64,000 nucleotides of DNA from a virus, in the IMG/VR virus record IMGVR_UViG_3300032322_002674, positions 45,458 to 109,457 of that record, one strand, 5' to 3'. Below, piece by piece: positions 1 through 64,000 of the stretch. The notes under the pieces are model-generated. The model was not told the origin of the DNA and did not search any database. It was given only the letters and a program-made list of their open reading frames with translations. Positions within the stretch are counted from its first letter, which is position 1. The number at the start of each line of letters is the position of its first letter. The position numbers and the translations under genes were made by a program.

Positions 1-1435
1 TTACATTATCATCATTTTGGAATCTTTCTACTGCAAGTTGTCTATCTTCTGTTTTTGTTTCACCATTAATTTTTACTGCAATGTCTTTATATTTTTCAAA
101 GATTTGGTTTAACACTTCTGTATAACAAGTAAAAATAACCACTTTTTCACCGTTTTCTATGATTTCATCAATTAATTCTTGTGTATGTTTTATTTTTTCT
201 TCTGCAACATATTTTCTAAGAACTGATAATTGAACTAATTTGTTATTTGCGGATATATTTCTTCCTTCTTTTCTTTTCCATTCAATGTATCTATCAATTG
301 CAGAATTATATCCTTTTTCATCAATTTCCAAATATATTGGTTTAATAATTTTTTCTGGTAATTCAGATAAAACATCAACCCTTCTTTTTCTTAACATTAC
401 TGTTTGAATTCTTCTGTTTAATTCATCCAAATTTGATGCACCATTATAATCATAAATCATTCTTCCCCTTACCATCATTAATTTTGCATTACAATATGAT
501 TTAATAAAACTAACCCAATTTGATGTAATTGGATGTTCTACAATTCTAAGTAAATTAAAAATATCAAATGGTTTATTTGTTATAGGCGTTCCAGTTAATA
601 ACCAAACTTTTTTAACAGTACTTTGTATTTGGTCAAATATTTTACTACGTTTTGTATTTTTATTTTTAAGATAATGGGATTCATCTGAAATAATTAAATC
701 AAAATTTTCTTCAATTATTTGTTTTTTAAATTTAATTAACCTATCATAATTTATTATTGTCCATTTATTTACTTTCCATTTATCTTTAATAACACTTATA
801 TTATCATCACTATCATAGAACATTATTTCATGTTTCCAATTTAATTTAAGTGTTGCAGGACAAACTATTAATATTTTGTTAGATTTGGATTCTAATCCTG
901 CAATAACACCACAAAGAGATTTACCACAACCTGGGTCAAATGCAAGAATATATTTGTCATTTTTTAAAAGATGTTCAATACCTTCTTTTTGATAATTTTT
1001 TGGTGGTCTTGAGTTATATTTTTCCCAATCAATATTAACTTCATTTTCTACCTTAAAAAGATTTTCATTTAAATTAAACTTTGGAAACCATATTAATTTT
1101 GAATCTCCACCTTTTGTTAATTTAACATAACAATGCATTGCCTTTTCAGTTTCACCTATTACTTTCTCTATAAAAATTCTTTCGGGTAGAAATTCTAATT
1201 CTTCTTGTTTTTTTAATTCTTCTGCAAAATATTTTGTTATTTCTACTATTTTATTAACTTCCTTTGGTTTATATTCTTTATTTTTAATAATATAATCACA
1301 TTGGTTTGGGGTTATGGTGTTTAATAACTTAGTTTTAAATAATTTTTTAAGTTTTTGTATGTAAGGGTTTTCACCAGAATAATCTTCAATTATTTGGTAA
1401 CAACGTTTTAATTTATTTTCTGAAATTTTTTGCAT
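1..1435 (-). CDS. SNF2/DEAD-like DNA helicase, C-terminus cut by window edge
   Basis: The frame is open from an ATG at 1433-1435 to the window edge, so only the C-terminal end is missing. After about 150 residues there is a Walker A motif FDPGCGKS, then a DESH box (DEAH variant), then LLTGTP (SNF2 motif III) and a long second RecA-like domain with RKRRVDVLSELP and VVIFTCYTE. This order is typical of SNF2-family ATP-dependent DNA translocases, such as T4 UvsW-type or SMARCAL1-like enzymes in phages. The likely role is in replication, recombination or repair on phage DNA; the exact subfamily cannot be fixed without the end. It is divergent from the next gene, with 38 bases between them. Confidence 0.85.
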   Translation of the reverse strand, partial: MQKISENKLKRCYQIIEDYSGENPYIQKLKKLFKTKLLNTITPNQCDYIIKNKEYKPKEVNKIVEITKYFAEELKKQEELEFLPERIFIEKVIGETEKAMHCYVKLTKGGDSKLIWFPKFNLNENLFKVENEVNIDWEKYNSRPPKNYQKEGIEHLLKNDKYILAFDPGCGKSLCGVIAGLESKSNKILIVCPATLKLNWKHEIMFYDSDDNISVIKDKWKVNKWTIINYDRLIKFKKQIIEENFDLIISDESHYLKNKNTKRSKIFDQIQSTVKKVWLLTGTPITNKPFDIFNLLRIVEHPITSNWVSFIKSYCNAKLMMVRGRMIYDYNGASNLDELNRRIQTVMLRKRRVDVLSELPEKIIKPIYLEIDEKGYNSAIDRYIEWKRKEGRNISANNKLVQLSVLRKYVAEEKIKHTQELIDEIIENGEKVVIFTCYTEVLNQIFEKYKDIAVKINGETKTEDRQLAVERFQNDDNV

Positions 1436-1450
1436 TAAAATAAATTTAAC

Positions 1451-1458
1451 TATTTATA
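1451..1458 (+). promoter_or_regulatory. Candidate phage late-type promoter box TATTTATA
   Basis: TATTTATA lies 15 bases before the ATG at 1474. The same octamer recurs before many genes on both strands (see findings). It is an inference that it is a -10-like element. Confidence 0.4.
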
Positions 1459-1473
1459 TAAAAAAATAAAGTA

Positions 1474-2328
1474 ATGTTAAATGAAGATTTAGGGAAAGTT
1501 GATTGGATAAATAATTTGTCAATAAACATTACTGAACAATTACTTGATAATGGTTTAAATAACATGATAATTGATGTTTACAACGACTATATTGATAAAA
1601 TCTTTATTTCAGTTATAAACAATAATGAAACAACAGGTAAATTAATTAATAAAGATTTAGGTAAAGATGTTATTATTAATCTAAAAATTAACAAAGATGA
1701 AAATCTTAAAGATAAAATAATATCTATATTAAGTCATGAATTACTTCATTTTTATGAAAAAATAAAAAAATATAATAAAAACTATAAAAAATATTATGAT
1801 GTTAGAAATCTTCTTCAATTAAACTACCAATTTAAAAAAAATAAAATTATAGATAAATTTTTAAAAATGTTTTATCTTTCTTTGGATGAAGAAATAAACG
1901 CAAGGGTACAACAAACTTATTCTGAAATTTTTAAATTAAATAAAGAAGAAATAATAGATTTTATTAAAAATTATTCCCTACCTTTTAAAGATTCTATTGA
2001 ATTAATTAATTATGATATTAATGAATTAGATGAATTAAGTAATGAAGAAAAAGATAATCTATTAAAGTTAGTGAATTATTTGTTTGATTATTTTAAATTA
2101 AAAAATAAGTTCACCACATTTAATCAGTTTAAAAAATTCTTTACAACGAAAATAAAATTTTCTGGTCAAAAACTTTATAGAAAAATTTTAAAACTCGTTG
2201 GTTCAATAATTGTCACTAAAAATGTTAATGAAAATTTAAATTATCTTATCTTATTTTATCAAGAAGAATTATTAACAGAAAATTTTAGTCAAAATTTTGT
2301 AGATTTTGATTTTTCTAATTGGAACTGA
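1474..2328 (+). CDS. Putative HExxH zinc metalloprotease-like protein
   Basis: The 284-residue product contains ILSHELLHFYEK (HELLH, the zinc-binding HExxH signature) at about residues 88-99 and, about 40 residues later, FYLSLDEEINARVQ, which supplies downstream acidic residues that could be the third metal ligand. The second block is repeated almost exactly in the protein at 24975-25883, so the two are paralogues. The N-terminal MLNEDL holds an L-x-E tripeptide of prohead-protease type. The substrate is unknown; it could be a protease injected with the DNA or a processing enzyme. The metal site is seen; the activity is inferred. Confidence 0.55.
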   Translation: MLNEDLGKVDWINNLSINITEQLLDNGLNNMIIDVYNDYIDKIFISVINNNETTGKLINKDLGKDVIINLKINKDENLKDKIISILSHELLHFYEKIKKYNKNYKKYYDVRNLLQLNYQFKKNKIIDKFLKMFYLSLDEEINARVQQTYSEIFKLNKEEIIDFIKNYSLPFKDSIELINYDINELDELSNEEKDNLLKLVNYLFDYFKLKNKFTTFNQFKKFFTTKIKFSGQKLYRKILKLVGSIIVTKNVNENLNYLILFYQEELLTENFSQNFVDFDFSNWN

Positions 2329-2332
2329 TTGA

Positions 2333-2340
2333 TATTTATA
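2333..2340 (+). promoter_or_regulatory. Candidate phage late-type promoter box TATTTATA
   Basis: TATTTATA ends 14 bases before the GTG start of the structural gene at 2355. It is the same element and nearly the same spacing as before 1474. Confidence 0.4.
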
Positions 2341-2354
2341 TATAAAAAAATCAA

Positions 2355-3461
2355 GTGAAAGTAGATATAACATTAGAAGAAAAAGAATTTTTATTTACAC
2401 TAGTAAAACACCTTTTGGGTGCTCCTATAAGAAAAATAGAAATTGCAGATGAACAATTAGAATCTGCACTTTTTATGGCAATAGATGAATATTCAGGTAA
2501 ATTAAATGAATGGATTACAGAGAATCAGTGGCCCAGTTTATTAGGGTTAGATTTACCAGTACAAGATTTTACTGTTGCTCTTACTAATTTTACACTTGAT
2601 TTTGAAAAAAGATATTCTTATGCCTATTCAAAAATTGTTGGTTTACAAACTGTTGGACCCTGGGAGTTAAAACAAGATTTTATTGAATTGGTTAGAAATC
2701 AACAACAATACATTATTCCTGCTGGACGTGAAGTTAATGAAGTATTGTGGTTTACACCACCACCATTATTTAGAGCATTTAATGATGGTTTTTATACATC
2801 ATTTATTAATCCTACTGTTGCAACAAATGCAGCAGGAGCATTTAATCCAACTGGTCATTATATAATGCCTGCACATGATTATCTATTAAGATTAACAGAT
2901 GTTTCATTAAAAAATAGAATGTTATTTGGTGATTTAATTTATAAAATCACAGGAGGACCAAATGGCACAAAAATTTTACATTTAATGCCCACTCCTGGAG
3001 GTCGTTTTGATTTTAATGCAATGAAATATAATGGTAGTAAAGTTTATTATTGGTATTATGATGTTAATAATAAAAATCCAGAAGATTGTAGAAAAGATAA
3101 TCCTGATATTATCAAATATCCAACACAAGTACCTTTACAATTACTTTCTTATACACAAATGAATCAAACTGCAAAAAATGATGTAAGAAAATTATTCATA
3201 TCACATACTAAAGAAATGTTGGGTAGGGTTAGAGGAAAATACTCTGGACAAGTTAAAATTGGTGAAGCAGAAGTAACTTTAGATTATGATGCTCTACTTA
3301 ATGAAGCAAAAGAGGAAAGAAAAGAATTTATGGATAAATTATCTGAAAGATTGGAAAAATTAAATCCACAAAAAATAATGGAAAGGGTTGCTCAACAAGC
3401 AGAAAACCATAATAAGTCTTTACAGTTTCACCCATTCCCAGCACCAATAATACATATTTAA
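2355..3461 (+). CDS. Virion structural protein, possibly T4 gp13-like neck/connector
   Basis: A 368-residue protein starting with GTG; no in-frame ATG lies close by and the position fits the upstream TATTTATA box. Residues 30-55 (IADEQLESALFMAIDEYSG) resemble the N-terminal helical signature of head-completion or neck proteins, in which a D-x-Q-L helix is followed by a DEYS-type helix. The C-terminal part from about residue 290 is charged and helical. It is followed after one base by a fibre-like gene, so it belongs to a structural unit. The assignment to gp13 is tentative; it could be another neck or tail component. Confidence 0.45.
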   Translation: MKVDITLEEKEFLFTLVKHLLGAPIRKIEIADEQLESALFMAIDEYSGKLNEWITENQWPSLLGLDLPVQDFTVALTNFTLDFEKRYSYAYSKIVGLQTVGPWELKQDFIELVRNQQQYIIPAGREVNEVLWFTPPPLFRAFNDGFYTSFINPTVATNAAGAFNPTGHYIMPAHDYLLRLTDVSLKNRMLFGDLIYKITGGPNGTKILHLMPTPGGRFDFNAMKYNGSKVYYWYYDVNNKNPEDCRKDNPDIIKYPTQVPLQLLSYTQMNQTAKNDVRKLFISHTKEMLGRVRGKYSGQVKIGEAEVTLDYDALLNEAKEERKEFMDKLSERLEKLNPQKIMERVAQQAENHNKSLQFHPFPAPIIHI

Positions 3462-3462
3462 A

Positions 3463-4722
3463 ATGAGTAATTTTACAACAAAAGTTGATTTTTTAAGGCA
3501 AATTAAGAATTTTACAGGTTTAACTGCAACTGGCAGTTGGAATTTAACTGGAAATACTATTACTTCTTCTGATTTTATTGGTTCTTTAAATGACCAACCT
3601 ATAAAGATTAAAGTTAATAATACTGATAAAATAAATGTTGATAATGAAGGTTTAATAATTGGTAATAATTCTATAAATGAAGTAGGTGTTACTAACACAT
3701 TATCTATAAGAAATGGTATTAAACCAACATCAGGTAATACTGATTCTGTATTATTGTTTGCAGATGATATTGAAGGTACTAATTCTTCTGGTTTAGTAAT
3801 TATTTCAGAAGATAATTACATTCATAAATTTGGTAATAAAGTAATTTTTAATAGTGGTAATGGTTTGATTGAATCATCAACTTTATTAAGTGTTGATGGT
3901 GGATTATCACTATCAATATCTGCAACAACAGATAATACAGTAAATTTCACTAATGATTTATATACATTATTATGTGATACATCATTAAATAACATAACAG
4001 TTAATTTACCAAGTTTATCAAATTATAGGGGTAAAATAATAGTTATTAAAAAAGTTTCACAATCTAATCATGTTAAAATTCAACCATCAATTTTTGAAGA
4101 TATTGATGGTTATGAAAATATGTTTTTATTAAACAATAATGATTATATTATTTTACAATCACCAGGTAATATTGGTGGATTTACTGGTTGGAAATCTATT
4201 TCCAAAAAATATAGTAATTTATTATTTACTCAAACAGGTAATAGTTCAACAGTAAGTGGAACAACAGTTGAAACAACAATAATTGATGGTGGTATAGGGA
4301 CATTAGTAATACCAGCAGACTTTTTTAAGGTTGGTCAAATTTATACTGCAAAATTAAGTGGTATGTTATCTGCAGCAAACTCACAAACATTAACAATAAG
4401 ATTAAAATCGGGAAGTGTCACTTTGGGAAGTGACACAATTACATTTCCTAATATTTCTAATAGACCCTGGCAATGTTATATTGATTTTATTATAAGAGAA
4501 ACTGGTGGTGTAGGTGTTGCATCAATTAAAACAAATGGTTTATTTAGTTTTCATAATTTTGCAAGTGATGTTTTAGGTGGTGGTTTTGATACTACTAATA
4601 ATTCAACATTTAATACTACTATTTCTAACACATTAGATTTTACTGTACAATGGGGTAGTAATAACTCAAGTAATTCAATTTATAGTACAAATTTTTACTT
4701 AGAATTGAAAAATCAATTTTAA
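3463..4722 (+). CDS. Putative tail fibre / receptor-binding appendage protein
   Basis: The 419-residue product is rich in Gly, Ser, Thr and Asn, with beta-repeat composition throughout and few charged helices, as is usual for trimeric phage fibres. Around residues 160-260 is the pattern NNITVNLPSLSNYRGKIIVI, commonly seen in appendage proteins, where a beta-strand domain follows a shaft. The C-terminal 150 residues form a separate beta-rich part (SGMLSAANSQTLTIRLKSG), likely the tip. It starts one base after the upstream structural gene, so the two are co-transcribed. Its last bases overlap the convergent gp53-like gene by 4 bases. Confidence 0.5.
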   Translation: MSNFTTKVDFLRQIKNFTGLTATGSWNLTGNTITSSDFIGSLNDQPIKIKVNNTDKINVDNEGLIIGNNSINEVGVTNTLSIRNGIKPTSGNTDSVLLFADDIEGTNSSGLVIISEDNYIHKFGNKVIFNSGNGLIESSTLLSVDGGLSLSISATTDNTVNFTNDLYTLLCDTSLNNITVNLPSLSNYRGKIIVIKKVSQSNHVKIQPSIFEDIDGYENMFLLNNNDYIILQSPGNIGGFTGWKSISKKYSNLLFTQTGNSSTVSGTTVETTIIDGGIGTLVIPADFFKVGQIYTAKLSGMLSAANSQTLTIRLKSGSVTLGSDTITFPNISNRPWQCYIDFIIRETGGVGVASIKTNGLFSFHNFASDVLGGGFDTTNNSTFNTTISNTLDFTVQWGSNNSSNSIYSTNFYLELKNQF

Positions 4723-5042
4723 AGTCCATTTAAACGAATTTCTTCATTTACCTTGTCTTGGTATTCCTGTAAGGAAGAAAGTAGTGGAAATGGTATTCTA
4801 ATGGGTAAATCTGGGTAAAAATCAAACTCTAACCCTCCGAATTGTGGATTCGCTAGTTGAATTAACCATCCGTAAGTTGGATTATTATAATATTTTTGTG
4901 ATAATTTATCAAATCTTGTTACACCATCTTTATAAGTTTCATACTTATCAGTACTTTTAATACCCAATTTAATGAATGGAATAAATTTAAATTGACCATC
5001 ATTAAAATATTTATCATATCTATTGAAATATTGATTTGCCAT
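4719..5042 (-). CDS. Baseplate wedge protein, gp53-like (LysM-type fold)
   Basis: The 107-residue product has RFDKLSQKYYNNPTYGWLI followed by ANPQFGG and FYPDLPIRIPFPL. This is the LysM-like pattern of T4 gp53 and tail protein X families: D-x-L-A-x-x-Y-Y-x-x-P-x-x-W-x-I, then an I-x-P-G-x-x-L-x-I-P ending. T4 gp53 joins baseplate wedges around the hub. It lies 14 bases downstream of a 963-residue baseplate protein on the same strand, which supports the role. It is shorter than T4 gp53 (about 196 residues), so only the LysM-like core is present. Confidence 0.55.
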   Translation of the reverse strand: MANQYFNRYDKYFNDGQFKFIPFIKLGIKSTDKYETYKDGVTRFDKLSQKYYNNPTYGWLIQLANPQFGGLEFDFYPDLPIRIPFPLLSSLQEYQDKVNEEIRLNGL

Positions 5043-5056
5043 ATTAATAAATATTA

Positions 5057-7948
5057 TTATTCGTCATCTATAAAATCATCCAATTGTTTACCTGACATAA
5101 GTAATGTTGGTGGGTCTGCTGCAATTGTTGGTCCTAATGGACTAGAAAATTTTGTAGATAATAAATCAGAATCTTTTAAAGTTATTGGTTTATTAAATCC
5201 AATAGTATCAATATTTATTGATTTGTTATACATATTTTGTTCACTTTCAGAATATTTTATATATTTTTGATTATCTTTTTCAAATTTTTGATATAATTCA
5301 GTATTCGCAAAGAAATTATGTTGTAATGCATTTTGTAATCTACTAACAGGACCTGACATAGAAGAACCACCTATAAATTTAAAATTAATAGTTACATTTG
5401 CAATCATAGGTTGAACACCTATTCCTTCTGGATTCAAATCCCACATTTTTTCATAATCTATATTAACACTATCAATTACTATTTTTGTATTATAAAAATC
5501 ACCTAATCTTAAAATACAAATTGGTGGTGTTGAGAATGTTGTATTTAATACTTTTTTTACACCATCTTCAAAACGTTCTTTTGAAATTGTTTTTCCTGGT
5601 CTTGTACATTGTGTTAAAAAAGTTAATCTTCTATTTAAACCTTGAGGTGTCGTAGAATGGAATGAAGGATGAAAATGTCTTATTTTTTCTTTCATTCTAT
5701 CTCTAAACATTGCATTCATTATAGCATCTTTTTTTAATGTTTCAAATTCAATTTCATCTTCAAAAATAAAATCACTTTCTATTTTTTCAAAAGTTCTTTC
5801 ATTTCTTTCATCTAAGTCAACTCTTTGGTATTTTCCAGTTTTTTTAACATATTTTAAAACAGAACTATTACTAACACTATCACCTACTAAAATTGTTGCC
5901 TTTGCAAAACGTGATTTTATTTCTTTATCAGTATTTTCACCACCTGGATTATTATCTCCTATTGTTGCAGGTAATGGTTTACCAATTATATATTTAAAAA
6001 ATATTTGATTATTTCCAAGTTCATTTTTCAAAAAATTTTCAAATTCTTTTGCTCTTGCATTTGGTAATGTATCATTATTATATTCTTGACAATTAGGTAT
6101 GTTGTTACCTTGAATACATCTTTTAGATGCAGAACCTACAATAGTTATAATAATTTCATTATCAGGATATTGACTTAATTCATTTTTTATTTCATTTATT
6201 TTATCTTCAAAATCACTATAACCACCAGGATAAGCAACTGCCCATCCAGACCATGAAGAATTAATTGTTGTTATATCATTTTCAAAAAACGCACTTATTT
6301 CACCAATTGGTATTTTATTAATTATTTTACTACCACTTACAATTAAATCTTGTTCTTTATCAAAATTTGGAATATCAGGAAAATTTGGTTCACAACCCCA
6401 AAAAAACTTTTGAAATTCTTCATAAGATAAATCTTTAAAATCATCTGAATCCATTATTGCAGGATAATCAGATAATACTGTAAAAGATAATGTTCCTGTT
6501 CTTTCAGAATTATTATAAGTATAGATTGGTTCAACTCTACCAAGTATTTGTGTTGTTTCCCAATTTGCACTATTTTGTTCAGAAAATTCTAAATTATATG
6601 GTGGAAACCACATTAACCTTCCACGATTTTTACCCCTTTCCAATTCTGGTAAATCATCTGTTAACCCTTCCCATCCTAAATTTTCAATAGAGAACATGAA
6701 ATCTTTAATTGAAATATCTTTTTTATCATAACCTACTCTTATAAAACCATTATCTTGTAATACTGAAAAAGAACCATTTGGTTTTTCTAAAAAATTACCT
6801 TTTATAAAAGTAGAGTTACTACCTCTTACTAAAGAATCAACATTATCATATCTTCTATTTTTTGTCCAATTTCTACAATAAGTTCCATTTTCTGTACCAT
6901 CAGAACTATAATTAACACCAACTCTTGTACCTCTTGGAATTGCACCTTTAGATGGGTCAGTTGCACTATCACCTTCTTTAAAAGGCATAGTGATTATTTT
7001 ACCTGGATGATATTTATCAGTACCATCAGAATGTCCATCATTTATTAATTGTTGAGTAAATCTTAATAAACCTCTTTTATATGGATTTGTGCCTCTAAAT
7101 GCATTTTCAATTGGATTATCTTTTAAAGATTGTTGATTTTCCCATTGAAGTGCAGTACCAGGTGTTATTTGAGAATCTTTATCATTTTTAGATAATATTA
7201 AATTTGTATTAGTATAAACTAATCTACCAAATCCTTCATCATCTAAATCTATACCTTTAAAGTTTACTTGTCCTCCAACAGTATTGGGTGGTAAAGAATG
7301 GTCTCTACCGATAACTCTTGGTTCTTGTATTGGTGAACCTATATAATAGTATCTAAATCCTCTTACATCAGATACATAAGGTGCAGAAATACTCCAATCA
7401 TTAGGTTTTAAACTAATTCTTCCTGATTCATCCCTTATATCTATTGATGGTACTAAACCTTGTAAATATTCTTGAGAAGTTCTTTTTGCAAATAAAATTA
7501 CTAAATTTTGTAAACCAATTTTACCTAATTCAGTTTCATTTGGATTATTTAATATTCTACCTATAACACTATTTTGTAATTTTGAATTTGTTTGAAAATC
7601 TCCAGTTCCAATATTACCTATAATTGAATTACCCCTATAAACATCTGAAATACCATTGATTACATCAAATACTTTTGAAAGTTTATCATTTTCTAAATTA
7701 TAAGGATTTTCAGGAGTATATTTATTTGAACCATTTGAATTTAATACTTCACTACCTTGTTTATAATTATTTTGAATATATTCTGGAATATGATTATTTA
7801 AATCATTATCTCTAACAAATACACTAGTATCTACTGAATATTCTTGAAGAATCGTATCTGGAGGTAATGGCAAATTTTTTGATAAAAGATTAATTCTTTC
7901 TTGATTTGCAATTTCTCTTAATATAACTGATGAACTATTGTTTGCCAT
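5057..7948 (-). CDS. Large baseplate/tail protein with OmpA-like insert
   Basis: A 963-residue virion protein. At about residues 480-500 it has LGRVEPIYTYNNSERTGTL, and near residue 840 FYNTKIVIDSVNIDYEKMW followed by LNPEGIGVQPMIANVTIN; both are typical of tube-to-baseplate junction proteins of contractile tails. Between them, about residues 560-700, is a stretch with OmpA-domain features: a helix, then IIITIVGSASKR, then LPNARAKEFENFLKNELG, then KSRFAKATILVGD. OmpA-like domains bind peptidoglycan, so this insert may touch the cell wall during infection. Upstream lies a TATTTATA box only 6 bases from the ATG. The gp53-like gene follows directly. Confidence 0.6.
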   Translation of the reverse strand: MANNSSSVILREIANQERINLLSKNLPLPPDTILQEYSVDTSVFVRDNDLNNHIPEYIQNNYKQGSEVLNSNGSNKYTPENPYNLENDKLSKVFDVINGISDVYRGNSIIGNIGTGDFQTNSKLQNSVIGRILNNPNETELGKIGLQNLVILFAKRTSQEYLQGLVPSIDIRDESGRISLKPNDWSISAPYVSDVRGFRYYYIGSPIQEPRVIGRDHSLPPNTVGGQVNFKGIDLDDEGFGRLVYTNTNLILSKNDKDSQITPGTALQWENQQSLKDNPIENAFRGTNPYKRGLLRFTQQLINDGHSDGTDKYHPGKIITMPFKEGDSATDPSKGAIPRGTRVGVNYSSDGTENGTYCRNWTKNRRYDNVDSLVRGSNSTFIKGNFLEKPNGSFSVLQDNGFIRVGYDKKDISIKDFMFSIENLGWEGLTDDLPELERGKNRGRLMWFPPYNLEFSEQNSANWETTQILGRVEPIYTYNNSERTGTLSFTVLSDYPAIMDSDDFKDLSYEEFQKFFWGCEPNFPDIPNFDKEQDLIVSGSKIINKIPIGEISAFFENDITTINSSWSGWAVAYPGGYSDFEDKINEIKNELSQYPDNEIIITIVGSASKRCIQGNNIPNCQEYNNDTLPNARAKEFENFLKNELGNNQIFFKYIIGKPLPATIGDNNPGGENTDKEIKSRFAKATILVGDSVSNSSVLKYVKKTGKYQRVDLDERNERTFEKIESDFIFEDEIEFETLKKDAIMNAMFRDRMKEKIRHFHPSFHSTTPQGLNRRLTFLTQCTRPGKTISKERFEDGVKKVLNTTFSTPPICILRLGDFYNTKIVIDSVNIDYEKMWDLNPEGIGVQPMIANVTINFKFIGGSSMSGPVSRLQNALQHNFFANTELYQKFEKDNQKYIKYSESEQNMYNKSINIDTIGFNKPITLKDSDLLSTKFSSPLGPTIAADPPTLLMSGKQLDDFIDDE

Positions 7949-7954
7949 TTATTT

Positions 7955-7962
7955 TATAAATA
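7955..7962 (-). promoter_or_regulatory. Candidate phage late-type promoter box TATTTATA
   Basis: On the minus strand TATTTATA precedes the ATG at 7948 by 6 bases, closer than at most other copies. It is the likely start site for the baseplate pair 7948-4719. Confidence 0.35.
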
Positions 7963-8022
7963 TTTAAAAATTTTTTTTTGTAAAAATACTTTACTTTTTT
8001 TTTTATTCCCTTATATTGCACT

Positions 8023-8225
8023 GGACCCTAGTATATATTAATAATATTAATATTTAAATAATTTAATAAAATATATATTAATTTATTATAAGGTCCAGAA
8101 GGACCTAGTATATTTAAATAATTTAATAAAATATATATATATATATATATATTAATTTTTATAAGGTCCAGAAGTACCTAGTATATTTAAATAATTTAAT
8201 AAAATATATATTAATTTATTATAAA
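8023..8225. repeat. Three-copy AT-rich tandem repeat with GGACCT/AGGTCC hairpins
   Basis: This fills most of the 319-base gene-free gap 7949-8267 between divergent genes. Units start at 8023, 8101 and 8174 and are about 78, 73 and 52 bases long (the last is truncated). Each begins with GGACC(C)TAGTATAT (GTACCTAG in the third) and continues with TTTAAATAATTTAATAAAAT; the first two end with AAGGTCCAGAA. AGGTCC-AGAA-GGACCT at the junction of units 1 and 2 can form a tight hairpin. Unit 2 contains a long TA run. It may be an origin, a protein-binding array or a packaging site; nothing in the sequence decides. Confidence 0.7.
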
Positions 8226-8267
8226 ATTAATATTATTAATAGTTATATATAAAAATAAAAAATAATT

Positions 8268-9038
8268 ATGGCAAATTCAAATTATGAAAATCAACCAGTA
8301 TATCAAATTCCTTTTGATGTATTAGAATTACCAAGTAAAGGTATTTTATATCCTAATAAAATTGATAGAGTTAAAGTTGAATATTTAGTTGGAAATGATG
8401 AAAATATATTAACTTCTTTCAATTTAATTCAAAATGGACAAGTATTTGATATTTTACTTCAAAGAAAAGTAAAAGATTTACCTTTTAGAACTGATGAATT
8501 ATTAATTGGAGATAGAAATGCAATATTAATTTGGTTAAGAGCAACTGCATACGGAACTCATTATCCAGTTAAAGTCAATGACCCAGATACAGGAGAAGAA
8601 TTAGAAGGTGCGTTAGATTTAACTAAATTAAAACCTAAATATTTAAATCATCAACCTGATGAAAATGGATTATTTGAGTTTGTTCTACCAATTTCAAAAA
8701 AAGTAGTAAAATTTAAATTATTAACAGTTAAAGATGAAAGAGAATTACTTCAAACTTCTGAACAAAAAATGAAAAGAGGTTCAAATATATCAACTCTTTT
8801 AACTGATAGATTAACAAAATTTATTAAATCAATAGATGGAAATACTGATGGTATTCATATTATGAATGAAGTTCAAATAATGTTGGCAGGTGATTCTCTT
8901 GCATTAAGAAAATTTTATGAACAAGTAGAACCTGGTTACGAATCCAAAGTAGATGTAGAATTGCCATCGGGAGGTGTGGTAAATTCCTTTTTTCGTATTG
9001 GACCAGACTTTTTTTACCCTGACATTAGAGTATCGTAA
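8268..9038 (+). CDS. Baseplate hub-associated protein, gp26-like (T4_baseplate family)
   Basis: The 256-residue protein begins with a variant of the family pattern: LELPSKGILYP at about residues 20-30, then VKVEYLVGNDENIL, which resembles the LPSRG..Y and MT-x-x-DE-x-IL motifs of T4 gp26-family baseplate proteins. The C-terminal VELPSGGVVNSFFRIGPDFF also matches the family end. In T4, gp26 takes part in assembly of the central hub. The gene lies directly after the AT-rich repeat array. Its last 41 bases overlap a second reading frame that continues with gp51/chaperone-like sequence, so a frameshift product is possible. Confidence 0.55.
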   Translation: MANSNYENQPVYQIPFDVLELPSKGILYPNKIDRVKVEYLVGNDENILTSFNLIQNGQVFDILLQRKVKDLPFRTDELLIGDRNAILIWLRATAYGTHYPVKVNDPDTGEELEGALDLTKLKPKYLNHQPDENGLFEFVLPISKKVVKFKLLTVKDERELLQTSEQKMKRGSNISTLLTDRLTKFIKSIDGNTDGIHIMNEVQIMLAGDSLALRKFYEQVEPGYESKVDVELPSGGVVNSFFRIGPDFFYPDIRVS

Positions 9039-9213
9039 ATATTTTGAAGAAGAAGTTTACTATATGGTTAAACATATAGGTTTTACTGATGCAGATGTTC
9101 AGAATATGCCAACTTATAGAAGGAAATTTCAGATTAATATGTTCTTAAAAGAATTAGAAGAACAAAAAGAACATTATGAAAGGGAAAACAGGAAGAATAA
9201 ATTTAATAGATAA
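8998..9213 (+). CDS. Overlapping small frame, possible frameshift extension of the gp26-like protein
   Basis: This is the +1 frame relative to the preceding gene. The open frame has only a TTG at 8998 as an early start; an ATG at 9064 would give about 50 residues. The translated part, LEYRKYFEEEVYYMV then DVQNMPTYRRKFQINMF, is protein-like and continues the sense of the gp26-like protein immediately downstream of a seven-T run at 9009-9015. It may be made as an extension through frameshifting at the T run, as tail chaperones often are, or by internal start. Confidence 0.5.
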   Translation: MDQTFFTLTLEYRKYFEEEVYYMVKHIGFTDADVQNMPTYRRKFQINMFLKELEEQKEHYERENRKNKFNR

Positions 9214-9214
9214 A

Positions 9215-9595
9215 TTATTCTTCATCAATTAAATCTTTATAAAAATCTGTTGTTTTTAACCATTTACCCCAAGATGATTCCATAAATAAATCCCACAAAA
9301 TAAAGGGTATTGATATTGTATTAATAATAGGAATAAACCAAATCCAAACTTTTTTATGGTAAATATCAGGATTAATTTTATAAAGTTTTAAATTAAATTT
9401 CCTTAATAAAATAACAGATATTATATAACCAAAAAATAATAAACTAGGTATTACATTAATACATGGGGATTTTAAACCATAACAATCACATATAGATGCA
9501 TTTGTTGTTATAGATTTAACCCCAATAAGTATTAAAACACCAACAAACAAAAGTATTACAGAAAGTGTGGTTAATAAAGGATAATATTTTTTCAT
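9215..9595 (-). CDS. Hypothetical membrane protein
   Basis: The 126-residue product has three hydrophobic segments, at about residues 7-27, 47-64 and 86-104, separated by short loops. A CDCYGLKSPC loop between the first two contains three cysteines. It is not recognised as holin or other known family. The C-terminus is charged (DFYKDLIDEE). It ends one base after the convergent gene stop at 9213. Confidence 0.55.
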   Translation of the reverse strand: MKKYYPLLTTLSVILLFVGVLILIGVKSITTNASICDCYGLKSPCINVIPSLLFFGYIISVILLRKFNLKLYKINPDIYHKKVWIWFIPIINTISIPFILWDLFMESSWGKWLKTTDFYKDLIDEE

Positions 9596-9606
9596 AAATT
9601 TATTTT

Positions 9607-9769
9607 ATTGAAATAACCAAATTAAATCGTTAATTAATGTTTTTAAACCTAAATAAAATTTAGGGAATAAAATAATAATCCATATCCAACCAATTTCAAA
9701 TTCATTTTCTTTTGGATTAAATTTTAATATTATTTCTTCTAAAAACCAATTATATATTTTTGAAAACAC
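9607..9769 (-). CDS. Possible small membrane peptide, boundaries approximate
   Basis: Between the two neighbouring minus-strand genes a GTG-started frame near 9769 encodes a short hydrophobic peptide with a segment like EIGWIWIIILF after an amphipathic start (KIYNWFLEEI). There is no ATG start, and I could not confirm the reading frame to its end, so both limits are uncertain. The composition suits a small phage membrane protein but support is weak. Confidence 0.25.
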
Positions 9770-9800
9770 TTTTAAAATCGTTTAATTTCATTGATAATAC

Positions 9801-10076
9801 TTAAATATAAAACTTTTCTTTTGTTAATAAATCCCAAAGATTATTTTGTGTATCCATTTTTTTAAAAAATAATTTATATAAATTAGAGCATAAAGTTGTC
9901 ATTACAAATTCAAACCAGTGAATGTGTTTATTATCAAAATCAATAAAATCTTCTTCTTCATAATTTACTTCTTGGTCTTTTGAAAACATAATAATATCGT
10001 TATATTCAGGAAATAATGTTTTACACATTTCCAATAATTTTTCTTTATGTTTTTCTGTTAGTTCTATTGATTTCAT
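9801..10076 (-). CDS. Hypothetical acidic protein
   Basis: The 91-residue product has no recognised motif. The N-terminal half is helical and charged (MKSIELTEKHKEKLLEMCK); the middle is acidic (VNYEEEDFIDFDNKH). It starts 1 base after the stop of the M42 peptidase gene on the same strand, so the two are likely co-transcribed from the promoters near 11213-11330. Confidence 0.55.
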   Translation of the reverse strand: MKSIELTEKHKEKLLEMCKTLFPEYNDIIMFSKDQEVNYEEEDFIDFDNKHIHWFEFVMTTLCSNLYKLFFKKMDTQNNLWDLLTKEKFYI

Positions 10077-10077
10077 A

Positions 10078-11208
10078 TTAATCCAATTTATAATTTAAAT
10101 CATTTTTAAAATTACCACCCAAATTTCTTAAAATAGTGTCAAGAATTCTTATTAATCTTGATACATCTTTTAAAGAACATGTTTCCTGTGTGGAATGCAT
10201 ATACTTTATTGGAATTTGGAATAATCCTGTTAATGGAGACCACATAGAAAAAACATCTGCATCAGTACCAGTAACTTTTCCTTTTGCTCTTATTTGATAA
10301 GGAATTGTTCTTGTTTTCTTTTGGTTATCAGTAGATTTAATAGGTATTTGAATAGATTCAATTTGTTGAATAACAAAATTAAATAAATTCTGATTAATTG
10401 CAGGTGCAGTTAATACCAAAGGACCTAACCCACTCATGAATTGTTGTTTTTGTCCAGTAATTCCAGGTGATGTTGTATCATGTCCAACATCCAAAACAAA
10501 TGTTAAATCAGGTTTAATCAATCTTGCCATTAATTCTGCACCCCTTTTACCAACTTCTTCTTGTACACAATTAACCAAATAAAGGTCAAAAGGTAATTCA
10601 ACATCTTGAAGTTTCTTTAAGAGTTCTACCAAAACAAAACCAGATATTTTATTGTCTAATCCTTTTGCCACCAAATATTCTTCATTTAAAATTTGAATAT
10701 TTTGTTTAAAAACAATTGGGTCACCAGGTTGAACCATTTTCTCAACCAATTTCTTATCATAGATACCTAAATCAATATAAATGTCTTTAATAGAAGTTCC
10801 CGATTTTTTTGATTCTGCGGTTTTAAAATGTGGTGCAACTGTTGTAGTAATACCATTTATAATATCACCGTTTCTATTTAAAATTTGTACTTGTTTTCCT
10901 TGACAAATATTTGGGTCAATTCCACCGTTTTCAAAAACAGAAATATAACCACCTGAATTAACACTTTCAACTGTCATACCAATTTCATCAACATGAGCAG
11001 TAATTGCAACCTTTAAAGGATTTTCAACTTTTGATTTTTTATATAAAAAACCTGATTGTGAATGGTCAAGATGATATAAATCACCTTCATTAAGGAATTT
11101 TCTTCCATAGTTTAACCATTTTTTTTGACCAAGAATTTCAAATCCTGCAGGAGTGGGAGTTTGCAGGTATTCCAATAGGAATTCCATGTTGTATTTAAAG
11201 TTATTCAT
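10078..11208 (-). CDS. M42-family metalloaminopeptidase
   Basis: The 376-residue product has the full set of M42 (glutamyl aminopeptidase/FrvX-like) dinuclear metal-site motifs in order: ITAHVDEIGM (His ligand and following Asp), AKGLDNKISG (bridging Asp), VQEEVGKRGA (catalytic and ligand Glu), VLDVGHDTT (Asp ligand) and YMHSTQET (His ligand). These cytoplasmic enzymes trim N-terminal residues from peptides, usually as dodecamers. The length matches the family (about 340-370). Two Bacteroidetes-like promoters lie upstream. A peptidase of this kind in a phage is unusual: it may recycle amino acids from host proteins, or trim phage proteins. Confidence 0.9.
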   Translation of the reverse strand: MNNFKYNMEFLLEYLQTPTPAGFEILGQKKWLNYGRKFLNEGDLYHLDHSQSGFLYKKSKVENPLKVAITAHVDEIGMTVESVNSGGYISVFENGGIDPNICQGKQVQILNRNGDIINGITTTVAPHFKTAESKKSGTSIKDIYIDLGIYDKKLVEKMVQPGDPIVFKQNIQILNEEYLVAKGLDNKISGFVLVELLKKLQDVELPFDLYLVNCVQEEVGKRGAELMARLIKPDLTFVLDVGHDTTSPGITGQKQQFMSGLGPLVLTAPAINQNLFNFVIQQIESIQIPIKSTDNQKKTRTIPYQIRAKGKVTGTDADVFSMWSPLTGLFQIPIKYMHSTQETCSLKDVSRLIRILDTILRNLGGNFKNDLNYKLD

Positions 11209-11212
11209 AAAA

Positions 11213-11250
11213 CAAAGATAAAATTTATTTTTTTATTTTTCAAATGCAAA
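11213..11250 (-). promoter_or_regulatory. Bacteroidetes-like promoter of the M42 peptidase gene
   Basis: On the minus strand: TTTGCA (11245-11250), TTTG (11241-11244), 20 bases, then TATCTTTG (11213-11220), then TTTT and the ATG at 11208. TTTG-N20-TAnnTTTG matches the -33/-7 consensus of Bacteroidetes sigma factors, so the host polymerase probably reads it early. The transcript would be almost leaderless. Confidence 0.55.
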
Positions 11251-11289
11251 TTTATTTAAAATATTTATTCTTTTTACATTCTTCTTCAT
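11233..11289 (-). CDS. Possible 18-residue leader peptide
   Basis: An ATG at 11287-11289 starts a very short basic peptide (MKKNVKRINILNKFAFEK) ending at 11233. It stands in the same position relative to a TAnnTTTG box as the M42 gene does (TTTTATG follows directly in both). It could be a leader peptide or simply the remains of a promoter duplication; it is too short to be sure. Confidence 0.2.
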   Translation of the reverse strand: MKKNVKRINILNKFAFEK

Positions 11290-11293
11290 AAAA

Positions 11294-11330
11294 CAAAAAT
11301 ACTAATTTTTTCATAAAATCTTAATGCAAT
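11294..11330 (-). promoter_or_regulatory. Second Bacteroidetes-like promoter upstream of the M42 gene
   Basis: On the minus strand ATTGCA (11325-11330), 23 bases, TATTTTTG (11294-11301), then TTTTATGAA. The box and the following bases repeat those at 11213, so the two promoters look like a tandem duplication. Confidence 0.4.
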
Positions 11331-11350
11331 TATTTATTTAATAATAAATT

Positions 11351-14300
11351 ATGAATTCAATTAATCCAAATAGTATTTACGAAGAAGGTATCCCACTACC
11401 AGAAAATTATATAATATATGCGAATTTAGAAGTAAAACTAACTAAACGTAGTATTTTAGTGAGTGATGGTGATGGTAATTTTTCTTCATCACAAAGAACA
11501 TTTAATATTTCTTTTTTGAATAGTGATTTATCAAAAAATGAACAAACAACAAATTGGACAAATGAATTAATAAATAATGAAAAGGTTAATGATGAAACTT
11601 TTGGTATGACAGATATTCAAATTAAATTTGACAAAAATAATATACCAAGAGTTACAATACAATTTGTGGATATAAGGGGTGCATCATTAATTGGTCAGGG
11701 AAATAATTCACCATATAATGCATTTTTTAGTTTACCATATCCAGAATTTTTATTAACAATTAAGGGTTATTATGGTAAACCTGTAACTTATTCACTTTCT
11801 TTGTTGGATTTTTCATCACGGTATAATTCACAAAATGGTAATTTTGAAATTACTTGTGAATTTGTTGGTTTTACTTATGCAAAATTAACTGATATTCCTG
11901 CTGCATATATTTTATATGCAAAAGATATAAATGGACAACCAAAATTGGATGAAAATGGGGAAGAATTACCTTATTTAAGGGATTTTATTGAAAATATTGG
12001 TACTTTAAATGAACAAATTGATACCTTAAAAAATGATGAAACCACAAAAGAAATAGAAAATTTAAGACCAATCTTAGATAGAATAGTAAATTGGAAAGGT
12101 GAATATGAAAGGGGTTGGAGAAATCGAGATTTTTATTCTAATGAAACATATATTAAAGGTAATGAATTTTGGAAAGATTTAAAAATACTTAATGAATATG
12201 GTATTGAATTTCCTTATACGAAAGAAAATTTTTCATTAAGAAAAAATAGACCTTATACAACAAAACAAGAATTACCACCTTATGCATTTTATCAGAACAC
12301 AAAAATAACTTATATATCAGGTGGTATTACAATACCTTATCTTAGTATAGAATTACAAAATCAATTTACAACAGAAACTTTTGAAATATTTAAAGATGAA
12401 AAATTTGGGGAAGTTACAAAATCTTTTCAAAAATTAATTGATGATATTAATATAAAATTAAACAACAATAAAGATATTATTGCAGATAAAATAAATAATT
12501 TGGCAAAAAAAACATTAGGTAGAATACCAACAATAAAATATGTTTTTGATATTATTTTAAGTGATACAGAAATTTTTTTAAATAAACTTAGAGAAGTTGC
12601 AATTAGTGCAGAAAAAGAAAATCAAAGTAGATTAGAAATTTTTAGTGGTGTAGATTCTGATATTCCAGAAACAAAAAAAAATAAAAATGTTTTTCCTTTT
12701 CCAGCATATTATATAAAAGATGAACAAAATAATGAATATAAACATGAATATTTGGGTAACAATGATAAAGTAAAACAAAATAGAAATTTTTTTCCTGAAT
12801 TAGATTTTACTGAAAGATTTATTATTTTTCAAAAAAATTTTGAAAATACACAAAGACAAAATAATTTACTTAATCCTGAAAGTGGTTGGTTTCCAATATC
12901 TCCTTTAGAAAGTGTTTATTATTTTAATGGAAATAATCCTTTATCACCTTACTCAAATATTACAAATGTAAATGAACTTTTGGATAAAATAATTGATAGA
13001 TATGTTATTTTATTATCATCATTTTTATCAAATGAAGGTAATGATAGAGATAATTTAAAAAACGAACTTGAAATACAACTTGCCAAAATAGAATTAAGTA
13101 ATTTGTTACTTTCTTTTCCTGAAAATAGTAATGAATTTAAAACATTACTTAAAAATATAAAAACTAATGGATTTTATTCTAAAATAATAGAAAGAATAAA
13201 ATTAAGACAGGTAATTAATTATAATGGTACAGATTATTTTGTTAATATAAATCCACCTATAATTGGTAATTTAGTATTAGATGATAATATTGAATCTAAA
13301 ATATTAAATTTAGATAATGAAAGTGTTAGTTCTAATATTACAGATAATAATTTAAATAGTTTAATAAGTCAAAATTTAAATATTTTTAAAAATAATTTTG
13401 TAAGTCCTGATAGAAATATTGTAATTGATGACAAAAGTAAATTACCAAGATTATTATTAGATTATAAAAATTTTATACAAAAACCATCATTAATAAATGA
13501 AGGTAAAAGTACTTTTGATGATAATTTAAATCCATTAAATCTTGAAGAAATTAATATTAAAAAAGATTTTTACAATTCTGTAATAGAACTTGAGAATTTA
13601 TATGGGGTTAATGGGGGAACATCAATTTATTTTTTAAATAATATTTACAAAATAAATTGGGAAGAAATTACAAATATATTAACTAACTTCGCTGGGGTTA
13701 TTGAATTACCTTATTTTACAGTATTGCAAATAGGTTCCATTTTATGGGATAATTTCAATAATAATAATTTCAATATTAATAATATAGAAAATTTATTTGA
13801 TATTAGTTATAATGCAATTATAAATGATTTATCATTTTACATAAACAATAGGGAAGTTTTTATTAATGAATTTTTAAATTTTGATTTTAATGAAATATTT
13901 ACTGAATTTTTTACAACACAAGGAATTGATGATAATAATTCAGATTTTTTATTTTTTAATAAAAATCAATTAATAAAATTTAAAAATTTCTTAAAAGAAA
14001 AAAGAATATTAATAAATCCATCATACAGATTATGGAAAAATCCTAATACTGAATTAGGTTATTATTCTAATAATGTTTCATTTTTATATCAACCGTTAAT
14101 TTATAATAGAACAAACGAAAGTTTTGAAATAGAAGATATATTAAAAAATGCTGGTGAAATTTTCTTTAGAACTTTTGAAAGTGAATTGAAAACAAAAATT
14201 GATACAATTGAAAAGGAACAAAAATCTAATTTTAATGAATTATTAAAAGAATTTAATGATTATAAATTGGAAACTTATAACTCATTTAAATCATTATATG

Positions 14301-15232
14301 ATAGATGGATTGCGAATACAAGTTCTGATTTTAATTTAAGGAAAGACTTTATTTATATAAATCGGTTTTATAAAGATATTGGTGATATTTTGGTTATAAA
14401 TCCACAAAGTTTAACAAATTTATTTGATAATCCAAAAACACCACTTTATTCAATTATATCCAATTTATTATCAGAAAACAAATTGGATTTTCATCCTTTA
14501 CCTGCATTTATAAATAATTTTAATCCAGAAAATGATAAACTGGCAAAAGAAATGTTTGGTCAATATAACACAATAGAAAATGTAATAACTGAACCAAAGT
14601 TTATTTGCATGTATGTTGGTGGAACTTCAAAATATATTATTAATGATAAAGTTGGTAATGTATTCGGTGATTTTTTAAATGATAGTCCAGATAAAATAAC
14701 CCCTAAAGATTATAATGATGAAATTGAAGTTATAAATTATAAACCATTTTCATTTGATGTAGAAATAGGTTCACAAACACAATCACATTTTAAGGATTTA
14801 CAGTTTGACCAAAAACAATTTAAAGTAACAAATGAATCTTTGCAAGCACAAGAAAATATTGCAAATTCATCAAATACAAGAAAAGGTTTATTAACAAGTC
14901 AATCATTATATTCAGTTTATTTACAATATTCTTATTCTTGTACTGTTACTGGATTAGGTAATGCATTAATACAACCATTACTTTATTTTAGAATTCCTAA
15001 TATTCCATTAATAAATGGTTATTATTTAATTATTAATGTAGAACATTCAATTACACCAAATTTTATGGAAACAAAATTCACTGGTGTAAGAATTAGTAAT
15101 GCAACAATACCTATTGTAAAAAGTTATTTTGAAACATTAGGTATAAGTGATTCAAGTGGTAGCAATCAAGATAACGTAAACCCAACAGAAAATGGTTGGA
15201 TAAAACAATTAAAAGAATTAAATATAGTATGA
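11351..15232 (+). CDS. Large baseplate hub protein (gp27-like ends, long insert)
   Basis: The 1293-residue product has a hub-like N-terminal part (FGMTDIQIKFDKNNIPRVTI, then GYYGKPVTYSLSLLDF at about residues 85-180) and a C-terminal part YSCTVTGLGNALIQPLLYF with YLIINVEHSITPNFMETKF (about residues 1190-1260). The latter is the pattern of gp27/gpD-type hub proteins, which form the ring under the tail tube. Between them lies a very long Asn/Ile-rich charged insert without clear motifs. Translation is coupled by an ATGA overlap to the amidase gene, mirroring the gp27-gp5 pairing of T4. It is much longer than T4 gp27 (391 residues). Confidence 0.6.
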   Translation: MNSINPNSIYEEGIPLPENYIIYANLEVKLTKRSILVSDGDGNFSSSQRTFNISFLNSDLSKNEQTTNWTNELINNEKVNDETFGMTDIQIKFDKNNIPRVTIQFVDIRGASLIGQGNNSPYNAFFSLPYPEFLLTIKGYYGKPVTYSLSLLDFSSRYNSQNGNFEITCEFVGFTYAKLTDIPAAYILYAKDINGQPKLDENGEELPYLRDFIENIGTLNEQIDTLKNDETTKEIENLRPILDRIVNWKGEYERGWRNRDFYSNETYIKGNEFWKDLKILNEYGIEFPYTKENFSLRKNRPYTTKQELPPYAFYQNTKITYISGGITIPYLSIELQNQFTTETFEIFKDEKFGEVTKSFQKLIDDINIKLNNNKDIIADKINNLAKKTLGRIPTIKYVFDIILSDTEIFLNKLREVAISAEKENQSRLEIFSGVDSDIPETKKNKNVFPFPAYYIKDEQNNEYKHEYLGNNDKVKQNRNFFPELDFTERFIIFQKNFENTQRQNNLLNPESGWFPISPLESVYYFNGNNPLSPYSNITNVNELLDKIIDRYVILLSSFLSNEGNDRDNLKNELEIQLAKIELSNLLLSFPENSNEFKTLLKNIKTNGFYSKIIERIKLRQVINYNGTDYFVNINPPIIGNLVLDDNIESKILNLDNESVSSNITDNNLNSLISQNLNIFKNNFVSPDRNIVIDDKSKLPRLLLDYKNFIQKPSLINEGKSTFDDNLNPLNLEEINIKKDFYNSVIELENLYGVNGGTSIYFLNNIYKINWEEITNILTNFAGVIELPYFTVLQIGSILWDNFNNNNFNINNIENLFDISYNAIINDLSFYINNREVFINEFLNFDFNEIFTEFFTTQGIDDNNSDFLFFNKNQLIKFKNFLKEKRILINPSYRLWKNPNTELGYYSNNVSFLYQPLIYNRTNESFEIEDILKNAGEIFFRTFESELKTKIDTIEKEQKSNFNELLKEFNDYKLETYNSFKSLYDRWIANTSSDFNLRKDFIYINRFYKDIGDILVINPQSLTNLFDNPKTPLYSIISNLLSENKLDFHPLPAFINNFNPENDKLAKEMFGQYNTIENVITEPKFICMYVGGTSKYIINDKVGNVFGDFLNDSPDKITPKDYNDEIEVINYKPFSFDVEIGSQTQSHFKDLQFDQKQFKVTNESLQAQENIANSSNTRKGLLTSQSLYSVYLQYSYSCTVTGLGNALIQPLLYFRIPNIPLINGYYLIINVEHSITPNFMETKFTGVRISNATIPIVKSYFETLGISDSSGSNQDNVNPTENGWIKQLKELNIV

Positions 15233-16203
15233 GTTTAATACAAGGATTTCAATATTCTTTAATAGATATAAATAACAATCCAATTGGTGCAAGTGGACAA
15301 CCAAATGAAAATTTTGGTAGATTATCACCAAGATTTGTGGTATTACATTCAACAGGAGGACCCAATTTTAATACAAACTTGGATTTACTAACATCAAAAA
15401 AATTACCACCAAAATCAAACACTTATGTTTGTGCTCATTATTTAATTGGTAATAAAGATAAAGAAAATGGTTTAATATTTCAATTGTTGGATGAAAGATT
15501 AAAAGGTGTACATGCAAATAATTTAAATGATTTATCAATTGGTATTGAATTAGTTGATAAATTTTATAATAGTTTACCCAATTATGAACCCTTTATTAAT
15601 GATAATAGGGTTGGGGAATGGTTAACACCAGAAGAATATTTATCATGTTTAATATTATGTACAGATTTATCAATTAGATTAGGAATTCCAAGAAAGTATA
15701 TTTCTTTATATGAAATAAAAAATAATACAAATATTGTATCACCAAACCCCATCTTTAATGTAAATGATAGAACAGTTTCAGGTAATGGGTCTAATGCAAT
15801 AGAAAAATTAAAAAAATCTAATTTAAGTGGTTTTATTTTTCATAAAGATTTTATAAGTACCAAAAGTGACCCAGTATTTTTTAATGGTGAAAAATTTATA
15901 AATGATTTAAATAAAACTTTTATTGTTACAGGTATTGGTTCTGCACCACAAAATTATTTAAACATTTTTAATGGTATAATTAATGGTAATATAACAGTTG
16001 ACCAAATAGGGGGTAATCAAACCTTTGAATTACTACCAAATGTAAATATAAAAGAAACTTTCAGAAAAGTTATATCTATTTTGAAAAATTCAAAAAAAGA
16101 AAGGGAAGAATTTGAAAAAACTTTAAAAGTAACTAATACTTTAACCAAACAACAACAAAAGAAAGTATATCCAGGAAGTAGTATAAATGATGGTTCTATT
16201 TAA
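15229..16203 (+). CDS. Tail-associated N-acetylmuramoyl-L-alanine amidase (Amidase_2 type)
   Basis: I place the start at 15229, an ATG overlapping the hub stop as ATGA; an in-frame ATG at 15196 lies inside the hub gene and is less likely. Residues 30-50 have PRFVVLHSTGG (first zinc His), then CAHYLIG, then QLLDERLKGVHAN, IGIELVD and, near residue 205, FIFHKDFISTKSDP, which matches the final H-x-D/K...K/T-x-D-P segment of Amidase_2 enzymes. It would cleave the amide between muramic acid and the stem peptide. Being coupled to the hub gene, it probably replaces the T4 gp5 lysozyme at the tail tip. The last 100 residues are helical and charged. Confidence 0.75.
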   Translation: MSLIQGFQYSLIDINNNPIGASGQPNENFGRLSPRFVVLHSTGGPNFNTNLDLLTSKKLPPKSNTYVCAHYLIGNKDKENGLIFQLLDERLKGVHANNLNDLSIGIELVDKFYNSLPNYEPFINDNRVGEWLTPEEYLSCLILCTDLSIRLGIPRKYISLYEIKNNTNIVSPNPIFNVNDRTVSGNGSNAIEKLKKSNLSGFIFHKDFISTKSDPVFFNGEKFINDLNKTFIVTGIGSAPQNYLNIFNGIINGNITVDQIGGNQTFELLPNVNIKETFRKVISILKNSKKEREEFEKTLKVTNTLTKQQQKKVYPGSSINDGSI

Positions 16204-16513
16204 TTTTTAAAATCATTCTATAATAAAGTCCACAATCTTTTTGTTTGGTGAAACCAAAACTTTTATAAAGATTTTGGGCAATTATATTTTCTTTCATTAC
16301 CCCTAATTCTAAAACTTTTACTTCTTTCTTTTTTAAATCATTTACTAATAGTTTTAAAAATATTTTACTGTAACCTTTACCTCTGAATTTTTCATTAATT
16401 ATAAATTCCCATAAACTACTTTTTGTAGTTGTTTCTTCTTGAATGAAACAAGAACCTATATTTTCATTTTTATCAATTAAATGAAATTCACCATTATATT
16501 TTATTATCTCCAT
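16196..16513 (-). CDS. GNAT-family N-acetyltransferase
   Basis: The 105-residue protein shows the GNAT acetyl-CoA site NEKFRGKGYSKIFLKLL (R/Q-x-x-G-x-G/A pattern) at about residues 42-58, followed by VKVLELGVMKENIIAQNLY and SFGFTKQ, the usual end of the fold. It is short for the family (about 140-170), so the N-terminal strands are reduced. The substrate is unknown. Directly upstream lies a remnant of a second copy. Confidence 0.75.
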   Translation of the reverse strand: MEIIKYNGEFHLIDKNENIGSCFIQEETTTKSSLWEFIINEKFRGKGYSKIFLKLLVNDLKKKEVKVLELGVMKENIIAQNLYKSFGFTKQKDCGLYYRMILKIK

Positions 16514-16517
16514 TTTA

Positions 16518-16610
16518 TTACCATTTTAAACCCATTACATAAGAATAAGTATCGTATTTATTAATACCATAATTTTTAAACCCTAATTTACTGATTTCAT
16601 AAATTATATT
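16518..16610 (-). pseudogene. Remnant of a GNAT acetyltransferase C-terminus
   Basis: In one minus-strand frame the stretch reads YEISKLGFKNYGINKYDTY, then SYVMGLKW and a stop at 16518-16520. This is the typical last strand-helix-strand of a GNAT protein (YxxxGF...YVMGLKW). A stop codon precedes it at 16611-16613 and there is no start codon, so it is a broken gene. It sits just upstream of an intact GNAT gene on the same strand. Confidence 0.5.
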
Positions 16611-16615
16611 TTACA

Positions 16616-16652
16616 CAAAGTTACATATTTATTTATTAAAAACTAATGCAAA
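16616..16652 (-). promoter_or_regulatory. Bacteroidetes-like promoter box upstream of the GNAT genes
   Basis: On the minus strand TTTGCA (16647-16652), 23 bases, TAACTTTG (16616-16623), then TG. The same arrangement occurs at 11213, 35929 and 39105. It overlaps the start of the divergent gene at 16646. Confidence 0.4.
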
Positions 16653-18688
16653 ATTCTTGTGGAATCCTTTTTATTTCAAAACCAACAAAAAAAATTGGTT
16701 TGGGTTTACGTGCAGATGGTAATAGTCCTAATACTTGGTCAACCATTGGTGGTGGAATTGAAGAAGGTGAATCTTTTTTGGAATGTCTAACAAGGGAAAT
16801 TAAAGAAGAATTGGGAATTGATTTAAACCCAAAATTAATTCCAATTGATGATAATGAAAATTATAAAACATTTATTTCTTTTGTTGATTCAGAATTCACA
16901 CCCACTCTTAATAAAGAACATTCAGATTTTAAATGGTTTGATTATTCTGAATTACCCAAAAATATCCATCCAGGACTTAACAAAACATTAACAAAACCAT
17001 TTGTTCAAAAAGTTTTAAATAAACATTTAAATGAAACCACAACTGATGCAAGTGGTAGTTTTGTGGGTACTTTAAATTCACCAATACATAGGGGTAATAT
17101 TGGGGATTATATAAAAGAGGATTTGGAGTTAAAATCCAGAGCAAAAGACCAAGAAAAACAAAGGGAAGAATATATTAAAGATTTAATAAATAAAGTGACA
17201 AAACCCCCTATAAGGGAAGTTAAATTGGAAGATTTACAGAAATTAAAAGAATGGGATATACAAAATGATACAAAATATATAAATGAATTTAATAATAGAC
17301 TTTTTGAATATTATTATGAAATTGAAAGTTATTTTGATAAAGGTGTTTTTATTTTAAAAAATGGTGAAAAATTTCAATTACAATACATAACCAATCATTT
17401 TTCTTTGGTTACACCTAAATTAAGGGATTATATTAAAGGAAATAAATGGCATGATATAGTGTACTTCTCAAACACAAAAGAAATGTTTGAAATATTGGAT
17501 AAAATAATGGAATCAGTAAATATGAAAGAAAACATAAGTATTAAAGAAAACATAAAAAATGATGGAAAAAATTATGATGTTATTCATGAAGATGATGATT
17601 TATTGGTTATAAATGTTAGAGATGCAAAAACTGCAAAATGTTTTAGTCAAAATACACAATGGTGTTCACAAAGTAATCCAGGTTTTAGAAATCATTATTT
17701 ATCAGAAGAGTTACAAAAAGAATATTTTAAAAATAAAGGTTTATTAAATGAAACAATTGTAAAAAATAATAATGAATATTGTTTAAAATCCAAAAAAGGA
17801 AAAAATTTGGGTTGTTACCCAACAAAATCTGGCGCAGAAAAAAGGGAAAGACAAGTACAATATTTTAAACACTTAAATGAATATCAGGTTTCACCTGGGG
17901 AAACAGTAGAATGGGATTTGGAAAATAATACCACCAAAATTAATCGTTTAGATGGTTCTATTGAATGGATTTTACAAAATGAACACCAAACCCTACCTTA
18001 CTTAGAAAAGTTGTTTAAAACATTAAATAAACAACAAATTATCGAATTCTCAAAAAGATTATATAATAAATTATCATCTGGTGGAAATAAAAGAAAAATC
18101 ATAATGATTGGTTTGGTTACTGCAATGATAAATTATGGTATATCAAAAGATGATATTCTTCATGAATTTAATAGTTCAGATATTGAACAACTTATTCAAA
18201 AAGATATTAAACCTAAAATAGAAAAACAATATAGGGGTGATATTAATGATTTTTTAAATCTTCTTGCATTTAAAGAAAGTTCTGGTAATTGGAAAAAAAT
18301 CAGATATTCTAAAAAAACTGGTAATCCTGTATATATTGGAAAATATCAATTTGGTAAAATTGCACTTGAAGATTTGGGTGTTAATCCTGATATTATTTTA
18401 CAATTTAAAGATAATCCTAATGTATTCCCACCAAAAATGCAAGATAATTTAGTTAAAAAATTATTAAATAAAAATAGAAAATACTTGGGTGATAATTATC
18501 TTTCTTATGATGGTAAAACTGTTGGTGGTATAAATGTTACTGAATCAGGTTTACTTGCAGCATCACATTTAAGGGGTGCTCTTGCAGTTAAGAAATTTAT
18601 TGATTCAAATGGTAAGATTGATTTATCTGATGCAAACGGAACAAAGGTTTCTGATTATATGAAATATTTTGGTGGATTTAATATTTAA
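16646..18688 (+). CDS. Nudix hydrolase / lytic transglycosylase multidomain protein
   Basis: The 680-residue product starts with a Nudix domain (about 1-125) holding the Nudix box GGGIEEGE then REIKEELGI. A cleavage-like LNE precedes TTTDASGSFVG. At about residue 160 comes LELKSRAKDQEKQREEYI, a segment repeated elsewhere in the window. About residue 328 is CFSQNTQWCSQ, like the T-x-W-C motif of a common phage domain, and then a Cys-containing KSKKGKNLGCYPTK part. The last 145 residues have LLAFKESSGNWKK, IGKYQFGKIAL, GLLAASHLRGALA and VSDYMKYFGGF, the pattern of a phage transglycosylase (Glu of KES catalytic). It may be a head-packaged polyprotein (inference). Confidence 0.75.
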   Translation: MQNSCGILFISKPTKKIGLGLRADGNSPNTWSTIGGGIEEGESFLECLTREIKEELGIDLNPKLIPIDDNENYKTFISFVDSEFTPTLNKEHSDFKWFDYSELPKNIHPGLNKTLTKPFVQKVLNKHLNETTTDASGSFVGTLNSPIHRGNIGDYIKEDLELKSRAKDQEKQREEYIKDLINKVTKPPIREVKLEDLQKLKEWDIQNDTKYINEFNNRLFEYYYEIESYFDKGVFILKNGEKFQLQYITNHFSLVTPKLRDYIKGNKWHDIVYFSNTKEMFEILDKIMESVNMKENISIKENIKNDGKNYDVIHEDDDLLVINVRDAKTAKCFSQNTQWCSQSNPGFRNHYLSEELQKEYFKNKGLLNETIVKNNNEYCLKSKKGKNLGCYPTKSGAEKRERQVQYFKHLNEYQVSPGETVEWDLENNTTKINRLDGSIEWILQNEHQTLPYLEKLFKTLNKQQIIEFSKRLYNKLSSGGNKRKIIMIGLVTAMINYGISKDDILHEFNSSDIEQLIQKDIKPKIEKQYRGDINDFLNLLAFKESSGNWKKIRYSKKTGNPVYIGKYQFGKIALEDLGVNPDIILQFKDNPNVFPPKMQDNLVKKLLNKNRKYLGDNYLSYDGKTVGGINVTESGLLAASHLRGALAVKKFIDSNGKIDLSDANGTKVSDYMKYFGGFNI

Positions 18689-18720
18689 TTAATTTGAAGA
18701 GTATAATAAATTATAGAAAT

Positions 18721-18882
18721 TTATCTTTGTGGTACTAATACCACTGGTTGGTTATTTTTACCTCTTGTCCACATTCTTAATGAATTAACAGTTAATTGAA
18801 TATCATTGGTTTTAATTAAACCTTCATCAATCAACATTTCTTGTATTAATTGTTTTTTATTTAATTCATAAAGGTTACTCAT
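18721..18882 (-). CDS. Small hypothetical protein (53 residues)
   Basis: An ATG at 18880-18882 overlaps the stop of the upstream gene as ATGA, which supports translation. The product starts MSNLYELNKKQLIQEMLID and ends with LRMWTRGKNNQPVVLVPQR. It is helical in its first half with a basic tail. No family is recognised. Confidence 0.6.
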   Translation of the reverse strand: MSNLYELNKKQLIQEMLIDEGLIKTNDIQLTVNSLRMWTRGKNNQPVVLVPQR

Positions 18883-19334
18883 TTCAAAATTTTATTAAAC
18901 ATATTATATAATTCAACAATTTTGTCAATATCATTTCTGCTAGTATCTTTTCCCAAAGAAAATAATTTTTTATAATTTTTTCTTTCCAAATCAAAATCCA
19001 TTTCTTTTTTATCATTAATATAAAATCTTTCATAAATTTCATACCAAAAATAATTGAATAAATCTGAATTAACCCCAAGTATTGTTATTTTTTCTTTTTC
19101 AAATTGTTTGCAAACTTTATTCCAACACCATTTAAAATGACCTTTGAAAATTTCATTTGAATTCATTACATCTTTACCCAAAAAAGTTTCATCCAATAAT
19201 TTTAATAAAGAATCAGTAAAATCTGATAAAATTTCAATTCTTTCACACTTCAAATTAAAATTTTTATAAAGTGAAAGAATTTGTTCTTCTTTTAGTGGAT
19301 GGGTTGCATTATAAAATTCCATTAGGTTTTTCAT
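18879..19334 (-). CDS. Hypothetical protein
   Basis: A 151-residue protein with no recognised family. It is helical, rich in Phe, Trp and charged residues (GHFKWCWNKVCKQFEKEK in the middle). A TATTTATA box lies 7 bases before the ATG. The small 53-residue gene follows with an ATGA overlap. Confidence 0.6.
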   Translation of the reverse strand: MKNLMEFYNATHPLKEEQILSLYKNFNLKCERIEILSDFTDSLLKLLDETFLGKDVMNSNEIFKGHFKWCWNKVCKQFEKEKITILGVNSDLFNYFWYEIYERFYINDKKEMDFDLERKNYKKLFSLGKDTSRNDIDKIVELYNMFNKILK

Positions 19335-19380
19335 CTTTATTTATAAATATTAATGATAATATAATAAAGATTTTTGGAAA

Positions 19381-20067
19381 TTAAAGAAAATGTATTTTAT
19401 AATATATTCTTTTTATTTTATTTCTTTTATAATCATTTTTAACAATACCTTTCATTTTTCCCTCCATTAATCTTTTTTCTGGATTTGTCCAATATTCATG
19501 TGCATCTTCTAAAGTCATATCACCATTTATGTGTAATTTTTTGATTGAACTACCATAACGATTAGAAATATCTTTACGAATAAAAATATATGATTTAGGA
19601 TTTTCTACATTAAACATATCATATTTATCACTAAAAATTGTTTTAATTATTTCAGAAAATCTTTCATTACTATAAATTTTATCATTTCCATCAGTTTGAT
19701 GTGAGTATTTTAACATTGTTGGGTTATTTGTTTTAATAAAATCATTAATTATTTTTGGTGCAGTTGCAGTTACTTTTAACCAAGATTTAGATGTTTTTAA
19801 ATCATTATTCATATCTTTTAACCAACCCCAATGTATGTCAAAATAAAAATCAGGTATTTTACCTTCTAAGAAATAATTAAAATAAAAATGAATGTCATTT
19901 TCTCTACGAAAATAAAATTTAACTTTTATCCCATCTTCATTAATAATATATTCTGTATCTGAAATTTTTTTAATATTATTCAAAGGTGAATCAAATAATT
20001 CTTCATTTAAAACATTATATCTTTTAAATTCTTTTAATAATTGATTATAAATTTTTTGTTCTTTCAT
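19381..20067 (-). CDS. Putative head-internal protein of a recurrent phage module family
   Basis: The 228-residue product begins with a helical leader (MKEQKIYNQLLKEF...) ending in VLNE, then ELFDSPLNNIKKISDTEYII and KVTATAPKIINDFI, HQTDGNDKIYSN. The same layout is in the protein at 24316-24978 and, more diverged, in two modules of the 1200-residue protein at 39629 and in 61849-62388. L-N-E at the end of the leader suits prohead-protease cleavage, so the leader may be a capsid-targeting sequence (inference). Function is unknown. The start overlaps the upstream gene by 23 bases. Confidence 0.55.
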   Translation of the reverse strand: MKEQKIYNQLLKEFKRYNVLNEELFDSPLNNIKKISDTEYIINEDGIKVKFYFRRENDIHFYFNYFLEGKIPDFYFDIHWGWLKDMNNDLKTSKSWLKVTATAPKIINDFIKTNNPTMLKYSHQTDGNDKIYSNERFSEIIKTIFSDKYDMFNVENPKSYIFIRKDISNRYGSSIKKLHINGDMTLEDAHEYWTNPEKRLMEGKMKGIVKNDYKRNKIKRIYYKIHFL

Positions 20068-20989
20068 TATTTATAAATATTTCATATTCATCTATTGGTT
20101 TACCTATTTTAGATACAATAAAAACTTCTGTATATTCATTTGTTTTTTCATAAATTTCTTTTGCCTTTTCAAATGCAAGTTTTTGATATAACTTACCAAC
20201 ATGATTTCTATTATTCTTACCATGAAATGCTTCAATAGTCATAGGTCTATTTGGTGTTATTAAACCATTATATCTATTTCCTCTACCAACTTGTCCATCA
20301 TCACCGTTTTCGATTGATGACCCACAAAGAGTTAAAAAAGGAATATCTGACGTATTAAATAAGACATTTCCAATATTTAATTTATTAATAAAATCTTTTT
20401 TTATTAAATCATATTCATTTTTATTTTTACAAAATTTTGAATATATTGGTGAACATATTGTAATTGAGTTTGGTGTTAGCATTATTTTATATAATTCACC
20501 AATTGGTAATACCTTTATTAAATCTTTAATTTTTTCTGAAATTTCAAAAACAAAATTTTCATTCTTAGAATAAGGATAATAACCAACACCAAAACTTGTA
20601 TCATTCGCTAAAATTATTTCATTTTCAGAAATTTTATTTAATGAATAAGACACATTATTTGATTTTATCAAAATATTAATATTAGGTAAATTTGGTACAA
20701 GTTCTTTTATTTTTTTATTTATTCTTTCATTTAATATGTTTTTTAATTCATCATCTAAAAAAGATATTTGCCCACCTAAAATAAATTCAGGTTCTTTAAT
20801 TATTTCACCACCACCAAAATAAATATTTATATCACCAGCACAAAGTAAAGATTTATCAATATTATAGTGTTTTATATGACCATATTTAGTTTTATAATAA
20901 TAATCTAAGGTATTTGTTAAATCATCACAAACTATATCACATATAGTGTCTGGATGTGCGTTGCTTTTATACTCAATTATTTCAAACAT
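20045..20989 (-). CDS. mat: S-adenosylmethionine synthetase, archaeal type
   Basis: The 314-residue product has the hallmarks of archaeal-type MAT: SNAHPDTICDIVCDDL near the start, HYNIDKSLLCAGD, IYFGGGEIIKEP, NDTSFGVGYYPYSKNE, then GSSIENGDDGQVGRGNRYNG, LITPNRPMTIEAFHGKN, HVGKLYQKLAF and SKIGKPIDE. The enzyme joins ATP and methionine to give AdoMet, with release of phosphate and diphosphate. It is shorter than archaeal enzymes (about 400 residues), so some loops are reduced, but the nucleotide and phosphate motifs are intact. AdoMet could feed methyltransferases such as the one at 63392. This type is not the usual bacterial MetK. Confidence 0.85.
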   Translation of the reverse strand: MFEIIEYKSNAHPDTICDIVCDDLTNTLDYYYKTKYGHIKHYNIDKSLLCAGDINIYFGGGEIIKEPEFILGGQISFLDDELKNILNERINKKIKELVPNLPNINILIKSNNVSYSLNKISENEIILANDTSFGVGYYPYSKNENFVFEISEKIKDLIKVLPIGELYKIMLTPNSITICSPIYSKFCKNKNEYDLIKKDFINKLNIGNVLFNTSDIPFLTLCGSSIENGDDGQVGRGNRYNGLITPNRPMTIEAFHGKNNRNHVGKLYQKLAFEKAKEIYEKTNEYTEVFIVSKIGKPIDEYEIFINNERTKNL

Positions 20990-21012
20990 AATTTAAAATA
21001 TAACAAATAAAT

Positions 21013-21516
21013 TTAAATTTTAAAATCTTTATGAAAATCTTTTAAAATTAATTTTTGTGGCATTATAAATTCCCCATTATGTAATGATGAATAACATGAT
21101 TGATAAAGTATTTCAGAACGTAAAACTTTATGTATTAATTGATTATTCGTTAAATTGCAAGTAAACTTATATACTTTTAATTCCCCATCAAAAGAAAATG
21201 GTTCATTTAATAATAAATGAAAATAATCATGAGATGCTCTAAATAAAAGATTATAAACATCACCAAGTACAGGTGAAAAGTTATATTTTGTTGATATTTT
21301 CAATATACCATTATTGAAATCGTTTTTCATATCTTCAAAACTTTCATAAGTAAAATTATTATGAAAATCTATAAATACAAAATTACTTATCATTGAATAA
21401 GTATTACCTATGAATTTTCTTATATTATTTAAGTCATTTTTTTGTAAACTACTTAATTCACATTCAGAAAATTCATAGGTATCAGACATTAATTTAATTA
21501 AATCATTATTTGACAT
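21013..21516 (-). CDS. Conserved phage protein with FR-x-x-HDYFH motif
   Basis: The 167-residue product contains LLFRASHDYFHLLL then FSFDGELKVYKFTCNL, which resembles FRTVHDYFHDIG and FNLRGEYKVYNRQ in the protein at 59632-60294, so the two are paralogues. The pattern F-R-x-x-H-D-x-F-x-H/G occurs in phage proteins of unknown role. The conserved His and Asp suggest a metal or catalytic site. It overlaps the start of the following large protein gene by 11 bases. Confidence 0.5.
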   Translation of the reverse strand: MSNNDLIKLMSDTYEFSECELSSLQKNDLNNIRKFIGNTYSMISNFVFIDFHNNFTYESFEDMKNDFNNGILKISTKYNFSPVLGDVYNLLFRASHDYFHLLLNEPFSFDGELKVYKFTCNLTNNQLIHKVLRSEILYQSCYSSLHNGEFIMPQKLILKDFHKDFKI

Positions 21517-24313
21517 TATATATGCCTATTTTACCATTAGTTTTATAACCAACATTAGATATATCAAAATTACTTATAATTAAATCCAATTTTTTAAATT
21601 CTTTATTACACTCAATTAATTGATTATAAATATTTTTTAAATTATCATCTAATGTTTTTTCAAATTTATTTTCCTTAGAATCTAAGAGTTGGAAATTAAA
21701 TTTTTCATCATAAAATTTTTCTATTTTTTTAACAAGTTCTTTAACATCATTACTTAATTCAGAATCTTTTCTAAGAAATTCCATAGTATTCCATATTGTG
21801 TCATTATCTATTTTTCCATATTCATAAACATCAACAATATGTTTATTCTTTTTACCTTCTAATTTTTTAATATTTTGTATTTCTGTATAATCATTAGTAA
21901 TATTTAAAATTGAATTTTCTTCTAACATATAAGAAACTCCTTCTTTACTTTTAAAAATTTGTTTACCAACTTTAGTTTTAAATTTTGATGGTATAGTGAA
22001 TTTACTTTCCATTATCATTTCTTTAACTTTATTATTTTCATCCAATCTATTTTTTTGATGCAATTCTCTTGAATCAAATGACCATAATTTTTTCATTAAA
22101 TTGAATTCATCAGATTTTTTAACTGATTCATAAAGTTCAGTTTTTTCATCAACAAATTTTGGTTTGTTATTTTCCCAAATAAATTTAAGTGTTTGTTCAC
22201 CATTTGTTAAAGAAATTCTATTTCCTTCAACTCTATATTTTTCTGGTAAAATATCCATTATACTTGATTCATTTAATGTAACAGATGTTTTTAATCTGTA
22301 TTCTTTATTTTCTTTCATATTTTGTGAAATTTTTTCTCTACGATTTTTAAGGTATTCATCTTGTGAATCTACCTCACCATCATTATTAATGTCAGAATCT
22401 TCCTGACCAACTTTATCTGTATTTTCAACCATATCCAATTCTTCATAATTTGCATCATGAGTAATATCGAAATCCCTTTCAATTTGATTAAGAATAGTGT
22501 TAAGAGTTTGTTCATCCATTTTTCTAACAATATTATCCATTAATTCTTCTTCACCAATTATATTTTTAAGATTTTCCAATCTATCCATTGTGGTATCCAC
22601 AACTGTTTCATCAATTTTTTGTTCCATATTTTCTTGTTTTTCTAATTTATTTATTTCATCACCTGATATATGGTCTGCAACCACATCAAGTTCGTTAGTT
22701 CCAACACTTACTTTTGATTGAATCCATGCAGGAAATTGTTCATCACCAGTTTTTATTTCATCTTTTATTGTATCAATTGCATTACTTGCACTTGTTAATT
22801 GATTCATAATCATATTACCTTCATCATCAGTTTCCAATCCAAGTAAAGTATCTTCATGATTTTCCTCAATTGAATCCAAAAATTCAATATTTTTTACTGT
22901 TTGCATATTATCTTTTTCACCATTACCAATATTAAATTTTCTACCAACTTTATAATAATTTTTTATTTCTTCATTAGTTCCATTAATTGATGTTGTTATA
23001 GAATCACCATTTTCAAAATTAACTTTCACAGTTCTCATGGGGGTGAAGGATTCTTTTAGTTGATTCTTACATAAATTTTTTAAATATTCTTTAACATTAG
23101 TTATATTTTCTTTTTTTATTTCATTTCCATTATCATCTATTGTAAAATTAACTTTATTTTTTTTAACAAAAATTGTTTTGTTTCGATTATTTGGTAATAT
23201 CCAAAGTTGACACATAACACTATTTTCTCTATGTAGAAAACAATTACATATTTTATTAGTTTCTTGACGTAAATCTAATAATTCTTCTTCCCAAGAGTCT
23301 ATTTCTGGTGAATATAAAATATGTTTTGTTCTAATTTTTTGCTCATTCCCAAAACTTAATCCTTCTTTTAAACCATCAAAATATTCAGAACTTGCAGATA
23401 AATCTTCATCAGAAACTTCATTACTTTCACCCATATTTAACCAATCACTTAATTTTTGAGGATTTAATCCTTGTTTCAATAATGCACCTTTGGTTAGAAT
23501 TTTTGTTTCCTTTGGATTAAAACCCATATCTTTAATATCAACAGTAAAATAATCTTTTTTGAAACTATTTAATTCATCTTTATCAATATCTGAATAATCC
23601 CAACCAGTAATAATTTTATTTGTATTCTTATCAACTGCATAGTGAGTGTAATTTGGATTTGATACTTCTTCTGATTCATTAATATTATTCATCTTTTTAA
23701 TTAATTCACTTACTGTAATAGTTTTATTATTTATTTTTTTACCAATTCCATCATAAAAATAAATTGTTTGGTCAACTGGATTTAATGAATAATCTTCTGC
23801 ATATATAGTTTTTTTATAATTATCTAAAAAATCTTCCATTTCAGAAGTAAGGTCATTAATTTTTGAATTTTCGGATTCTTTTAATCCAAATTTCTTTTTT
23901 GTGTAATTAACTTTTTCTTTATCTTTAAGTGTTACATTAAATCTGTTTCCTGCACCACTATCCATATATTCCCTTCTTTTCTTTGCTCTGTCCAACATTC
24001 CTTTTCCAACACCATCAGAAAAATCTCCCTTATCATCCATGTTTTTTTCCATTCTTTTTTTGAATAATTCATCTGGTTCAGAATCATATTTTAAATCTTC
24101 CATACCAAAACCTCTATTAAAGACATCAACTTCTTCTTCTTGTTTTTTTGATAAATCTTTCTTTACAGGTTTGAATTTAACATCAGTATTTGTTTTGGTT
24201 GATTTTTCAACATCTTTCATTAAATCTTTAACCTCTTTATCTTCGGTTTCCTTATTTTGTTTTTTTAATTTATCCAATTGTGTTAGGATATGCACTTTAA
24301 GGTTGTCTGACAT
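21506..24313 (-). CDS. Large acidic modular protein with pseudokinase-like C-terminus
   Basis: A 935-residue protein. The first 150 residues are highly charged. Several short segments end in L-x-E or similar followed by Ser (GLKESE, QLKESF, TLNESS, MIMESK), as expected for prohead-protease sites between modules. Near residue 630 DINNDGEVDSQDEYL has a calcium-loop (EF-hand/dockerin-like) pattern. The last 150 residues look like a protein-kinase fold: GVSYMLEENSILNIT, KHIVDVYEYGKI, WNTMEFL and NFDISNVGYKTNGKIGIYNV, but the Lys and two Asp expected at catalytic positions appear as Asn. I infer a pseudokinase. Probably head-associated. Confidence 0.5.
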   Translation of the reverse strand: MSDNLKVHILTQLDKLKKQNKETEDKEVKDLMKDVEKSTKTNTDVKFKPVKKDLSKKQEEEVDVFNRGFGMEDLKYDSEPDELFKKRMEKNMDDKGDFSDGVGKGMLDRAKKRREYMDSGAGNRFNVTLKDKEKVNYTKKKFGLKESENSKINDLTSEMEDFLDNYKKTIYAEDYSLNPVDQTIYFYDGIGKKINNKTITVSELIKKMNNINESEEVSNPNYTHYAVDKNTNKIITGWDYSDIDKDELNSFKKDYFTVDIKDMGFNPKETKILTKGALLKQGLNPQKLSDWLNMGESNEVSDEDLSASSEYFDGLKEGLSFGNEQKIRTKHILYSPEIDSWEEELLDLRQETNKICNCFLHRENSVMCQLWILPNNRNKTIFVKKNKVNFTIDDNGNEIKKENITNVKEYLKNLCKNQLKESFTPMRTVKVNFENGDSITTSINGTNEEIKNYYKVGRKFNIGNGEKDNMQTVKNIEFLDSIEENHEDTLLGLETDDEGNMIMNQLTSASNAIDTIKDEIKTGDEQFPAWIQSKVSVGTNELDVVADHISGDEINKLEKQENMEQKIDETVVDTTMDRLENLKNIIGEEELMDNIVRKMDEQTLNTILNQIERDFDITHDANYEELDMVENTDKVGQEDSDINNDGEVDSQDEYLKNRREKISQNMKENKEYRLKTSVTLNESSIMDILPEKYRVEGNRISLTNGEQTLKFIWENNKPKFVDEKTELYESVKKSDEFNLMKKLWSFDSRELHQKNRLDENNKVKEMIMESKFTIPSKFKTKVGKQIFKSKEGVSYMLEENSILNITNDYTEIQNIKKLEGKKNKHIVDVYEYGKIDNDTIWNTMEFLRKDSELSNDVKELVKKIEKFYDEKFNFQLLDSKENKFEKTLDDNLKNIYNQLIECNKEFKKLDLIISNFDISNVGYKTNGKIGIYNVK

Positions 24314-24315
24314 TT

Positions 24316-24978
24316 TTATTTGTTTTTATAATAAATATATGTTAATTTATATTGTTTTCTTTTTTCTTCTTCTTTTATGAAATCGTTTTTAACAATTCCT
24401 TTTAGGTCATTGATATTTGGATGTAGAACTCTTTGTTTTGCAACATCAAAAGATTCATTTAAAAATTGTATTCTTTTTTTGATTGCAGTTTCATAAATTG
24501 TTGATAGTTCTTTTTGAACTAAGAAAAAATTTTCTTTTTCATCATCGGATATGAAAATATATTTATCACCAAAAATCGTTCTTACTTTATCAATAAAATT
24601 TGGATTTGAATAAATTTTTTTATTTCCATCAGTTTGCCTACCAAAATGAATTACTTTTGGTTGATAATCTTCAATAAATTCGTTTATTATTTTATAAGAT
24701 GTTGCAATTACTCTACCCCAATTTTTAGGAGTTTTTAATTCTTCTTTCATTTCTTTATTCCACAACCAATAAACTTCCCAAAAAATATCTATTTCTTCTT
24801 TTTTAACTTTAATTAAATTTTCTACATCAAATCTGATTTTGAAACGAAAATCAACAATAACACCTTCTTCATTTATTTGATAGAATTGGTCATCAATTTT
24901 TTTAACATTTGTAAATGGGGTGTCAAAAATTTCTTCGTTTAAAATTTCTCTAACCAATTTAATAATTTCGTTTTTCAT
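24316..24978 (-). CDS. Putative head-internal protein, paralogue of 19381-20067
   Basis: The 220-residue product has leader MKNEIIKLVREILNE, then EIFDTPFTNVKKIDDQFYQI, VIATSYKIINEFIEDY and GRQTDGNKKIYSNPNF. All of these match the protein at 19381 in order and spacing. The L-N-E at the end of the leader again gives a possible prohead-protease site. The function of the family is unknown. Its start overlaps the stop of the upstream HExxH gene by 4 bases. Confidence 0.55.
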   Translation of the reverse strand: MKNEIIKLVREILNEEIFDTPFTNVKKIDDQFYQINEEGVIVDFRFKIRFDVENLIKVKKEEIDIFWEVYWLWNKEMKEELKTPKNWGRVIATSYKIINEFIEDYQPKVIHFGRQTDGNKKIYSNPNFIDKVRTIFGDKYIFISDDEKENFFLVQKELSTIYETAIKKRIQFLNESFDVAKQRVLHPNINDLKGIVKNDFIKEEEKRKQYKLTYIYYKNK

Positions 24979-25883
24979 AATGTATTAAAATAAATATATG
25001 GTGATTCATTCATCACTATTCTTTCATCCAAAAATTCATCAACATAAAAAATTAAATCACCTTCCTTTAAACCAACAGAATAACCTGCAACTTTAAGAAT
25101 TTTTTTATGTAATTTTTCTCCTTTTTCCTTAAATTTTTTATCAATATATTTTTTTAATTCATTAAAATCTTTAAAATTAAAATTCATTTTAGTTATTTTA
25201 AAACCACTATTAAAGGAAATTAAAAATTTTTCCTTTTCTTCATCACTTAATTCATCCAATTGATTTATGTTATAATTCATTAAATAAAATGAATCTTCAT
25301 AAATCTGTGATTGTTTTGTAAATTCTATAACTTCTTCTTTAGTTTTATTTTTTAATTGATAATGAAATTCTTGTACCCTTGCATTTATTTCTTCATCGAG
25401 TGATAAATAAAATAATCTTAAAAAATTTTTTATAATAGGATTTTCAATAAATCTATATTCAAAATTTAAAAGATTTTTTACTTTAACTAAATTTTTAGTT
25501 TTGGTTTCCTTATTAAATCTAATATAATCATCCCAGAAATGATGTAATTCATGTGAAAATATAAATCTAATTGTTTCTTTATCAGGATTATTATGATTAA
25601 ACCAAAGTTCAATATTTAAATTGTATTTAACATCACCAATATCATCAATAAAAGGATTTAAATTAATTCTTGCAGTTGTTTTATTTAAATCATTATTTGT
25701 TTTTATAACAATACTATTAATTGGTAAATCTTTAAAGTCATAGTTACCTTTATGAAGAATAAAACCAAATTTATTATTAATTGTTAATTCTGTTAATTGA
25801 TTAGTAAATTCATCTAATTTATTAACTTTACCGATTGATTCAAAAATATTATAAATTTCTTTTAATATTTCTTTAGTTTCCAT
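24975..25883 (-). CDS. Putative HExxH zinc metalloprotease-like protein, paralogue of 1474-2328
   Basis: A 302-residue protein with IRFIFSHELHHFWDDYIRF (HELHH) at about residues 105-123 and LRLFYLSLDEEINARVQEF about 40 residues on. Both blocks match the protein at 1474-2328, as does INQLDELSDEEKEKFL later. The conservation of the HExxH motif and the downstream acidic block between diverged copies suggests a functional metal site. It ends in VMNESPYIYF, another M/L-x-E followed by Ser. Overlaps both neighbours, so it is part of a tightly packed unit. Confidence 0.55.
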   Translation of the reverse strand: METKEILKEIYNIFESIGKVNKLDEFTNQLTELTINNKFGFILHKGNYDFKDLPINSIVIKTNNDLNKTTARINLNPFIDDIGDVKYNLNIELWFNHNNPDKETIRFIFSHELHHFWDDYIRFNKETKTKNLVKVKNLLNFEYRFIENPIIKNFLRLFYLSLDEEINARVQEFHYQLKNKTKEEVIEFTKQSQIYEDSFYLMNYNINQLDELSDEEKEKFLISFNSGFKITKMNFNFKDFNELKKYIDKKFKEKGEKLHKKILKVAGYSVGLKEGDLIFYVDEFLDERIVMNESPYIYFNTL

Positions 25884-26463
25884 AAATAATACTTCTAATC
25901 AGATTTTCAGAAATATTCATTTCTTTACTCAATTCTTTTATTGATTCTTTAACTAATTCTTCATCTTCCCACAATTCAAGTGCGTTTATATCTCCTTGAT
26001 TGCAATAAGGGAATTTTTTACATTTTTCTTTAACCTTAACAAATTTTCCTCCAGGAAATGTGGTTTTACTTTGATGTCTCCAATCTTTCTTGGACATTGA
26101 TTTTGCCCATGCCTTAGGTGTTTCATAACTCCCAGTTGAATCTGTGGTTGTTGCCTCACCCAATTCTGATTCCACCAATTTGATGAAATCACCTTTTTTT
26201 ATTACGTTTTCTTTCATATTTATTTGTTTTATAAAATCTATTAAAAATTTATAATCATTATTTAATTTACCATTTTTTATGTAACTTTCTATTTTTTTTA
26301 TTAAAGTATCATTATTTAAAAGTTTATAATTTTTTTGACTATCATAAAAATTTTTATTTAAATCCATTAATAAATCAATATCATCAAATGATAAATAATT
26401 TTTACCATCTATAACAATATTATCAGTTCCTATTTTATTATTTCTAAATTCTTCTACCACCAT
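25873..26463 (-). CDS. Putative head-associated protein with Cys-containing phage domain
   Basis: The 196-residue product has a helical N-terminal half, then LVESELGEATTTDSTGSYET, where L-x-E tripeptides precede a Thr/Ser-rich linker like that of the 16646 protein (LNETTTDASGSFVG). After this comes KVKEKCKKFPYCNQGDINAL, a basic Cys-containing domain that I recognise only as frequent in T4-like phage proteins. The role is unknown; processing at the linker is inferred. It overlaps the metalloprotease-like gene by 11 bases. Confidence 0.5.
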   Translation of the reverse strand: MVVEEFRNNKIGTDNIVIDGKNYLSFDDIDLLMDLNKNFYDSQKNYKLLNNDTLIKKIESYIKNGKLNNDYKFLIDFIKQINMKENVIKKGDFIKLVESELGEATTTDSTGSYETPKAWAKSMSKKDWRHQSKTTFPGGKFVKVKEKCKKFPYCNQGDINALELWEDEELVKESIKELSKEMNISENLIRSIIYGN

Positions 26464-26554
26464 AAGTTAAATCAATATTTAATCTTAGTTTTCTATTTAT
26501 TTTTTTGAATATAATACGATATAAAATTTAAATACCAATTTTTCATTTCTTCAC

Positions 26555-27472
26555 TTAATAATTCAAATTCATCCCTAAGTAAAGTTGTTTTATTTTAATC
26601 ACTTTTCTATGTTCTATATATTTTTTTATTTGCTCATCAGTTAAATTTTTAAATTCAAGTAAGGTAAACCAATCATCTCTTTCTAATTTTCCATTAATAT
26701 AAATTTGTTTAATATTATTTGGTAATAAATCAAAAATAATATCAATAGGATTTGTATAATCACCTTGAATTTCATGTTCATTTTCAATTTCCAAAAAACC
26801 ATTAACATCCCTTTTAATTAATTCTGAATAATAATTTACATATTTTGATAAAACTTCATTTGGTAATTTTCTTATAATATTTTCTGGAATATCTTCATAT
26901 TCACCATTCATTATTTTTTTTGAATAATATTCTATTGCCTGTTTTTCTTGGTCATTTGCACGAGATTTAAGGTTTAAATTTTCTTTCACATTTTCTTTCT
27001 TTTCCAATTTTTCAATCTGTAATTTTATTAATTGTTCAATCGTTTTAAATGGATATTTGGAAAATTGAATCTCTGAACTAAAATCAATATGATTATGATT
27101 ATCAACATCAATCCTAAATAACCAAAAATCTGAACCACTTAAATTATGAAAATAAAAATGAACTTCATGTTTACCAATGTTTTTTTCAAAGAAGATTCTA
27201 AAATCAATAACATTTGGTTCATCAGTAAAAATTATTACTTTTTTTGTTAGTTCTAATTTATATTTTTCTTTTAAATAATCAGTAAATTTATTTAATATAT
27301 CTTTTTTTTGTACACCTAAAATATTATAATCTTGGTAATTAATATCAGTAATTTCTTTTTTTAAAATCTGATTTATATATTCTTCCCTTTGTTTTTCTTG
27401 GTCTTTTGCACGACTTTTTAACTCCAAATCTTCGATTAGTTTTAATTGTTTTTCGGTAAGAATATATTTCAT
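26555..27472 (-). CDS. Modular protein with two LKSRA segments, last repeat lost by frameshift
   Basis: I place the start at 27472 (MKYILTEKQLKLIEDL), since the upstream part of the open frame is out of character and crosses the divergent gene. LELKSRAKDQEKQREEYI follows at about residue 16 and NLKSRANDQEKQAIEYY at about residue 165, each just after L-x-E or V-x-E. The C-terminal part has helical repeats of the type found at 49577 and 51872. The frame closes at 26555, but another frame continues directly as KTTLLRDEFELLSEEMKNWY to a stop at 26493, completing one more repeat. So a frameshift in the A-rich stretch near 26595 is likely. Confidence 0.55.
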   Translation of the reverse strand: MKYILTEKQLKLIEDLELKSRAKDQEKQREEYINQILKKEITDINYQDYNILGVQKKDILNKFTDYLKEKYKLELTKKVIIFTDEPNVIDFRIFFEKNIGKHEVHFYFHNLSGSDFWLFRIDVDNHNHIDFSSEIQFSKYPFKTIEQLIKLQIEKLEKKENVKENLNLKSRANDQEKQAIEYYSKKIMNGEYEDIPENIIRKLPNEVLSKYVNYYSELIKRDVNGFLEIENEHEIQGDYTNPIDIIFDLLPNNIKQIYINGKLERDDWFTLLEFKNLTDEQIKKYIEHRKVIKIKQLYLGMNLNY

Positions 27473-27521
27473 ATAGAATAAATATTTTAATTTTTGGAAT
27501 AATTTATTATATTTATGCATT

Positions 27522-28256
27522 ATGAACGCAATTAAATTAAAATCAAAAAGAAATAATTCAGAATTAATAATGGAAAATGAGGTAATTAATACCTCACAAA
27601 CCAATTTCCCTAAGAATGTAATGGTCTTTAAATTAAAGAATGAAAGAAAAAATTTAAAAGACAGAATTAAATCTGCATATAATATAATCCTGAATGGTGA
27701 ATTATATGACGAATTTACTTTTGAAGAAAATGAAATGAATTATCTAACAAATGTTTTAAAAAAACAAGAAAAGGATAAAGAAAATTTGATTAAACAATAT
27801 AACAAAAAAGATAAATATATCCAAGATATGCTTAATTTTGACATTAAATCTTTTTTGACAAAATGGTTTGGTGAAAGAAAAATTAAAACTATTTCATCAG
27901 AAGTTAGATTTAATACAATTGAAGAAGAAAAAGAAAGATATATAAAATTAGGGGTTAATCCTGATAAAATTTTAGTTACAGATTTACCAGTGTTTACTTA
28001 TTCTTTAACAAAAAATAAAATTGTTAATTATCATGATTCTTTTGATTTAATTAGTGATGGTAATGGTAGTTTTAAAATGACTAATGAAAATAATATAACA
28101 TTAGGTGTTGAAACCTATACAGAAGATTATGTTAAAGAAAATTTAGAAAAAATAAATTCTTTAGGTATAGTAATTTACCCAACATTGAAAATTTATGATA
28201 ATGAAGAAAATAATAAATTTTACCGTTTTACATTCATTCCTGAAAAAACAAATTAA
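27522..28256 (+). CDS. Hypothetical protein with coiled-coil-like centre
   Basis: A 244-residue protein not assigned to any family. Residues 35-105 are strongly charged and helical (NVLKKQEKDKENLIKQYNKK), probably coiled coil; the second half is beta-rich (ILVTDLPVFTYSLTKNKIVN). It is first in a plus-strand run of five genes with small gaps or overlaps, divergent from the modular gene starting at 27472. Confidence 0.55.
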   Translation: MNAIKLKSKRNNSELIMENEVINTSQTNFPKNVMVFKLKNERKNLKDRIKSAYNIILNGELYDEFTFEENEMNYLTNVLKKQEKDKENLIKQYNKKDKYIQDMLNFDIKSFLTKWFGERKIKTISSEVRFNTIEEEKERYIKLGVNPDKILVTDLPVFTYSLTKNKIVNYHDSFDLISDGNGSFKMTNENNITLGVETYTEDYVKENLEKINSLGIVIYPTLKIYDNEENNKFYRFTFIPEKTN

Positions 28257-28258
28257 CC

Positions 28259-28474
28259 ATGACAGAATTAGAATTTAAATCATTAAAAGAAGAAATTGAA
28301 AGATACAAAAATATTAATTTCTTAATAGAAAAAAACATAACCAAGTTTGATGAATTTGGTGTTAAAAAAAATGGTAAACTTGCAAGACGTTACTTAAATG
28401 AAATGCGTAAACAATCTCTTAAATTAAGAAAAATTATTTTGTTTATGTTAAAAGATATGGGAGGTATTAAATGA
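28259..28474 (+). CDS. Small hypothetical basic protein
   Basis: A 71-residue helical, Lys-rich product (MTELEFKSLKEEIERYKN). It begins 2 bases after the previous stop and overlaps the next gene by an ATGA, so it is translated as part of the unit. No family recognised. Confidence 0.55.
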   Translation: MTELEFKSLKEEIERYKNINFLIEKNITKFDEFGVKKNGKLARRYLNEMRKQSLKLRKIILFMLKDMGGIK

Positions 28475-28671
28475 TAATTAATTTAATCAATATAGTTTTA
28501 TTATTTGGTTTATTTGTATCAATTTTTTTATGTGGAAAATATTTGTTTGATTTTGTAATGGAATTAAGAAAGGAATTTCCTGAACCGATAATATTAGATA
28601 AAAGAGATAAAATGTATTTGTTGTTTGCAATATCTTTTATATTTACTTATATTTTTAAAATATTTTTATGA
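28471..28671 (+). CDS. Small membrane protein with two transmembrane segments
   Basis: The 66-residue product has hydrophobic segments at about residues 2-22 (NLINIVLLFGLFVSIFLCG) and 48-65 (YLLFAISFIFTYIFKIFL) flanking a charged loop. Both its ends overlap the neighbours by 4 bases (ATGA). A holin-like role is possible but not supported by any specific motif. Confidence 0.5.
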   Translation: MIINLINIVLLFGLFVSIFLCGKYLFDFVMELRKEFPEPIILDKRDKMYLLFAISFIFTYIFKIFL

Positions 28672-29021
28672 TAGAATTAGAAAAATTAAAAGATTATATT
28701 AAAGAAATTAAATTTTTAAAGGAAAATATCCTTTTCACTATTTCCATTAAAAATAGTTGGTTTATTCCTGAAAGTGAAGGGATTATAGTAATTCGTGAAG
28801 ATAATTCAGATTTAAATGAAATGAATAAAAAAACTGTTTTCTTTTATTCAGAAAAGGAAAGTAAAATTGAATCATCTGTTGAATATATTAAAAAATTGAT
28901 TAATGATAATATTGAAAAGGAAAAGAAAGATGAATTACTGCAACAAACTATTGAAAAATTAAAACAAACTTTTCAGAATTCAGATTTGCAGAAATTGACT
29001 GAATTGGTGGAAAAAATTTAA
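28668..29021 (+). CDS. Hypothetical protein, possible spanin-like partner of the membrane gene
   Basis: A 117-residue protein, overlapping the small membrane protein gene by 4 bases. The N-terminus is a charged helix, the middle is beta-like (IIVIREDNSDLNEMNKK) and the end is a long helix (QQTIEKLKQTFQNSDLQKL). It has no signal peptide or lipobox, so a lysis role is only a guess from position. Confidence 0.5.
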   Translation: MIELEKLKDYIKEIKFLKENILFTISIKNSWFIPESEGIIVIREDNSDLNEMNKKTVFFYSEKESKIESSVEYIKKLINDNIEKEKKDELLQQTIEKLKQTFQNSDLQKLTELVEKI

Positions 29022-29050
29022 TTTCTGCAATTTTTCATTATATTTAATCC

Positions 29051-29737
29051 ATGTTTATAGAAGATTATAAAGATGTTATAAATAAAATTGTTAAAGAACA
29101 ATTTAAAGATTTTTATTCAGAAGAAAAAAGGGGTGTTGTTAAACCTTTAACTGAAAAAGATAATCCTACTTGGAGTAATATAAATTTTATCAATACTCAT
29201 TATACAACTTTCCAAAAAGTTGTTTTACCTTATTTAGAAAAAATTTCAGGAAAGAAATTTGGTTATGAGCAACAAAAAACTAGATTAGATTCAAAAAAGA
29301 ATAATGACCTTTTAAATATGATTTGGTATTATAGAAATGATATGTTCTCACCAAATTCCCCACTAATACCACAAATAATTGATTTTATAACGTTTTCTCG
29401 TGAAAGGGGTAGTAAGACAGAGAAAATAGTAGAAAGTCGTTTAAATGAAGTTTATGAAAGAATTAAGGTAACTTCTGGTGATGGTTCAGTAATAGATTTT
29501 ATTGGACAGGATATTATAATAGATGGAAAGACTGGACAAATTAAAAAAGTTAAATCTGTAAAAGAAGGGGAAAAGGTTTATTTTATTAACTTAAATCAAT
29601 TCGCAAAGGATTATAAACAAGATTTATTTATATTTCATGATAATGATGATAAAATATGGATTTTTGAAAATAAAGGAGTTAAAATAAAAAATAATTCTTA
29701 TTTGATTGAAAAGGATAAACTTATAAAGATTTTATAA
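29051..29737 (+). CDS. Putative PD-(D/E)XK-like nuclease fold protein
   Basis: The 228-residue protein has, from about residue 115, GSKTEKIVESRLNEVYERIK, then GDGSVIDFIGQDIIIDGKT and QIKKVKSV. The order helix-with-Glu, D-x-x-G-x-D, strand, Q-x-K resembles restriction-endonuclease-like cores such as those of phage nucleases. The canonical E-x-K is replaced by Q-I-K-K, so activity is uncertain. The last 17 bases overlap the convergent gene at 29721. Confidence 0.4.
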   Translation: MFIEDYKDVINKIVKEQFKDFYSEEKRGVVKPLTEKDNPTWSNINFINTHYTTFQKVVLPYLEKISGKKFGYEQQKTRLDSKKNNDLLNMIWYYRNDMFSPNSPLIPQIIDFITFSRERGSKTEKIVESRLNEVYERIKVTSGDGSVIDFIGQDIIIDGKTGQIKKVKSVKEGEKVYFINLNQFAKDYKQDLFIFHDNDDKIWIFENKGVKIKNNSYLIEKDKLIKIL

Positions 29738-30014
29738 AATTTTTTTCAAAAACATCATAATCAATAACTTTATGAAAACCACTTGATTTTAGGTTCATTA
29801 TACGAATGAAATTTTTAAAAATTATTTTTTTTGATTCAATACCATAATAACATTCTATTTCTGTTCCCTCATAAAAATTAGGATTTTTAAAACCTAATTG
29901 TTGTAAAGTTTTAACTATTTTTCTTGATTTTTCATAACTATCACTCCAAATTAAAAAATCATTATGCAATAAGGAATATTTTTTAATATTTTCAAAAGTT
30001 CTTTTTAATGTCAT
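29721..30014 (-). CDS. Hypothetical protein
   Basis: A 97-residue product with no known domain. It has SYEKSRKIVKTLQQLGFKNP in the middle, a helix followed by LGF, similar in style to SKENKKFQEKLISLGWSW in 45156-45617; the two may be distantly related. It lies 3 bases from the next minus-strand gene. Confidence 0.5.
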   Translation of the reverse strand: MTLKRTFENIKKYSLLHNDFLIWSDSYEKSRKIVKTLQQLGFKNPNFYEGTEIECYYGIESKKIIFKNFIRIMNLKSSGFHKVIDYDVFEKNFIKSL

Positions 30015-30017
30015 ATT

Positions 30018-30470
30018 TTAATACCAGTTATCGTATATACTTTCAGGATATAAATTTTCATTAAAATAACCATAACTTTCATATCCTGAAATAGAATCAC
30101 CAACCTGAAATAATTTTTCTGTTTTAATTATACCATTAAACCTTTTAAGTTTTTCTTTTGGTAATTTAATAACTTCTTCTAAATGATTTAAACAAGTTAC
30201 TTCATTATCATTAACAGAATCTACAACAAAGAATTCATTTTCATAAATAACTATATTACTTTTAAAAATTGATTTATTTGTTGCAAATAACAAAATTGGT
30301 TTAATTTCTTTTAATGTATATTTTTTTTCACCATCTTTTGTTAAACAACAAATACCTGATGAAAATCCAATTACCTTACCTATGGTTTGGTCAGGTAATA
30401 ATACAAAAGAATTTTTTGTTATTAACTTTTTTGTATATAAAAAATCTACTTTATAATCATTATAGTACAT
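30018..30470 (-). CDS. Hypothetical protein with SH3/KOW-like strands
   Basis: A 150-residue beta-rich product. LPDQTIGKVIGFSSGICCLT and ENEFFVVDSVNDNEVTCL look like two small beta-barrel repeats of the kind that bind nucleic acid or protein, but this is weak. It overlaps the upstream membrane gene by 11 bases. Confidence 0.5.
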   Translation of the reverse strand: MYYNDYKVDFLYTKKLITKNSFVLLPDQTIGKVIGFSSGICCLTKDGEKKYTLKEIKPILLFATNKSIFKSNIVIYENEFFVVDSVNDNEVTCLNHLEEVIKLPKEKLKRFNGIIKTEKLFQVGDSISGYESYGYFNENLYPESIYDNWY

Positions 30471-30885
30471 TTTCTTCTACTTTATATAAATTAAAGTAAT
30501 AATTCATATCATCAAATTTTCTAATTGTTTTTGCAGTTTCATTATCAGACTTATTTATAATTCTTCTTTGTTCCCTTTCCAAAAATTTACTACCTTCCTG
30601 AATTCCAAATTGATATGGGTCAGGTTTAATTTCTTTTAATTTATTTGAAATAAATGTAACTTGGGAAGTCCAAATATGTAATGATAATTGATTTGTTACA
30701 AATTTGGTATGATTTAAAATCATTGGTTTTTTGGAAAAGTATATTGAAAAACCTTTTTCCATAGTTTTTTGAAATAAAAACATACCGAATTTTGTAGTGT
30801 AAACAACACCTAATCTTTTTGGATTGTTGCAAACAATTATTAATGTTAATGAAACAAAAAATAATAATATTAGTAAGTATATCAT
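30460..30885 (-). CDS. Membrane-anchored hypothetical protein
   Basis: The 141-residue product starts with a hydrophobic segment (MIYLLILLFFVSLTLIIVC, residues 1-19) followed by a Lys/Arg-rich soluble domain, so it is anchored at its N-terminus. The soluble part has no recognised motif. The ATG lies after an AT-rich, gene-poor stretch. Confidence 0.5.
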   Translation of the reverse strand: MIYLLILLFFVSLTLIIVCNNPKRLGVVYTTKFGMFLFQKTMEKGFSIYFSKKPMILNHTKFVTNQLSLHIWTSQVTFISNKLKEIKPDPYQFGIQEGSKFLEREQRRIINKSDNETAKTIRKFDDMNYYFNLYKVEENVL

Positions 30886-30991
30886 AATTAATTATTTAAT
30901 AGTTTTATAAACCAGTCAAATTGACAATTACTTTTTAAATTTAATTTATATTTTAAAATATTTATAAAATATTCTATTTTCAGGATTATTC

Positions 30992-31048
30992 TTAATAAAA
31001 TGAATCAATCTTTTCTTTATGTTCTTCTACTGTAAAAACTGTATTCAT
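30992..31048 (-). CDS. Very short gene with the N-terminal FxVEE motif, possibly frameshifted
   Basis: An ATG 2 bases after the sigma-factor stop begins MNTVFTVEEHKEKIDSFY (18 residues). The start has the recurrent N-terminal motif seen at 32396, 33429, 45610 and 63392. In the +1 frame from the AAAGAAAAG stretch the sequence continues as RLIHFIKNNPENRIFYKYF to 30946, which looks protein-like. Either the gene is broken by a frameshift or the short peptide is real. Confidence 0.35.
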   Translation of the reverse strand: MNTVFTVEEHKEKIDSFY

Positions 31049-31049
31049 T

Positions 31050-31883
31050 TTATTTAAATTTAAAAAGATTTTTTCCGTTTGTTCTAAGTTTTTTAAGTGC
31101 AATTTCTTTTATTTGTCTAACCCTTTCTTTGGTTAAATTTAATTCATCACCAACATCTTCTAAATTACAATTATTATTACCATCAAACCCATAATACATT
31201 GTAATAATAGTTTTTTCTCTTTCATCAAGTACATTACTAATTAAATCTTCTAATTCTTTTCTTTTATCAAATTTATCAATATTATCAGGTGGGGTTATAT
31301 TTGCTGGTATTAAATCAATTAATTCATCACCATCTTCATTAATTGAAGAATAAATTGATTGTACTGTTGGTACAAATATATCATCACTTGTATCAACAAA
31401 CTCATCTTGTTTTAGTTTTTGTTCATTCTTTTTTTGTTGTTTTTGAATATCATTAACAACATTTAAAGGTAATCTTATTTCTCTTGAATATTCAGAAAGA
31501 TATGCAAGAATGGATTGGCGAACCCACCATACTGCATAAGATATAAATTTAGTGTTTTTTTCTAAAGTATATTTTTCAGATGCGGTAACAAGACCAATTA
31601 ATGCCTCTTGATATAAATCTTTTATATCAATATTATATTGATTACAAACACCACTAAATTCATTTGCAGTTTTTATTGCGAAAAGTAAATGAGATTTTAT
31701 TATTAAATCTCTTATTTTTTTATCTTTTGTTTTAAAATATTTTTGCCACATTAATTTTTCATCATCACCTGATAATTTTTGTGTTTTTCTAACATCCTTA
31801 AAAAATAAGGATGATAGATTGGTTTCAATTATATCATCAATACCTTCTTTTTTTTCTTTTTTTCTTGTTTTGGTTTTTAACAT
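31050..31883 (-). CDS. RNA polymerase sigma-70 family factor
   Basis: The 277-residue protein contains sigma region 1.2 (LSGDDEKLMWQKYF), region 2 (DLYQEALIGLVTASEKY, then FISYAVWWVRQSI) and region 4 (LDEREKTIITMYYGFDG, then LEDVGDELNLTKERVRQIKE with its helix-turn-helix). A degenerate region 3 lies between. It resembles a primary-type factor with shortened N-terminus rather than T4 gp55. It probably directs host RNA polymerase to phage promoters, of which TATTTATA boxes are the best candidates in this window (inference). Followed by a short gene starting 2 bases later. Confidence 0.9.
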   Translation of the reverse strand: MLKTKTRKKEKKEGIDDIIETNLSSLFFKDVRKTQKLSGDDEKLMWQKYFKTKDKKIRDLIIKSHLLFAIKTANEFSGVCNQYNIDIKDLYQEALIGLVTASEKYTLEKNTKFISYAVWWVRQSILAYLSEYSREIRLPLNVVNDIQKQQKKNEQKLKQDEFVDTSDDIFVPTVQSIYSSINEDGDELIDLIPANITPPDNIDKFDKRKELEDLISNVLDEREKTIITMYYGFDGNNNCNLEDVGDELNLTKERVRQIKEIALKKLRTNGKNLFKFK

Positions 31884-31908
31884 ATAGGTTTGGTTTGATT
31901 ATAAAAAA

Positions 31909-32394
31909 TTATTTTAATTGAGGAAGAAATTTATCAATAATTTCATCAAAAGTTGGATTGAATTTTATTTTTGTTACATTATATTCTTGATTTGCAATCA
32001 AAGAACTAATTTCCCTTTCGTATGTGTCTGATTTTTTATTACACAAAAGATTATACATTATGAAGTGTTTTGTTTTTCCTTCATAATAATCTGTAATTTT
32101 ACATTTTAGGGATTTATTGAAATAAATTTCAAATTCATTATCATTTAAAATTTTTAATTCCAATTCGTTTTTTAAAACATCTTTTTTTGTTTCTTTGCAA
32201 AGTTTTTCATAATTCTCAAAATTTTCCAATGAATTACCAAAATCCTTTTTTTGTTGAAAAGTTTCTTTTATTTTTTCACCATACAATGTACGCATAATTT
32301 GGAACTTTAAGTTGTCCAAACCCAAAGATTTGAATTTGGGATACCATTCGTTATAAAGTTTTTCAAACTCTTCTTTTGTAATGTCTTTTTTCAT
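31909..32394 (-). CDS. Hypothetical protein
   Basis: A 161-residue mixed helix/strand protein (EFEKLYNEWYPKFKSLGLDN near the start) that I do not recognise. It begins 1 base after the next gene's stop and lies just upstream of the sigma-factor gene, so it may share its transcript. Confidence 0.5.
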   Translation of the reverse strand: MKKDITKEEFEKLYNEWYPKFKSLGLDNLKFQIMRTLYGEKIKETFQQKKDFGNSLENFENYEKLCKETKKDVLKNELELKILNDNEFEIYFNKSLKCKITDYYEGKTKHFIMYNLLCNKKSDTYEREISSLIANQEYNVTKIKFNPTFDEIIDKFLPQLK

Positions 32395-32395
32395 T

Positions 32396-32719
32396 TTATT
32401 TTTGTTTATTTATTTTTTTTAAATATAAAAGTTCTTCTTTATATTTTTTTAATGAAGGAAATGAATTAATTTCAAGACAATAATCAACTAACCCTAAAAT
32501 ATATTGACAACGTTCATCAAAGTTTTTATTATCTAAAAATAATAATAATTCATTATCATTAAGTTTTTCTATTTCATTATACTTTTTTCTAAGTAATTGA
32601 ATATTTGTAAACCAATTAGGTAATGAATTATCAATCAATTGAGTGGTTGATTCTACAACTGAATTATTTTTCTTCCTTTTTATGGGTTTTATTTCATCTA
32701 CTTGAAAAAATGTTTTCAT
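32396..32719 (-). CDS. Small protein with N-terminal FFxVDEI motif
   Basis: The 107-residue protein begins MKTFFQVDEIKPIKRKK, which carries the motif shared by several proteins of the window, followed by a basic patch. The rest is helical (LNDNELLLFLDNKNFDERC) with no known domain. The ATG overlaps the stop of the ligase gene by one base. Confidence 0.55.
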   Translation of the reverse strand: MKTFFQVDEIKPIKRKKNNSVVESTTQLIDNSLPNWFTNIQLLRKKYNEIEKLNDNELLLFLDNKNFDERCQYILGLVDYCLEINSFPSLKKYKEELLYLKKINKQK

Positions 32720-33411
32720 CAGAATTTATAATTTTTTGTTTCTTTTCTAATTTTTATTTGTGACTTGGTATTATTTTTTTCGGTAATACCATTTTCCAAT
32801 GGTGCAACCATTCTCTTTAAGACCAAACCTTCATATAATTCATGTTTCACCATTTCTTCATATAATTCCTTAAAATCTTCTTTTACAAAGGTTTTAACAA
32901 CATAAAAAGTTTCATCTATTGTATATAACCATTTGTTATAGTCTTTTAAATCCAATTTACCAAAGTAATATTTATCAGTTTCATCTTTAGATGTGAACAA
33001 ATTCAAAAGAAGATTATAACGACTTTGGAAAGATTCACCCAGAAGATGTTTTGAATTATAAACAATTAAATCGAAAAAAACAAGTTTTTGGTTAAATATT
33101 TTTCCATTTTCATCTTTTTGCGATTTATTTAGATATTCACCAACCAAAACAATCCAACCCAAATCTTTATTTTTTTCATAAATTCTTTTAACTAATGTTT
33201 CTATTTCTACACTTATTTTAAAATTTGAAAAAGATTGTTTATGTCTATTTTTTACAATAAAAGTTTGACCATTTGTGAATAATAAACAGCAAGAACCATT
33301 TAATTTTGGTTGTGCGAAATAACCATTAGATTGATAAAATTCACAATCAGAAATTTTTGTTGCATTTTCTGGTCTTGGTGGAAAAATATATTTATAATCT
33401 TGATAGTTCAT
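32719..33411 (-). CDS. ATP-dependent nucleic-acid ligase (RNA-ligase like)
   Basis: The 230-residue protein has nucleotidyltransferase motif I QPKLNGSCC (Lys-x-x-Gly, the adenylated lysine, at about residue 36), motif III VLVGEYL, motif IIIa VFFDLIVYN, motif IV YEGLVLKR and motif V SQIKIRK. It consists of the catalytic domain only, without an OB domain, so it is closer to small phage RNA ligases than to DNA ligases. Its place next to the Pnkp gene suggests RNA repair. Whether it seals RNA or DNA cannot be told from sequence. Confidence 0.75.
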   Translation of the reverse strand: MNYQDYKYIFPPRPENATKISDCEFYQSNGYFAQPKLNGSCCLLFTNGQTFIVKNRHKQSFSNFKISVEIETLVKRIYEKNKDLGWIVLVGEYLNKSQKDENGKIFNQKLVFFDLIVYNSKHLLGESFQSRYNLLLNLFTSKDETDKYYFGKLDLKDYNKWLYTIDETFYVVKTFVKEDFKELYEEMVKHELYEGLVLKRMVAPLENGITEKNNTKSQIKIRKETKNYKF

Positions 33412-33428
33412 TTTAATTTATTAAAATA

Positions 33429-33740
33429 TTAACAATCTTCTTCTTCACCAGATTCATCTTCTTCATTATAATGGGTCTTATTTGTAGTACAATAAGTAAA
33501 TGCTCTTTTATTAGTAAAAAACAAAAAACTTCTTTCTTTTATTATTTCATATTTTAAAGGATTACCGCAAACAGGACAAATCTGTAAATCATAAACACAT
33601 TTGTGTATTAAATTTTCCTTTTCTTTAATTTCCTCGTTTTCTTTTTCTTTTAAAAGAATAATTTTTCTTAATTTTTCTGTATTAATCATAATATTATTTT
33701 TTAATTGAATTTCTTCTACCGTAAAAAATGTATTTTTCAT
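33429..33740 (-). CDS. Zinc-ribbon protein with N-terminal FFxVEEI motif
   Basis: I place the start at 33740 (MKNTFFTVEEIQLKNN), which keeps the shared N-terminal motif at the very start; an upstream in-frame ATG at 33752 is possible. The middle is a charged helix. The C-terminal half has a C-x-x-C pair (ICPVCGNPLKYE) and later a YC plus acidic end, suggesting a zinc ribbon. The gene lies between the ligase and Pnkp genes and overlaps the latter by 4 bases. It may bind RNA or a polymerase (inference). Confidence 0.55.
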   Translation of the reverse strand: MKNTFFTVEEIQLKNNIMINTEKLRKIILLKEKENEEIKEKENLIHKCVYDLQICPVCGNPLKYEIIKERSFLFFTNKRAFTYCTTNKTHYNEEDESGEEEDC

Positions 33741-35914
33741 CTTTTTAACCATTGATTTCTTAATGCAATAATTGACACTTCTTTTAAATAATCCTTATCA
33801 AGTTGTTTTAACCAACCATAAAATTCAACATCTTCTTTAGATTTTAATTTACCGTGATTAAATGGTTTATTATCATCTTTTTGTCTTGCAACTGCATCTT
33901 TAATTCCTCTTCTATACTTCCACTTATTATAAAAATAAGTTTTGTATTTAAACATAAATTTATTCATATCCTCAAATACAAATCCCTCAATCCATTCACC
34001 ATTTAAATTATAATCATGATGAAGAATTTTTTTATAGAATTCATAAAATTCTTCCCAATGATTAAAAACTGCAACTTTTTCTTTAACATCCAATCCCAAT
34101 TCCTTACCAATTTTTAATAATTCTTCATAAGAATCAGTTTTAAATTCAATATCTCTTTTTACAGATTCAATAAGAACGATATTTGGTTTGGGATATTCAA
34201 TAATATGTGGGTCTAAATTCGGTTCAATTACCTCAAAAATAAGTGAACAATTATTATTTTTTACATAATCTTTTAGTAAGTCAAAGTTAGTGATTTTTTC
34301 TTTTAATATTTTGGCAAACATTTGGGAAAATTCTCCATCAGAAGTTGATTTTGATGATATAAAAACTTCATCTTTAATGGAATCATAACCTACCAATCCC
34401 AAAAAACCATTATATTTATGCCAACAAGTAAGTGGAAATTTTATTTTTGTAGGTAATATATCCAATGATGTTTCTTTTTGTTCTCCAATATTAAAAAATT
34501 TATCATAAGAACGAGTTATAATTTCACCATTAATTGTATTAAGAAATAATCCCCTTGCCTTAATGTTTAATTGATTCCATTTTGAATTGAAAAATGCATC
34601 ACGAGTAAAATTAAAAGAAGATATATAATTGGTTAACTTATTTTCACGAACTAATCTGGATTTTCTTAATTCATTAACCAAATTAAGTCCTTCAAGATTT
34701 ACCACTTCGGTATCAAGTTCTTCTTTTATTTTAAATAAATTATTTTTAATTTCAATACCTTTAATTTCATTACCAGATAAATGCAAAATTCTTAAATGAC
34801 CACCAAATTCAATTTTACCCTCCAAGTTAAATGATTTTTCTGATGCAAATATTGATGAGTTTTTTGAATTTCTATGACCATGAATTTGATAAATTTCCTT
34901 ATTACAGTTTTGTGAAAAAACTTCATCAATATCCAAATTATGTCTGCCAACACCTTTAATCATTTCTTGCGTTGCAATATAAATTAAATTTCTTTTTGGG
35001 AACGTAGATAAACCACCATGAGTTACAAGATATTCTTTTCCATTATATGTAAACCATGACATTTGACCTAATTTTCGATATAATTCCCTTGCATCAGATT
35101 TGGTGAAATCAGATTCTTCTAATTGGGGTTTTGTTTCAACTTCAAATACTTTAGATTTTGATATTTCATTATTACCCCATTTCCAAAGATGTATTTCATG
35201 ATTACCTTCAATAAGATAAACATTGGGTTGTTTTGATAATTCCAACATATATTTTAATACATCAGAATTATTTATACCCCTATCAATAAAGTCACCAACA
35301 AAAATATATTGATTTTCTAAAGAAAAAGGATTATCTTGAAAAAATTGAATTAAAGGTTCAACACAACCATGAATATCACCGAATATATAAACATTTTTAT
35401 AATTGGATAAATCAATTGGTTTTGCATGAATATTTTCAAATAAATTATCAGGTTTTGTTATAATAAACCTACCTTGAGGTTTTTCCAAATCATATCTTGC
35501 AAATGCACGGTGAATAACTTCTTCTGGAACAAATTTATATTCATCACGCATTTTATTTTGTTTTAAAACCCTTTCTATTGGAACATCAGTAAAATCCAAT
35601 ACAAATGCACGATAACGATAATTTTCAATTAATTTTTTATAACGTTGAAAATTTGTTCTACCTTGATGTGTTGCATCTATTACCGTTAATTCACCCCTTT
35701 CCATTCGTTTTTCAAGAAGTTCAAAAAGTAATGACCAAACTTTGTTATCATTATTCATTGAAATATTTAAACCACCCAATTCATTAAGAGATGGTGATTG
35801 AAATAATAAACGAATTTGGTCTGGGGAAAGTGTATATTCCTCCAGACCATTATTTTTAATAAAAGTTGATTTTCCTGAACCAGGACAACCCCTTGTTAGA
35901 ATTAAAGTTCTCAT
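33737..35914 (-). CDS. pnkp: Three-domain polynucleotide kinase-phosphatase-ligase (Pnkp-like)
   Basis: The 725-residue protein has a P-loop kinase domain (LTRGCPGSGKSTF at residues 6-18), then a calcineurin-type phosphatase with FGDIHGC, VGDFIDRG, EGNHE, THGG and HGH (about residues 175-360), then a ligase-type nucleotidyltransferase with KARGLFL, SYDKFFNIGE, CWHKYNGFLG (nucleophile Lys near 496), IFEVIE, IEGFVFED and FKYK. This order, kinase-phosphatase-ligase, is that of bacterial Pnkp, which heals and seals broken RNA. A Bacteroidetes-type promoter lies directly upstream. In phage it probably restores tRNAs cut by host anticodon nucleases (inference from T4 Pnk/Rnl1). Confidence 0.9.
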   Translation of the reverse strand: MRTLILTRGCPGSGKSTFIKNNGLEEYTLSPDQIRLLFQSPSLNELGGLNISMNNDNKVWSLLFELLEKRMERGELTVIDATHQGRTNFQRYKKLIENYRYRAFVLDFTDVPIERVLKQNKMRDEYKFVPEEVIHRAFARYDLEKPQGRFIITKPDNLFENIHAKPIDLSNYKNVYIFGDIHGCVEPLIQFFQDNPFSLENQYIFVGDFIDRGINNSDVLKYMLELSKQPNVYLIEGNHEIHLWKWGNNEISKSKVFEVETKPQLEESDFTKSDARELYRKLGQMSWFTYNGKEYLVTHGGLSTFPKRNLIYIATQEMIKGVGRHNLDIDEVFSQNCNKEIYQIHGHRNSKNSSIFASEKSFNLEGKIEFGGHLRILHLSGNEIKGIEIKNNLFKIKEELDTEVVNLEGLNLVNELRKSRLVRENKLTNYISSFNFTRDAFFNSKWNQLNIKARGLFLNTINGEIITRSYDKFFNIGEQKETSLDILPTKIKFPLTCWHKYNGFLGLVGYDSIKDEVFISSKSTSDGEFSQMFAKILKEKITNFDLLKDYVKNNNCSLIFEVIEPNLDPHIIEYPKPNIVLIESVKRDIEFKTDSYEELLKIGKELGLDVKEKVAVFNHWEEFYEFYKKILHHDYNLNGEWIEGFVFEDMNKFMFKYKTYFYNKWKYRRGIKDAVARQKDDNKPFNHGKLKSKEDVEFYGWLKQLDKDYLKEVSIIALRNQWLKR

Positions 35915-35928
35915 TGATTAAGTTTCCA

Positions 35929-35965
35929 CAAAGATAAGGAAAAAAATTTAAATTGGTATTGCAAA
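35929..35965 (-). promoter_or_regulatory. Bacteroidetes-like promoter of the pnkp gene
   Basis: On the minus strand TTTGCA (35960-35965), 23 bases, TATCTTTGTGGAAA (box at 35929-35936), then 14 bases to the ATG at 35914. The box and the following GTGGAAA match the promoter at 39105. Confidence 0.5.
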
Positions 35966-35967
35966 CT

Positions 35968-36108
35968 TTAAAAAGTTCTACCCCACCAACGTCTAATTTT
36001 TTCTTCAAATTCAGGAAACCAAAATTTGTTCATAACTTCCATTGTGAACCAACGAATAATCATGTAGAAAAATAAAAATTGAACAATTGTACTTAATAAG
36101 TAAATCAT
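35968..36108 (-). CDS. Small membrane protein (46 residues)
   Basis: An ATG at 36106-36108 begins MIYLLSTIVQFLFFYMIIRW, a single hydrophobic segment, followed by a Trp/Arg-rich tail ending in RRWWGRTF. It starts 4 bases after the stop of another small gene, so it is part of the gltX unit. Function unknown. Confidence 0.5.
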   Translation of the reverse strand: MIYLLSTIVQFLFFYMIIRWFTMEVMNKFWFPEFEEKIRRWWGRTF

Positions 36109-36112
36109 ATAT

Positions 36113-36280
36113 TTATTGTTTTTTTAATTTTTGTTCATCAATTTCTTTCGCAGTAAAAGGAATTCTATCCATGACCATACCATAACCTTTATCAATCCAT
36201 CTTTTATAGATTAAAGTTTTTAAACCCCTTTCCCAGAACCAAACATAAAGTTCATTACCTTTTTTTTCTTTACTAATCAT
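36113..36280 (-). CDS. Small hypothetical protein (55 residues)
   Basis: The ATG at 36278-36280 overlaps the gltX stop as ATGA, so it is translationally coupled. The product is MISKEKKGNELYVWFWERG with a basic middle and the end PFTAKEIDEQKLKKQ, which resembles the FxxEEI motif seen at the N-terminus of other proteins here. No family is recognised. Confidence 0.55.
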   Translation of the reverse strand: MISKEKKGNELYVWFWERGLKTLIYKRWIDKGYGMVMDRIPFTAKEIDEQKLKKQ

Positions 36281-37839
36281 TTGACTAAGGTTTTTTGAAC
36301 AAATTCATAATAAGATTCCAATCTTGAAATTGTTTCTTTATAACCCCACAGAACCATTAAATCAAACAAACCAGGTGAAGGTTCACCCCCAGTCAAAGAT
36401 TGTCTTAAATACATCATTATGTCCTTTTGTTGACATTCTAATTGTGTTATTAATTCCAATCCTTTTAATTGAAATCCATCCAAATCTGTTGGTTTTGTTT
36501 CTTTTAAATAATTAATATATTCGGAAAACCATTTTTCTTGTGTTTCACCCCAATTTTTAAATGATTCAGGGTTTAAATTATTTAAGTCAAACGAATTCCA
36601 AAACCATTTTGTTAGGGAATAAAAATTTGGATAGAATTTTTCTTTTTCACCTTTTTCAGTCATTTCTTTTAAGGTAATATCTTTAAAAGACATAACCTTA
36701 TCTTTGGTTAAATCCCACATTTTTTCAACCAATTCTTTTCCATACAATTCATAAAGTTTTTCACCTTTATCATTAACCAATTGTTCAAGTGCAAGATTAT
36801 TATCCATTACTTTGATATATTGATTATTATACCACAATGCCTTTTTGAAATTGTATCTTGCTCCAGATTTGGAAACTCTTTCGATTGAAAAAGATTGAAT
36901 TAATTCATCAATGGTATATAATTCTTTATTACCACCAGGATTCCAACCCAAAAATGCAAGGAAATTATTTACTGCTTCAGGTAAAAATCCCATTTCTTTA
37001 AATTGAAGTGGATAAACAGGAATACCAAATGCATCACCATCACGTTTACTTAATTTACCATTTCCTTCAGGTCTAAGAATTAAAGGTAGGTGTGCAAATG
37101 TTGGATGTTCCCAACCAAATGATTCATATAACATTATATGTGTAGGTACAGATGATAACCATTCTTCACCACGAATAACATGTGTGGTTTGCATTAAATG
37201 GTCATCTACCACATTTGCAAGATGGTAAGTTGGAAGATTATCTTTAGATTTCCAAATAACTTTATCATCACATTCTGATGTATTAAATTTAACTTTACCA
37301 CGAATCATATCTGTGAAAATAATATCACGATTTTTTGGCATTAATAATCTAACACAATAAGGGTGATTTTCTTCTAAAAGTTTTTTTGTTTCTGATTCAG
37401 GAAGAACTAAAGAGTTCTTCATATATTGACGAGTAACTGAATCATATTTTGCAGAACGAGATTTACCACCGAAATCTTCTCTCATTTTTTCAAGTTCATC
37501 AGGGGTATCGAATGCATAATATGCATAACCTTTATTTAAAAGAATTTGAACATGTTCTTTATAGATTTCAGTTCTTTGGGATTGAGTGTAAGGACCGAAT
37601 TGTCCACCGTGTTTTGGGGATTCATCAGGCATAATACCTAACCACTCTAAAGAATCATAGATATATTTTTCTGCAGTTGGAACGAAACGTTCCCTATCTG
37701 TATCCTCGATTCGGATATAGAAATCACCACCGAGTTTCTTTGCTAATAGATAATTGAATAGTGCTGTACGCACACCACCGATGTGTAGAGTGCCGCTGGG
37801 AGAAGGTGAGAACCTTAATCTAATCTTTTTTTCTGACAT
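36277..37839 (-). CDS. gltX: Glutamyl-tRNA synthetase
   Basis: The 520-residue protein is a complete class I GluRS. RFSPSPSGTLHIGGVRTAL contains the HIGH-type motif at about residue 19; YIRIEDTDRERF, HVIRGEEWLSSVPTH, FAHLPLILRPEGNGKLSKRD (KMSKS-type motif KLSKR) and VNNFLAFLGWNPG follow in the expected order; the C-terminal 180 residues form the anticodon-binding part. Length matches bacterial GluRS (about 470-510). It would charge tRNA-Glu with glutamate. The gene is close to bacterial enzymes, so it was probably taken from a host, and it sits next to RNA-repair genes. No sign of decay. Confidence 0.95.
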   Translation of the reverse strand: MSEKKIRLRFSPSPSGTLHIGGVRTALFNYLLAKKLGGDFYIRIEDTDRERFVPTAEKYIYDSLEWLGIMPDESPKHGGQFGPYTQSQRTEIYKEHVQILLNKGYAYYAFDTPDELEKMREDFGGKSRSAKYDSVTRQYMKNSLVLPESETKKLLEENHPYCVRLLMPKNRDIIFTDMIRGKVKFNTSECDDKVIWKSKDNLPTYHLANVVDDHLMQTTHVIRGEEWLSSVPTHIMLYESFGWEHPTFAHLPLILRPEGNGKLSKRDGDAFGIPVYPLQFKEMGFLPEAVNNFLAFLGWNPGGNKELYTIDELIQSFSIERVSKSGARYNFKKALWYNNQYIKVMDNNLALEQLVNDKGEKLYELYGKELVEKMWDLTKDKVMSFKDITLKEMTEKGEKEKFYPNFYSLTKWFWNSFDLNNLNPESFKNWGETQEKWFSEYINYLKETKPTDLDGFQLKGLELITQLECQQKDIMMYLRQSLTGGEPSPGLFDLMVLWGYKETISRLESYYEFVQKTLVK

Positions 37840-37847
37840 AAAGATAT

Positions 37848-38195
37848 TTATTTTAAAACAAATTTAAACAAAAAAAAGTAATAAAACAAATGCAAAAAAG
37901 TAAAATCTATTAAATCTTTATAAAAATCAGATAGTAAAATTATATTTTTAATACCACATCTTTCCCTTATTTCTTCACAAGTTAATTCAGTTGTTTCTGC
38001 AAGAATATGGTGTTTTTCACATAAAGATGCACCATTATCAATAAAATAACCACCCTTTTCAAAATCTTCCGTAAATAATCTACGTTCTATTATATGGTGA
38101 GCATCTTTTGCAGGTTCACTACAAATTACACATTTATAATTATCTCTTTTAAAAACAGATTCCCTAAATTCATCCCTATTTAATAATTTTTCCAT
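37848..38195 (-). CDS. HNH-type nuclease-like protein
   Basis: The 115-residue product contains FKRDNYKCVICSEPAKDAHH, then IIERRLF, and NGASLCEKHHILAE: the C-x-x-C, the catalytic HH and the second zinc-site C...HH of HNH endonucleases. The last 30 residues are hydrophobic (LHLFYYFFLFKFVLK), unusual for this family; they may be an altered end. It lies 8 bases from the gltX start. Possible roles are a free-standing homing endonuclease or a nuclease against host DNA. Confidence 0.7.
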   Translation of the reverse strand: MEKLLNRDEFRESVFKRDNYKCVICSEPAKDAHHIIERRLFTEDFEKGGYFIDNGASLCEKHHILAETTELTCEEIRERCGIKNIILLSDFYKDLIDFTFLHLFYYFFLFKFVLK

Positions 38196-38563
38196 AACCT
38201 AAAATGTTCTTTAAAGGGTTTTCTGAATAAATCAATAAAATCTTTTTTCAATGACTGAAACCAAAAATCAAACCAAATAATTGTGATTATAGGTTCTTTA
38301 AATTTTTTCTTTTCAAAGAATAAATCAATTATTTTATTTTCAAATTCTTTTTGACAAAATTCTATTGCAGAATTTAAATCTGAAAAAGTACTTTCTTCAT
38401 AATCAAATGAAACATAAAATTCATTTTGTGGAATTTTATCACCAAGTCTATGATTTGATATGATACAAGAATGTAATAGACTTTCACTTTTTAAATAGAT
38501 AAATCCTTTTTCTTTACCCAAATCAGTTGTAAAATCTCTAAATTCCAATTTTTTTATTTGCAT
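38180..38563 (-). CDS. Hypothetical protein
   Basis: The start at 38563 (MQIKKLEFRDFTTDLG) is preferred to the upstream ATG at 38587 because it gives a short 10-base overlap with the preceding gene. The product is a mixed-fold protein with aromatic-rich C-terminus (IIWFDFWFQSLKKDFID). It overlaps the HNH gene by 16 bases. No family recognised. Confidence 0.45.
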   Translation of the reverse strand: MQIKKLEFRDFTTDLGKEKGFIYLKSESLLHSCIISNHRLGDKIPQNEFYVSFDYEESTFSDLNSAIEFCQKEFENKIIDLFFEKKKFKEPIITIIWFDFWFQSLKKDFIDLFRKPFKEHFRLWKNY

Positions 38564-38811
38564 AATTTTTCTATTTTTGATAAACAATCTTCTGTACTGA
38601 TAATTGTTTTACATACTAAAGGATTAAAATTAATTTTCATATTAAAATTTTTACCTATTTCTGGAAAAATTTTAAAAACCAAATCAAAGTTAGATTCATA
38701 TACATCAAAATCTATTCCATCATTAACAAAATGATATTTATTTTTTAATTTCCTAACTTCATAACCTTTATCTAAGGTTAAAAGGATAAACTGTGATAAA
38801 TAATTTTTCAT
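38554..38811 (-). CDS. Small hypothetical protein
   Basis: The 85-residue product (MKNYLSQFILLTLDKGYEVR) has alternating strands (YHFVNDGIDFDVYESNFDL) and is not recognised. It follows the 89-residue gene at 38821 by 9 bases on the same strand. Confidence 0.45.
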   Translation of the reverse strand: MKNYLSQFILLTLDKGYEVRKLKNKYHFVNDGIDFDVYESNFDLVFKIFPEIGKNFNMKINFNPLVCKTIISTEDCLSKIEKLCK

Positions 38812-38820
38812 ATTTTATTT

Positions 38821-39090
38821 CTATTTTTGAAAATCAATCTTCTGTATTTGAATACAATTCTTTTCCTTTAACCACCATTGATAAACTTCCTTATCAATTG
38901 ATAAAACAACTTTTTTCCTACCAAATAAATTTTCCATTGGAATTTCTGTATCAGGAACACACATTGTTAATTTAACCTCAAAAAAATCAATACCTTTGTA
39001 TTCTTTAAAAGTTATTTCCTCTTCAATATCAAATTTAAATCCCTTTTCTTTTAAGAATTTAATTAAATCTTCTTTTTCAATCTGTAACAT
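38821..39090 (-). CDS. Small hypothetical protein
   Basis: The 89-residue product starts MLQIEKEDLIKFLKEKGFKF and has a beta-like middle (GIDFFEVKLTMCVPDTEIP) and a Trp-rich patch VYQWWLKEKN. It is first gene after the promoter at 39105-39142 and is therefore probably expressed early. Not recognised. Confidence 0.5.
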   Translation of the reverse strand: MLQIEKEDLIKFLKEKGFKFDIEEEITFKEYKGIDFFEVKLTMCVPDTEIPMENLFGRKKVVLSIDKEVYQWWLKEKNCIQIQKIDFQK

Positions 39091-39104
39091 AATTTAATTT
39101 TCCA

Positions 39105-39142
39105 CAAATATAAAACAAAATTCCCAAATTTTTCAATGCAAA
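39105..39142 (-). promoter_or_regulatory. Bacteroidetes-like promoter of the 39090-38180 genes
   Basis: On the minus strand TTTGCA (39137-39142), 24 bases, TATATTTGTGGAAA (box 39105-39112), then 14 bases to the ATG at 39090. The bases after the box are identical to those after the pnkp promoter. Confidence 0.5.
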
Positions 39143-39189
39143 TTTAATAACTTGTTTATTTTTTTTCTATATATAATATATTTCTTTTT

Positions 39190-39654
39190 ATGAACTTAAA
39201 AAGTGCATCAGGAAACTACAACTTTAAAAAAGATTTAAAGATTGGTAAAAAGGGTGAGGATTATATAATTAATTTTCTTGAATCAAAAGGTTTTAAATTT
39301 ATTGATAGAAATAATGATAAAACATTTGATTTATTAATGGAATGGAGGGGAAAAAAGATTAAATATGAAATTAAAACAGATGTTTACCCAAAAGACACAG
39401 GAAATATGGTTATTGAATTTGAGAGTAGAGGAAAAGATTCTGGAATATCTGTAACCAAATCTCATTATTATATATATTATTATGCTCATTATGATGAAAT
39501 TTGGTTAATAAGAACCAAAGACCTTAAAAAACTTATTAAGGAAAATAATCTTAAATGGGTTAATGGTGGTGATTGGAGAAGTAACACAAAAATGTGGATT
39601 ATTCAAAAGGAAAAATTTAGAAATTGGTTTAAGGTATATAATTTTGCGAAATAA
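39190..39654 (+). CDS. PD-(D/E)XK-family nuclease-like protein
   Basis: The 154-residue protein has IGKKGEDYIINFLESKGFKF (Glu-bearing first helix), then KTFDLLMEWRGKKIKYEIKT (Asp, then E-x-K), the full catalytic set of the fold: E...D...ExK. A basic, aromatic C-terminal part follows. This arrangement resembles small phage endonucleases such as Holliday-junction-type or methylation-related nucleases. The target is unknown. Its last 26 bases overlap the convergent 1200-residue gene. Confidence 0.65.
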   Translation: MNLKSASGNYNFKKDLKIGKKGEDYIINFLESKGFKFIDRNNDKTFDLLMEWRGKKIKYEIKTDVYPKDTGNMVIEFESRGKDSGISVTKSHYYIYYYAHYDEIWLIRTKDLKKLIKENNLKWVNGGDWRSNTKMWIIQKEKFRNWFKVYNFAK

Positions 39655-42600
39655 TTTCCTCCAATCTCTTATATAATTCACCAACCGAATAAAATTTTTC
39701 ATCTAATAGTAGTCCTGTTGTACCAATTTTTTTATCATCAAAACATCTTAAAACAAAGTAATTTCTTGTTGATACAAAAATTGTAATGTGACTTGGTTTG
39801 TTGTCATAAGTAATATAAATAAAATTATCATCATGTTTTAAATTTGGGAATTTTTGTTTTATTCTATTAATTATAAATTTATCCATAAAATGTTCATCAA
39901 TTTTTTCAACTTCAACTACTTCTTTTGGTTTTAAATCCATAATTGATTTATCACCAATAATATTTTTTATATAATCATTTCTTTGTTTTTCTTGTTGATT
40001 TGCTCTAGAAGTTAGTTTTAAATTTTCTTTTATATTTTGTTTTTTATAATTTCTTACTAATTTTTTTAAATAATCTGGATATAAAAAATAAAAATCTTTA
40101 TCATAATTTTTGATTATTAAACCAATATACTTATTTAACAATTCATTTGAAGTATTTTTTACTTGTTCTTTAGAAAGTACTCTTGGTGTATTATTTGGAT
40201 TTAAAAATAAATAATTAATGTATTTTTCTTTTAAATCATCAGTCAAAAATTTATACTGAATATCTGATAAATTCCAATTAACGTGTTTTAAAATTTTATT
40301 TAAATAATATTGTTTTAAATCATCTGATAAAGATAAAAAATATTCATCACTCAAACCCCAACCAGAATCAATATATTCTTTTTTTAGTGGTTTACTTAAA
40401 TCTAAGAAATAATCATATTTAAGTAAATTTGGGTAGAAATTAATAATTTTAGATTTAACATCATCTGAAAGAAGTTTAAAAACCTCTTTAGGTATTTTTA
40501 AATTAAGTTTTTCACTATGAGTACCATTTAAAAATTTATCTGAATAGTATTTTACTGATTGAATTATTTGGTTATTTGCACGAGATTTTAAATTTAATCC
40601 TTCATTTAAGTTTTTTAATATAACAGAAAAAACCCAATAGTAACCAGAATTATTTCCTTTAGATAAAACTTTAAGTGTTGGATTTTTTTCTTTTATTGTT
40701 TGTAATCTTAAATTAAGATTATCAAAATTAGTATCAAAAATTAAAGACAAATTAGTAATTTTCGTATTACCTTTTTCGTAAGATATTTTATAGTTGTCAA
40801 TATCAATAACTAATGAATTTAAATTTATTGAATCATTTTTACTTATATTTAACAGTTTATTTCTTAAATCCTCTAAATTATTAGCACTAATATTAATTTG
40901 TTCATTTTTATTTTCTGAAACAACAAAAAAACTTTGTTTGTAATAAATTGTTTCACCACCTAACAAAAAATTAATTGTAACTGTTTTAATTTTTTTAGAA
41001 TTACCACCGTAATGATTTTTTAGTCTATCTTCTAATCCAGAAATTTGTTGGTTATGTCTTTGTTCAAAGTTATCACCAATACTACCTCTTGTAGTGAATA
41101 TAGTATAAGAATTACCATCTTTTGATTCAATAATATCACAAGAACTTTCTGTTATTATTTTATTATCTTTTACATAAGTTTTTATTTGTATGTTAGTTAC
41201 ATCTGTTTTAAAACCTTGATTATTTAATTTTTTTAGTTCATCAGAAACTCTTTGTTCAAAATCATCTGAAAGTCTTTTTGAACCCAGTATTCCATGCACT
41301 AAATCTAAGTCAGGGTTTGAAATTGATTGTACACCAACAGGTCCATTAACTTTAGATAAAATTTTTGTTTGTATTTGTTGTTGATTAATATTTTGAGATT
41401 TAACTTCTTGCGGATTTAAGGATGATAAACCTATCGCAGTACCAATTAACATATCTTTCCAACTTTCATTTAAATCTTTTCTTTTAATAAATGTAACATT
41501 TCCTTTGTATTCCAATTTATAATCTTGCGGTAGGTTTTTTGATAAAAATAATCTATTTATTTTTGCTCTTTTATTTGGTTCGTTGTCATCTTTTTTATTC
41601 CCACTTAAAATAGAATCAATTGAAAATCTTCCCATTGTTTCCTTTCTTGAATCAATATGTGAAATGGTTATTATTTCAGGTCTATAATCATTAATAAATT
41701 CATTTGTTATTTTTGTAACAGTACCAAGAACTCTTAAAGAATTTTCTTTATTTAATTCATTCATCCATTTTGATGTTGTGTAATATTCTCTTTCCCATTC
41801 TTCACCAAACTTTCCAATTGATAAAAGAAGAAATTTAACAAAGAATATTTCCTCACCATCTGAAAAACGATATTTTATTTTATCACCATCCACAATTTTT
41901 TCATAAGAATAAGTGTTGGTTAATTCTGCAATTTCATTAATTTGTTTTTTAGATTCTTTTAAATTTTTAAAATCAAGTAAATTACCATTAGAATCATAAG
42001 TTTTGGAAATTGAATAAAATAAAAATTCTAGAATTTCATTGATTGTATCAAACTCTATGTTTATATTCTTTAATGTTCTTTCTTGTGTTATTATATCTCT
42101 TGGACCTAAAATATGTAAGTTTATTTTATCTAAATGTTGAGTAATTGAAAACGAACCAATGATATTTTTAAAACGTATATTTTTAAAATCAACTTTATCA
42201 AAATTAAGATTATTTTCATAAAATTTATCAAAAGTATTAATAAAAGGATATTTTTCTTTAACTTTTTGTCTTATAATTAAACCCAATAAATTCAAAATAT
42301 TTTCAGGTAAATCTTTTACTGGTGAATTTAGAATTTTATCATCAATATTTTTAATGTATTCTTCCCTTTGTTTTTCCTGTTCTTTTGCACGAGATTTTAA
42401 ATTTAAATTTTCTTTTAAATTATAATTATCAGAAATAATTTCTTCCAATTTATTATATAATTCACCTACTGTATTAAATTCTTCTTCCATTATAATTTCA
42501 CCAAAACCATTATATGTTGTGATTGGTGTATAAAAATGTAAAAAAAATTTTTTCCCATTCGAGAAGAAAAGTAGTTTTTTATTTCTTATATCTATAAGAA

Positions 42601-43231
42601 ATAGATTATTATACTTTAATTTTGGGAATTTTTGTTTTAATTTATTAATTAATATTGGAAATATAAATTTAGACAAAAAAGTTGAATTTACTTCTTTTGG
42701 GGTTAATTCCATTATATCTTTATTTCCAATAATACTTTTTATATATTCTTCTCTTTGTTTCTCTTGTTCTCCAGCACGAGATTTTAAATTCAATTTATTT
42801 TCAACCAAATCAATTTCAGTATTATTACCAAAAGTTTTGATTTTATAGTTACTTGGTAATACTTTTTCCAAAAAATATTTGTTCACCCTTGTTCTTTTAT
42901 TTTCATCATAGGGGTTATTTGCAAATTCACTTTTACTTCTTACATGGTAAATTTTTATTTTCTTTGGGTTATATTTTTCAATAAAATCCAAAGTAATTTT
43001 TGTTATTGTATTTAATATTTTAAATCTTTCCTGACTATTAATATCATCAAATTGTTTCTCAAATGTTGAAAAATGTCTATTCCAAATATCATTACCATCT
43101 AATATAAAATCTACTGAAAAATTATAATCATCATCAGTCTTAAAATTATACGTAATAATATTTAGATTCCTATTTTTAGTTCTTTTTGTAATATAAACAT
43201 TAGATAAATCTACTATTTCGGTTAAAAACAT
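39629..43231 (-). CDS. 1200-residue modular protein with four LKSRA segments
   Basis: The protein begins MFLTEIVDLSNVYITKRT and a module with ITKITLDFIEKYNPKKIKIY; a second such module near residue 450-590 has VTKITNEFINDYRPEIITIS. LNLKSRA-type segments lie near residues 150, 275, 880 and 1070, each just after [L/I]-x-E (LVE, LKE, LNE, IKE). Three of them are followed by similar basic-helical blocks with a KFP segment and a short beta part, the fourth by helical repeats (LSDDLKQYYLNKIL). The middle (about 600-870) has no recognisable domain. I infer a packaged polyprotein cut into pieces by the prohead protease. No enzymatic motif is seen. Confidence 0.55.
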   Translation of the reverse strand: MFLTEIVDLSNVYITKRTKNRNLNIITYNFKTDDDYNFSVDFILDGNDIWNRHFSTFEKQFDDINSQERFKILNTITKITLDFIEKYNPKKIKIYHVRSKSEFANNPYDENKRTRVNKYFLEKVLPSNYKIKTFGNNTEIDLVENKLNLKSRAGEQEKQREEYIKSIIGNKDIMELTPKEVNSTFLSKFIFPILINKLKQKFPKLKYNNLFLIDIRNKKLLFFSNGKKFFLHFYTPITTYNGFGEIIMEEEFNTVGELYNKLEEIISDNYNLKENLNLKSRAKEQEKQREEYIKNIDDKILNSPVKDLPENILNLLGLIIRQKVKEKYPFINTFDKFYENNLNFDKVDFKNIRFKNIIGSFSITQHLDKINLHILGPRDIITQERTLKNINIEFDTINEILEFLFYSISKTYDSNGNLLDFKNLKESKKQINEIAELTNTYSYEKIVDGDKIKYRFSDGEEIFFVKFLLLSIGKFGEEWEREYYTTSKWMNELNKENSLRVLGTVTKITNEFINDYRPEIITISHIDSRKETMGRFSIDSILSGNKKDDNEPNKRAKINRLFLSKNLPQDYKLEYKGNVTFIKRKDLNESWKDMLIGTAIGLSSLNPQEVKSQNINQQQIQTKILSKVNGPVGVQSISNPDLDLVHGILGSKRLSDDFEQRVSDELKKLNNQGFKTDVTNIQIKTYVKDNKIITESSCDIIESKDGNSYTIFTTRGSIGDNFEQRHNQQISGLEDRLKNHYGGNSKKIKTVTINFLLGGETIYYKQSFFVVSENKNEQINISANNLEDLRNKLLNISKNDSINLNSLVIDIDNYKISYEKGNTKITNLSLIFDTNFDNLNLRLQTIKEKNPTLKVLSKGNNSGYYWVFSVILKNLNEGLNLKSRANNQIIQSVKYYSDKFLNGTHSEKLNLKIPKEVFKLLSDDVKSKIINFYPNLLKYDYFLDLSKPLKKEYIDSGWGLSDEYFLSLSDDLKQYYLNKILKHVNWNLSDIQYKFLTDDLKEKYINYLFLNPNNTPRVLSKEQVKNTSNELLNKYIGLIIKNYDKDFYFLYPDYLKKLVRNYKKQNIKENLKLTSRANQQEKQRNDYIKNIIGDKSIMDLKPKEVVEVEKIDEHFMDKFIINRIKQKFPNLKHDDNFIYITYDNKPSHITIFVSTRNYFVLRCFDDKKIGTTGLLLDEKFYSVGELYKRLEEIISQNYIP

Positions 43232-43241
43232 TATTTTTTGA

Positions 43242-43260
43242 TATTTATATAATAAATATT
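43242..43260. promoter_or_regulatory. Divergent candidate late promoter boxes between terminase and modular gene
   Basis: TATTTATA (43242-43249) faces the terminase ATG at 43266, 16 bases away. On the other strand ATATTTATT (43251-43259 region) faces the gene starting at 43231. The two boxes form a near-palindrome in a gap of only 34 bases. Confidence 0.4.
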
Positions 43261-43265
43261 CGTTA

Positions 43266-44936
43266 ATGGATAATAATTTATTTTTAGAATATGCACGTTG
43301 TTTAAGTGATTCAATTTACACAATTGAAACATATTTACAAACTTTTGATAAAACTCAAGGTGGATATGTTCCATTTAAACTATTCCCAAAACAAAAGGAA
43401 TTAATTGAAAATTATGAAAAGAATAATTTTGTTATATTAAAAAAACCAAGACAGGCAGGTATTACAACAACAACTGCAGCATGGGTTTCACATAGAGTTG
43501 GTCTTGCAGATGAATTAAGACCAGAAAGAATACTTCTTATTGCAAATAAACATGAAACTTCACAGAAATTTCTTGCTCAAGTAAAAGAATTTTTATCCCA
43601 ATACCCTAAATGGATGGATGTGTCTATTGCAAAAGATGCAGTAAAATGGAATGAAAAACATATAATACTTAAAAATGGTTCAGAAGTTAAGGCAGTTGCA
43701 ACATCAATTGACTCTTTAAGGGGTTATTCACCAACAATAGTTATATTTGATGAGGCAGCATTTATTGATAATGGTGATGAATTATGGAAGGCAACATTTC
43801 CATCACTATCAACTGGTGGTAAATGTTTTATGATTTCCACTACAAATGGTATGGACCCATTATATTTTGTTACTTATGATTCTTCTTTACAAGGAAAAAA
43901 TGACTTTAAAATAGTTGAAGTTGAATGGTGGCAAGACCCAAGATATAATAAAAATTTGGAATGGAGAAAAGATGATGATATAATTAAAAGTCAAGATTTG
44001 GATTTGGGTAAAGAATTAAAAAGAAAAGGTTATAAACCCTGGTCTCCCTGGTATGAAAATATGTGCAGACAAATGAATTGGAATCAAAGAGCAATTGCAC
44101 AAGAATTGGATGGTGATTTCGTTGGTTCTGGTGGTAATGTTATTGATGAAGAATATATTAAAATGCAAGAAGTTGAAAATGTATCAGAACCTATAAGAAA
44201 GGAAAATTTTGATGGTAATATGTGGATATGGAAAGACCCTGAATATGGTAAAAGATATATATTAAGTTGTGATGTATCTTCTTCTTTTGGTACAGATTAC
44301 TCAACAATACAAATAATTGATATTGAAAATAATGAACAAGTTGCAGAATATCAGGGTAAAATAAGACCAGATACATTTGCAGAATTAATATATGAATATT
44401 GGAAACGTTATGGTGGGTTAATAGTTCCTGATGTTACAGGTGGTATGGGATTAACTGTTATTCTTAAATTATACGAATTAGGTTTGGATAAAAAGAATAT
44501 GTATTATGATATACCAAAGGCAAAGATAATGAATGATAAATTTTCTCACTTAAAAACATCTGATGAAAAAATGCCAGGTTTCCAAATCCAATCAAATAGA
44601 GCATTAATTGTTGATGAATTTGAAAGACAAATAAGAATGAATGAGTTTAAAGTACGTTCTTCTCGTTTATGTAGTGAAATGAAAACATTTATTTATGATA
44701 GAAGTGGAAAACCAAACCATACAAAAAATACTCATGATGATTTAATAATGGGTTGTGCAATGGGGTTATATGTTATTCAAACTTCTTTAAAATTTATTGA
44801 TAAAAATATGAATCATGCAAAGGCAATACTTAATGCAATGATAAATGTAAATAACAAGGAAACTGTTTCTAATAATGAAAGATTTATTAGTCCAGAAAAT
44901 AAACAATATATGGATAATATGTGGTTGTTTAGGTAA
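43266..44936 (+). CDS. terL: Terminase large subunit (T4 gp17-like)
   Basis: The 556-residue protein has the adenine-site region LFPKQKELIENYEKN, Walker A VILKKPRQAGITT (about residues 57-69), motif III-like STTNG after VIFDEAAF (Walker B), and the C-terminal RuvC-like nuclease: SCDVSSSFGTD, PDVTGGMG and HDDLIMGCAM. Length is close to T4 gp17 (610). It pumps DNA into the prohead and cuts the concatemer. No small terminase gene is adjacent; the surrounding genes are on the opposite strand. Confidence 0.97.
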   Translation: MDNNLFLEYARCLSDSIYTIETYLQTFDKTQGGYVPFKLFPKQKELIENYEKNNFVILKKPRQAGITTTTAAWVSHRVGLADELRPERILLIANKHETSQKFLAQVKEFLSQYPKWMDVSIAKDAVKWNEKHIILKNGSEVKAVATSIDSLRGYSPTIVIFDEAAFIDNGDELWKATFPSLSTGGKCFMISTTNGMDPLYFVTYDSSLQGKNDFKIVEVEWWQDPRYNKNLEWRKDDDIIKSQDLDLGKELKRKGYKPWSPWYENMCRQMNWNQRAIAQELDGDFVGSGGNVIDEEYIKMQEVENVSEPIRKENFDGNMWIWKDPEYGKRYILSCDVSSSFGTDYSTIQIIDIENNEQVAEYQGKIRPDTFAELIYEYWKRYGGLIVPDVTGGMGLTVILKLYELGLDKKNMYYDIPKAKIMNDKFSHLKTSDEKMPGFQIQSNRALIVDEFERQIRMNEFKVRSSRLCSEMKTFIYDRSGKPNHTKNTHDDLIMGCAMGLYVIQTSLKFIDKNMNHAKAILNAMINVNNKETVSNNERFISPENKQYMDNMWLFR

Positions 44937-45174
44937 ACCAAATATCATCCATATACTTTAATAAGGAATACCCATATACAATAATATTCATAACCCAAAT
45001 AAATACTATTATAAAATTTGATTCTAATGTATATTCAATTGCGAAATAACAAGAAAAAATAAATATAAATAAATCAATAATATAAAGTATTTTTTTATTA
45101 TCAAAAAAGATTTTTGAACATAATAATGATAAAAAAATCATACTAAGGAATGCACTTAATGATACCATATCCAA
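44929..45174 (-). CDS. Small membrane protein
   Basis: The 81-residue product has two or three hydrophobic segments (SAFLSMIFLSLLCSKIFF; ILYIIDLFIFIFSCYFAI; FIIVFIWVMNIIVYGYSLL). It ends in the last codons of the convergent terminase gene and overlaps the next gene by 19 bases. Not recognised. Confidence 0.5.
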   Translation of the reverse strand: MDMVSLSAFLSMIFLSLLCSKIFFDNKKILYIIDLFIFIFSCYFAIEYTLESNFIIVFIWVMNIIVYGYSLLKYMDDIWFT

Positions 45175-45617
45175 TCAGGTTTAGGTCTGTTATGAAATTT
45201 ATTAATTTTATCATTTACTTTATTAAGAAAATATTTAAATCCTATTTTGTCAATCGGATTTTTTGATAAATTATGTTGTTTAAAAACATTAAAATCAATA
45301 TCAACATTAAATAAAATGTTGTTTTGATAATAAGGAATTTCGTAATTAATAAATTCATCAATAATTTCATTATCAACACCATATATTACTATTGGTGTAA
45401 AAGTATTTATTACATATTCTATATCACTTATTCTTAATCTTTTATAATGAATTTCATTATTATTGTTTAAACCAAATCGTTTAAGAAGTAATGGTCTATC
45501 AAAATTTTTCATTACATCAGTACCATTCCAAGACCATCCCAAAGAAATAAGTTTTTCCTGAAATTTTTTATTTTCTTTGGAATTACTAAAAATAACATAT
45601 AACCATTGTTTATTCAT
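45156..45617 (-). CDS. Hypothetical protein
   Basis: The 153-residue product starts MNKQWLYVIFSNSKENKKFQ and has LGWSW after a helix, like a family of T4-like phage proteins of unknown role. The C-terminus ends in PKPDWIWYH. Overlaps both neighbours by 8-19 bases. No motif gives a function. Confidence 0.5.
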   Translation of the reverse strand: MNKQWLYVIFSNSKENKKFQEKLISLGWSWNGTDVMKNFDRPLLLKRFGLNNNNEIHYKRLRISDIEYVINTFTPIVIYGVDNEIIDEFINYEIPYYQNNILFNVDIDFNVFKQHNLSKNPIDKIGFKYFLNKVNDKINKFHNRPKPDWIWYH

Positions 45618-45948
45618 ATTTATCCATTATTTTTAAAATATATTCGTTATGAATTTGATTTTGTATTTTATTATTATTTATTTTAAATATTTTTTTATCT
45701 TTATCAATATAAAGATATTCTTCATCTTTATAATTTGATTTAATAAAAATACCTTTTTTTGGGTTTAAAAATGATTGAAAAAGATTTTCAGAAATAACAC
45801 CCTTAAAAATATCACCTCTAAATATTTCTATATAATAATACACATTTGTAGTACCAAAATAAATGTTACCTATATCAATAACATCTTCACTTTTTATTGA
45901 AAAAATTGAACATTTTTTAATTTTAATTTCTTCTATTTGCCAGAACAT
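45610..45948 (-). CDS. Small protein with N-terminal MFWQIEEI motif
   Basis: A 112-residue protein starting MFWQIEEIKIKKCSIFSIKS, one of the two clearest copies of the N-terminal motif. The remainder is beta-rich (YYYIEIFRGDIFKGVISEN) and not assigned. Its start codon overlaps the stop codon of the upstream gene by one base and the DNA around it repeats that of the next copy. Confidence 0.5.
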   Translation of the reverse strand: MFWQIEEIKIKKCSIFSIKSEDVIDIGNIYFGTTNVYYYIEIFRGDIFKGVISENLFQSFLNPKKGIFIKSNYKDEEYLYIDKDKKIFKINNNKIQNQIHNEYILKIMDKYE

Positions 45949-46634
45949 TAGAATATATTAATTTTACTGTCATTTATATTAAAAATCAAATGTTTATATT
46001 TACATTTTACATAATTAACAACAGAATTTTTAAATGTTAAAGTACCATGTACTTTGGTCAAAGGAAAAATGTTTATATTAACACCATCTAAAGTTAAATC
46101 ACCAAAATATTCAGTACCCAATTTTTTAGGTAATTTAAAATTATTAATAGAGTTATTAGAAAGAATTTCCCTTATCATTTCTGATTTATATTTTTGCAAA
46201 CCATGAATATTATTAATATATCTATCAATTACTTCATTTTTAACTTCAATTATGTTATTGTTAATTATTTTAAATATATTTAAATCATTCATAATTACCA
46301 AAGTATTTTGATTATTATATTTCACATAATTTATCATAACACCAGTTGGTTTATCTTTTTTTATTGACATTTGGAATGTTTTCATACTATCTAAGTAGAA
46401 AATATTTTTATAGAAATATTTTATATCAGACTTAACAAAACTTTGCCATTCCTTTTGTGAAGGACTTGATTCTATTTTAAAAATCGTATTAATATCCCTT
46501 CTTTTAAATAAATTTAAAATTAAAGGAATATCTTCATTAGTAGTTTTTACAGTTTGTTTACTAATGTAGGTTTTTTTTATTCTTTGTTTCGGTATGAAAC
46601 AAGGTAATTTTAATTCTTCTATTTGCCAGAACAT
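45948..46634 (-). CDS. Protein with N-terminal MFWQIEEL motif and beta-solenoid-like end
   Basis: The 228-residue product starts MFWQIEELKLPCFIPKQ. Residues 165-228 have short strands (YFGDLTLDGVNINIFPLTKV, then GTLTFKNSVVNYVKC) like those of a small beta-helix. It shares the first codons with its neighbour 45610-45948 at DNA level, so the pair derive from a duplication of at least the N-terminal end. Function unknown. Confidence 0.5.
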   Translation of the reverse strand: MFWQIEELKLPCFIPKQRIKKTYISKQTVKTTNEDIPLILNLFKRRDINTIFKIESSPSQKEWQSFVKSDIKYFYKNIFYLDSMKTFQMSIKKDKPTGVMINYVKYNNQNTLVIMNDLNIFKIINNNIIEVKNEVIDRYINNIHGLQKYKSEMIREILSNNSINNFKLPKKLGTEYFGDLTLDGVNINIFPLTKVHGTLTFKNSVVNYVKCKYKHLIFNINDSKINIF

Positions 46635-46978
46635 TTTAGTATTTCTTTTACTTTCTTCTCTATTTTTTCTTTATTTGTAAAAGTTGAATTTAATTTTGTA
46701 CAATTAACGTAATTATTACCCAAGTAACAATTACCAACAATATCAATAATTATGTGTTCAAAATTTGAAATATTAGAAATAGTTAAAGAAGGAAATTTAA
46801 TATTATATAAAGTATTTTTTTTAATATAAAGAACTAAATTAACATTATAAATATTAGAATTAAGTTCCCATATTTCTCTTTTATATGGTTCTATTTTTTT
46901 TATTAAAGAATCTAAGGAATATCTACCCATCACTTTATTATCAAGATGAGTTACTTCCCAAAACAATTTTTTTCTCAT
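46619..46978 (-). CDS. Protein with N-terminal LFWEVTHL segment
   Basis: I place the start at 46978 (MRKKLFWEVTHLDNKVM), downstream of an out-of-character Phe-rich stretch that opens at 47014. The N-terminus resembles the FWxIEEI motif of the next two genes but has THL in place of EEI. The C-terminal half is beta-rich and then basic. Overlaps the next gene by 16 bases. It may be a third diverged member. Confidence 0.45.
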   Translation of the reverse strand: MRKKLFWEVTHLDNKVMGRYSLDSLIKKIEPYKREIWELNSNIYNVNLVLYIKKNTLYNIKFPSLTISNISNFEHIIIDIVGNCYLGNNYVNCTKLNSTFTNKEKIEKKVKEILKCSGK

Positions 46979-47016
46979 AATCTTAAATTTAAGAAAAAAA
47001 AATGAATTAATCAAAT

Positions 47017-49584
47017 TTAGAAAAAATTTGGGTTTAAGAATACTCCAGAAAAAGTTAATGGAGTGATTAAAGTGATATTATTTGGTCTGTTTTGAAACAA
47101 AACTTGTGATGCAACCAAACCAGAATTTTGGTTATTTAAAATAACCCTTTCAACACTCAATTCACAATTATCGTTCATAATAATTGAATTTCCTGATTGC
47201 CAAAATCCACATGTTGTAAGTAATCCATTAATTTTACCTACTTGTGGTAAAACTACTTTAGAATCAATTTGTAATGTAGAAAGTTCTGTTTCTAAATGTG
47301 GTGGTTGTTCATTTTTAAATTCAGAACCATAATCAATACCTTTTTTATATTGAAATTTTTGTCTATCAAATAAGGTATTTCTATATTTTTCACCACCTTT
47401 CCATATTGTAGTTGCAGGAATAAATTGTTGTATTAAACCAAACCAATAGGAATCAATTAAATTAATATATTGATTCATCATTATTTGATATGTTAAACCT
47501 TTTGAATCAATTCCACACTTTTCTAAAGAATTTAAATAATCTTCATAAATCATTCTTAATGTTGGGTAATAAGATACTGTTTTTCTTGTTCTTGCATCAA
47601 TAAATCTTTCATAACTTAATTTAATGAATTCTGAAAAAGTCATTGCAGATATTGATTTATCATAACCATAGGTAGGATACTTTGAAATATCGCAAAGTGG
47701 ATAATTGGTTTTATAAAAATTAAATACATCACATTCTATTGCCTTTGCTGGGTCTAAAAATAATGTTACTTCCTTTGTATTTATTATTAATTCACTTCTT
47801 TTTTCATTATAATTGGTTTCCCTTAATTCTAAATTATAATTTCTATTGGTTGTATTACCTGTATAAACCCAAGATTTTTTATTATCTTCTGTTAAATTTA
47901 AAATAAAACCAATATCACGAAATTTATCCATATATTTTTGACCAAAATCATAAGAACCTTCATGGTAAACATTTTCTTCAAACCAACCACCATTCATTTG
48001 AAAATAATAATCAAAAGTATTGGGTAGTTTATTAGGAAAACCTTCTTCGGAAATTGGGTAATCAGACATATTAATTGATAATCCTGATAAATTAATTAAA
48101 TTTAATTTTAATTGGTCATAATCTACAATATTATCTACTGTGTAAACATGTTCATTAAAATCAACTAAACAATCTGGTGCACCGATAAATCTAAACAAAA
48201 ATTCTAAAACTTTTCTTGTTCCTTTTCCTTTCCATAAAAATGAAGAATTTAAAATAATTCTTCTCCAAAGTTCAATGTCCATTTCTGATGGAGTTAAAAA
48301 AGTTTTATTGTTACCATAAATGGGTGAATCCCCTGTTGAAACAAAGAATTTTAATAAATCATTTTCGTTAATTGATTGTAAAACATCAAAACCTAAAACT
48401 TTTGCAAAATTTTTAACTAATTGGTCTGGTAAATTTTCTAATTCCCTATTGTATTGTATTGTTGATGAAAATGCAATAGAATCAATAAATAATTTTATTT
48501 CATCCAATTCCCTTCCATAAACTTTTAACATTTTATCAAATTTTAAATTTGGTGTATCAAATTCCTTTAAAACTGATGTGGTTAAAAATCTTGAAACTAA
48601 ATCAGTTTTATATTGGTCATAAGTTAATGCAAGATTATTTAAATCATTTAAATACAATTGATATAGACTGGTGTTAATATCAATATTATAACCATCTGAT
48701 GTGGGAAATGTGAAACTTTGTTCTGTAAAACTGGTAATTCCATTACTATCTTCTTCTATTACTGAAAAAGTTGCAGTATATTTTGGTGTAGTATCCCTAT
48801 TTAATAAATAAGATTGAAAATAAGAAATAGAATTAAAAAAATTATCAATTACATTTTGGATAGGTTTTATATGATAAGTTATAGAAAGTGAAGTATTACC
48901 ACTAAAAGGATTTCCTTCACAAACTATTGTTAAAAATCCAGTACTAACAGTAGTAGAACCAGTAAATTCCAATATTTTATAACCAGATTCAAAAGGTGGG
49001 AAAGAAATTTCGTAATTCAAAAAATTTGCAGAAATGTTTCTTAAATCATTTGTTGGTGAAAAAGAATTAATTAAAACATCTTCTTCCGTATAAGACATTT
49101 CAAAATTATTAACAAAAGAAGATACTGGAACATTAAAAGTTGATTTGTTTGTTAAAGAATCATAAACATTATTTAATACTGTAATTTTAACTTGACCATC
49201 AATAAGTGATGAAACAACTAAAGATGATGGAAATTTTTCAATAATATCTTCTATTTCAACTCTTATAAATTCTTTTAAAGAACCAAAATATGCATAGTTT
49301 TTTAAATTTTTTCTATCATAATTTAAAAATATCTTAATATTGTTTGATTCTATGTTTTCTGAATTACTTTCTAAATTAATTGTTTCTACTGTTATAGGAT
49401 TAGAAAAACTTCCTAAAGTATAATTTTTAACAAATCTTTCTTCTAAATTTGATGTAATTTCAAAGTTACCAAATGTAAAAAGTGAACTACCATTGGTTAT
49501 TTGCAAACCAACTAAGTTTGGTGAAAAATCACTTTTATTATATGCATCCGTTAAGGACTTTGGTATGACTTTTTTATTACTCAT
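47017..49584 (-). CDS. Large tail/baseplate structural protein with tail-protein-I-like core
   Basis: An 855-residue virion protein. The central part has FLWKGKGTRKVLEFLFRFIG at about residues 450-470, a pattern like the W-x-K-G-T-x-x-x-I-E-x-x-x of P2-type tail protein I, which links wedge and fibre. The end has FIPATTIWKGGEKYRNTLF then FDRQKFQYKKG, commonly seen in T4-like baseplate proteins. The first 250 residues are beta-rich. It lies next to gp25 and other baseplate-type genes. The exact T4 counterpart is not certain. Confidence 0.6.
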   Translation of the reverse strand: MSNKKVIPKSLTDAYNKSDFSPNLVGLQITNGSSLFTFGNFEITSNLEERFVKNYTLGSFSNPITVETINLESNSENIESNNIKIFLNYDRKNLKNYAYFGSLKEFIRVEIEDIIEKFPSSLVVSSLIDGQVKITVLNNVYDSLTNKSTFNVPVSSFVNNFEMSYTEEDVLINSFSPTNDLRNISANFLNYEISFPPFESGYKILEFTGSTTVSTGFLTIVCEGNPFSGNTSLSITYHIKPIQNVIDNFFNSISYFQSYLLNRDTTPKYTATFSVIEEDSNGITSFTEQSFTFPTSDGYNIDINTSLYQLYLNDLNNLALTYDQYKTDLVSRFLTTSVLKEFDTPNLKFDKMLKVYGRELDEIKLFIDSIAFSSTIQYNRELENLPDQLVKNFAKVLGFDVLQSINENDLLKFFVSTGDSPIYGNNKTFLTPSEMDIELWRRIILNSSFLWKGKGTRKVLEFLFRFIGAPDCLVDFNEHVYTVDNIVDYDQLKLNLINLSGLSINMSDYPISEEGFPNKLPNTFDYYFQMNGGWFEENVYHEGSYDFGQKYMDKFRDIGFILNLTEDNKKSWVYTGNTTNRNYNLELRETNYNEKRSELIINTKEVTLFLDPAKAIECDVFNFYKTNYPLCDISKYPTYGYDKSISAMTFSEFIKLSYERFIDARTRKTVSYYPTLRMIYEDYLNSLEKCGIDSKGLTYQIMMNQYINLIDSYWFGLIQQFIPATTIWKGGEKYRNTLFDRQKFQYKKGIDYGSEFKNEQPPHLETELSTLQIDSKVVLPQVGKINGLLTTCGFWQSGNSIIMNDNCELSVERVILNNQNSGLVASQVLFQNRPNNITLITPLTFSGVFLNPNFF

Positions 49585-51106
49585 TTGTTATATCACCCTC
49601 TTTTAGAATTTCAGTTAATGTTTCTATTAATGTTTTATAATTTGTTGCAAATTCTGATTTTTTAAAACCTTTATTAAAATGACCTTTACCTATTATCATT
49701 ATTTTAAATAATCCAAAAGTTGGCACTACTATAACTACAACTTCTGTATTACCATGAGTAAATTTTAAAAAACTATCAGTTATTTTATAATCCCAATAAT
49801 TACGTAAAACACCCAAATCTTCAATAACTTTTTTCCAAATTATATCTAATTTCTCAAAATTAAAAAATGTTTTTATGTCTTTTGCATTAATATTTTCAAT
49901 TCCTTTTGAAATAATGGTTTTAATATATTCTTCCTTTTGTTTTTCCTGTTCTTTTGCACGAGATTTTAAATTTAATACTTCATTTATATTTCTATTTTCA
50001 ATATACCATGTCATTTTATAATTTGATATACCAAGACCCATTTCATCAAGTCTAATTTTAATATATTTTAATTTTAATTCATCTGGGGCAAAATCAAATT
50101 CTTCATCTGATAAAACTGAACCTTTATGTTGGTTTTCAATTATATATTTAATGTATTTTAATTTTAAATCATTTGATAAAGAATTAAATTTTTCTTTTGT
50201 TAAACCAAAACCAACTTTACGATTGATAATGTTTTCAACATATTTTAATTTAATATTATCTGGTAATTTATCAAAAATATTATCTGGAATATCCCATTCA
50301 CCTTCCTCAATTTTCTTTGTATAATATTCTATTGCTTGTTTTTCCTGGTCATTTGCTCTGGATTTAATCTTATCACTTAAACTTTCACTTAATCTTTTTA
50401 TCCATAATTTAGATTTCTTTAAATCTTTTATATAATCACCAATAAATTCTTCTTTTAATGATAAATCATCCCACATATAGACTTCTAAGGTTTTTTGATA
50501 ACCTTTCATTACCTTCTTAATATTTTTTTCATCACTTAAATAACAATTAAGAAGTGTTGTTGGATAACCACCTTTTTGAATAACAAAATATTTTTCTTCA
50601 CCAATTAAAATATCCCCTATTACATAATCCAATTCTGTTTCATCCATAGGAATTCTTAGTCCACCTTTGGATATTTTAAAAGATTCAGAAATTGGTAAAT
50701 CAATAAAAGAAATAATTATAGGTGCATTTTTATTACCACCTAAAAAGTAACCCCATGCAGTAAATCCATCATCCCAAGATTGTTTAAAATAAGAATCAAA
50801 TGAATTATAATCATCATCCAATTTTTTATATTTATAGGGGTTATCATTGATAGGATAAATGTCATTAATGGGTATATAACAAATATAAAGGTAATTTGTA
50901 TTAACACCTTTATCAAATTTATAACCATCTTCATTACAATAAAAAAAACTTCTCGATTTACCCCAAATCCTAAATTCATTTTTTGAATGAATATTATAGG
51001 GTTTATTTACTTGAATAAATCCAGAATCAATTTTTTTATCAGAATAGTGATATAATTTCACCATCCCATTTTCTACTGTAAGTGATTTTAAGAAATTTTT
51101 ACCCAT
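49577..51106 (-). CDS. Modular protein: LYHYS domain, two LKSRA segments and helical repeats
   Basis: The 509-residue product begins with a domain holding VKLYHYSDKKIDSGF and EFRIWGKSRSFFYCNEDG, which I recognise only as a phage-type domain with some likeness to ADP-ribosyltransferase N-terminal strands (weak). DKIKSRANDQEKQAIEYY at about residue 245 and LNLKSRAKEQEKQKEEYI at about residue 376 are preceded by LSE and INE. Between them are helical repeats: TKEKFNSLSNDLKLKYIKYI and SDEEFDFAPDELKLKYIKIR. A cleaved, head-packaged polyprotein is inferred. Starts 4 bases before the next gene stop. Confidence 0.5.
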   Translation of the reverse strand: MGKNFLKSLTVENGMVKLYHYSDKKIDSGFIQVNKPYNIHSKNEFRIWGKSRSFFYCNEDGYKFDKGVNTNYLYICYIPINDIYPINDNPYKYKKLDDDYNSFDSYFKQSWDDGFTAWGYFLGGNKNAPIIISFIDLPISESFKISKGGLRIPMDETELDYVIGDILIGEEKYFVIQKGGYPTTLLNCYLSDEKNIKKVMKGYQKTLEVYMWDDLSLKEEFIGDYIKDLKKSKLWIKRLSESLSDKIKSRANDQEKQAIEYYTKKIEEGEWDIPDNIFDKLPDNIKLKYVENIINRKVGFGLTKEKFNSLSNDLKLKYIKYIIENQHKGSVLSDEEFDFAPDELKLKYIKIRLDEMGLGISNYKMTWYIENRNINEVLNLKSRAKEQEKQKEEYIKTIISKGIENINAKDIKTFFNFEKLDIIWKKVIEDLGVLRNYWDYKITDSFLKFTHGNTEVVVIVVPTFGLFKIMIIGKGHFNKGFKKSEFATNYKTLIETLTEILKEGDITNE

Positions 51107-51110
51107 TTAA

Positions 51111-51431
51111 TCATAAATATCTTATTACATAAACTATTCCTTCACGATAGTCAATAATACAAAAATATTCTAAAGAAGAGTGGTATTTTTCCTGAAATTC
51201 ATTATAAAAATTAGTGTATTCTTTTATTTTATCTTTATTCATTATTTTTAATAATTCATCATCACCTTTATTTAGTTTTAGTTTTAACCATTTATAATGT
51301 TTCATATTATCATCACCAGTATCATCAACAATAAAGGTTTGATTAACTTTTTTCCATACTTGTTCAGTCATTTTTTTGTATTCCCCATCTTCTATTTGAG
51401 AAAATAAATCCTTCATGTTATAAATTTTCAA
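51111..51431 (-). CDS. Hypothetical protein
   Basis: The 106-residue product (MKIYNMKDLFSQIEDGEYKK) is helical with aromatic residues; a second ATG at residue 6 could be the start. A middle segment has VDDTGDDNMKHYKWLKLK. It lies 4 bases from the modular gene and faces gp25 in divergent orientation. Not recognised. Confidence 0.45.
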   Translation of the reverse strand: MKIYNMKDLFSQIEDGEYKKMTEQVWKKVNQTFIVDDTGDDNMKHYKWLKLKLNKGDDELLKIMNKDKIKEYTNFYNEFQEKYHSSLEYFCIIDYREGIVYVIRYL

Positions 51432-51461
51432 AATAAATATATTAAAATAATATTTATTATT

Positions 51462-51839
51462 ATGAAAGGTATTAATATTAAATTCCCTTTTAGGGATGCA
51501 GAAGAAGGTAGTTTTTTAAAATTAAATAAAACTTCTATTGAAGCAATAAGAAGTAATTTAATTCATCTTATTATGACTGAAAAAGGTGAAAGATGGTATT
51601 TGCCAGAATTTGGAACAAACTTAAAAAAATATATCTTTGAGCAACAAGATAATTTTACAAGAAATGATATTAAACGTCAATTAAATGATGATATTAGTAA
51701 GTGGATTCCTAATTTGAATATTGATGAAATAACAGTTGAAGAAGATTCTACTAATGAATATGCAGTAGAAATAGAAATAAAATATAGTGTAACAGAAGAT
51801 GTATTTAGACAATCAGATGTTATTGTTGTGAAACTTTAA
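51462..51839 (+). CDS. gp25: Baseplate wedge protein gp25 (GPW/gp25 family)
   Basis: The 125-residue product shows the family pattern: an N-terminal basic strand (INIKFPFRDAEEGSFLKLN), then AIRSNLIHLIMTEKGERWYL with the T-x-x-G-E-R-x-x-x-P-x-F-G core, LPEFGTNLKKYIFE, and the final beta strands. T4 gp25 (132 residues) starts assembly of the baseplate wedge-sheath contact. It is the clearest baseplate gene in the window. It is isolated on the plus strand between minus-strand genes. Confidence 0.9.
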   Translation: MKGINIKFPFRDAEEGSFLKLNKTSIEAIRSNLIHLIMTEKGERWYLPEFGTNLKKYIFEQQDNFTRNDIKRQLNDDISKWIPNLNIDEITVEEDSTNEYAVEIEIKYSVTEDVFRQSDVIVVKL

Positions 51840-51871
51840 GATTTTATTTTTATCTCTATATTTTCACGAAT

Positions 51872-52426
51872 TTAAGTATTTAATGTTTTTTTTAATTCTA
51901 TTTCTATATTTTTAAGTATATAATCTGGTATTAAATTTTTAATTTGTATTATTTTTAATTCATCTGGAAATAGGTTTAGGTAATATTTAAATTGATATTC
52001 CGTTAAATGATACCTATCATCAATTCTATTTTTGATATAAGATAATTTATCTACTTTTTTAAGTAGATTGAATTGGTCATCAGATAAAAGATTATTTGAA
52101 AATCTACTTTTAATATTAACATATCGTTTTTTTAATTTAGTTGAAATAAAATCATATTCCCAATTAGATAAATTATAATGTTTTTCTATTCTTGTTCTTG
52201 TATATTTAATTTTTATTTTATTAGGTAGTAAAGACCATTGTTCAAAAGAGATGTTAGGTACGTAATTATCTTTTAAAAGATTTTTAAAATATAATTTTAT
52301 TAATTTTTTATTATTTTCTATTTTTAATAAATTAAAAAGATAATCTTGTAGATATAGACCTTGTTTTATTCTATAATGAATTTCTTTCCATAATTCCTCA
52401 ATTTGTTCTTTTGTAAGTTCTTCCAT
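51872..52426 (-). CDS. Helical-repeat protein
   Basis: The 184-residue protein has an N-terminal charged helix and then repeats of about 30 residues: SFEQWSLLPNKIKIKYTRTR, NWEYDFISTKLKKRYVNIKS, SDDQFNLLKKVDKLSYIKNR, TEYQFKYYLNLFPDELKIIQ. The pattern [S/T]xxQFxxLPxxLKxxYIxxR is the same as in the modular proteins at 26555, 39629 and 49577, but here it makes up the whole protein. Likely protein-protein binding, function unknown. Confidence 0.5.
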   Translation of the reverse strand: MEELTKEQIEELWKEIHYRIKQGLYLQDYLFNLLKIENNKKLIKLYFKNLLKDNYVPNISFEQWSLLPNKIKIKYTRTRIEKHYNLSNWEYDFISTKLKKRYVNIKSRFSNNLLSDDQFNLLKKVDKLSYIKNRIDDRYHLTEYQFKYYLNLFPDELKIIQIKNLIPDYILKNIEIELKKTLNT

Positions 52427-52502
52427 AAAATTATTTTTTCAGTAAAAATAGAAATAAAAAATTTATTTTTTAATGCAATTTTACTTTAATTTGGTTTTTA
52501 AG

Positions 52503-52510
52503 TATTTATA
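52503..52510 (+). promoter_or_regulatory. Candidate phage late-type promoter box TATTTATA
   Basis: TATTTATATTTATAA lies 24 bases before the ATG at 52534, at the head of the structural gene run 52534-59635. Confidence 0.4.
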
Positions 52511-52533
52511 TTTATAATAAATTTTATTTATAT

Positions 52534-53193
52534 ATGGCACTAAAAGATTTATTTTTGGCAACTATGATGTCATTATCTAAGACAGAAAAACAAATGGTTC
52601 GTGATATTTTAGAAGATGATTTAAACATCAAAAAAGAATATCAAAAACACGAATTAAAATTAATAGATAAACAAAGATTTCACCAAATACTTGAAAAGGC
52701 AGACCAATTTGTAAGAAATAGAGATAAAGAAAAATTAAATCAAAAAATGTTACTTAAAGGTGATAAATCTGATGGTTTAGAAATAGAAAATATTTTTACA
52801 AATAATAAAAAAGTAATAAATGAATCAATTTATGCAATAAAACAAATACAAAAGTTAAAAGACACACCTGATGATTTTGAATATTCTTTAAAATGTGATA
52901 ATGAATTATATTATTTAACTGAATATGTTCATGTAAAAAAAGGTTATGGTGATTTAAAAGTTTTGGAATTTTATGTTGATTCAAAAAGTGAATATAATTC
53001 TATTTCTAATTTAGATAAACTAACAATTACTCAATATGAGGAAAATAATAAAATTTGGGAATTTTTAATTAAAGATTTTATAGGTTTTAAACCTCATGGT
53101 GATTATGTTATTTTTAAATTTAATGCAGAAATAACCAAAAACGGTGAATCAACTTTAAAATTTGATACAGTATATTATAATGGAAAAATTTAA
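52534..53193 (+). CDS. Putative virion-associated protein, function unknown
   Basis: The 219-residue protein starts MALKDLFLATMMSLSKTEKQ. The first half is helical and charged, the second is beta-rich with Tyr and Asp. It is the first gene of a seven-gene structural run, preceded by a TATTTATA box. It overlaps the next gene by 14 bases. Could be a tail or assembly component. Confidence 0.45.
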   Translation: MALKDLFLATMMSLSKTEKQMVRDILEDDLNIKKEYQKHELKLIDKQRFHQILEKADQFVRNRDKEKLNQKMLLKGDKSDGLEIENIFTNNKKVINESIYAIKQIQKLKDTPDDFEYSLKCDNELYYLTEYVHVKKGYGDLKVLEFYVDSKSEYNSISNLDKLTITQYEENNKIWEFLIKDFIGFKPHGDYVIFKFNAEITKNGESTLKFDTVYYNGKI

Positions 53194-54598
53194 TTATAGT
53201 AATGAAAATTGTGTTTTTAACACAATTATGACAAATTTGAATCTTAATTCAGATTTTGAAACTTTTGTTTATCCTGATTTAGATATTAATGGTACAACAA
53301 AAATTTCATCAGGATTAACAATAACATCATTAGGAATATACAACATAACAGATAATGAAATTAATTTAGTTTTTAATGTTACAGGTAATACACAATCTTT
53401 TGATAAAATTCAAACCTTTGGTTATAATATTTATAAGTGGGAAGATTCAACAACAGGATTTACAAAAAATATTTACAATAAAGAAATAGAAAAAACAGAC
53501 TTTACTGGTTATACTTATAATGATACTATCAGTATAGAAAATTTAGAATATATTCCTGATTCCCAATATATAATAAACACTTATTATATATTTTCAGGAA
53601 CAACTGAACCTTATGGTTTAACACAAACATATAATACAAAAGAGTTTGAATTACCTAATAAAGAATATATAAATTATTCTAACAATTATTCAGGATATTT
53701 TGCATTTTATAATAACCCACCTATTCAATTAAATAATATTGGTGAAGTTAAATTTTTTGAAGGAACTTATAATAATGAAACTTTAGAAGTAGTTGTTAGT
53801 GGACAAACAGAATTTTATTTATCTAAAGTACCATCAAAAATAATAAATTTAAATTTAAATGGTTTATCTTTATTATGGGGTGAAGAAATTATAGGTGAAG
53901 TTGAATATACCAATGAACTTAATAAAATTATAATAAAATCAGGTTTAACACAAACAAATGATATAATAACGATACAATACATTGCAGATGATAATCAACC
54001 AAACTTTATAGTTGATTCTTTTTATGTTTCTGATTTAACTGATAGGGTTGTTTTAAACACAGGAACAACAAAATATGAATTTTTATTAGAAAATATACCA
54101 AATGGTGAAATAACTTTGATAATTAATGGTTTGAAATTAAATGAAGGTATTGATTTTTATCAATCATTAACAAATTCCAAAATATTAATTTTTCATGAAT
54201 TTTCTATTGAAGTTGGTGATACTTTAATTGCAATTTATGAAAGTGATGGTGATGTAGGTAACATATATTCATCAGCAGTAACTATAAATTTCCAATGTAC
54301 AATAGAACAAGAAAATGGTGAATTTTTATTAGAAGTTACTGATTTTACTGATACTAATTTTTTAAATCCAATATTTTCTGCAACAACAGATTATACTTTT
54401 AATGGTGAATACATTACTGAAAAAAATAATACTTATGAATATTTTTTAACATTTTCACCACTACAAGTGGGAAATACATATTTAGCAAGAATTAAAAATA
54501 CTAAAAATATAAATTTTGTTGAATTTTTAATTCAACCTTATTCTTATAGTAATATAATTTCTTTTAAACCAGGTGATAATTCTATTGAAAGTTACTAA
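53180..54598 (+). CDS. Virion structural protein, beta-rich
   Basis: I place the start at 53180 (MEKFNYSNENCVFN) because the six-codon extension to 53162 only repeats codons of the upstream gene. The product (472 residues) consists of repeated beta-sandwich-like segments, e.g. YVSDLTDRVVLNTGTTKYEF and LTLIINGLKLNEGI-like stretches, resembling fibre or baseplate decoration modules. No catalytic motif. Followed after 27 bases by the next structural gene. Confidence 0.5.
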   Translation: MEKFNYSNENCVFNTIMTNLNLNSDFETFVYPDLDINGTTKISSGLTITSLGIYNITDNEINLVFNVTGNTQSFDKIQTFGYNIYKWEDSTTGFTKNIYNKEIEKTDFTGYTYNDTISIENLEYIPDSQYIINTYYIFSGTTEPYGLTQTYNTKEFELPNKEYINYSNNYSGYFAFYNNPPIQLNNIGEVKFFEGTYNNETLEVVVSGQTEFYLSKVPSKIINLNLNGLSLLWGEEIIGEVEYTNELNKIIIKSGLTQTNDIITIQYIADDNQPNFIVDSFYVSDLTDRVVLNTGTTKYEFLLENIPNGEITLIINGLKLNEGIDFYQSLTNSKILIFHEFSIEVGDTLIAIYESDGDVGNIYSSAVTINFQCTIEQENGEFLLEVTDFTDTNFLNPIFSATTDYTFNGEYITEKNNTYEYFLTFSPLQVGNTYLARIKNTKNINFVEFLIQPYSYSNIISFKPGDNSIESY

Positions 54599-54603
54599 CC
54601 ATA

Positions 54604-54611
54604 TATTTATA
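54604..54611 (+). promoter_or_regulatory. Candidate phage late-type promoter box TATTTATA
   Basis: TATTTATA ends 14 bases before the ATG at 54626. The spacing equals that at 2333 and nearly that at 1451. Confidence 0.4.
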
Positions 54612-54625
54612 AATAAAAATTAACA

Positions 54626-56662
54626 ATGTCTTACATAATAAAAGAATCTTCTGCATTTATAAATGCAAAATTAACTGATTACGGAAGAAAACAATTAAGT
54701 TTAGGTAAACTAAATTTTAGTTTTTGGGGTTTAGGTGATTCAGAAATGGATTATCAAACGTTAGAAAACACATTTGATTTATCTACTTTTAATATTTTAA
54801 GACCAAAAGATAATAATCAAGATATAAAATATCCACTTATAAGATTAACTACTGATGTAGATTTTTATCAAACACTAAATAATTTACAATCTTTTGAACA
54901 AAAAGTGATAAATCAAGCAGAAACAAGAGGTTTTTTTACAGGAACAACGGATAATTTATCAGCAATTTTAACTAATCCAGAAAAATACTATATAAATATA
55001 GGTTTTGCCTTAAATAGTGAATTTACAGGTGGTACAATAGTTTCTAATATTGTTAATACAATTGGTTCTTTAACCGAAGAACCAGAAGTAGGTGATATTG
55101 TTTTAATTGCATATACTCACCCTAATAATCCAATAATTAGAACACAATTAATTCAAACAAAACCAGAAACATTTTTATTTTACAAAATTGAATCTTTATC
55201 AGGTACATTAAGTGGTGGTACACTTTCTATTGAAGTTGATAGGGAATTACCTGATTTTTCTTTATATCCATCTTTAACAGGTGAAACTTATTTTGTTTTT
55301 TTTCCAGGTGGTGAATCTATAACAAATTTTTATGGAAGTGGTTCTACTATACCTTATTGGAATAATTCTACTTTAATTTTTGATGGTACTTGTGATTTAT
55401 CAGTTGATGATGTGTCAGTTTGGAATTTAAATATTCCTTTTTCAGAAAATTTGGCAGGAATAGAATTAACTAATGAAGATATTAATGATTATGGGTCACA
55501 ACAATATTTAGGTTCAAAAGAACTTTTAGATTATACATCACAAAATAGTAATCAAAAATCTATTGCAATAATCCATTATACAAACAATAATATTAATAAT
55601 GTTTATGGTGAAAGATTCAATGACAATACCTTTGTTCTTTCATTACCACACATTATGTGGCATAAAAGAGAATTTAGTGGTTCTACCACAGGTAATAGAT
55701 TAGGTATGTCTTTTACTGGTGATACAGTAGAAAAAACATTAACTTTTACAGGTAATACAAACTATTCTTTAAGATATTATGATTTAGTAGATTGGTTTGG
55801 AAATGTTGTTGGTAAAATTTTTCCTGATTTAAAAATATGTACAATAGAAGATGAGGAATTGGTTACAGTTTTATCTTATAAATCTAATCGTTCTCATACG
55901 TTACCACAAATTAAATTAAATTTAGAAACAACATCACAAACATCACTTTTACAACCTTATGAAGAATTATGGGTTTCTTATTTATTCACAACAAATTCTG
56001 GTTTTACAAATGGAATACATTGTCAGTATTATTCAAGTATAAATAAAGTTGGTGTTTCTTCACCAGTTAATGTTGTTTGTTATTTTGATGCAGTAAATGA
56101 ATCCACTTTTCCTTATATGACTGATGGTTCAGATGGTAGTGGTTTTCAGGCGAATAATTTTTATGTTATTTGTCAAAAAGTAAATATTGGTGATAGACCA
56201 AACCCACAAAATTGGAAAATAATTAATTTTACAGATAATTCATTAAAATTTTCTGGAAGTGATAATTTAGACCCTATTGAAATAGAAAATTCAACATTTA
56301 TAATTGATTATAATACTTATACAGGTGCAACAACCTATAACATTAATAATTTTTTAAGTGGTTTACCATTAACAAATCAACCAAACAAATTACAATTTGG
56401 TGATGAAAGATTTTTATTTGGTAATGTTGACACTAAAATTGAGGCAACTACATATAAAACAAATTTTATTTTTAATTTAAAACCTAATGAATTTAACCAA
56501 TCAATAAATCCAACATTTGTTAATGGAAATCAAAACATACATATTACAGATATTGGTATTTATGATACAGATAAAAAATTAGTTGGTATAGGTAAATTAT
56601 CTTCACCTATCGAGAAACATAATGCAAAAACAGTAATAATAGAATTAGGAATTGATTTTTAA
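54626..56662 (+). CDS. Virion structural protein with N-terminal LGDSD-type domain
   Basis: A 678-residue protein. The first 60 residues have KLTDYGRKQLSLGKLNFSFW and LGDSEMDYQ, a module recurring in the next two genes (LTQKGREIILSG, then FSLGDSDTNYL). The end, HITDIGIYDTDKKLVGIGKL then SSPIEKHNAKTVI, matches the end of the protein at 58583 (ITEIGLYNDLDELVAIVKP). Such proteins occur in tail or baseplate regions of T4-like phages of low-GC hosts. The middle is beta-rich. The next gene starts at its stop (TAATG). Confidence 0.5.
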   Translation: MSYIIKESSAFINAKLTDYGRKQLSLGKLNFSFWGLGDSEMDYQTLENTFDLSTFNILRPKDNNQDIKYPLIRLTTDVDFYQTLNNLQSFEQKVINQAETRGFFTGTTDNLSAILTNPEKYYINIGFALNSEFTGGTIVSNIVNTIGSLTEEPEVGDIVLIAYTHPNNPIIRTQLIQTKPETFLFYKIESLSGTLSGGTLSIEVDRELPDFSLYPSLTGETYFVFFPGGESITNFYGSGSTIPYWNNSTLIFDGTCDLSVDDVSVWNLNIPFSENLAGIELTNEDINDYGSQQYLGSKELLDYTSQNSNQKSIAIIHYTNNNINNVYGERFNDNTFVLSLPHIMWHKREFSGSTTGNRLGMSFTGDTVEKTLTFTGNTNYSLRYYDLVDWFGNVVGKIFPDLKICTIEDEELVTVLSYKSNRSHTLPQIKLNLETTSQTSLLQPYEELWVSYLFTTNSGFTNGIHCQYYSSINKVGVSSPVNVVCYFDAVNESTFPYMTDGSDGSGFQANNFYVICQKVNIGDRPNPQNWKIINFTDNSLKFSGSDNLDPIEIENSTFIIDYNTYTGATTYNINNFLSGLPLTNQPNKLQFGDERFLFGNVDTKIEATTYKTNFIFNLKPNEFNQSINPTFVNGNQNIHITDIGIYDTDKKLVGIGKLSSPIEKHNAKTVIIELGIDF

Positions 56663-56913
56663 TGAGTTTACCATATTTAGTTGCATCAGGAAATACTTTG
56701 ACTATTATTCTAACTAATAAGTCTAAAAATGAACTTTTAAAAGGTAATAATAACTTTTTAAAAGTAACAAAATTTAGTATTTCTGATAATGATGTTAATT
56801 ATAATATAGAAGAAAGAAATGAAGATATAAATAGAATTAGAGGAGAAATGGGTGATTGTTTACAATCAATTAATTTAGAAGATATTAAAAATAAAATAAA
56901 ATGGGTTACATAA
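56662..56913 (+). CDS. Short structural protein: one LGDSD-type module
   Basis: The 83-residue product consists of a single copy of the N-terminal module of its neighbours: TIILTNKSKNELLKGNN, then FSISDNDVNYNIEER and GEMGDCLQSINLEDIKNKI, corresponding to SLGDSDTNYLIENR and VTGDHIGCVLSVARNVDIKN downstream. So it is a truncated or minimal paralogue, coupled at both ends to the flanking genes. Confidence 0.5.
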   Translation: MSLPYLVASGNTLTIILTNKSKNELLKGNNNFLKVTKFSISDNDVNYNIEERNEDINRIRGEMGDCLQSINLEDIKNKIKWVT

Positions 56914-58109
56914 CAAGTGCAACAACAATAACATTAGATTCGCACCTAACACAAAAAGGTAGGGAAATTATTTTAAGTGGTATAAGTAAAAATATCACTA
57001 AATTTAGTTTAGGTGATTCTGATACTAATTATTTAATTGAAAATAGAAATTCACCAGGTAAAGTACCTGATGTTACTGGTGACCACATTGGTTGTGTGTT
57101 ATCTGTTGCAAGAAATGTGGATATTAAAAATAAAATTAGTATTTCTGGTTTAACTGAAACTACAATAAAAGAATTAAGATTTGTAAATGATAATATTTCT
57201 TATAATGTTTTAAATGTTGAAATTGATTTGGGAAATTATTGTGCTTATTTGGATAATCAATCATCCACAACTACTTTTAATAAAGATTTAAAATCACCTA
57301 TTATAGATTTTTACAACTTCATAAGAATTGAAGAAATTGATTCAAACAGTAACACAGTTGGTATAGAATATGATGATGTTAAAGTTGAATTTAAAACACA
57401 ACAGGATTATAATTTATTTAGAAAAATTCAAAATGAATATTTAAGTTTTGAAACTTTATTATTAAATCCAATTAATTATAGAAATAGAAATTTTAATAAT
57501 TTAGTTGATTCACCACTTAAATTTTTATTATCTTCTTTAGATTTAGGTTTGAATTCTTATTTTGGTTCAGGACCTGGTGGTGTTGTTTTAATGGGTAGAG
57601 AATATGGTTATTCAGTTGTTGATACAAATAACCCTTTAGTACCTTTGGATGTTATAGGTTCTGCAATATTAACTACTATACCAAATTTAGGTGTAACTAA
57701 TTTCTTTAAACCTGAATTAGTTGAAAACAATTCTAATATATTTTTATCTAAACAACGTAAATTAGTACCATCGGTTAGAATAACAAATCCCAATAACCCA
57801 ACACAAAAATTAGTTTATGTTGCAAATATAGAAACAACATATAATGACCAAAGTGGTTCACATGACCATATAAAACGTTTTGGTAATGATTTAATGAATA
57901 AAGAAATTGATTTGTTACAGCAAACAATGGGTTGGTTGGTTAATTCTGGTTTTGGTTTTACACAATCAAATATAGATTATGTTTCCATTGGAATGAATTT
58001 TATTTCTCAAACAATACAATCTAAATTTGGTGAATTAAATATTACTTTTAAAATGAGTAAAAACACTAATAATTGGAATCAAAATGGTGATTTCATAACA
58101 ATTTTATAA
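56901..58109 (+). CDS. Virion structural protein with N-terminal LGDSD-type module
   Basis: The 402-residue protein begins MGYITSATTITLDSHLTQKG with FSLGDSDTNYLIENRNSPG and VTGDHIGCVLSVARNVD, then beta-rich segments and helical ends (MTNKEIDLLQQTMG-like). It overlaps the upstream gene by 13 bases. It has no enzyme motif. The repeated module suggests these genes arose by duplication and form neighbouring tail or baseplate parts. Confidence 0.5.
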   Translation: MGYITSATTITLDSHLTQKGREIILSGISKNITKFSLGDSDTNYLIENRNSPGKVPDVTGDHIGCVLSVARNVDIKNKISISGLTETTIKELRFVNDNISYNVLNVEIDLGNYCAYLDNQSSTTTFNKDLKSPIIDFYNFIRIEEIDSNSNTVGIEYDDVKVEFKTQQDYNLFRKIQNEYLSFETLLLNPINYRNRNFNNLVDSPLKFLLSSLDLGLNSYFGSGPGGVVLMGREYGYSVVDTNNPLVPLDVIGSAILTTIPNLGVTNFFKPELVENNSNIFLSKQRKLVPSVRITNPNNPTQKLVYVANIETTYNDQSGSHDHIKRFGNDLMNKEIDLLQQTMGWLVNSGFGFTQSNIDYVSIGMNFISQTIQSKFGELNITFKMSKNTNNWNQNGDFITIL

Positions 58110-58120
58110 AAAACATAATT

Positions 58121-58522
58121 ATGGCAACTTTTGATGTAAATAAACGTTTATGTAATTTAATATACAAAAATAAGAATACTATTTTGGATTCACATTTTAA
58201 TTCACTAGATAGTGAAGAAAAAAGTCAATTTATATCAGTTAGTAATTCAGGTAGTGGTGGTTTTGGTTCAGGTAAAGTTTGGGATGTTGTTTCTGTTAAT
58301 TCAAATGATATAGTAAATAGAACAACTTATACACAATATTTTTTACAAAGAGATACTTTACCTATACAGGAAAATATTACGATAATAGGTAAAGGTAAAC
58401 CTTTAATTGGTTCAAATACACAACCAACAATTAAAATAGATTGTAGTACTAATGTTAGTACATTAAATAATAACCCTAATATTAATATATTTAGTAGTGG
58501 TAGTAATCCTTTTGGTAATTAA
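58121..58522 (+). CDS. Virion structural protein with possible premature stop
   Basis: A 133-residue product starting MATFDVNKRLCNLIYKNKN with a Ser/Gly-rich middle (SNSGSGGFGSGKVWD). It ends SGSNPFGN, but after the TAA the same frame reads VGQNNPLGGSN and then a second TAA at 58556. So the stop may have arisen by a single change of a CAA (Gln), or may be read through. Followed after a TATTTATA box by the next gene. Confidence 0.45.
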   Translation: MATFDVNKRLCNLIYKNKNTILDSHFNSLDSEEKSQFISVSNSGSGGFGSGKVWDVVSVNSNDIVNRTTYTQYFLQRDTLPIQENITIIGKGKPLIGSNTQPTIKIDCSTNVSTLNNNPNINIFSSGSNPFGN

Positions 58523-58562
58523 GTAGGACAAAATAATCCTTTAGGGGGAAGTAATTAACGAA

Positions 58563-58570
58563 TATTTATA
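58563..58570 (+). promoter_or_regulatory. Candidate phage late-type promoter box TATTTATA
   Basis: TATTTATA ends 12 bases before the ATG at 58583. Confidence 0.4.
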
Positions 58571-58582
58571 AAATAAAAAGAT

Positions 58583-59635
58583 ATGTTTTTAAAACCAGTA
58601 GAGCAAGGAACAGGACAATTTACTAAAACAATAGTTAGTTTAGGTCAAGTAACATTAAATGATTCAGACCTTAAATTTACTTATGCAAATAGAACTTTGA
58701 TTAATAATGAATTTGGTAATATGTTTGCAACATTTAATTTACCAATAACAAATTTACAAAAAAATAAATTTTTGTCAACAAGACAAAATGGTGGATTTAT
58801 AGATACAGGTTTTTCTGGATTTAATACAGATGAAATAATTTTTATTGAGATACCTAAAGATACTTATGGTGAATTAATTGATGGTAAAAAAATTAAATTA
58901 ACCATACCCACTGGTTCAACACCATCTGATGTAATTGAAATTTATTCTACATTTGTTGAACAAACAAACTATAAACAATTTTTTGATACTCTTTATTCTG
59001 ATTCATCAAATGAATCTAAGGAATTTGGTCAACCAAGTGGTACTTTAACACCTTATGAAAGTAATATTGTATTTTTATTTAGTGATTCAATTAAAAAACC
59101 TAAAGGTGATAATTCTAAATCTTGGTCAACAGGATATAATACAGGAAATGCATTTTTAACAAATAATAAAGAACCTTTTAAATTCTTTTCCTCTAATCAA
59201 TCAGAAATTGATGAACCAGTAGGTATTGCATTTTTAGATAAAGGTTTTATTGTATTATCACACCCAACAATAGTTAATAATTTCCCATTTAGTGCAGGTA
59301 CAATTAACGGTTCAACAAATTATACAGGAAATACAGAATTTTCAGATTTATATTTTACAGGTTCTACTTTATCAGAATTAACATTTAATTCAATTAATAC
59401 AGAATTTATTCAACATATTACTTGTCTTGCTCAACCTAATGAATTTTATGAAACTTCAAATCCAACATTTTTGGAATCCTATGGTCAGGGAGGTGTTGGA
59501 ATAGAATCAGTTTTTATCACAGAAATAGGTTTATATAATGATTTAGATGAATTGGTTGCAATAGTTAAACCAGATAGACCAATAGAAAAATCAAAAAATC
59601 AGGCAATAATATTTGATATACAAATTAAGGTTTAA
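58583..59635 (+). CDS. Virion structural protein with C-terminal module shared with 54626-56662
   Basis: The 350-residue protein begins MFLKPVEQGTGQFTKTIVSL and is beta-rich throughout. Its C-terminal 100 residues (FIQHITCLAQPNEFYETSNP, then VFITEIGLYNDLDELVAIV) match the C-terminus of the 678-residue protein, so a common domain is shared. It has no catalytic motif. Its last 4 bases overlap the convergent gene stop. Confidence 0.5.
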   Translation: MFLKPVEQGTGQFTKTIVSLGQVTLNDSDLKFTYANRTLINNEFGNMFATFNLPITNLQKNKFLSTRQNGGFIDTGFSGFNTDEIIFIEIPKDTYGELIDGKKIKLTIPTGSTPSDVIEIYSTFVEQTNYKQFFDTLYSDSSNESKEFGQPSGTLTPYESNIVFLFSDSIKKPKGDNSKSWSTGYNTGNAFLTNNKEPFKFFSSNQSEIDEPVGIAFLDKGFIVLSHPTIVNNFPFSAGTINGSTNYTGNTEFSDLYFTGSTLSELTFNSINTEFIQHITCLAQPNEFYETSNPTFLESYGQGGVGIESVFITEIGLYNDLDELVAIVKPDRPIEKSKNQAIIFDIQIKV

Positions 59636-60294
59636 AGATATAATTGTTTAAATTTTTCATAGAAATTAACAGATTCAAAACCTTTAATATTCAAATAAAG
59701 TTCTTCATTCATTAAATCATTTAAAAGAACTTTATGTCTTTCTTTTAACATTGGTGATAGATATAAACCAACATTAAAATAATCAAATCCATTCATTTTT
59801 GCAACTTTTTGTTCAGGAAATCCATCAGTAATAATTGCATAAGATATTTGTCCTATTATTTCAGTAAAAAGTGCAGGTATTGCCTTATTTTTTGCTAATT
59901 TAATTTGTCTATTATATACTTTATATTCACCTCTTAAATTAAATTCGCCTATGTCATGAAAATAATCATGTACTGTTCTGAAAACCCAATTTTGTATAGG
60001 GGAAAAGAATAGATGTAAATCACTTGCACCTTTCCATATCTTTAATGTTCTATTATTTTTTATATCATTAACAATTTCAGAATGATTTTTATAGGGGTCA
60101 TCATCAACAAATATAACATTTATTTTACCAGTAATTCTTTTATAAAGAACATCATTAGATAATATTAAATAATTCCAATAATCAAAGTCATCTTCATTTT
60201 TTAATGGTAATTTATCATATTCTTCTGCCACTATACATGCATATACAAATTCATCATATTTATTTTTTATTGTTATATTTTCTTTAAAAAACAT
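59632..60294 (-). CDS. Conserved phage protein with FR-x-x-HDYFH motif, paralogue of 21013-21516
   Basis: The 220-residue product has NWVFRTVHDYFHDIGEF, then NLRGEYKVYNRQIKLA and ALFTEIIGQISYAIITDGFP. The HD-x-F-H motif plus the later T-E-x-x-G-Q set occurs in phage proteins of unknown function. Conserved His, Asp, Glu and Gln suggest a real active or metal site. A TATAAATA/TATTTATA box stands 21 bases before its start, shared with the divergent glycosyltransferase gene. Confidence 0.55.
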   Translation of the reverse strand: MFFKENITIKNKYDEFVYACIVAEEYDKLPLKNEDDFDYWNYLILSNDVLYKRITGKINVIFVDDDPYKNHSEIVNDIKNNRTLKIWKGASDLHLFFSPIQNWVFRTVHDYFHDIGEFNLRGEYKVYNRQIKLAKNKAIPALFTEIIGQISYAIITDGFPEQKVAKMNGFDYFNVGLYLSPMLKERHKVLLNDLMNEELYLNIKGFESVNFYEKFKQLYL

Positions 60295-60338
60295 TTATTA
60301 TTTTTTTACTTTTTATATAAATATATTAAATTTCTTTT

Positions 60339-61535
60339 ATGCAAAAGAGAATTTTAGTAATACCATCAGACCAATTTGGGGTTGGTACTTATCGTTCAAT
60401 AGAACCACATACTTTTTTAGAGAAATTATATCCAGAAGAATTTAAAGTGGATATTCGTTTTGTTAATGAATATGAACCAACAGAACAATATCTAAAAGAT
60501 TATCAAATAGTTCATTTTCATAGAACTGCAACTCATTATGAAAGAATGGATGAATTTTTTAGTGTTTGTAAGAAATTAGGTATTGTTACAATATGTGATA
60601 TAGATGATTACTGGTCTCCACCACATACCCATCCAGCACATAGTATTGTAAGACAATATGGTTTAGATAAATTAATAATTAAAAATATTAAAGAATCTGA
60701 TTATGTCACAACAACCACAAAAACATTCGCAGATTTAATAAAACCAATTAATAAAAATGTATTTGTAATACCAAATGCAATTAATTCAGAAAGTGAACAA
60801 TTTAAATCAAATCCTGAAAATTCTGATAAAATTAGGATTGGTTATTTATGTGGTTCTTCTCACTTACATGATGTTAAATTAATGTCATCCATTAATAGAA
60901 TTCCACAAGATTTCCCAAATACACAATTAGTTTTATGTGGTTTTGATTTGCGAGGTACAGTTAAAGAAATTAATAAAGATACTGGTGAAATGAAAGAAAG
61001 ACCAATCAAACCTATGGAAACTGTGTGGTATGAATATGAAAAAATATTTACAGATAATTATAAGAATTGTACACCGCAATATAAAGGATTTTTAAATAAA
61101 TTTATAAAAGATGATTTTAATCAATGGAATAACGAAAATTATAGAAGAGTTTGGACTAAACCTATTTCCACTTATGCATCAAATTACAATCTTTTTGATA
61201 TATCACTTGCACCTTTAGTGGATAATACATTTAATGGAGTCAAAAGTAATTTAAAGATACTAGAAGCAGGGTTTCATAAAAAAGTTTTAATTGCCCAAAA
61301 TCTACCACCATATCAAGAAGATATTATTGATGGTGAAAATGGATTTTTAATAGATTCACATAAAAATCATAAAGATTGGTATAAGAAAATTAAATTATTA
61401 ATAAATAACCCAAATAAAATAAAAGAAATGGGTGAAAAATTATATGAAACTGTTCAAAAATATGAAATAAAAGAAGTTTCAAAAAAAAGAAGGGATTTAT
61501 ATCATTCCCTTGTAAATAAGGAGGTTTTAGTATGA
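60339..61535 (+). CDS. Glycosyltransferase, GT4-like
   Basis: The 398-residue protein has a GT-B fold pattern: N-terminal VIPSDQFGVGTYRSIEPH, middle VFVIPNAIN and RIGYLCGSSHLHDVK with the start of the second domain, and the C-terminal donor-site FNGVKSNLKILEAGFHKKVL then EDIIDGENGFLID, which is the E-x7-E-like region of GT4 enzymes. It would move a sugar from a nucleotide donor to an unknown acceptor, such as virion proteins or modified DNA. Followed by small genes with 4-base overlaps. Confidence 0.8.
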   Translation: MQKRILVIPSDQFGVGTYRSIEPHTFLEKLYPEEFKVDIRFVNEYEPTEQYLKDYQIVHFHRTATHYERMDEFFSVCKKLGIVTICDIDDYWSPPHTHPAHSIVRQYGLDKLIIKNIKESDYVTTTTKTFADLIKPINKNVFVIPNAINSESEQFKSNPENSDKIRIGYLCGSSHLHDVKLMSSINRIPQDFPNTQLVLCGFDLRGTVKEINKDTGEMKERPIKPMETVWYEYEKIFTDNYKNCTPQYKGFLNKFIKDDFNQWNNENYRRVWTKPISTYASNYNLFDISLAPLVDNTFNGVKSNLKILEAGFHKKVLIAQNLPPYQEDIIDGENGFLIDSHKNHKDWYKKIKLLINNPNKIKEMGEKLYETVQKYEIKEVSKKRRDLYHSLVNKEVLV

Positions 61536-61852
61536 AAAAAGGAATATTAATATTAAGGGATACAAATGGAGAAAGAAGTAATGAATTTAGAATTGAATTT
61601 AATAATTCACCAAAAGTAACAATAAAAACTGTACCAAAATTTTTTGAGGGTAAATATTCTGGAGAAATTCCAATAGGACATAAATGGGATAATTTTCAAT
61701 TTAAAACATTAGATGTTGATAGAATACCTAATACCTTAAAAAATTATTCTTTTATAGATGGTACTGTTGAATATTTTATAGAAGGTAATACTGAATATAA
61801 AGGTAATGGTAATTATGAAACTACTATTTATAGAATAGAACAAAAATTATGA
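61532..61852 (+). CDS. Hypothetical protein
   Basis: A 106-residue beta-rich protein (KKGILILRDTNGERSNEFRI) that overlaps the glycosyltransferase stop by 4 bases (ATGA) and the next gene by 4 bases. An AAGGAGG lies about 10 bases upstream inside the glycosyltransferase gene; I do not regard it as a true ribosome site, given its absence elsewhere. No family recognised. Confidence 0.5.
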   Translation: MKKGILILRDTNGERSNEFRIEFNNSPKVTIKTVPKFFEGKYSGEIPIGHKWDNFQFKTLDVDRIPNTLKNYSFIDGTVEYFIEGNTEYKGNGNYETTIYRIEQKL

Positions 61853-62388
61853 AAATAGGTGAAATTTTAAAAGAATTAATTGAGGAAAACAGAATAAAAT
61901 TATTATTGGAAATAATTGATAATTTAATTTTACCAAATGAATACACTAAAACAATTAAAGGTAATGAAATAAAATTTACATTTAAAGATGGTGATTTAGT
62001 ATATTATGTTGCCTTTCTAAAAATTAAAGATATTGGGAAAATAATGATACCTGATACAGAACTTTATGAATTAATTAAAAACTTAGATAATAAATATTAT
62101 TTGGATTTTGGTGTGGTTATTGATGGTCAAAATGTTAATGATATTAAAACTAATAAAAACAACAGTATAACTATTTTTAAATATGTTTTTGCAATTATAG
62201 AAGAATTTATAAAAGAAAATGAAGTTAATGTATTAACTTATTATACTTATGATTTAAGTCGAGATAGAATTTATGATTTTTTTATAAATAAATTTTTAAA
62301 AGAAAAATTTTTCTACTATTCAAAAGATAAAAAACCTACCACCAATAAATTTTTAATTAATAAAAAATATGAACAAGAAAAAATATAA
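61849..62388 (+). CDS. Diverged member of the recurrent internal-protein module family
   Basis: The 179-residue protein has IKFTFKDGDLVYYVAFLKIK, then TIFKYVFAIIEEFIKENEVN, the same strand-helix layout as the modules at 19381, 24316 and 39629 (e.g. VTKITNEFINDYRPEI), but without the QTDG and KIYSN elements. No leader with a clear L-x-E end is present. Function unknown. It overlaps the next gene by 20 bases. Confidence 0.45.
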   Translation: MKIGEILKELIEENRIKLLLEIIDNLILPNEYTKTIKGNEIKFTFKDGDLVYYVAFLKIKDIGKIMIPDTELYELIKNLDNKYYLDFGVVIDGQNVNDIKTNKNNSITIFKYVFAIIEEFIKENEVNVLTYYTYDLSRDRIYDFFINKFLKEKFFYYSKDKKPTTNKFLINKKYEQEKI

Positions 62389-62740
62389 AAAAATATTGGA
62401 TAAATGGAAAGATGTTAAAATAATTTTACCTGAAAGTTATAATGAGATTAGAATTGATTTTTTAGGTGAACCAAATCATTATTTAATTCACTATAATAAA
62501 GACAATATAAATTGTTTATACTACAAACACCCAAAATATTTCTTTAAACCAACATTTTATCCAAATTTATTACTATTTGGTGATATTATTAACTTTATAA
62601 AAGAATTGAATTTTAAAGGAAAAATAGGATTTGAAAAAATTAATTATGATGGTTTAAATAAGTTTGTGAAAATACTTTTAAAAAGAAATAACATCCAATT
62701 TCAGGAGAACGAAAAATATATTTATACAGAAGTATTTTAA
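62369..62740 (+). CDS. Hypothetical protein
   Basis: The 123-residue product starts MNKKKYKKILDKWKDVKIIL and is Lys- and Tyr-rich with alternating strands (GDIINFIKELNFKGKIGFEK). It is not recognised. The start lies inside the upstream gene. It is followed by a short AT-rich gap. Confidence 0.45.
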   Translation: MNKKKYKKILDKWKDVKIILPESYNEIRIDFLGEPNHYLIHYNKDNINCLYYKHPKYFFKPTFYPNLLLFGDIINFIKELNFKGKIGFEKINYDGLNKFVKILLKRNNIQFQENEKYIYTEVF

Positions 62741-62793
62741 TGCAAAGTTAATAAATAACTTTAACTTTCTGAAAACTACATTATATTTCTTAC

Positions 62794-63150
62794 ATGAGTA
62801 CAAAAACAAATAAAGTGTCAACAACTTCAAGGAAGTTTGTGACAAAAGGTTCAAAACCTACGGAAAAGAGTCAAATGACTAAAAACTCAATTACCAAATC
62901 ATCTAAAACAATTAAAACTCCAAAGATGGTTGCGAAAACTACTAAATCTAACCAAACTTGGTATGATTTAAAAGGTTATGTTGGTTTCTATGAAATTAAT
63001 AAAACTGGTATGATTCGTAACAAAAAAACAGGGTATGTTTTAGTAGGTTATGGTAAAAACAAAGATGGTTACTCCCTATACAACAGAAACGGTGAACGTA
63101 AAATCTGGTATAGAAGTAACTTAATCAAACACCAATTCGGTAATATCTAA
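62794..63150 (+). CDS. NUMOD4-like DNA-binding protein without HNH domain
   Basis: The first 60 residues are low-complexity, rich in Ser, Thr and Lys (TKTNKVSTTSRKFVTKGSK). The rest, TWYDLKGYVGFYEINKTG then MIRNKKTG and GYSLYNRNGERKIWYRSNLI, is the NUMOD4 motif W-x-x-I-x-G-Y-E-G-x-Y-x-V-S-x-x-G-x-V-R-S and the following strands found in homing endonucleases. No HNH motif follows, so it probably only binds DNA. A strong terminator-like hairpin stands just downstream. Confidence 0.65.
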   Translation: MSTKTNKVSTTSRKFVTKGSKPTEKSQMTKNSITKSSKTIKTPKMVAKTTKSNQTWYDLKGYVGFYEINKTGMIRNKKTGYVLVGYGKNKDGYSLYNRNGERKIWYRSNLIKHQFGNI

Positions 63151-63158
63151 TACCGATA

Positions 63159-63236
63159 AAATTCTATCCATAATATTTAAGTTTTAATAGTCCCTTTTAT
63201 TATCTGTTATAATATTGTGGATAGAATTCTTTTTTT
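63159..63236 (+). terminator. Terminator-like hairpin with T-run
   Basis: AAATTCTATCCATAATATT (63159-63177) can pair with AATATTGTGGATAGAATT (63211-63228), about 17 pairs with one G-T mismatch, loop about 33 bases, followed by seven Ts (63230-63236). Good intrinsic terminator features after the gene ending at 63150; the AT-rich stem and long loop are atypical. Confidence 0.5.
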
Positions 63237-63255
63237 CACAATTAAATAATTTTAA

Positions 63256-63399
63256 ATGTTAACTTCTTTATTAATAATTTTTCTTATTATCTTCATTATT
63301 TCCAAAACCGATTTTACAAAGTTTGGTTTAGGAAAAAAAGATAAAAAATGTTGTGGTAATTGTTCTTGTAATAATGAAAAACAACAATTAAATGGGTAA
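63256..63399 (+). CDS. Small membrane protein with cysteine-rich end (47 residues)
   Basis: An ATG at 63256 gives MLTSLLIIFLIIFIISKTDF, a single hydrophobic segment, then KKDKKCCGNCSCNN with four Cys. The stop overlaps the methyltransferase start by 8 bases. This could be a metal-binding anchor; no family recognised. Confidence 0.5.
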   Translation: MLTSLLIIFLIIFIISKTDFTKFGLGKKDKKCCGNCSCNNEKQQLNG

Positions 63400-64000
63400 T
63401 CAAAATACATTCTTTCAATTAGAAGAAATAGAAGAAAAAAAATTGTATAATAATGATACAGTTATTAAATCAATTTCTTTTGACCAAAATGAAATATTAA
63501 GGAATATAATTAAACTTTATATTGAGGAAGGTTTTTTTGAATGTGACCCAACTTATTCAAAAGGAAACTTTTATAAGAAAGGAATTAAAGAACCAATTCA
63601 TAAATTTGATTTATATCCTCAAACCAATGATACCATTGAGGCATCATCAGATGATTTACCACTTGATAATGAATCTGTAAATTCAATATTATTTGACCCA
63701 GTATTTACAGTTGGTATTCCAAATTCATCTAAAGGTAAATCAGGAAGTAATATAATTGCAAATAGATTTGGTTCATTTAAAACAATGAAAGATTTGTGGG
63801 ATTATTATTATAAAACCTTAAAAGAATGTCATAGAATACTCAAACCAAATAAATTTTTGGTTGTTAAATGTCAAGACACGGTTTCATCTTCAAAACAATA
63901 TTTATCTCATGTTGAATTGATTAATCAAGGAACTGAAATCGGGTTTTATTGTAAGGATATGTTTATTCTAAATGCAAAAAATAGAATATTATCTGGTAAA
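63392..64000 (+). CDS. DNA methyltransferase-like protein, C-terminus cut by window edge
   Basis: The open frame from ATG 63392 runs to the window edge (203 residues visible). It begins MGNQNTFFQLEEIEEKK, the recurrent N-terminal motif. Then come FECDPTYSKGNFYK, a D-P-x-Y variant of the DPPY catalytic motif (motif IV), SILFDPVF, GSNIIANRFGSFKTMKDLWD and ECHRILKPNKFLVVKCQDT, matching N6-adenine/N4-cytosine methyltransferases of the N6_N4_Mtase type. It would methylate DNA with AdoMet, which the window can supply through the synthetase at 20045. Whether a full enzyme follows is unseen. Confidence 0.7.
   Translation, partial: MGNQNTFFQLEEIEEKKLYNNDTVIKSISFDQNEILRNIIKLYIEEGFFECDPTYSKGNFYKKGIKEPIHKFDLYPQTNDTIEASSDDLPLDNESVNSILFDPVFTVGIPNSSKGKSGSNIIANRFGSFKTMKDLWDYYYKTLKECHRILKPNKFLVVKCQDTVSSSKQYLSHVELINQGTEIGFYCKDMFILNAKNRILSGK

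Follow-up and report, generated by a model that had tools for sequence, protein, structure and literature searches.

Candidate module polyproteins with prohead-protease-type sites in an uncultured ~300-kb phage

An uncultured ~300-kb phage encodes proteins in which one conserved segment recurs at the start of successive modules, nearly always after a tripeptide of the kind recognized by prohead proteases. The best-supported reading of these sequences, to which we give a probability of about 70%, is that they are polyproteins packaged into the head, where the maturation protease splits them at module borders. Computational analysis identified the segment, the sites, the protease, the site in the capsid protein and the module borders; packaging, the actual cleavage, ejection and the functions of the modules are what we infer. 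Four proteins from the window (the whole 64 kb stretch of DNA analyzed) and nine others would be precursors loaded into the prohead, where the gp21-like S77 prohead protease of the phage would cut them after [L/I/V]-x-E. Since every site lies at a module border, maturation would split one chain into several proteins inside the head. Most of the released pieces would begin with the segment, and the modules would be injected along with the DNA to serve as early host-directed proteins, in the manner of Alt and the internal proteins of T4.

The segment and its preceding tripeptide

The phage is covered by two overlapping contigs from one sample (IMG/VR), G000 (173,457 bases, including the window) and G001 (IMGVR_UViG_3300033571_022960; 133,435 bases). 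Because they overlap at both ends, by 6,904 bases at 99.99% identity and by 43 exact bases, both belong to a single ~300-kb genome, which is probably circular or circularly permuted. Coordinates given below with no contig or locus name refer to the window, and ↓ denotes a cut site.

The original prediction had read nine copies of the segment in four window proteins, preceded by IKE, LIE, VKE, LVE, LKE, LNE, IKE, LSE and INE, and all nine copies were recovered in place with exactly these tripeptides. An HMM built from them found 33 copies in 13 proteins of the whole phage (17 copies in 7 proteins on G000, 16 in 6 on G001), with the consensus G/N/S/D-L-x-L-K-S-R-A-x-x-Q-E-K-Q-x-E-Y. Two copies open their reading frames at the start methionine (MGNLKLTSRA... 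and MPLNLKSRA...). The 31 non-initiator copies all follow [L/I/V]-x-E (29 with L or I, 2 with V) against an [LIV]xE background of 2.1% per residue in the phage proteome, which bears out the expected excess over chance; as the copies are paralogues, 31/31 does not represent independent draws and multiplying their probabilities would mislead. The tripeptide is retained despite varied spacing to the segment (GLNLK, NKLNLK, GLSDKIK), and in 26 of the 27 tallied sites the E is followed by G, N, S, D or A, a set that makes up 28% of the residues after [LIV]xE generally.

In a site-anchored alignment, P1 (always E) carries 4.2 bits and P3 (always L, I or V) 2.9 bits, P2 is variable (1.7 bits), and each column farther upstream holds about 1.5 bits or less. 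As upstream conservation is confined to P3 and P1, both positions appear selectively retained; common descent, or a constraint from the linker's structure, could account for part of this conservation among paralogues. The segment copies share a mean DNA identity of 71%, with a mean dS of 0.69 against a dN of 0.35, and their invariant Ser and Arg are encoded from different codon boxes. Since dS exceeds dN and the codon boxes differ, the segment seems to be kept as protein, suggesting selection on its amino acid sequence. The segment was not found in sequenced prokaryote genomes, in deposited phages having the 1200-aa protein described below or, save for one marginal partial match, in 18 large relatives (by capsid protein).

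A gp21-like protease and the expected capsid-protein site

T4 gp21 cleaves after L/I-x-E, and short propeptides target cargo to the T4 head (PMC9026906). The original prediction had made the presence of a gp21 homologue one of its tests, and such a gene, a Peptidase_S77 prohead protease, lies on G001 at 102527-103246 (PF03420, E 6.4e-21, 75 bits, cut-off 27). In the alignment with T4 gp21, H95, S160/S161 and D186 line up (motifs LGExNHP, GVSSRG and D). G001 also encodes a gp23-type capsid protein (PF07068, E 4e-75) and a gp20-type portal (E 5e-72). The capsid protein has SYLINE↓ATTTD at the expected cut site, with LINE in 42/42 compared sequences. Profile searches of the window contig G000 with PF03420 and PF07068 gave no match because the head genes sit on G001. 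Adjoining the capsid gene is a gp22-like scaffold candidate, named on position and composition only, with no family match. The gp20-, gp21- and gp23-like genes on G001 and the terminase gene listed here mark the virus as a T4-like tailed phage.

43266..44936 (+), terminase large subunit (phrog_2, E 1.4e-46)

Modules, sites and domain borders

The four candidate polyproteins of the window and the neighboring site-bearing genes are as follows.

16646..18688 (+), polyprotein 1: Nudix domain, HLNE↓ site, IKE↓ module, C-terminal lytic-enzyme-like region
17111..17119 (+), IKE tripeptide of polyprotein 1, directly before the segment at 17120-17176
26555..27472 (-), polyprotein 2: CTS-like propeptide, alpha/beta module, VKE↓, helical module
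27431-27472 (-), propeptide of polyprotein 2, MKYILTEKQLKLIE↓
26981-27430 (-), alpha/beta module of polyprotein 2
26558-26980 (-), helical module of polyprotein 2, after VKE↓
39629..43231 (-), polyprotein 3 (1200 aa), several modules
42800-43231 (-), N-terminal domain of polyprotein 3, MFLTE↓IVDLS...
42410-42799 (-), type-A module of polyprotein 3, after LVE↓ (AlphaFold2 model)
40601-42409 (-), module of polyprotein 3 after LKE↓, with a second copy of the N-terminal domain inside, after QINE↓
40025-40600 (-), helical module of polyprotein 3, after LNE↓
39632-40024 (-), module of polyprotein 3 after IKE↓
49577..51106 (-), polyprotein 4, three parts
50384-51106 (-), N-terminal domain of polyprotein 4, fold without assignment
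49979-50383 (-), helical module of polyprotein 4, LSE↓SLSDKIKSRA
49580-49978 (-), alpha/beta module of polyprotein 4, INE↓VLNLKSRA
25873..26463 (-), separate protein with LGE↓ATTTDSTGSYETPKAWAKS
24316..24978 (-), stand-alone gene, N-terminal ILNE↓EIFDTP, weak alignment with the duplicated domain of polyprotein 3
19381..20067 (-), second such stand-alone gene, VLNE↓ELFDSP, 38% identical to 24316-24978

The varied module content that had been predicted was found in part: polyprotein 1 has a Nudix domain at aa ~10-113 (PF00293, E 6.7e-14) and helical repeats occur, whereas the supposed transglycosylase amounts to a weak endolysin match in the C-terminal region of polyprotein 1 (phrog_26675, E 1e-5). 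At least two distinct domains are combined in polyprotein 1 (Nudix, module and lytic-like region) and in the 1399-aa protein described below (HD-type domain and modules). The first site of polyprotein 1, HLNE↓TTTDASGSF, resembles that of the capsid protein in its TTTD tag, and its second, IKE↓DLELKSRA..., opens the module. Likewise, the ATTTDSTGSYETPKAWAKS stretch after LGE↓ at 25873..26463 resembles the capsid sequence after its site (LINE↓ATTTDSSGSFETV), and a homologous stretch occurs within a fused protein encoded by a related phage. Polyprotein 2 begins at the ATG at 27472 (MKYILTEKQLKLIE...). In an orthologue of polyprotein 4 (L017) the segment has diverged, yet LKE and IGE are kept at the equivalent places.

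Judged by homology, the sites fall at domain borders in two chains. In a 1399-aa protein (G001 5566-9798), homology to a stand-alone HD phosphohydrolase extends to aa 179, with LNE↓ at aa 184, so that the HD-type domain stops five residues before the cut; the stand-alone HD homologue of a 635-kb phage ends a few residues at most from the matched stretch. In polyprotein 3, the two copies of the duplicated N-terminal domain (32% identical, E 5e-18) start at LTE↓ and INE↓. Many more [LIV]xE tripeptides lie within the modules, with 28 in the frame of the 1200-aa protein as one example, and the commonness of the motif speaks against reading it as a cut site. A further module gene, at L038 16180-16746 (MKYLITEKQLRLIEDLELKSRAN...), stops after 70 aa and may resume in the next open frame; the break may be a frameshift or an assembly error.

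Sites of the same type end short N-terminal stretches. Stand-alone module genes on G001 begin with a T4-CTS-like propeptide (MKYIITEKQLKLIE↓GLNLKSRA), and genes with no module have similar starts (MVRYILTEKQLDLLFE↓ and MKFLITERQLKLFE↓). The propeptide MKY(I/L)(I/L)TEKQL(K/R)LIE↓ was found in 4/13 segment proteins, in addition to MLKISDILNEIVQENLNKLKE↓, and several others begin with a domain or with the segment. Proteome-wide, [LI]xE[AGSN] with the cut at residues 8-25 occurs 33 times, twofold the 16.4 +/- 3.9 of shuffled sequences, and 0 of 1000 shuffles reached 33.

Module folds and the possibility of uncut chains

The AlphaFold2 model of the type-A module at 42410-42799 (mean pLDDT 84.4, pTM 0.75) places the segment in a helix at residues 5-24, followed by two helices, four strands and one helix. 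In the model, then, the segment forms the N-terminal helix of a folded ~130-residue module and is not a free tag. When the segment is removed, the downstream parts form several sequence groups, including a helical-repeat class distinct from the alpha/beta class, so the segment also precedes unrelated helical-repeat modules. A two-module AlphaFold2 model was poor (pLDDT 50), too low to show site exposure. Compared by Foldseek with PDB and viral structures, the module model had no match below E 0.001. The likeness to nucleic-acid-binding proteins of the PC4/MRP/PURA type consisted of weak PDB matches and was not relied on, and ADP-ribosyltransferase-like or kinase-like domains proposed for segment proteins had no Pfam or PDB support.

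The confident placement of the segment as a first helix is also what would be expected under the main rival explanation, which we consider unlikely: uncut multidomain ("polyvalent") head proteins, in which a repeated domain simply begins with the segment as its first helix, [LIV]xE is the usual end of a linker and the chain works whole, which is the case for many such proteins. Phage polyvalent proteins of 2-15 domains are known, some of them packaged unprocessed (PMC5512222). The linkers otherwise vary freely, however, whereas their P1 is always E and P3 always L, I or V even where the spacing changes. Moreover, the same tripeptide closes short N-terminal propeptides, which are not domains, and matches both the motif of the protease class that this phage encodes and the site in its capsid protein.

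A matching layout in a related phage

A related 296-kb phage has no such segment and carries its own module family in a matching layout. Its single genes read MKIIITESQYKLIKE↓NVSLKEKL..., and its fused module copies follow LIKE↓ and LNE↓, one of them behind the following domain.

L139 12193-13728 (-), Fe/Mn superoxide dismutase (Pfam, E 6e-40 and 4e-22)

The dismutase is flanked on one side by a zincin-like HEWVH domain and on the other by a cargo-type module; both borders have [LI]xE sites. As the layout is built here on an unrelated module, it arises with different modules. In a second large relative (286.8 kb, 286 kb read), no module family of this type was found.

These domains bear on a second alternative, which we regard as improbable, namely that the chains are scaffold-like core or long-propeptide proteins that the protease cuts and whose pieces are discarded, making room for DNA. 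Precedents exist in the T4 core proteins gp22, gp67 and gp68, which are cleaved to multiple fragments that exit the head (PMC9026906), and in SPN3US long propeptides with several cut sites (PMC10052503). Against it, the chains bear Nudix and HD-type domains, and the related phage a superoxide dismutase; folded modules are flanked by conserved sites, and the phage has the separate gp22-like scaffold candidate near its capsid gene. Finally, it is highly improbable that the repeats are a DNA-level recombination hot spot or gene-shuffling junction with no protein function, for although modules are shuffled among genes, fused genes exist and one related-phage fusion keeps propeptide remnants (TTTENQYKLIKE↓), the segment copies have the 71% DNA identity, excess of dS over dN and differing Ser/Arg codon boxes described above.

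Comparison with known systems

By analogy, the putative cutting of these polyproteins would work like the processing of T4 internal proteins, with the modules as putative virion cargo. Shared with the CTS-bearing internal proteins of T4 are the S77 protease with the expected residues, the capsid LINE↓A site, short N-terminal propeptides ending in [LI]xE (in some of the segment proteins) and cargo-like enzymes. T4 substrates of this type, however, are trimmed of a propeptide and yield a single mature protein, whereas here the modules of one chain are set apart by as many as 8 segment-type sites, and the conserved segment, downstream of the cut, would stay on the product. The giant phages phiKZ, 201phi2-1 and SPN3US (gp175/gp245-type proteases; PMC9026906, PMC10052503) also have a gp21-like protease and several cut sites per protein, but their motif is S/A-x-E instead of L/I/V-x-E, and their multiple sites remove propeptides, whereas those described here separate modules. 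The polyvalent proteins of phages and plasmids (PMC5512222) likewise carry many enzyme or binding modules per chain and are probably co-delivered with DNA. Their processing was proposed to occur via a zincin domain of the same chain (not universal), in contrast to the capsid maturation protease and repeated site proposed here; no Pfam peptidase match was found in the window polyproteins or in the 1399-aa chain, all of them chains with partly assigned domains. A literature search that covered few subscription journals found no description of such module polyproteins.

That phages package and trim single cargo proteins is already known. Module strings separated by maturation-protease sites would be the phage counterpart of viral polyproteins, which suggests a format for loading several proteins beyond the single CTS fusion of T4. 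The rule of L/I/V-x-E plus a lineage-specific segment would also predict head cargo among the unknown proteins of giant phages. More tentatively, the segment is possibly a new capsid-cargo signal, though we think this rather doubtful: it is mobile, lies after the cut, would be retained on the mature protein, is common to unrelated folds and stands even at a start codon, so that with [LIV]xE it would make any fusion a prohead-processed, injected cargo. If so, the phage would run a polyprotein programme off its maturation protease.

Other genes of the phage

Several small proteins start with MFWQIEE(I/L/V)K (45610-45948 and 45948-46634; L038 1644-2426; L039 13594-14163), possibly a further N-terminal tag. 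A many-copy paralogue family, mostly of ~100 aa, with the start MNL(N/Q)KT(I/L)xNLxKSxxGFFN occurs across the phage, including these members.

L042 2863-3484, MNL(N/Q)KT family
L041 16433-17111, MNL(N/Q)KT family
L004 11498-12275, MNL(N/Q)KT family, and others

An AdoMet synthetase gene lies at 20045-20989 (-) (PF01941, E 8e-72), and a second AdoMet-synthetase-like gene (L006 382-1692, -) and a glutamyl-tRNA-synthetase-like gene (36277-37839, -) were read from the sequence. Also read from it were polynucleotide kinase, phosphatase and ligase-like motifs in a 725-aa protein (33737-35914, -), a combination that suggests RNA repair, and a SHEL(L/H)H(F/L)-like zinc-peptidase motif in three diverged paralogues of ~280-340 aa.

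1474-2328 (+), SHEL(L/H)H(F/L) paralogue
24975-25883 (-), SHEL(L/H)H(F/L) paralogue
L003 763-1788 (-), SHEL(L/H)H(F/L) paralogue

Follow-up and report, generated by a model that had tools for sequence, protein, structure and literature searches.

The window analyzed here, a stretch of 64,000 nucleotides, covers positions 45458-109457 of a virus record of 173,457 bp, the remainder of which was also scanned in stretches. It encodes a compact AdoMet synthetase (MAT) of the archaeal family. We favor, with a probability of about 60%, the reading that this enzyme makes AdoMet for phage methyltransferases, that it belongs to a phage-only clade associated with a methylation cassette, and that in the window phage it has been separated from that cassette and stands beside a bacterial-type MetK. 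The features concerned are listed in window coordinates, the residues being placed by alignment with the Thermococcus kodakarensis enzyme (TkMAT).

20045..20989, minus strand: compact archaeal-family AdoMet synthetase (MAT, PF01941), P0001, 314 aa, assigned by PF01941, PDB matches and a structure model
20948..20956, minus strand: HPD motif (H12-P13-D14), the catalytic His corresponding to TkMAT His33
20582..20605, minus strand: NDTSFGVG motif, N129 corresponding to TkMAT Asn161 (methionine carboxylate)
20492..20494, minus strand: Leu166, at the site of TkMAT Asp201 and E. coli Asp163
20252..20305, minus strand: GDDGQVGRGNRYNGLITP motif, D230 corresponding to TkMAT Asp283
20192..20221, minus strand: GKNNRNHVGK motif, K258 corresponding to the conserved Lys311
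19381..20067, minus strand: next gene in the MAT run, with a 23-nt overlap; not a methyltransferase
21013..21516, minus strand: gene just upstream of MAT in the run, after a 23-nt gap; phrog_7806
63392..64000, plus strand: phage DNA methyltransferase (PF01555, N6_N4), 310 aa in all, running past the window end

The MAT gene is number six in a run of eight same-strand genes that extends from 26463 to 18879. Its direct neighbors in the window have no Pfam match, and the product of the gene at 19381..20067 is similar in sequence to that of the gene at 24316-24978. The stretch is not an assembly artefact, since the 20.9 kb compared were assembled with 100% identity in a separate viral contig. Elsewhere in the window, the genes at 1474-2328 and 24975-25883 encode two similar proteins that have in common a metalloprotease-like motif, SHELxHF, and the conserved stretch EEINARVQ; the product of the second gene is without a Pfam match.

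Family, fold and active site of the synthetase

A reading of the sequence alone had assigned the gene to the archaeal MAT family rather than to bacterial MetK, and profile and structure searches agree: P0001 matches PF01941 with 242.7 bits (E 8e-72, cut-off 27), and archaeal MATs are its only matches in the PDB (best E 2.7e-44). No PHROGs family matches the protein, and the NCBIfam MAT models all score below their own cut-offs, the best reaching 243 bits against a required 435. A structure model built from 44 aligned sequences, which replaced an earlier one from 6 sequences that was weak at residues 212-261, has a pLDDT of 91.5 and a pTM of 0.89. It superimposes on the Methanocaldococcus jannaschii and Sulfolobus solfataricus enzymes with TM scores of 0.86-0.87 at 33-34% identity, and on archaeal MATs overall with TM scores of 0.80-0.87 (normalized to the query), while the identity in comparisons with MetK structures is 13-16%. 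Cellular MATs are among the sequences aligned for the model, so this fold match is supportive but not independent.

The roles of active-site residues were taken from TkMAT and transferred by alignment with 77 cellular proteins. In TkMAT, His33 is catalytic, His62, Asn64, and Asn161 bind methionine, with Asn161 at its carboxylate, Asp201 and Asp283 coordinate the ribose, with Asp201 at the ribose hydroxyls, Asp144 contacts the adenine amino group, and Tyr271 stacks on the adenine (PMC3853416). The phage enzymes keep His33, His62, Asn64, Leu145, Asn161, Lys203, Asp283, Arg289, and Lys311 (TkMAT numbering), and P0001 retains 63 of the 74 positions that are invariant (97% or more) in the 77 cellular MATs. 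Missing catalytic residues on alignment to archaeal structures had been named in advance as evidence against a working enzyme; the catalytic set is kept with the exception of the ribose-binding Asp201, which is replaced by Leu166 in P0001, while its partner Asp283 is kept. This site holds Asp in all 77 cellular proteins and Leu in five of the six phage MATs including P0001; the sixth, on contig L015, has Asp. The position of Asp144 is occupied by Asn in five phage MATs and by Ser in P0001, in a loop where the alignment is somewhat uncertain, and that of Tyr271 by Phe in P0001, as in E. coli. Since L015 is basal among the phage proteins, the exchange of Asp201 for Leu most likely arose within the phage clade, and its survival in genes that remain linked to methyltransferases points to a change that is tolerated or selected, not to decay. 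P0001 would probably still be catalytically active despite this exchange.

A phage-only clade and its methylation cassette

Homologs of P0001 were found in five more phage contigs in a scan of 2.9 million viral contigs; these proteins have 313-317 aa and share 52-59% identity with P0001. A scan of the same contigs for the DNA encoding NDTSFGVGY returned only the six contigs already found. An archaeal-family MAT had no match among 50,697 deposited phage records with three different queries, nor in an earlier scan of genome contigs with two phage MAT sequences as queries. Cellular relatives reach about 41% identity at most and are mostly 380-410 aa long, and the archaeal-family MATs found on plasmids are full-length cellular forms. 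The enzyme is indeed shorter than usual, as noted from the sequence alone, but this is not damage, because the five other contigs carry homologs of the same size that form one clade with it. A frameshift or truncation artefact is excluded by the shared end of the six phage homologs and by the identical second contig. None of the six has the N-terminal strand or the C-terminal tail. That strand joins the C-terminal domain in TkMAT and links both chain ends (PMC3853416), and for this reason the two losses look concerted.

A tree with archaeal and phage MATs, proposed earlier as a check, was built from 83 proteins (6 phage and 77 cellular). The phage proteins form a single clade with 100/100 support on a stem of 2.09; the position of its root among the cellular proteins carries a long-branch warning. 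L015 is basal in this clade and P0001 branches next, on the longest end branch of the phage MATs (0.73). Recent capture from a host or an archaeon is rejected on the basis of this supported clade, its long stem, and the GC content of the gene (22%, compared to 24% in the window). Differences among the phage homologs are most frequent at third codon positions, followed by first and then second positions, a pattern as under purifying selection.

A DNA methyltransferase gene directly adjoins MAT or overlaps it in each of the five relatives, mostly with overlaps of 1-14 nt. The methyltransferases differ in family between the contigs:

L003: N6_N4 beside MAT
L016: N6_N4 on both sides of MAT
L015: C5 beside MAT
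L012: N6-type adjacent to MAT, C5 one small gene further
L013: MT-A70 beside MAT

Remnants of N6_N4 genes also occur in L012 and L013, and a conserved, apparently two-helix membrane protein of 48 aa belongs to the cassette beside MAT in L003, L012, L013, L015, and L016. Every PF01555 or PF00145 match in the five contigs sits at the MAT locus, and PF02086 has no match there. If each contig carried one randomly placed methyltransferase gene, the probability of finding it within 1.5 kb of MAT in all five would be about 1e-6, a figure that is indicative only, as the contigs were treated as independent and it was computed after the pattern was seen. The contigs have few other genes in common; for example, L015 (G005) shares with the others only the cassette genes plus one weak match to G004. 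As so little is shared outside it, the cassette appears to move between otherwise different phages. MetK was not seen in the five relatives, whose records may be fragments.

A second synthetase and three methyltransferases in the record

The baseplate proteins of the record are T4-like and its terminase is closest to those of Flavobacterium, cyanobacterial, and other T4-like phages, which marks it as a tailed phage. An archaeal virus is unsupported in view of the same baseplate proteins, the phage-type terminase, and signal peptides that look Bacteroidota-like by eye. At record 146382-147608 it encodes a complete bacterial-type MetK (TIGR01034, 330.9 bits, cut-off 309.4), in which the Pfam N, M, and C domains are all present and the catalytic motifs are conserved in alignment with E. 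coli MetK; a single-sequence scan of viral contigs with this MetK gave no match. Two D12 methyltransferases are also encoded beyond the window. Like MetK, they lay outside the sequence seen by the sequence-only reading and are therefore absent from it. The DNA methyltransferase that it had placed at 63392 is confirmed by matches to PF01555 (30 bits) and to the DNA methyltransferase family phrog_24333 (E 1.4e-53), so that the record holds in total three DNA methyltransferases and two AdoMet synthetases, which belong to different families. The description of synthetase and methyltransferase as occurring together holds at the genome level only, because 42 kb separate the synthetase gene from the nearest methyltransferase gene, which is part of another gene block; none is adjacent to the MAT gene in the window, and the cassette is absent there. 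The further suggestion that host AdoMet is destroyed by another phage enzyme found no backing: with T3 gp0.3 (SAM lyase) as query, the best phmmer match in the record had an E of 0.27 over a 30-residue stretch, in a single-sequence search without a profile, which is a weak test.

The methyltransferase at 63392 begins with an FFQLEEI tag. The motif FFxVEEI (or FWQIEEI) starts six further, unrelated proteins, among them a Cas7-like protein (together with the methyltransferase: window 32396-32719, 33429-33752, 45610-45948, 45948-46634, and 63392-64000; L007:7126-8211; L008:1470-1832). It is absent from the interior of the record's proteins, in which 49,586 other residues were covered, and is possibly a targeting or virion-packaging tag. 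Another motif, LKSRAxxQEKQREEYI, is repeated internally in up to three copies each in seven large ORFs (window 16646-18688, 26555-27604, 39629-43231, and 49577-51106; L005:12551, L006:2458, and L007:14255) and is absent from the five contigs with the related cassette.

Some 4.4 kb past the end of the window, the record also contains a phage-encoded type I CRISPR-Cas locus (L007:4882-10390, record 113882-119390). Its genes encode Cas3 (HD and helicase), a Cas7fv-like protein, an unassigned protein in the Cas5 position, and Cas6; the array consists of 8-9 repeats, each of 36 nt, with a spacing of mostly 65-66 nt. Near this locus lies a protein fragment with a TnpB/Cas12f-like zinc-binding domain (PF07282), a match assigned by eye to the ORF at L007:12188-12589. 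Genes for a nicotinamide/nicotinate phosphoribosyltransferase and a ribose-phosphate diphosphokinase are found side by side at L010:2153-4676 (record 169653-172176), a pair that probably serves NAD+ salvage by the phage. The phage further has a glutamyl-tRNA synthetase gene at window 36277-37839, and at L004:12649-13875 a gene whose product resembles leucyl-tRNA synthetase but is shortened to 408 aa, the profile having 843.

Function, alternative readings and known systems

Because its gene adjoins DNA methyltransferase genes in five other viruses, the compact MAT probably supplies the methyl donor for viral DNA. During infection it would convert methionine and ATP into AdoMet and feed this to phage-encoded DNA methyltransferases. 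Its clade would usually travel as a cassette in which the MAT is accompanied by the 48-aa membrane protein and by one or two DNA methyltransferases whose family can be exchanged. In the window phage the gene, now separated from its methyltransferase and presumably read within another gene run, would work alongside MetK to serve three phage methyltransferases. Of the earlier proposal that the phage could raise AdoMet for its own methylation, the link to DNA methylation is supported, directly in the five relatives but only indirectly in the window. Possible reasons to keep this enzyme beside MetK include a higher flux, expression at another stage, resistance to MetK inhibitors, and a changed substrate. 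Against the reading as a whole stand the Leu at the Asp201 site in P0001 and four relatives, the lack of an adjacent methyltransferase gene in the window, the complete MetK already present in the record, and the scores below cut-off with all NCBIfam MAT models.

The same observations can be read differently. The loss of Asp201 in five and of Asp144 in all six phage MATs, with the methionine-binding residues kept, may have changed the nucleotide used, or the product (an AdoMet variant made, for instance, from dATP or a different NTP), or may have strongly altered the kinetics, and with an ordinary MetK in the same genome a plain duplicate would be needless; this is unlikely, as the basal L015 retains Asp201 in the same cassette context and the partner genes are ordinary methyltransferases. 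We consider it quite improbable that the enzyme is a bypass that keeps AdoMet flowing when the MetK of host or phage is blocked, for example by a T3-type SAM lyase of a competing phage or by a host defense. The T3 SAM lyase inhibits MetK by binding to it (PMC11580459; PDB 8bb1), the compact MAT would escape such an inhibitor given its sequence identity of only about 15% to bacterial MetK structures, and the window phage has both kinds of synthetase, but a SAM lyase was not found in these records by single-sequence search, nor is the bypass favored by relatives in which no MetK was seen, though their records may be fragments. A speculative combination of both, in which a compact, phage-only lineage with a rewritten nucleotide site, mobile with its cassette among unrelated phages, provides a supply of AdoMet or a variant that is immune to MetK-directed inhibitors and is for this reason carried on top of MetK, is likewise unlikely.

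The unlinked position of the gene, its long end branch, and the missing aspartate could also mean that in the window phage the gene has lost its cassette and, with its task taken over by MetK, is now neutral or in decay. Such a relic is improbable: the frame is intact, an identical copy exists in the second contig, as many conserved positions are kept as in the cassette-linked relatives (62-65), and the differences between codon positions indicate constraint. The supply of AdoMet to phage methyltransferases therefore remains the reading that we prefer.

AdoMet supply for methylation by a phage is a known kind of system, but within the literature and databases searched the enzyme family and its compact form appear to be new, as do the cassette and the presence of MetK in the same phage. 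While bacterial MetK in phages is known, the archaeal-family MAT represents a second phage route through a different protein family, with an enzyme that is about one quarter shorter than usual and is tied to DNA methylation in several phages. This makes it possible to test AdoMet supply as a battleground between phages and the dispensability of Asp201 in the MAT fold, and the compact enzyme might serve for making AdoMet analogues.

In comparison with archaeal MATs (M. jannaschii 7p8m, T. kodakarensis 4l4q, Pyrococcus furiosus 6s81, S. solfataricus 4k0b), P0001 has a similar fold (TM 0.84-0.87) and shares the HPD, HYN, NDTSFGVG, GDDG..GRGNR, and GKN motifs as well as the methionine-contacting residues. 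The archaeal enzymes, however, have about 400 aa, whereas P0001 lacks the N-terminal strand and C-terminal tail and has a shortened flexible loop; they carry Asp201 and Asp144 where P0001 has Leu and Ser, and with 34-41% identity to the phage proteins they fall outside the separate phage clade. PF01941 is also found in bacterial and plasmid-borne MATs (Aquificota, Cupriavidus, Bradyrhizobium, Algoriphagus, and others), a family thus known to have been transferred between domains, but these proteins are full-length, carry Asp201, and lie outside the phage clade in the tree. Phage-encoded bacterial MetK, with homologs in 134 INPHARED records, sometimes occurs near DNA methyltransferases, for example in streptococcal prophages. 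Such phages bring their own AdoMet synthetase, as here, with a proximity to methyltransferases as in the five MAT relatives, but their enzyme belongs to a different protein family from the archaeal-family MAT, and the window phage has both.
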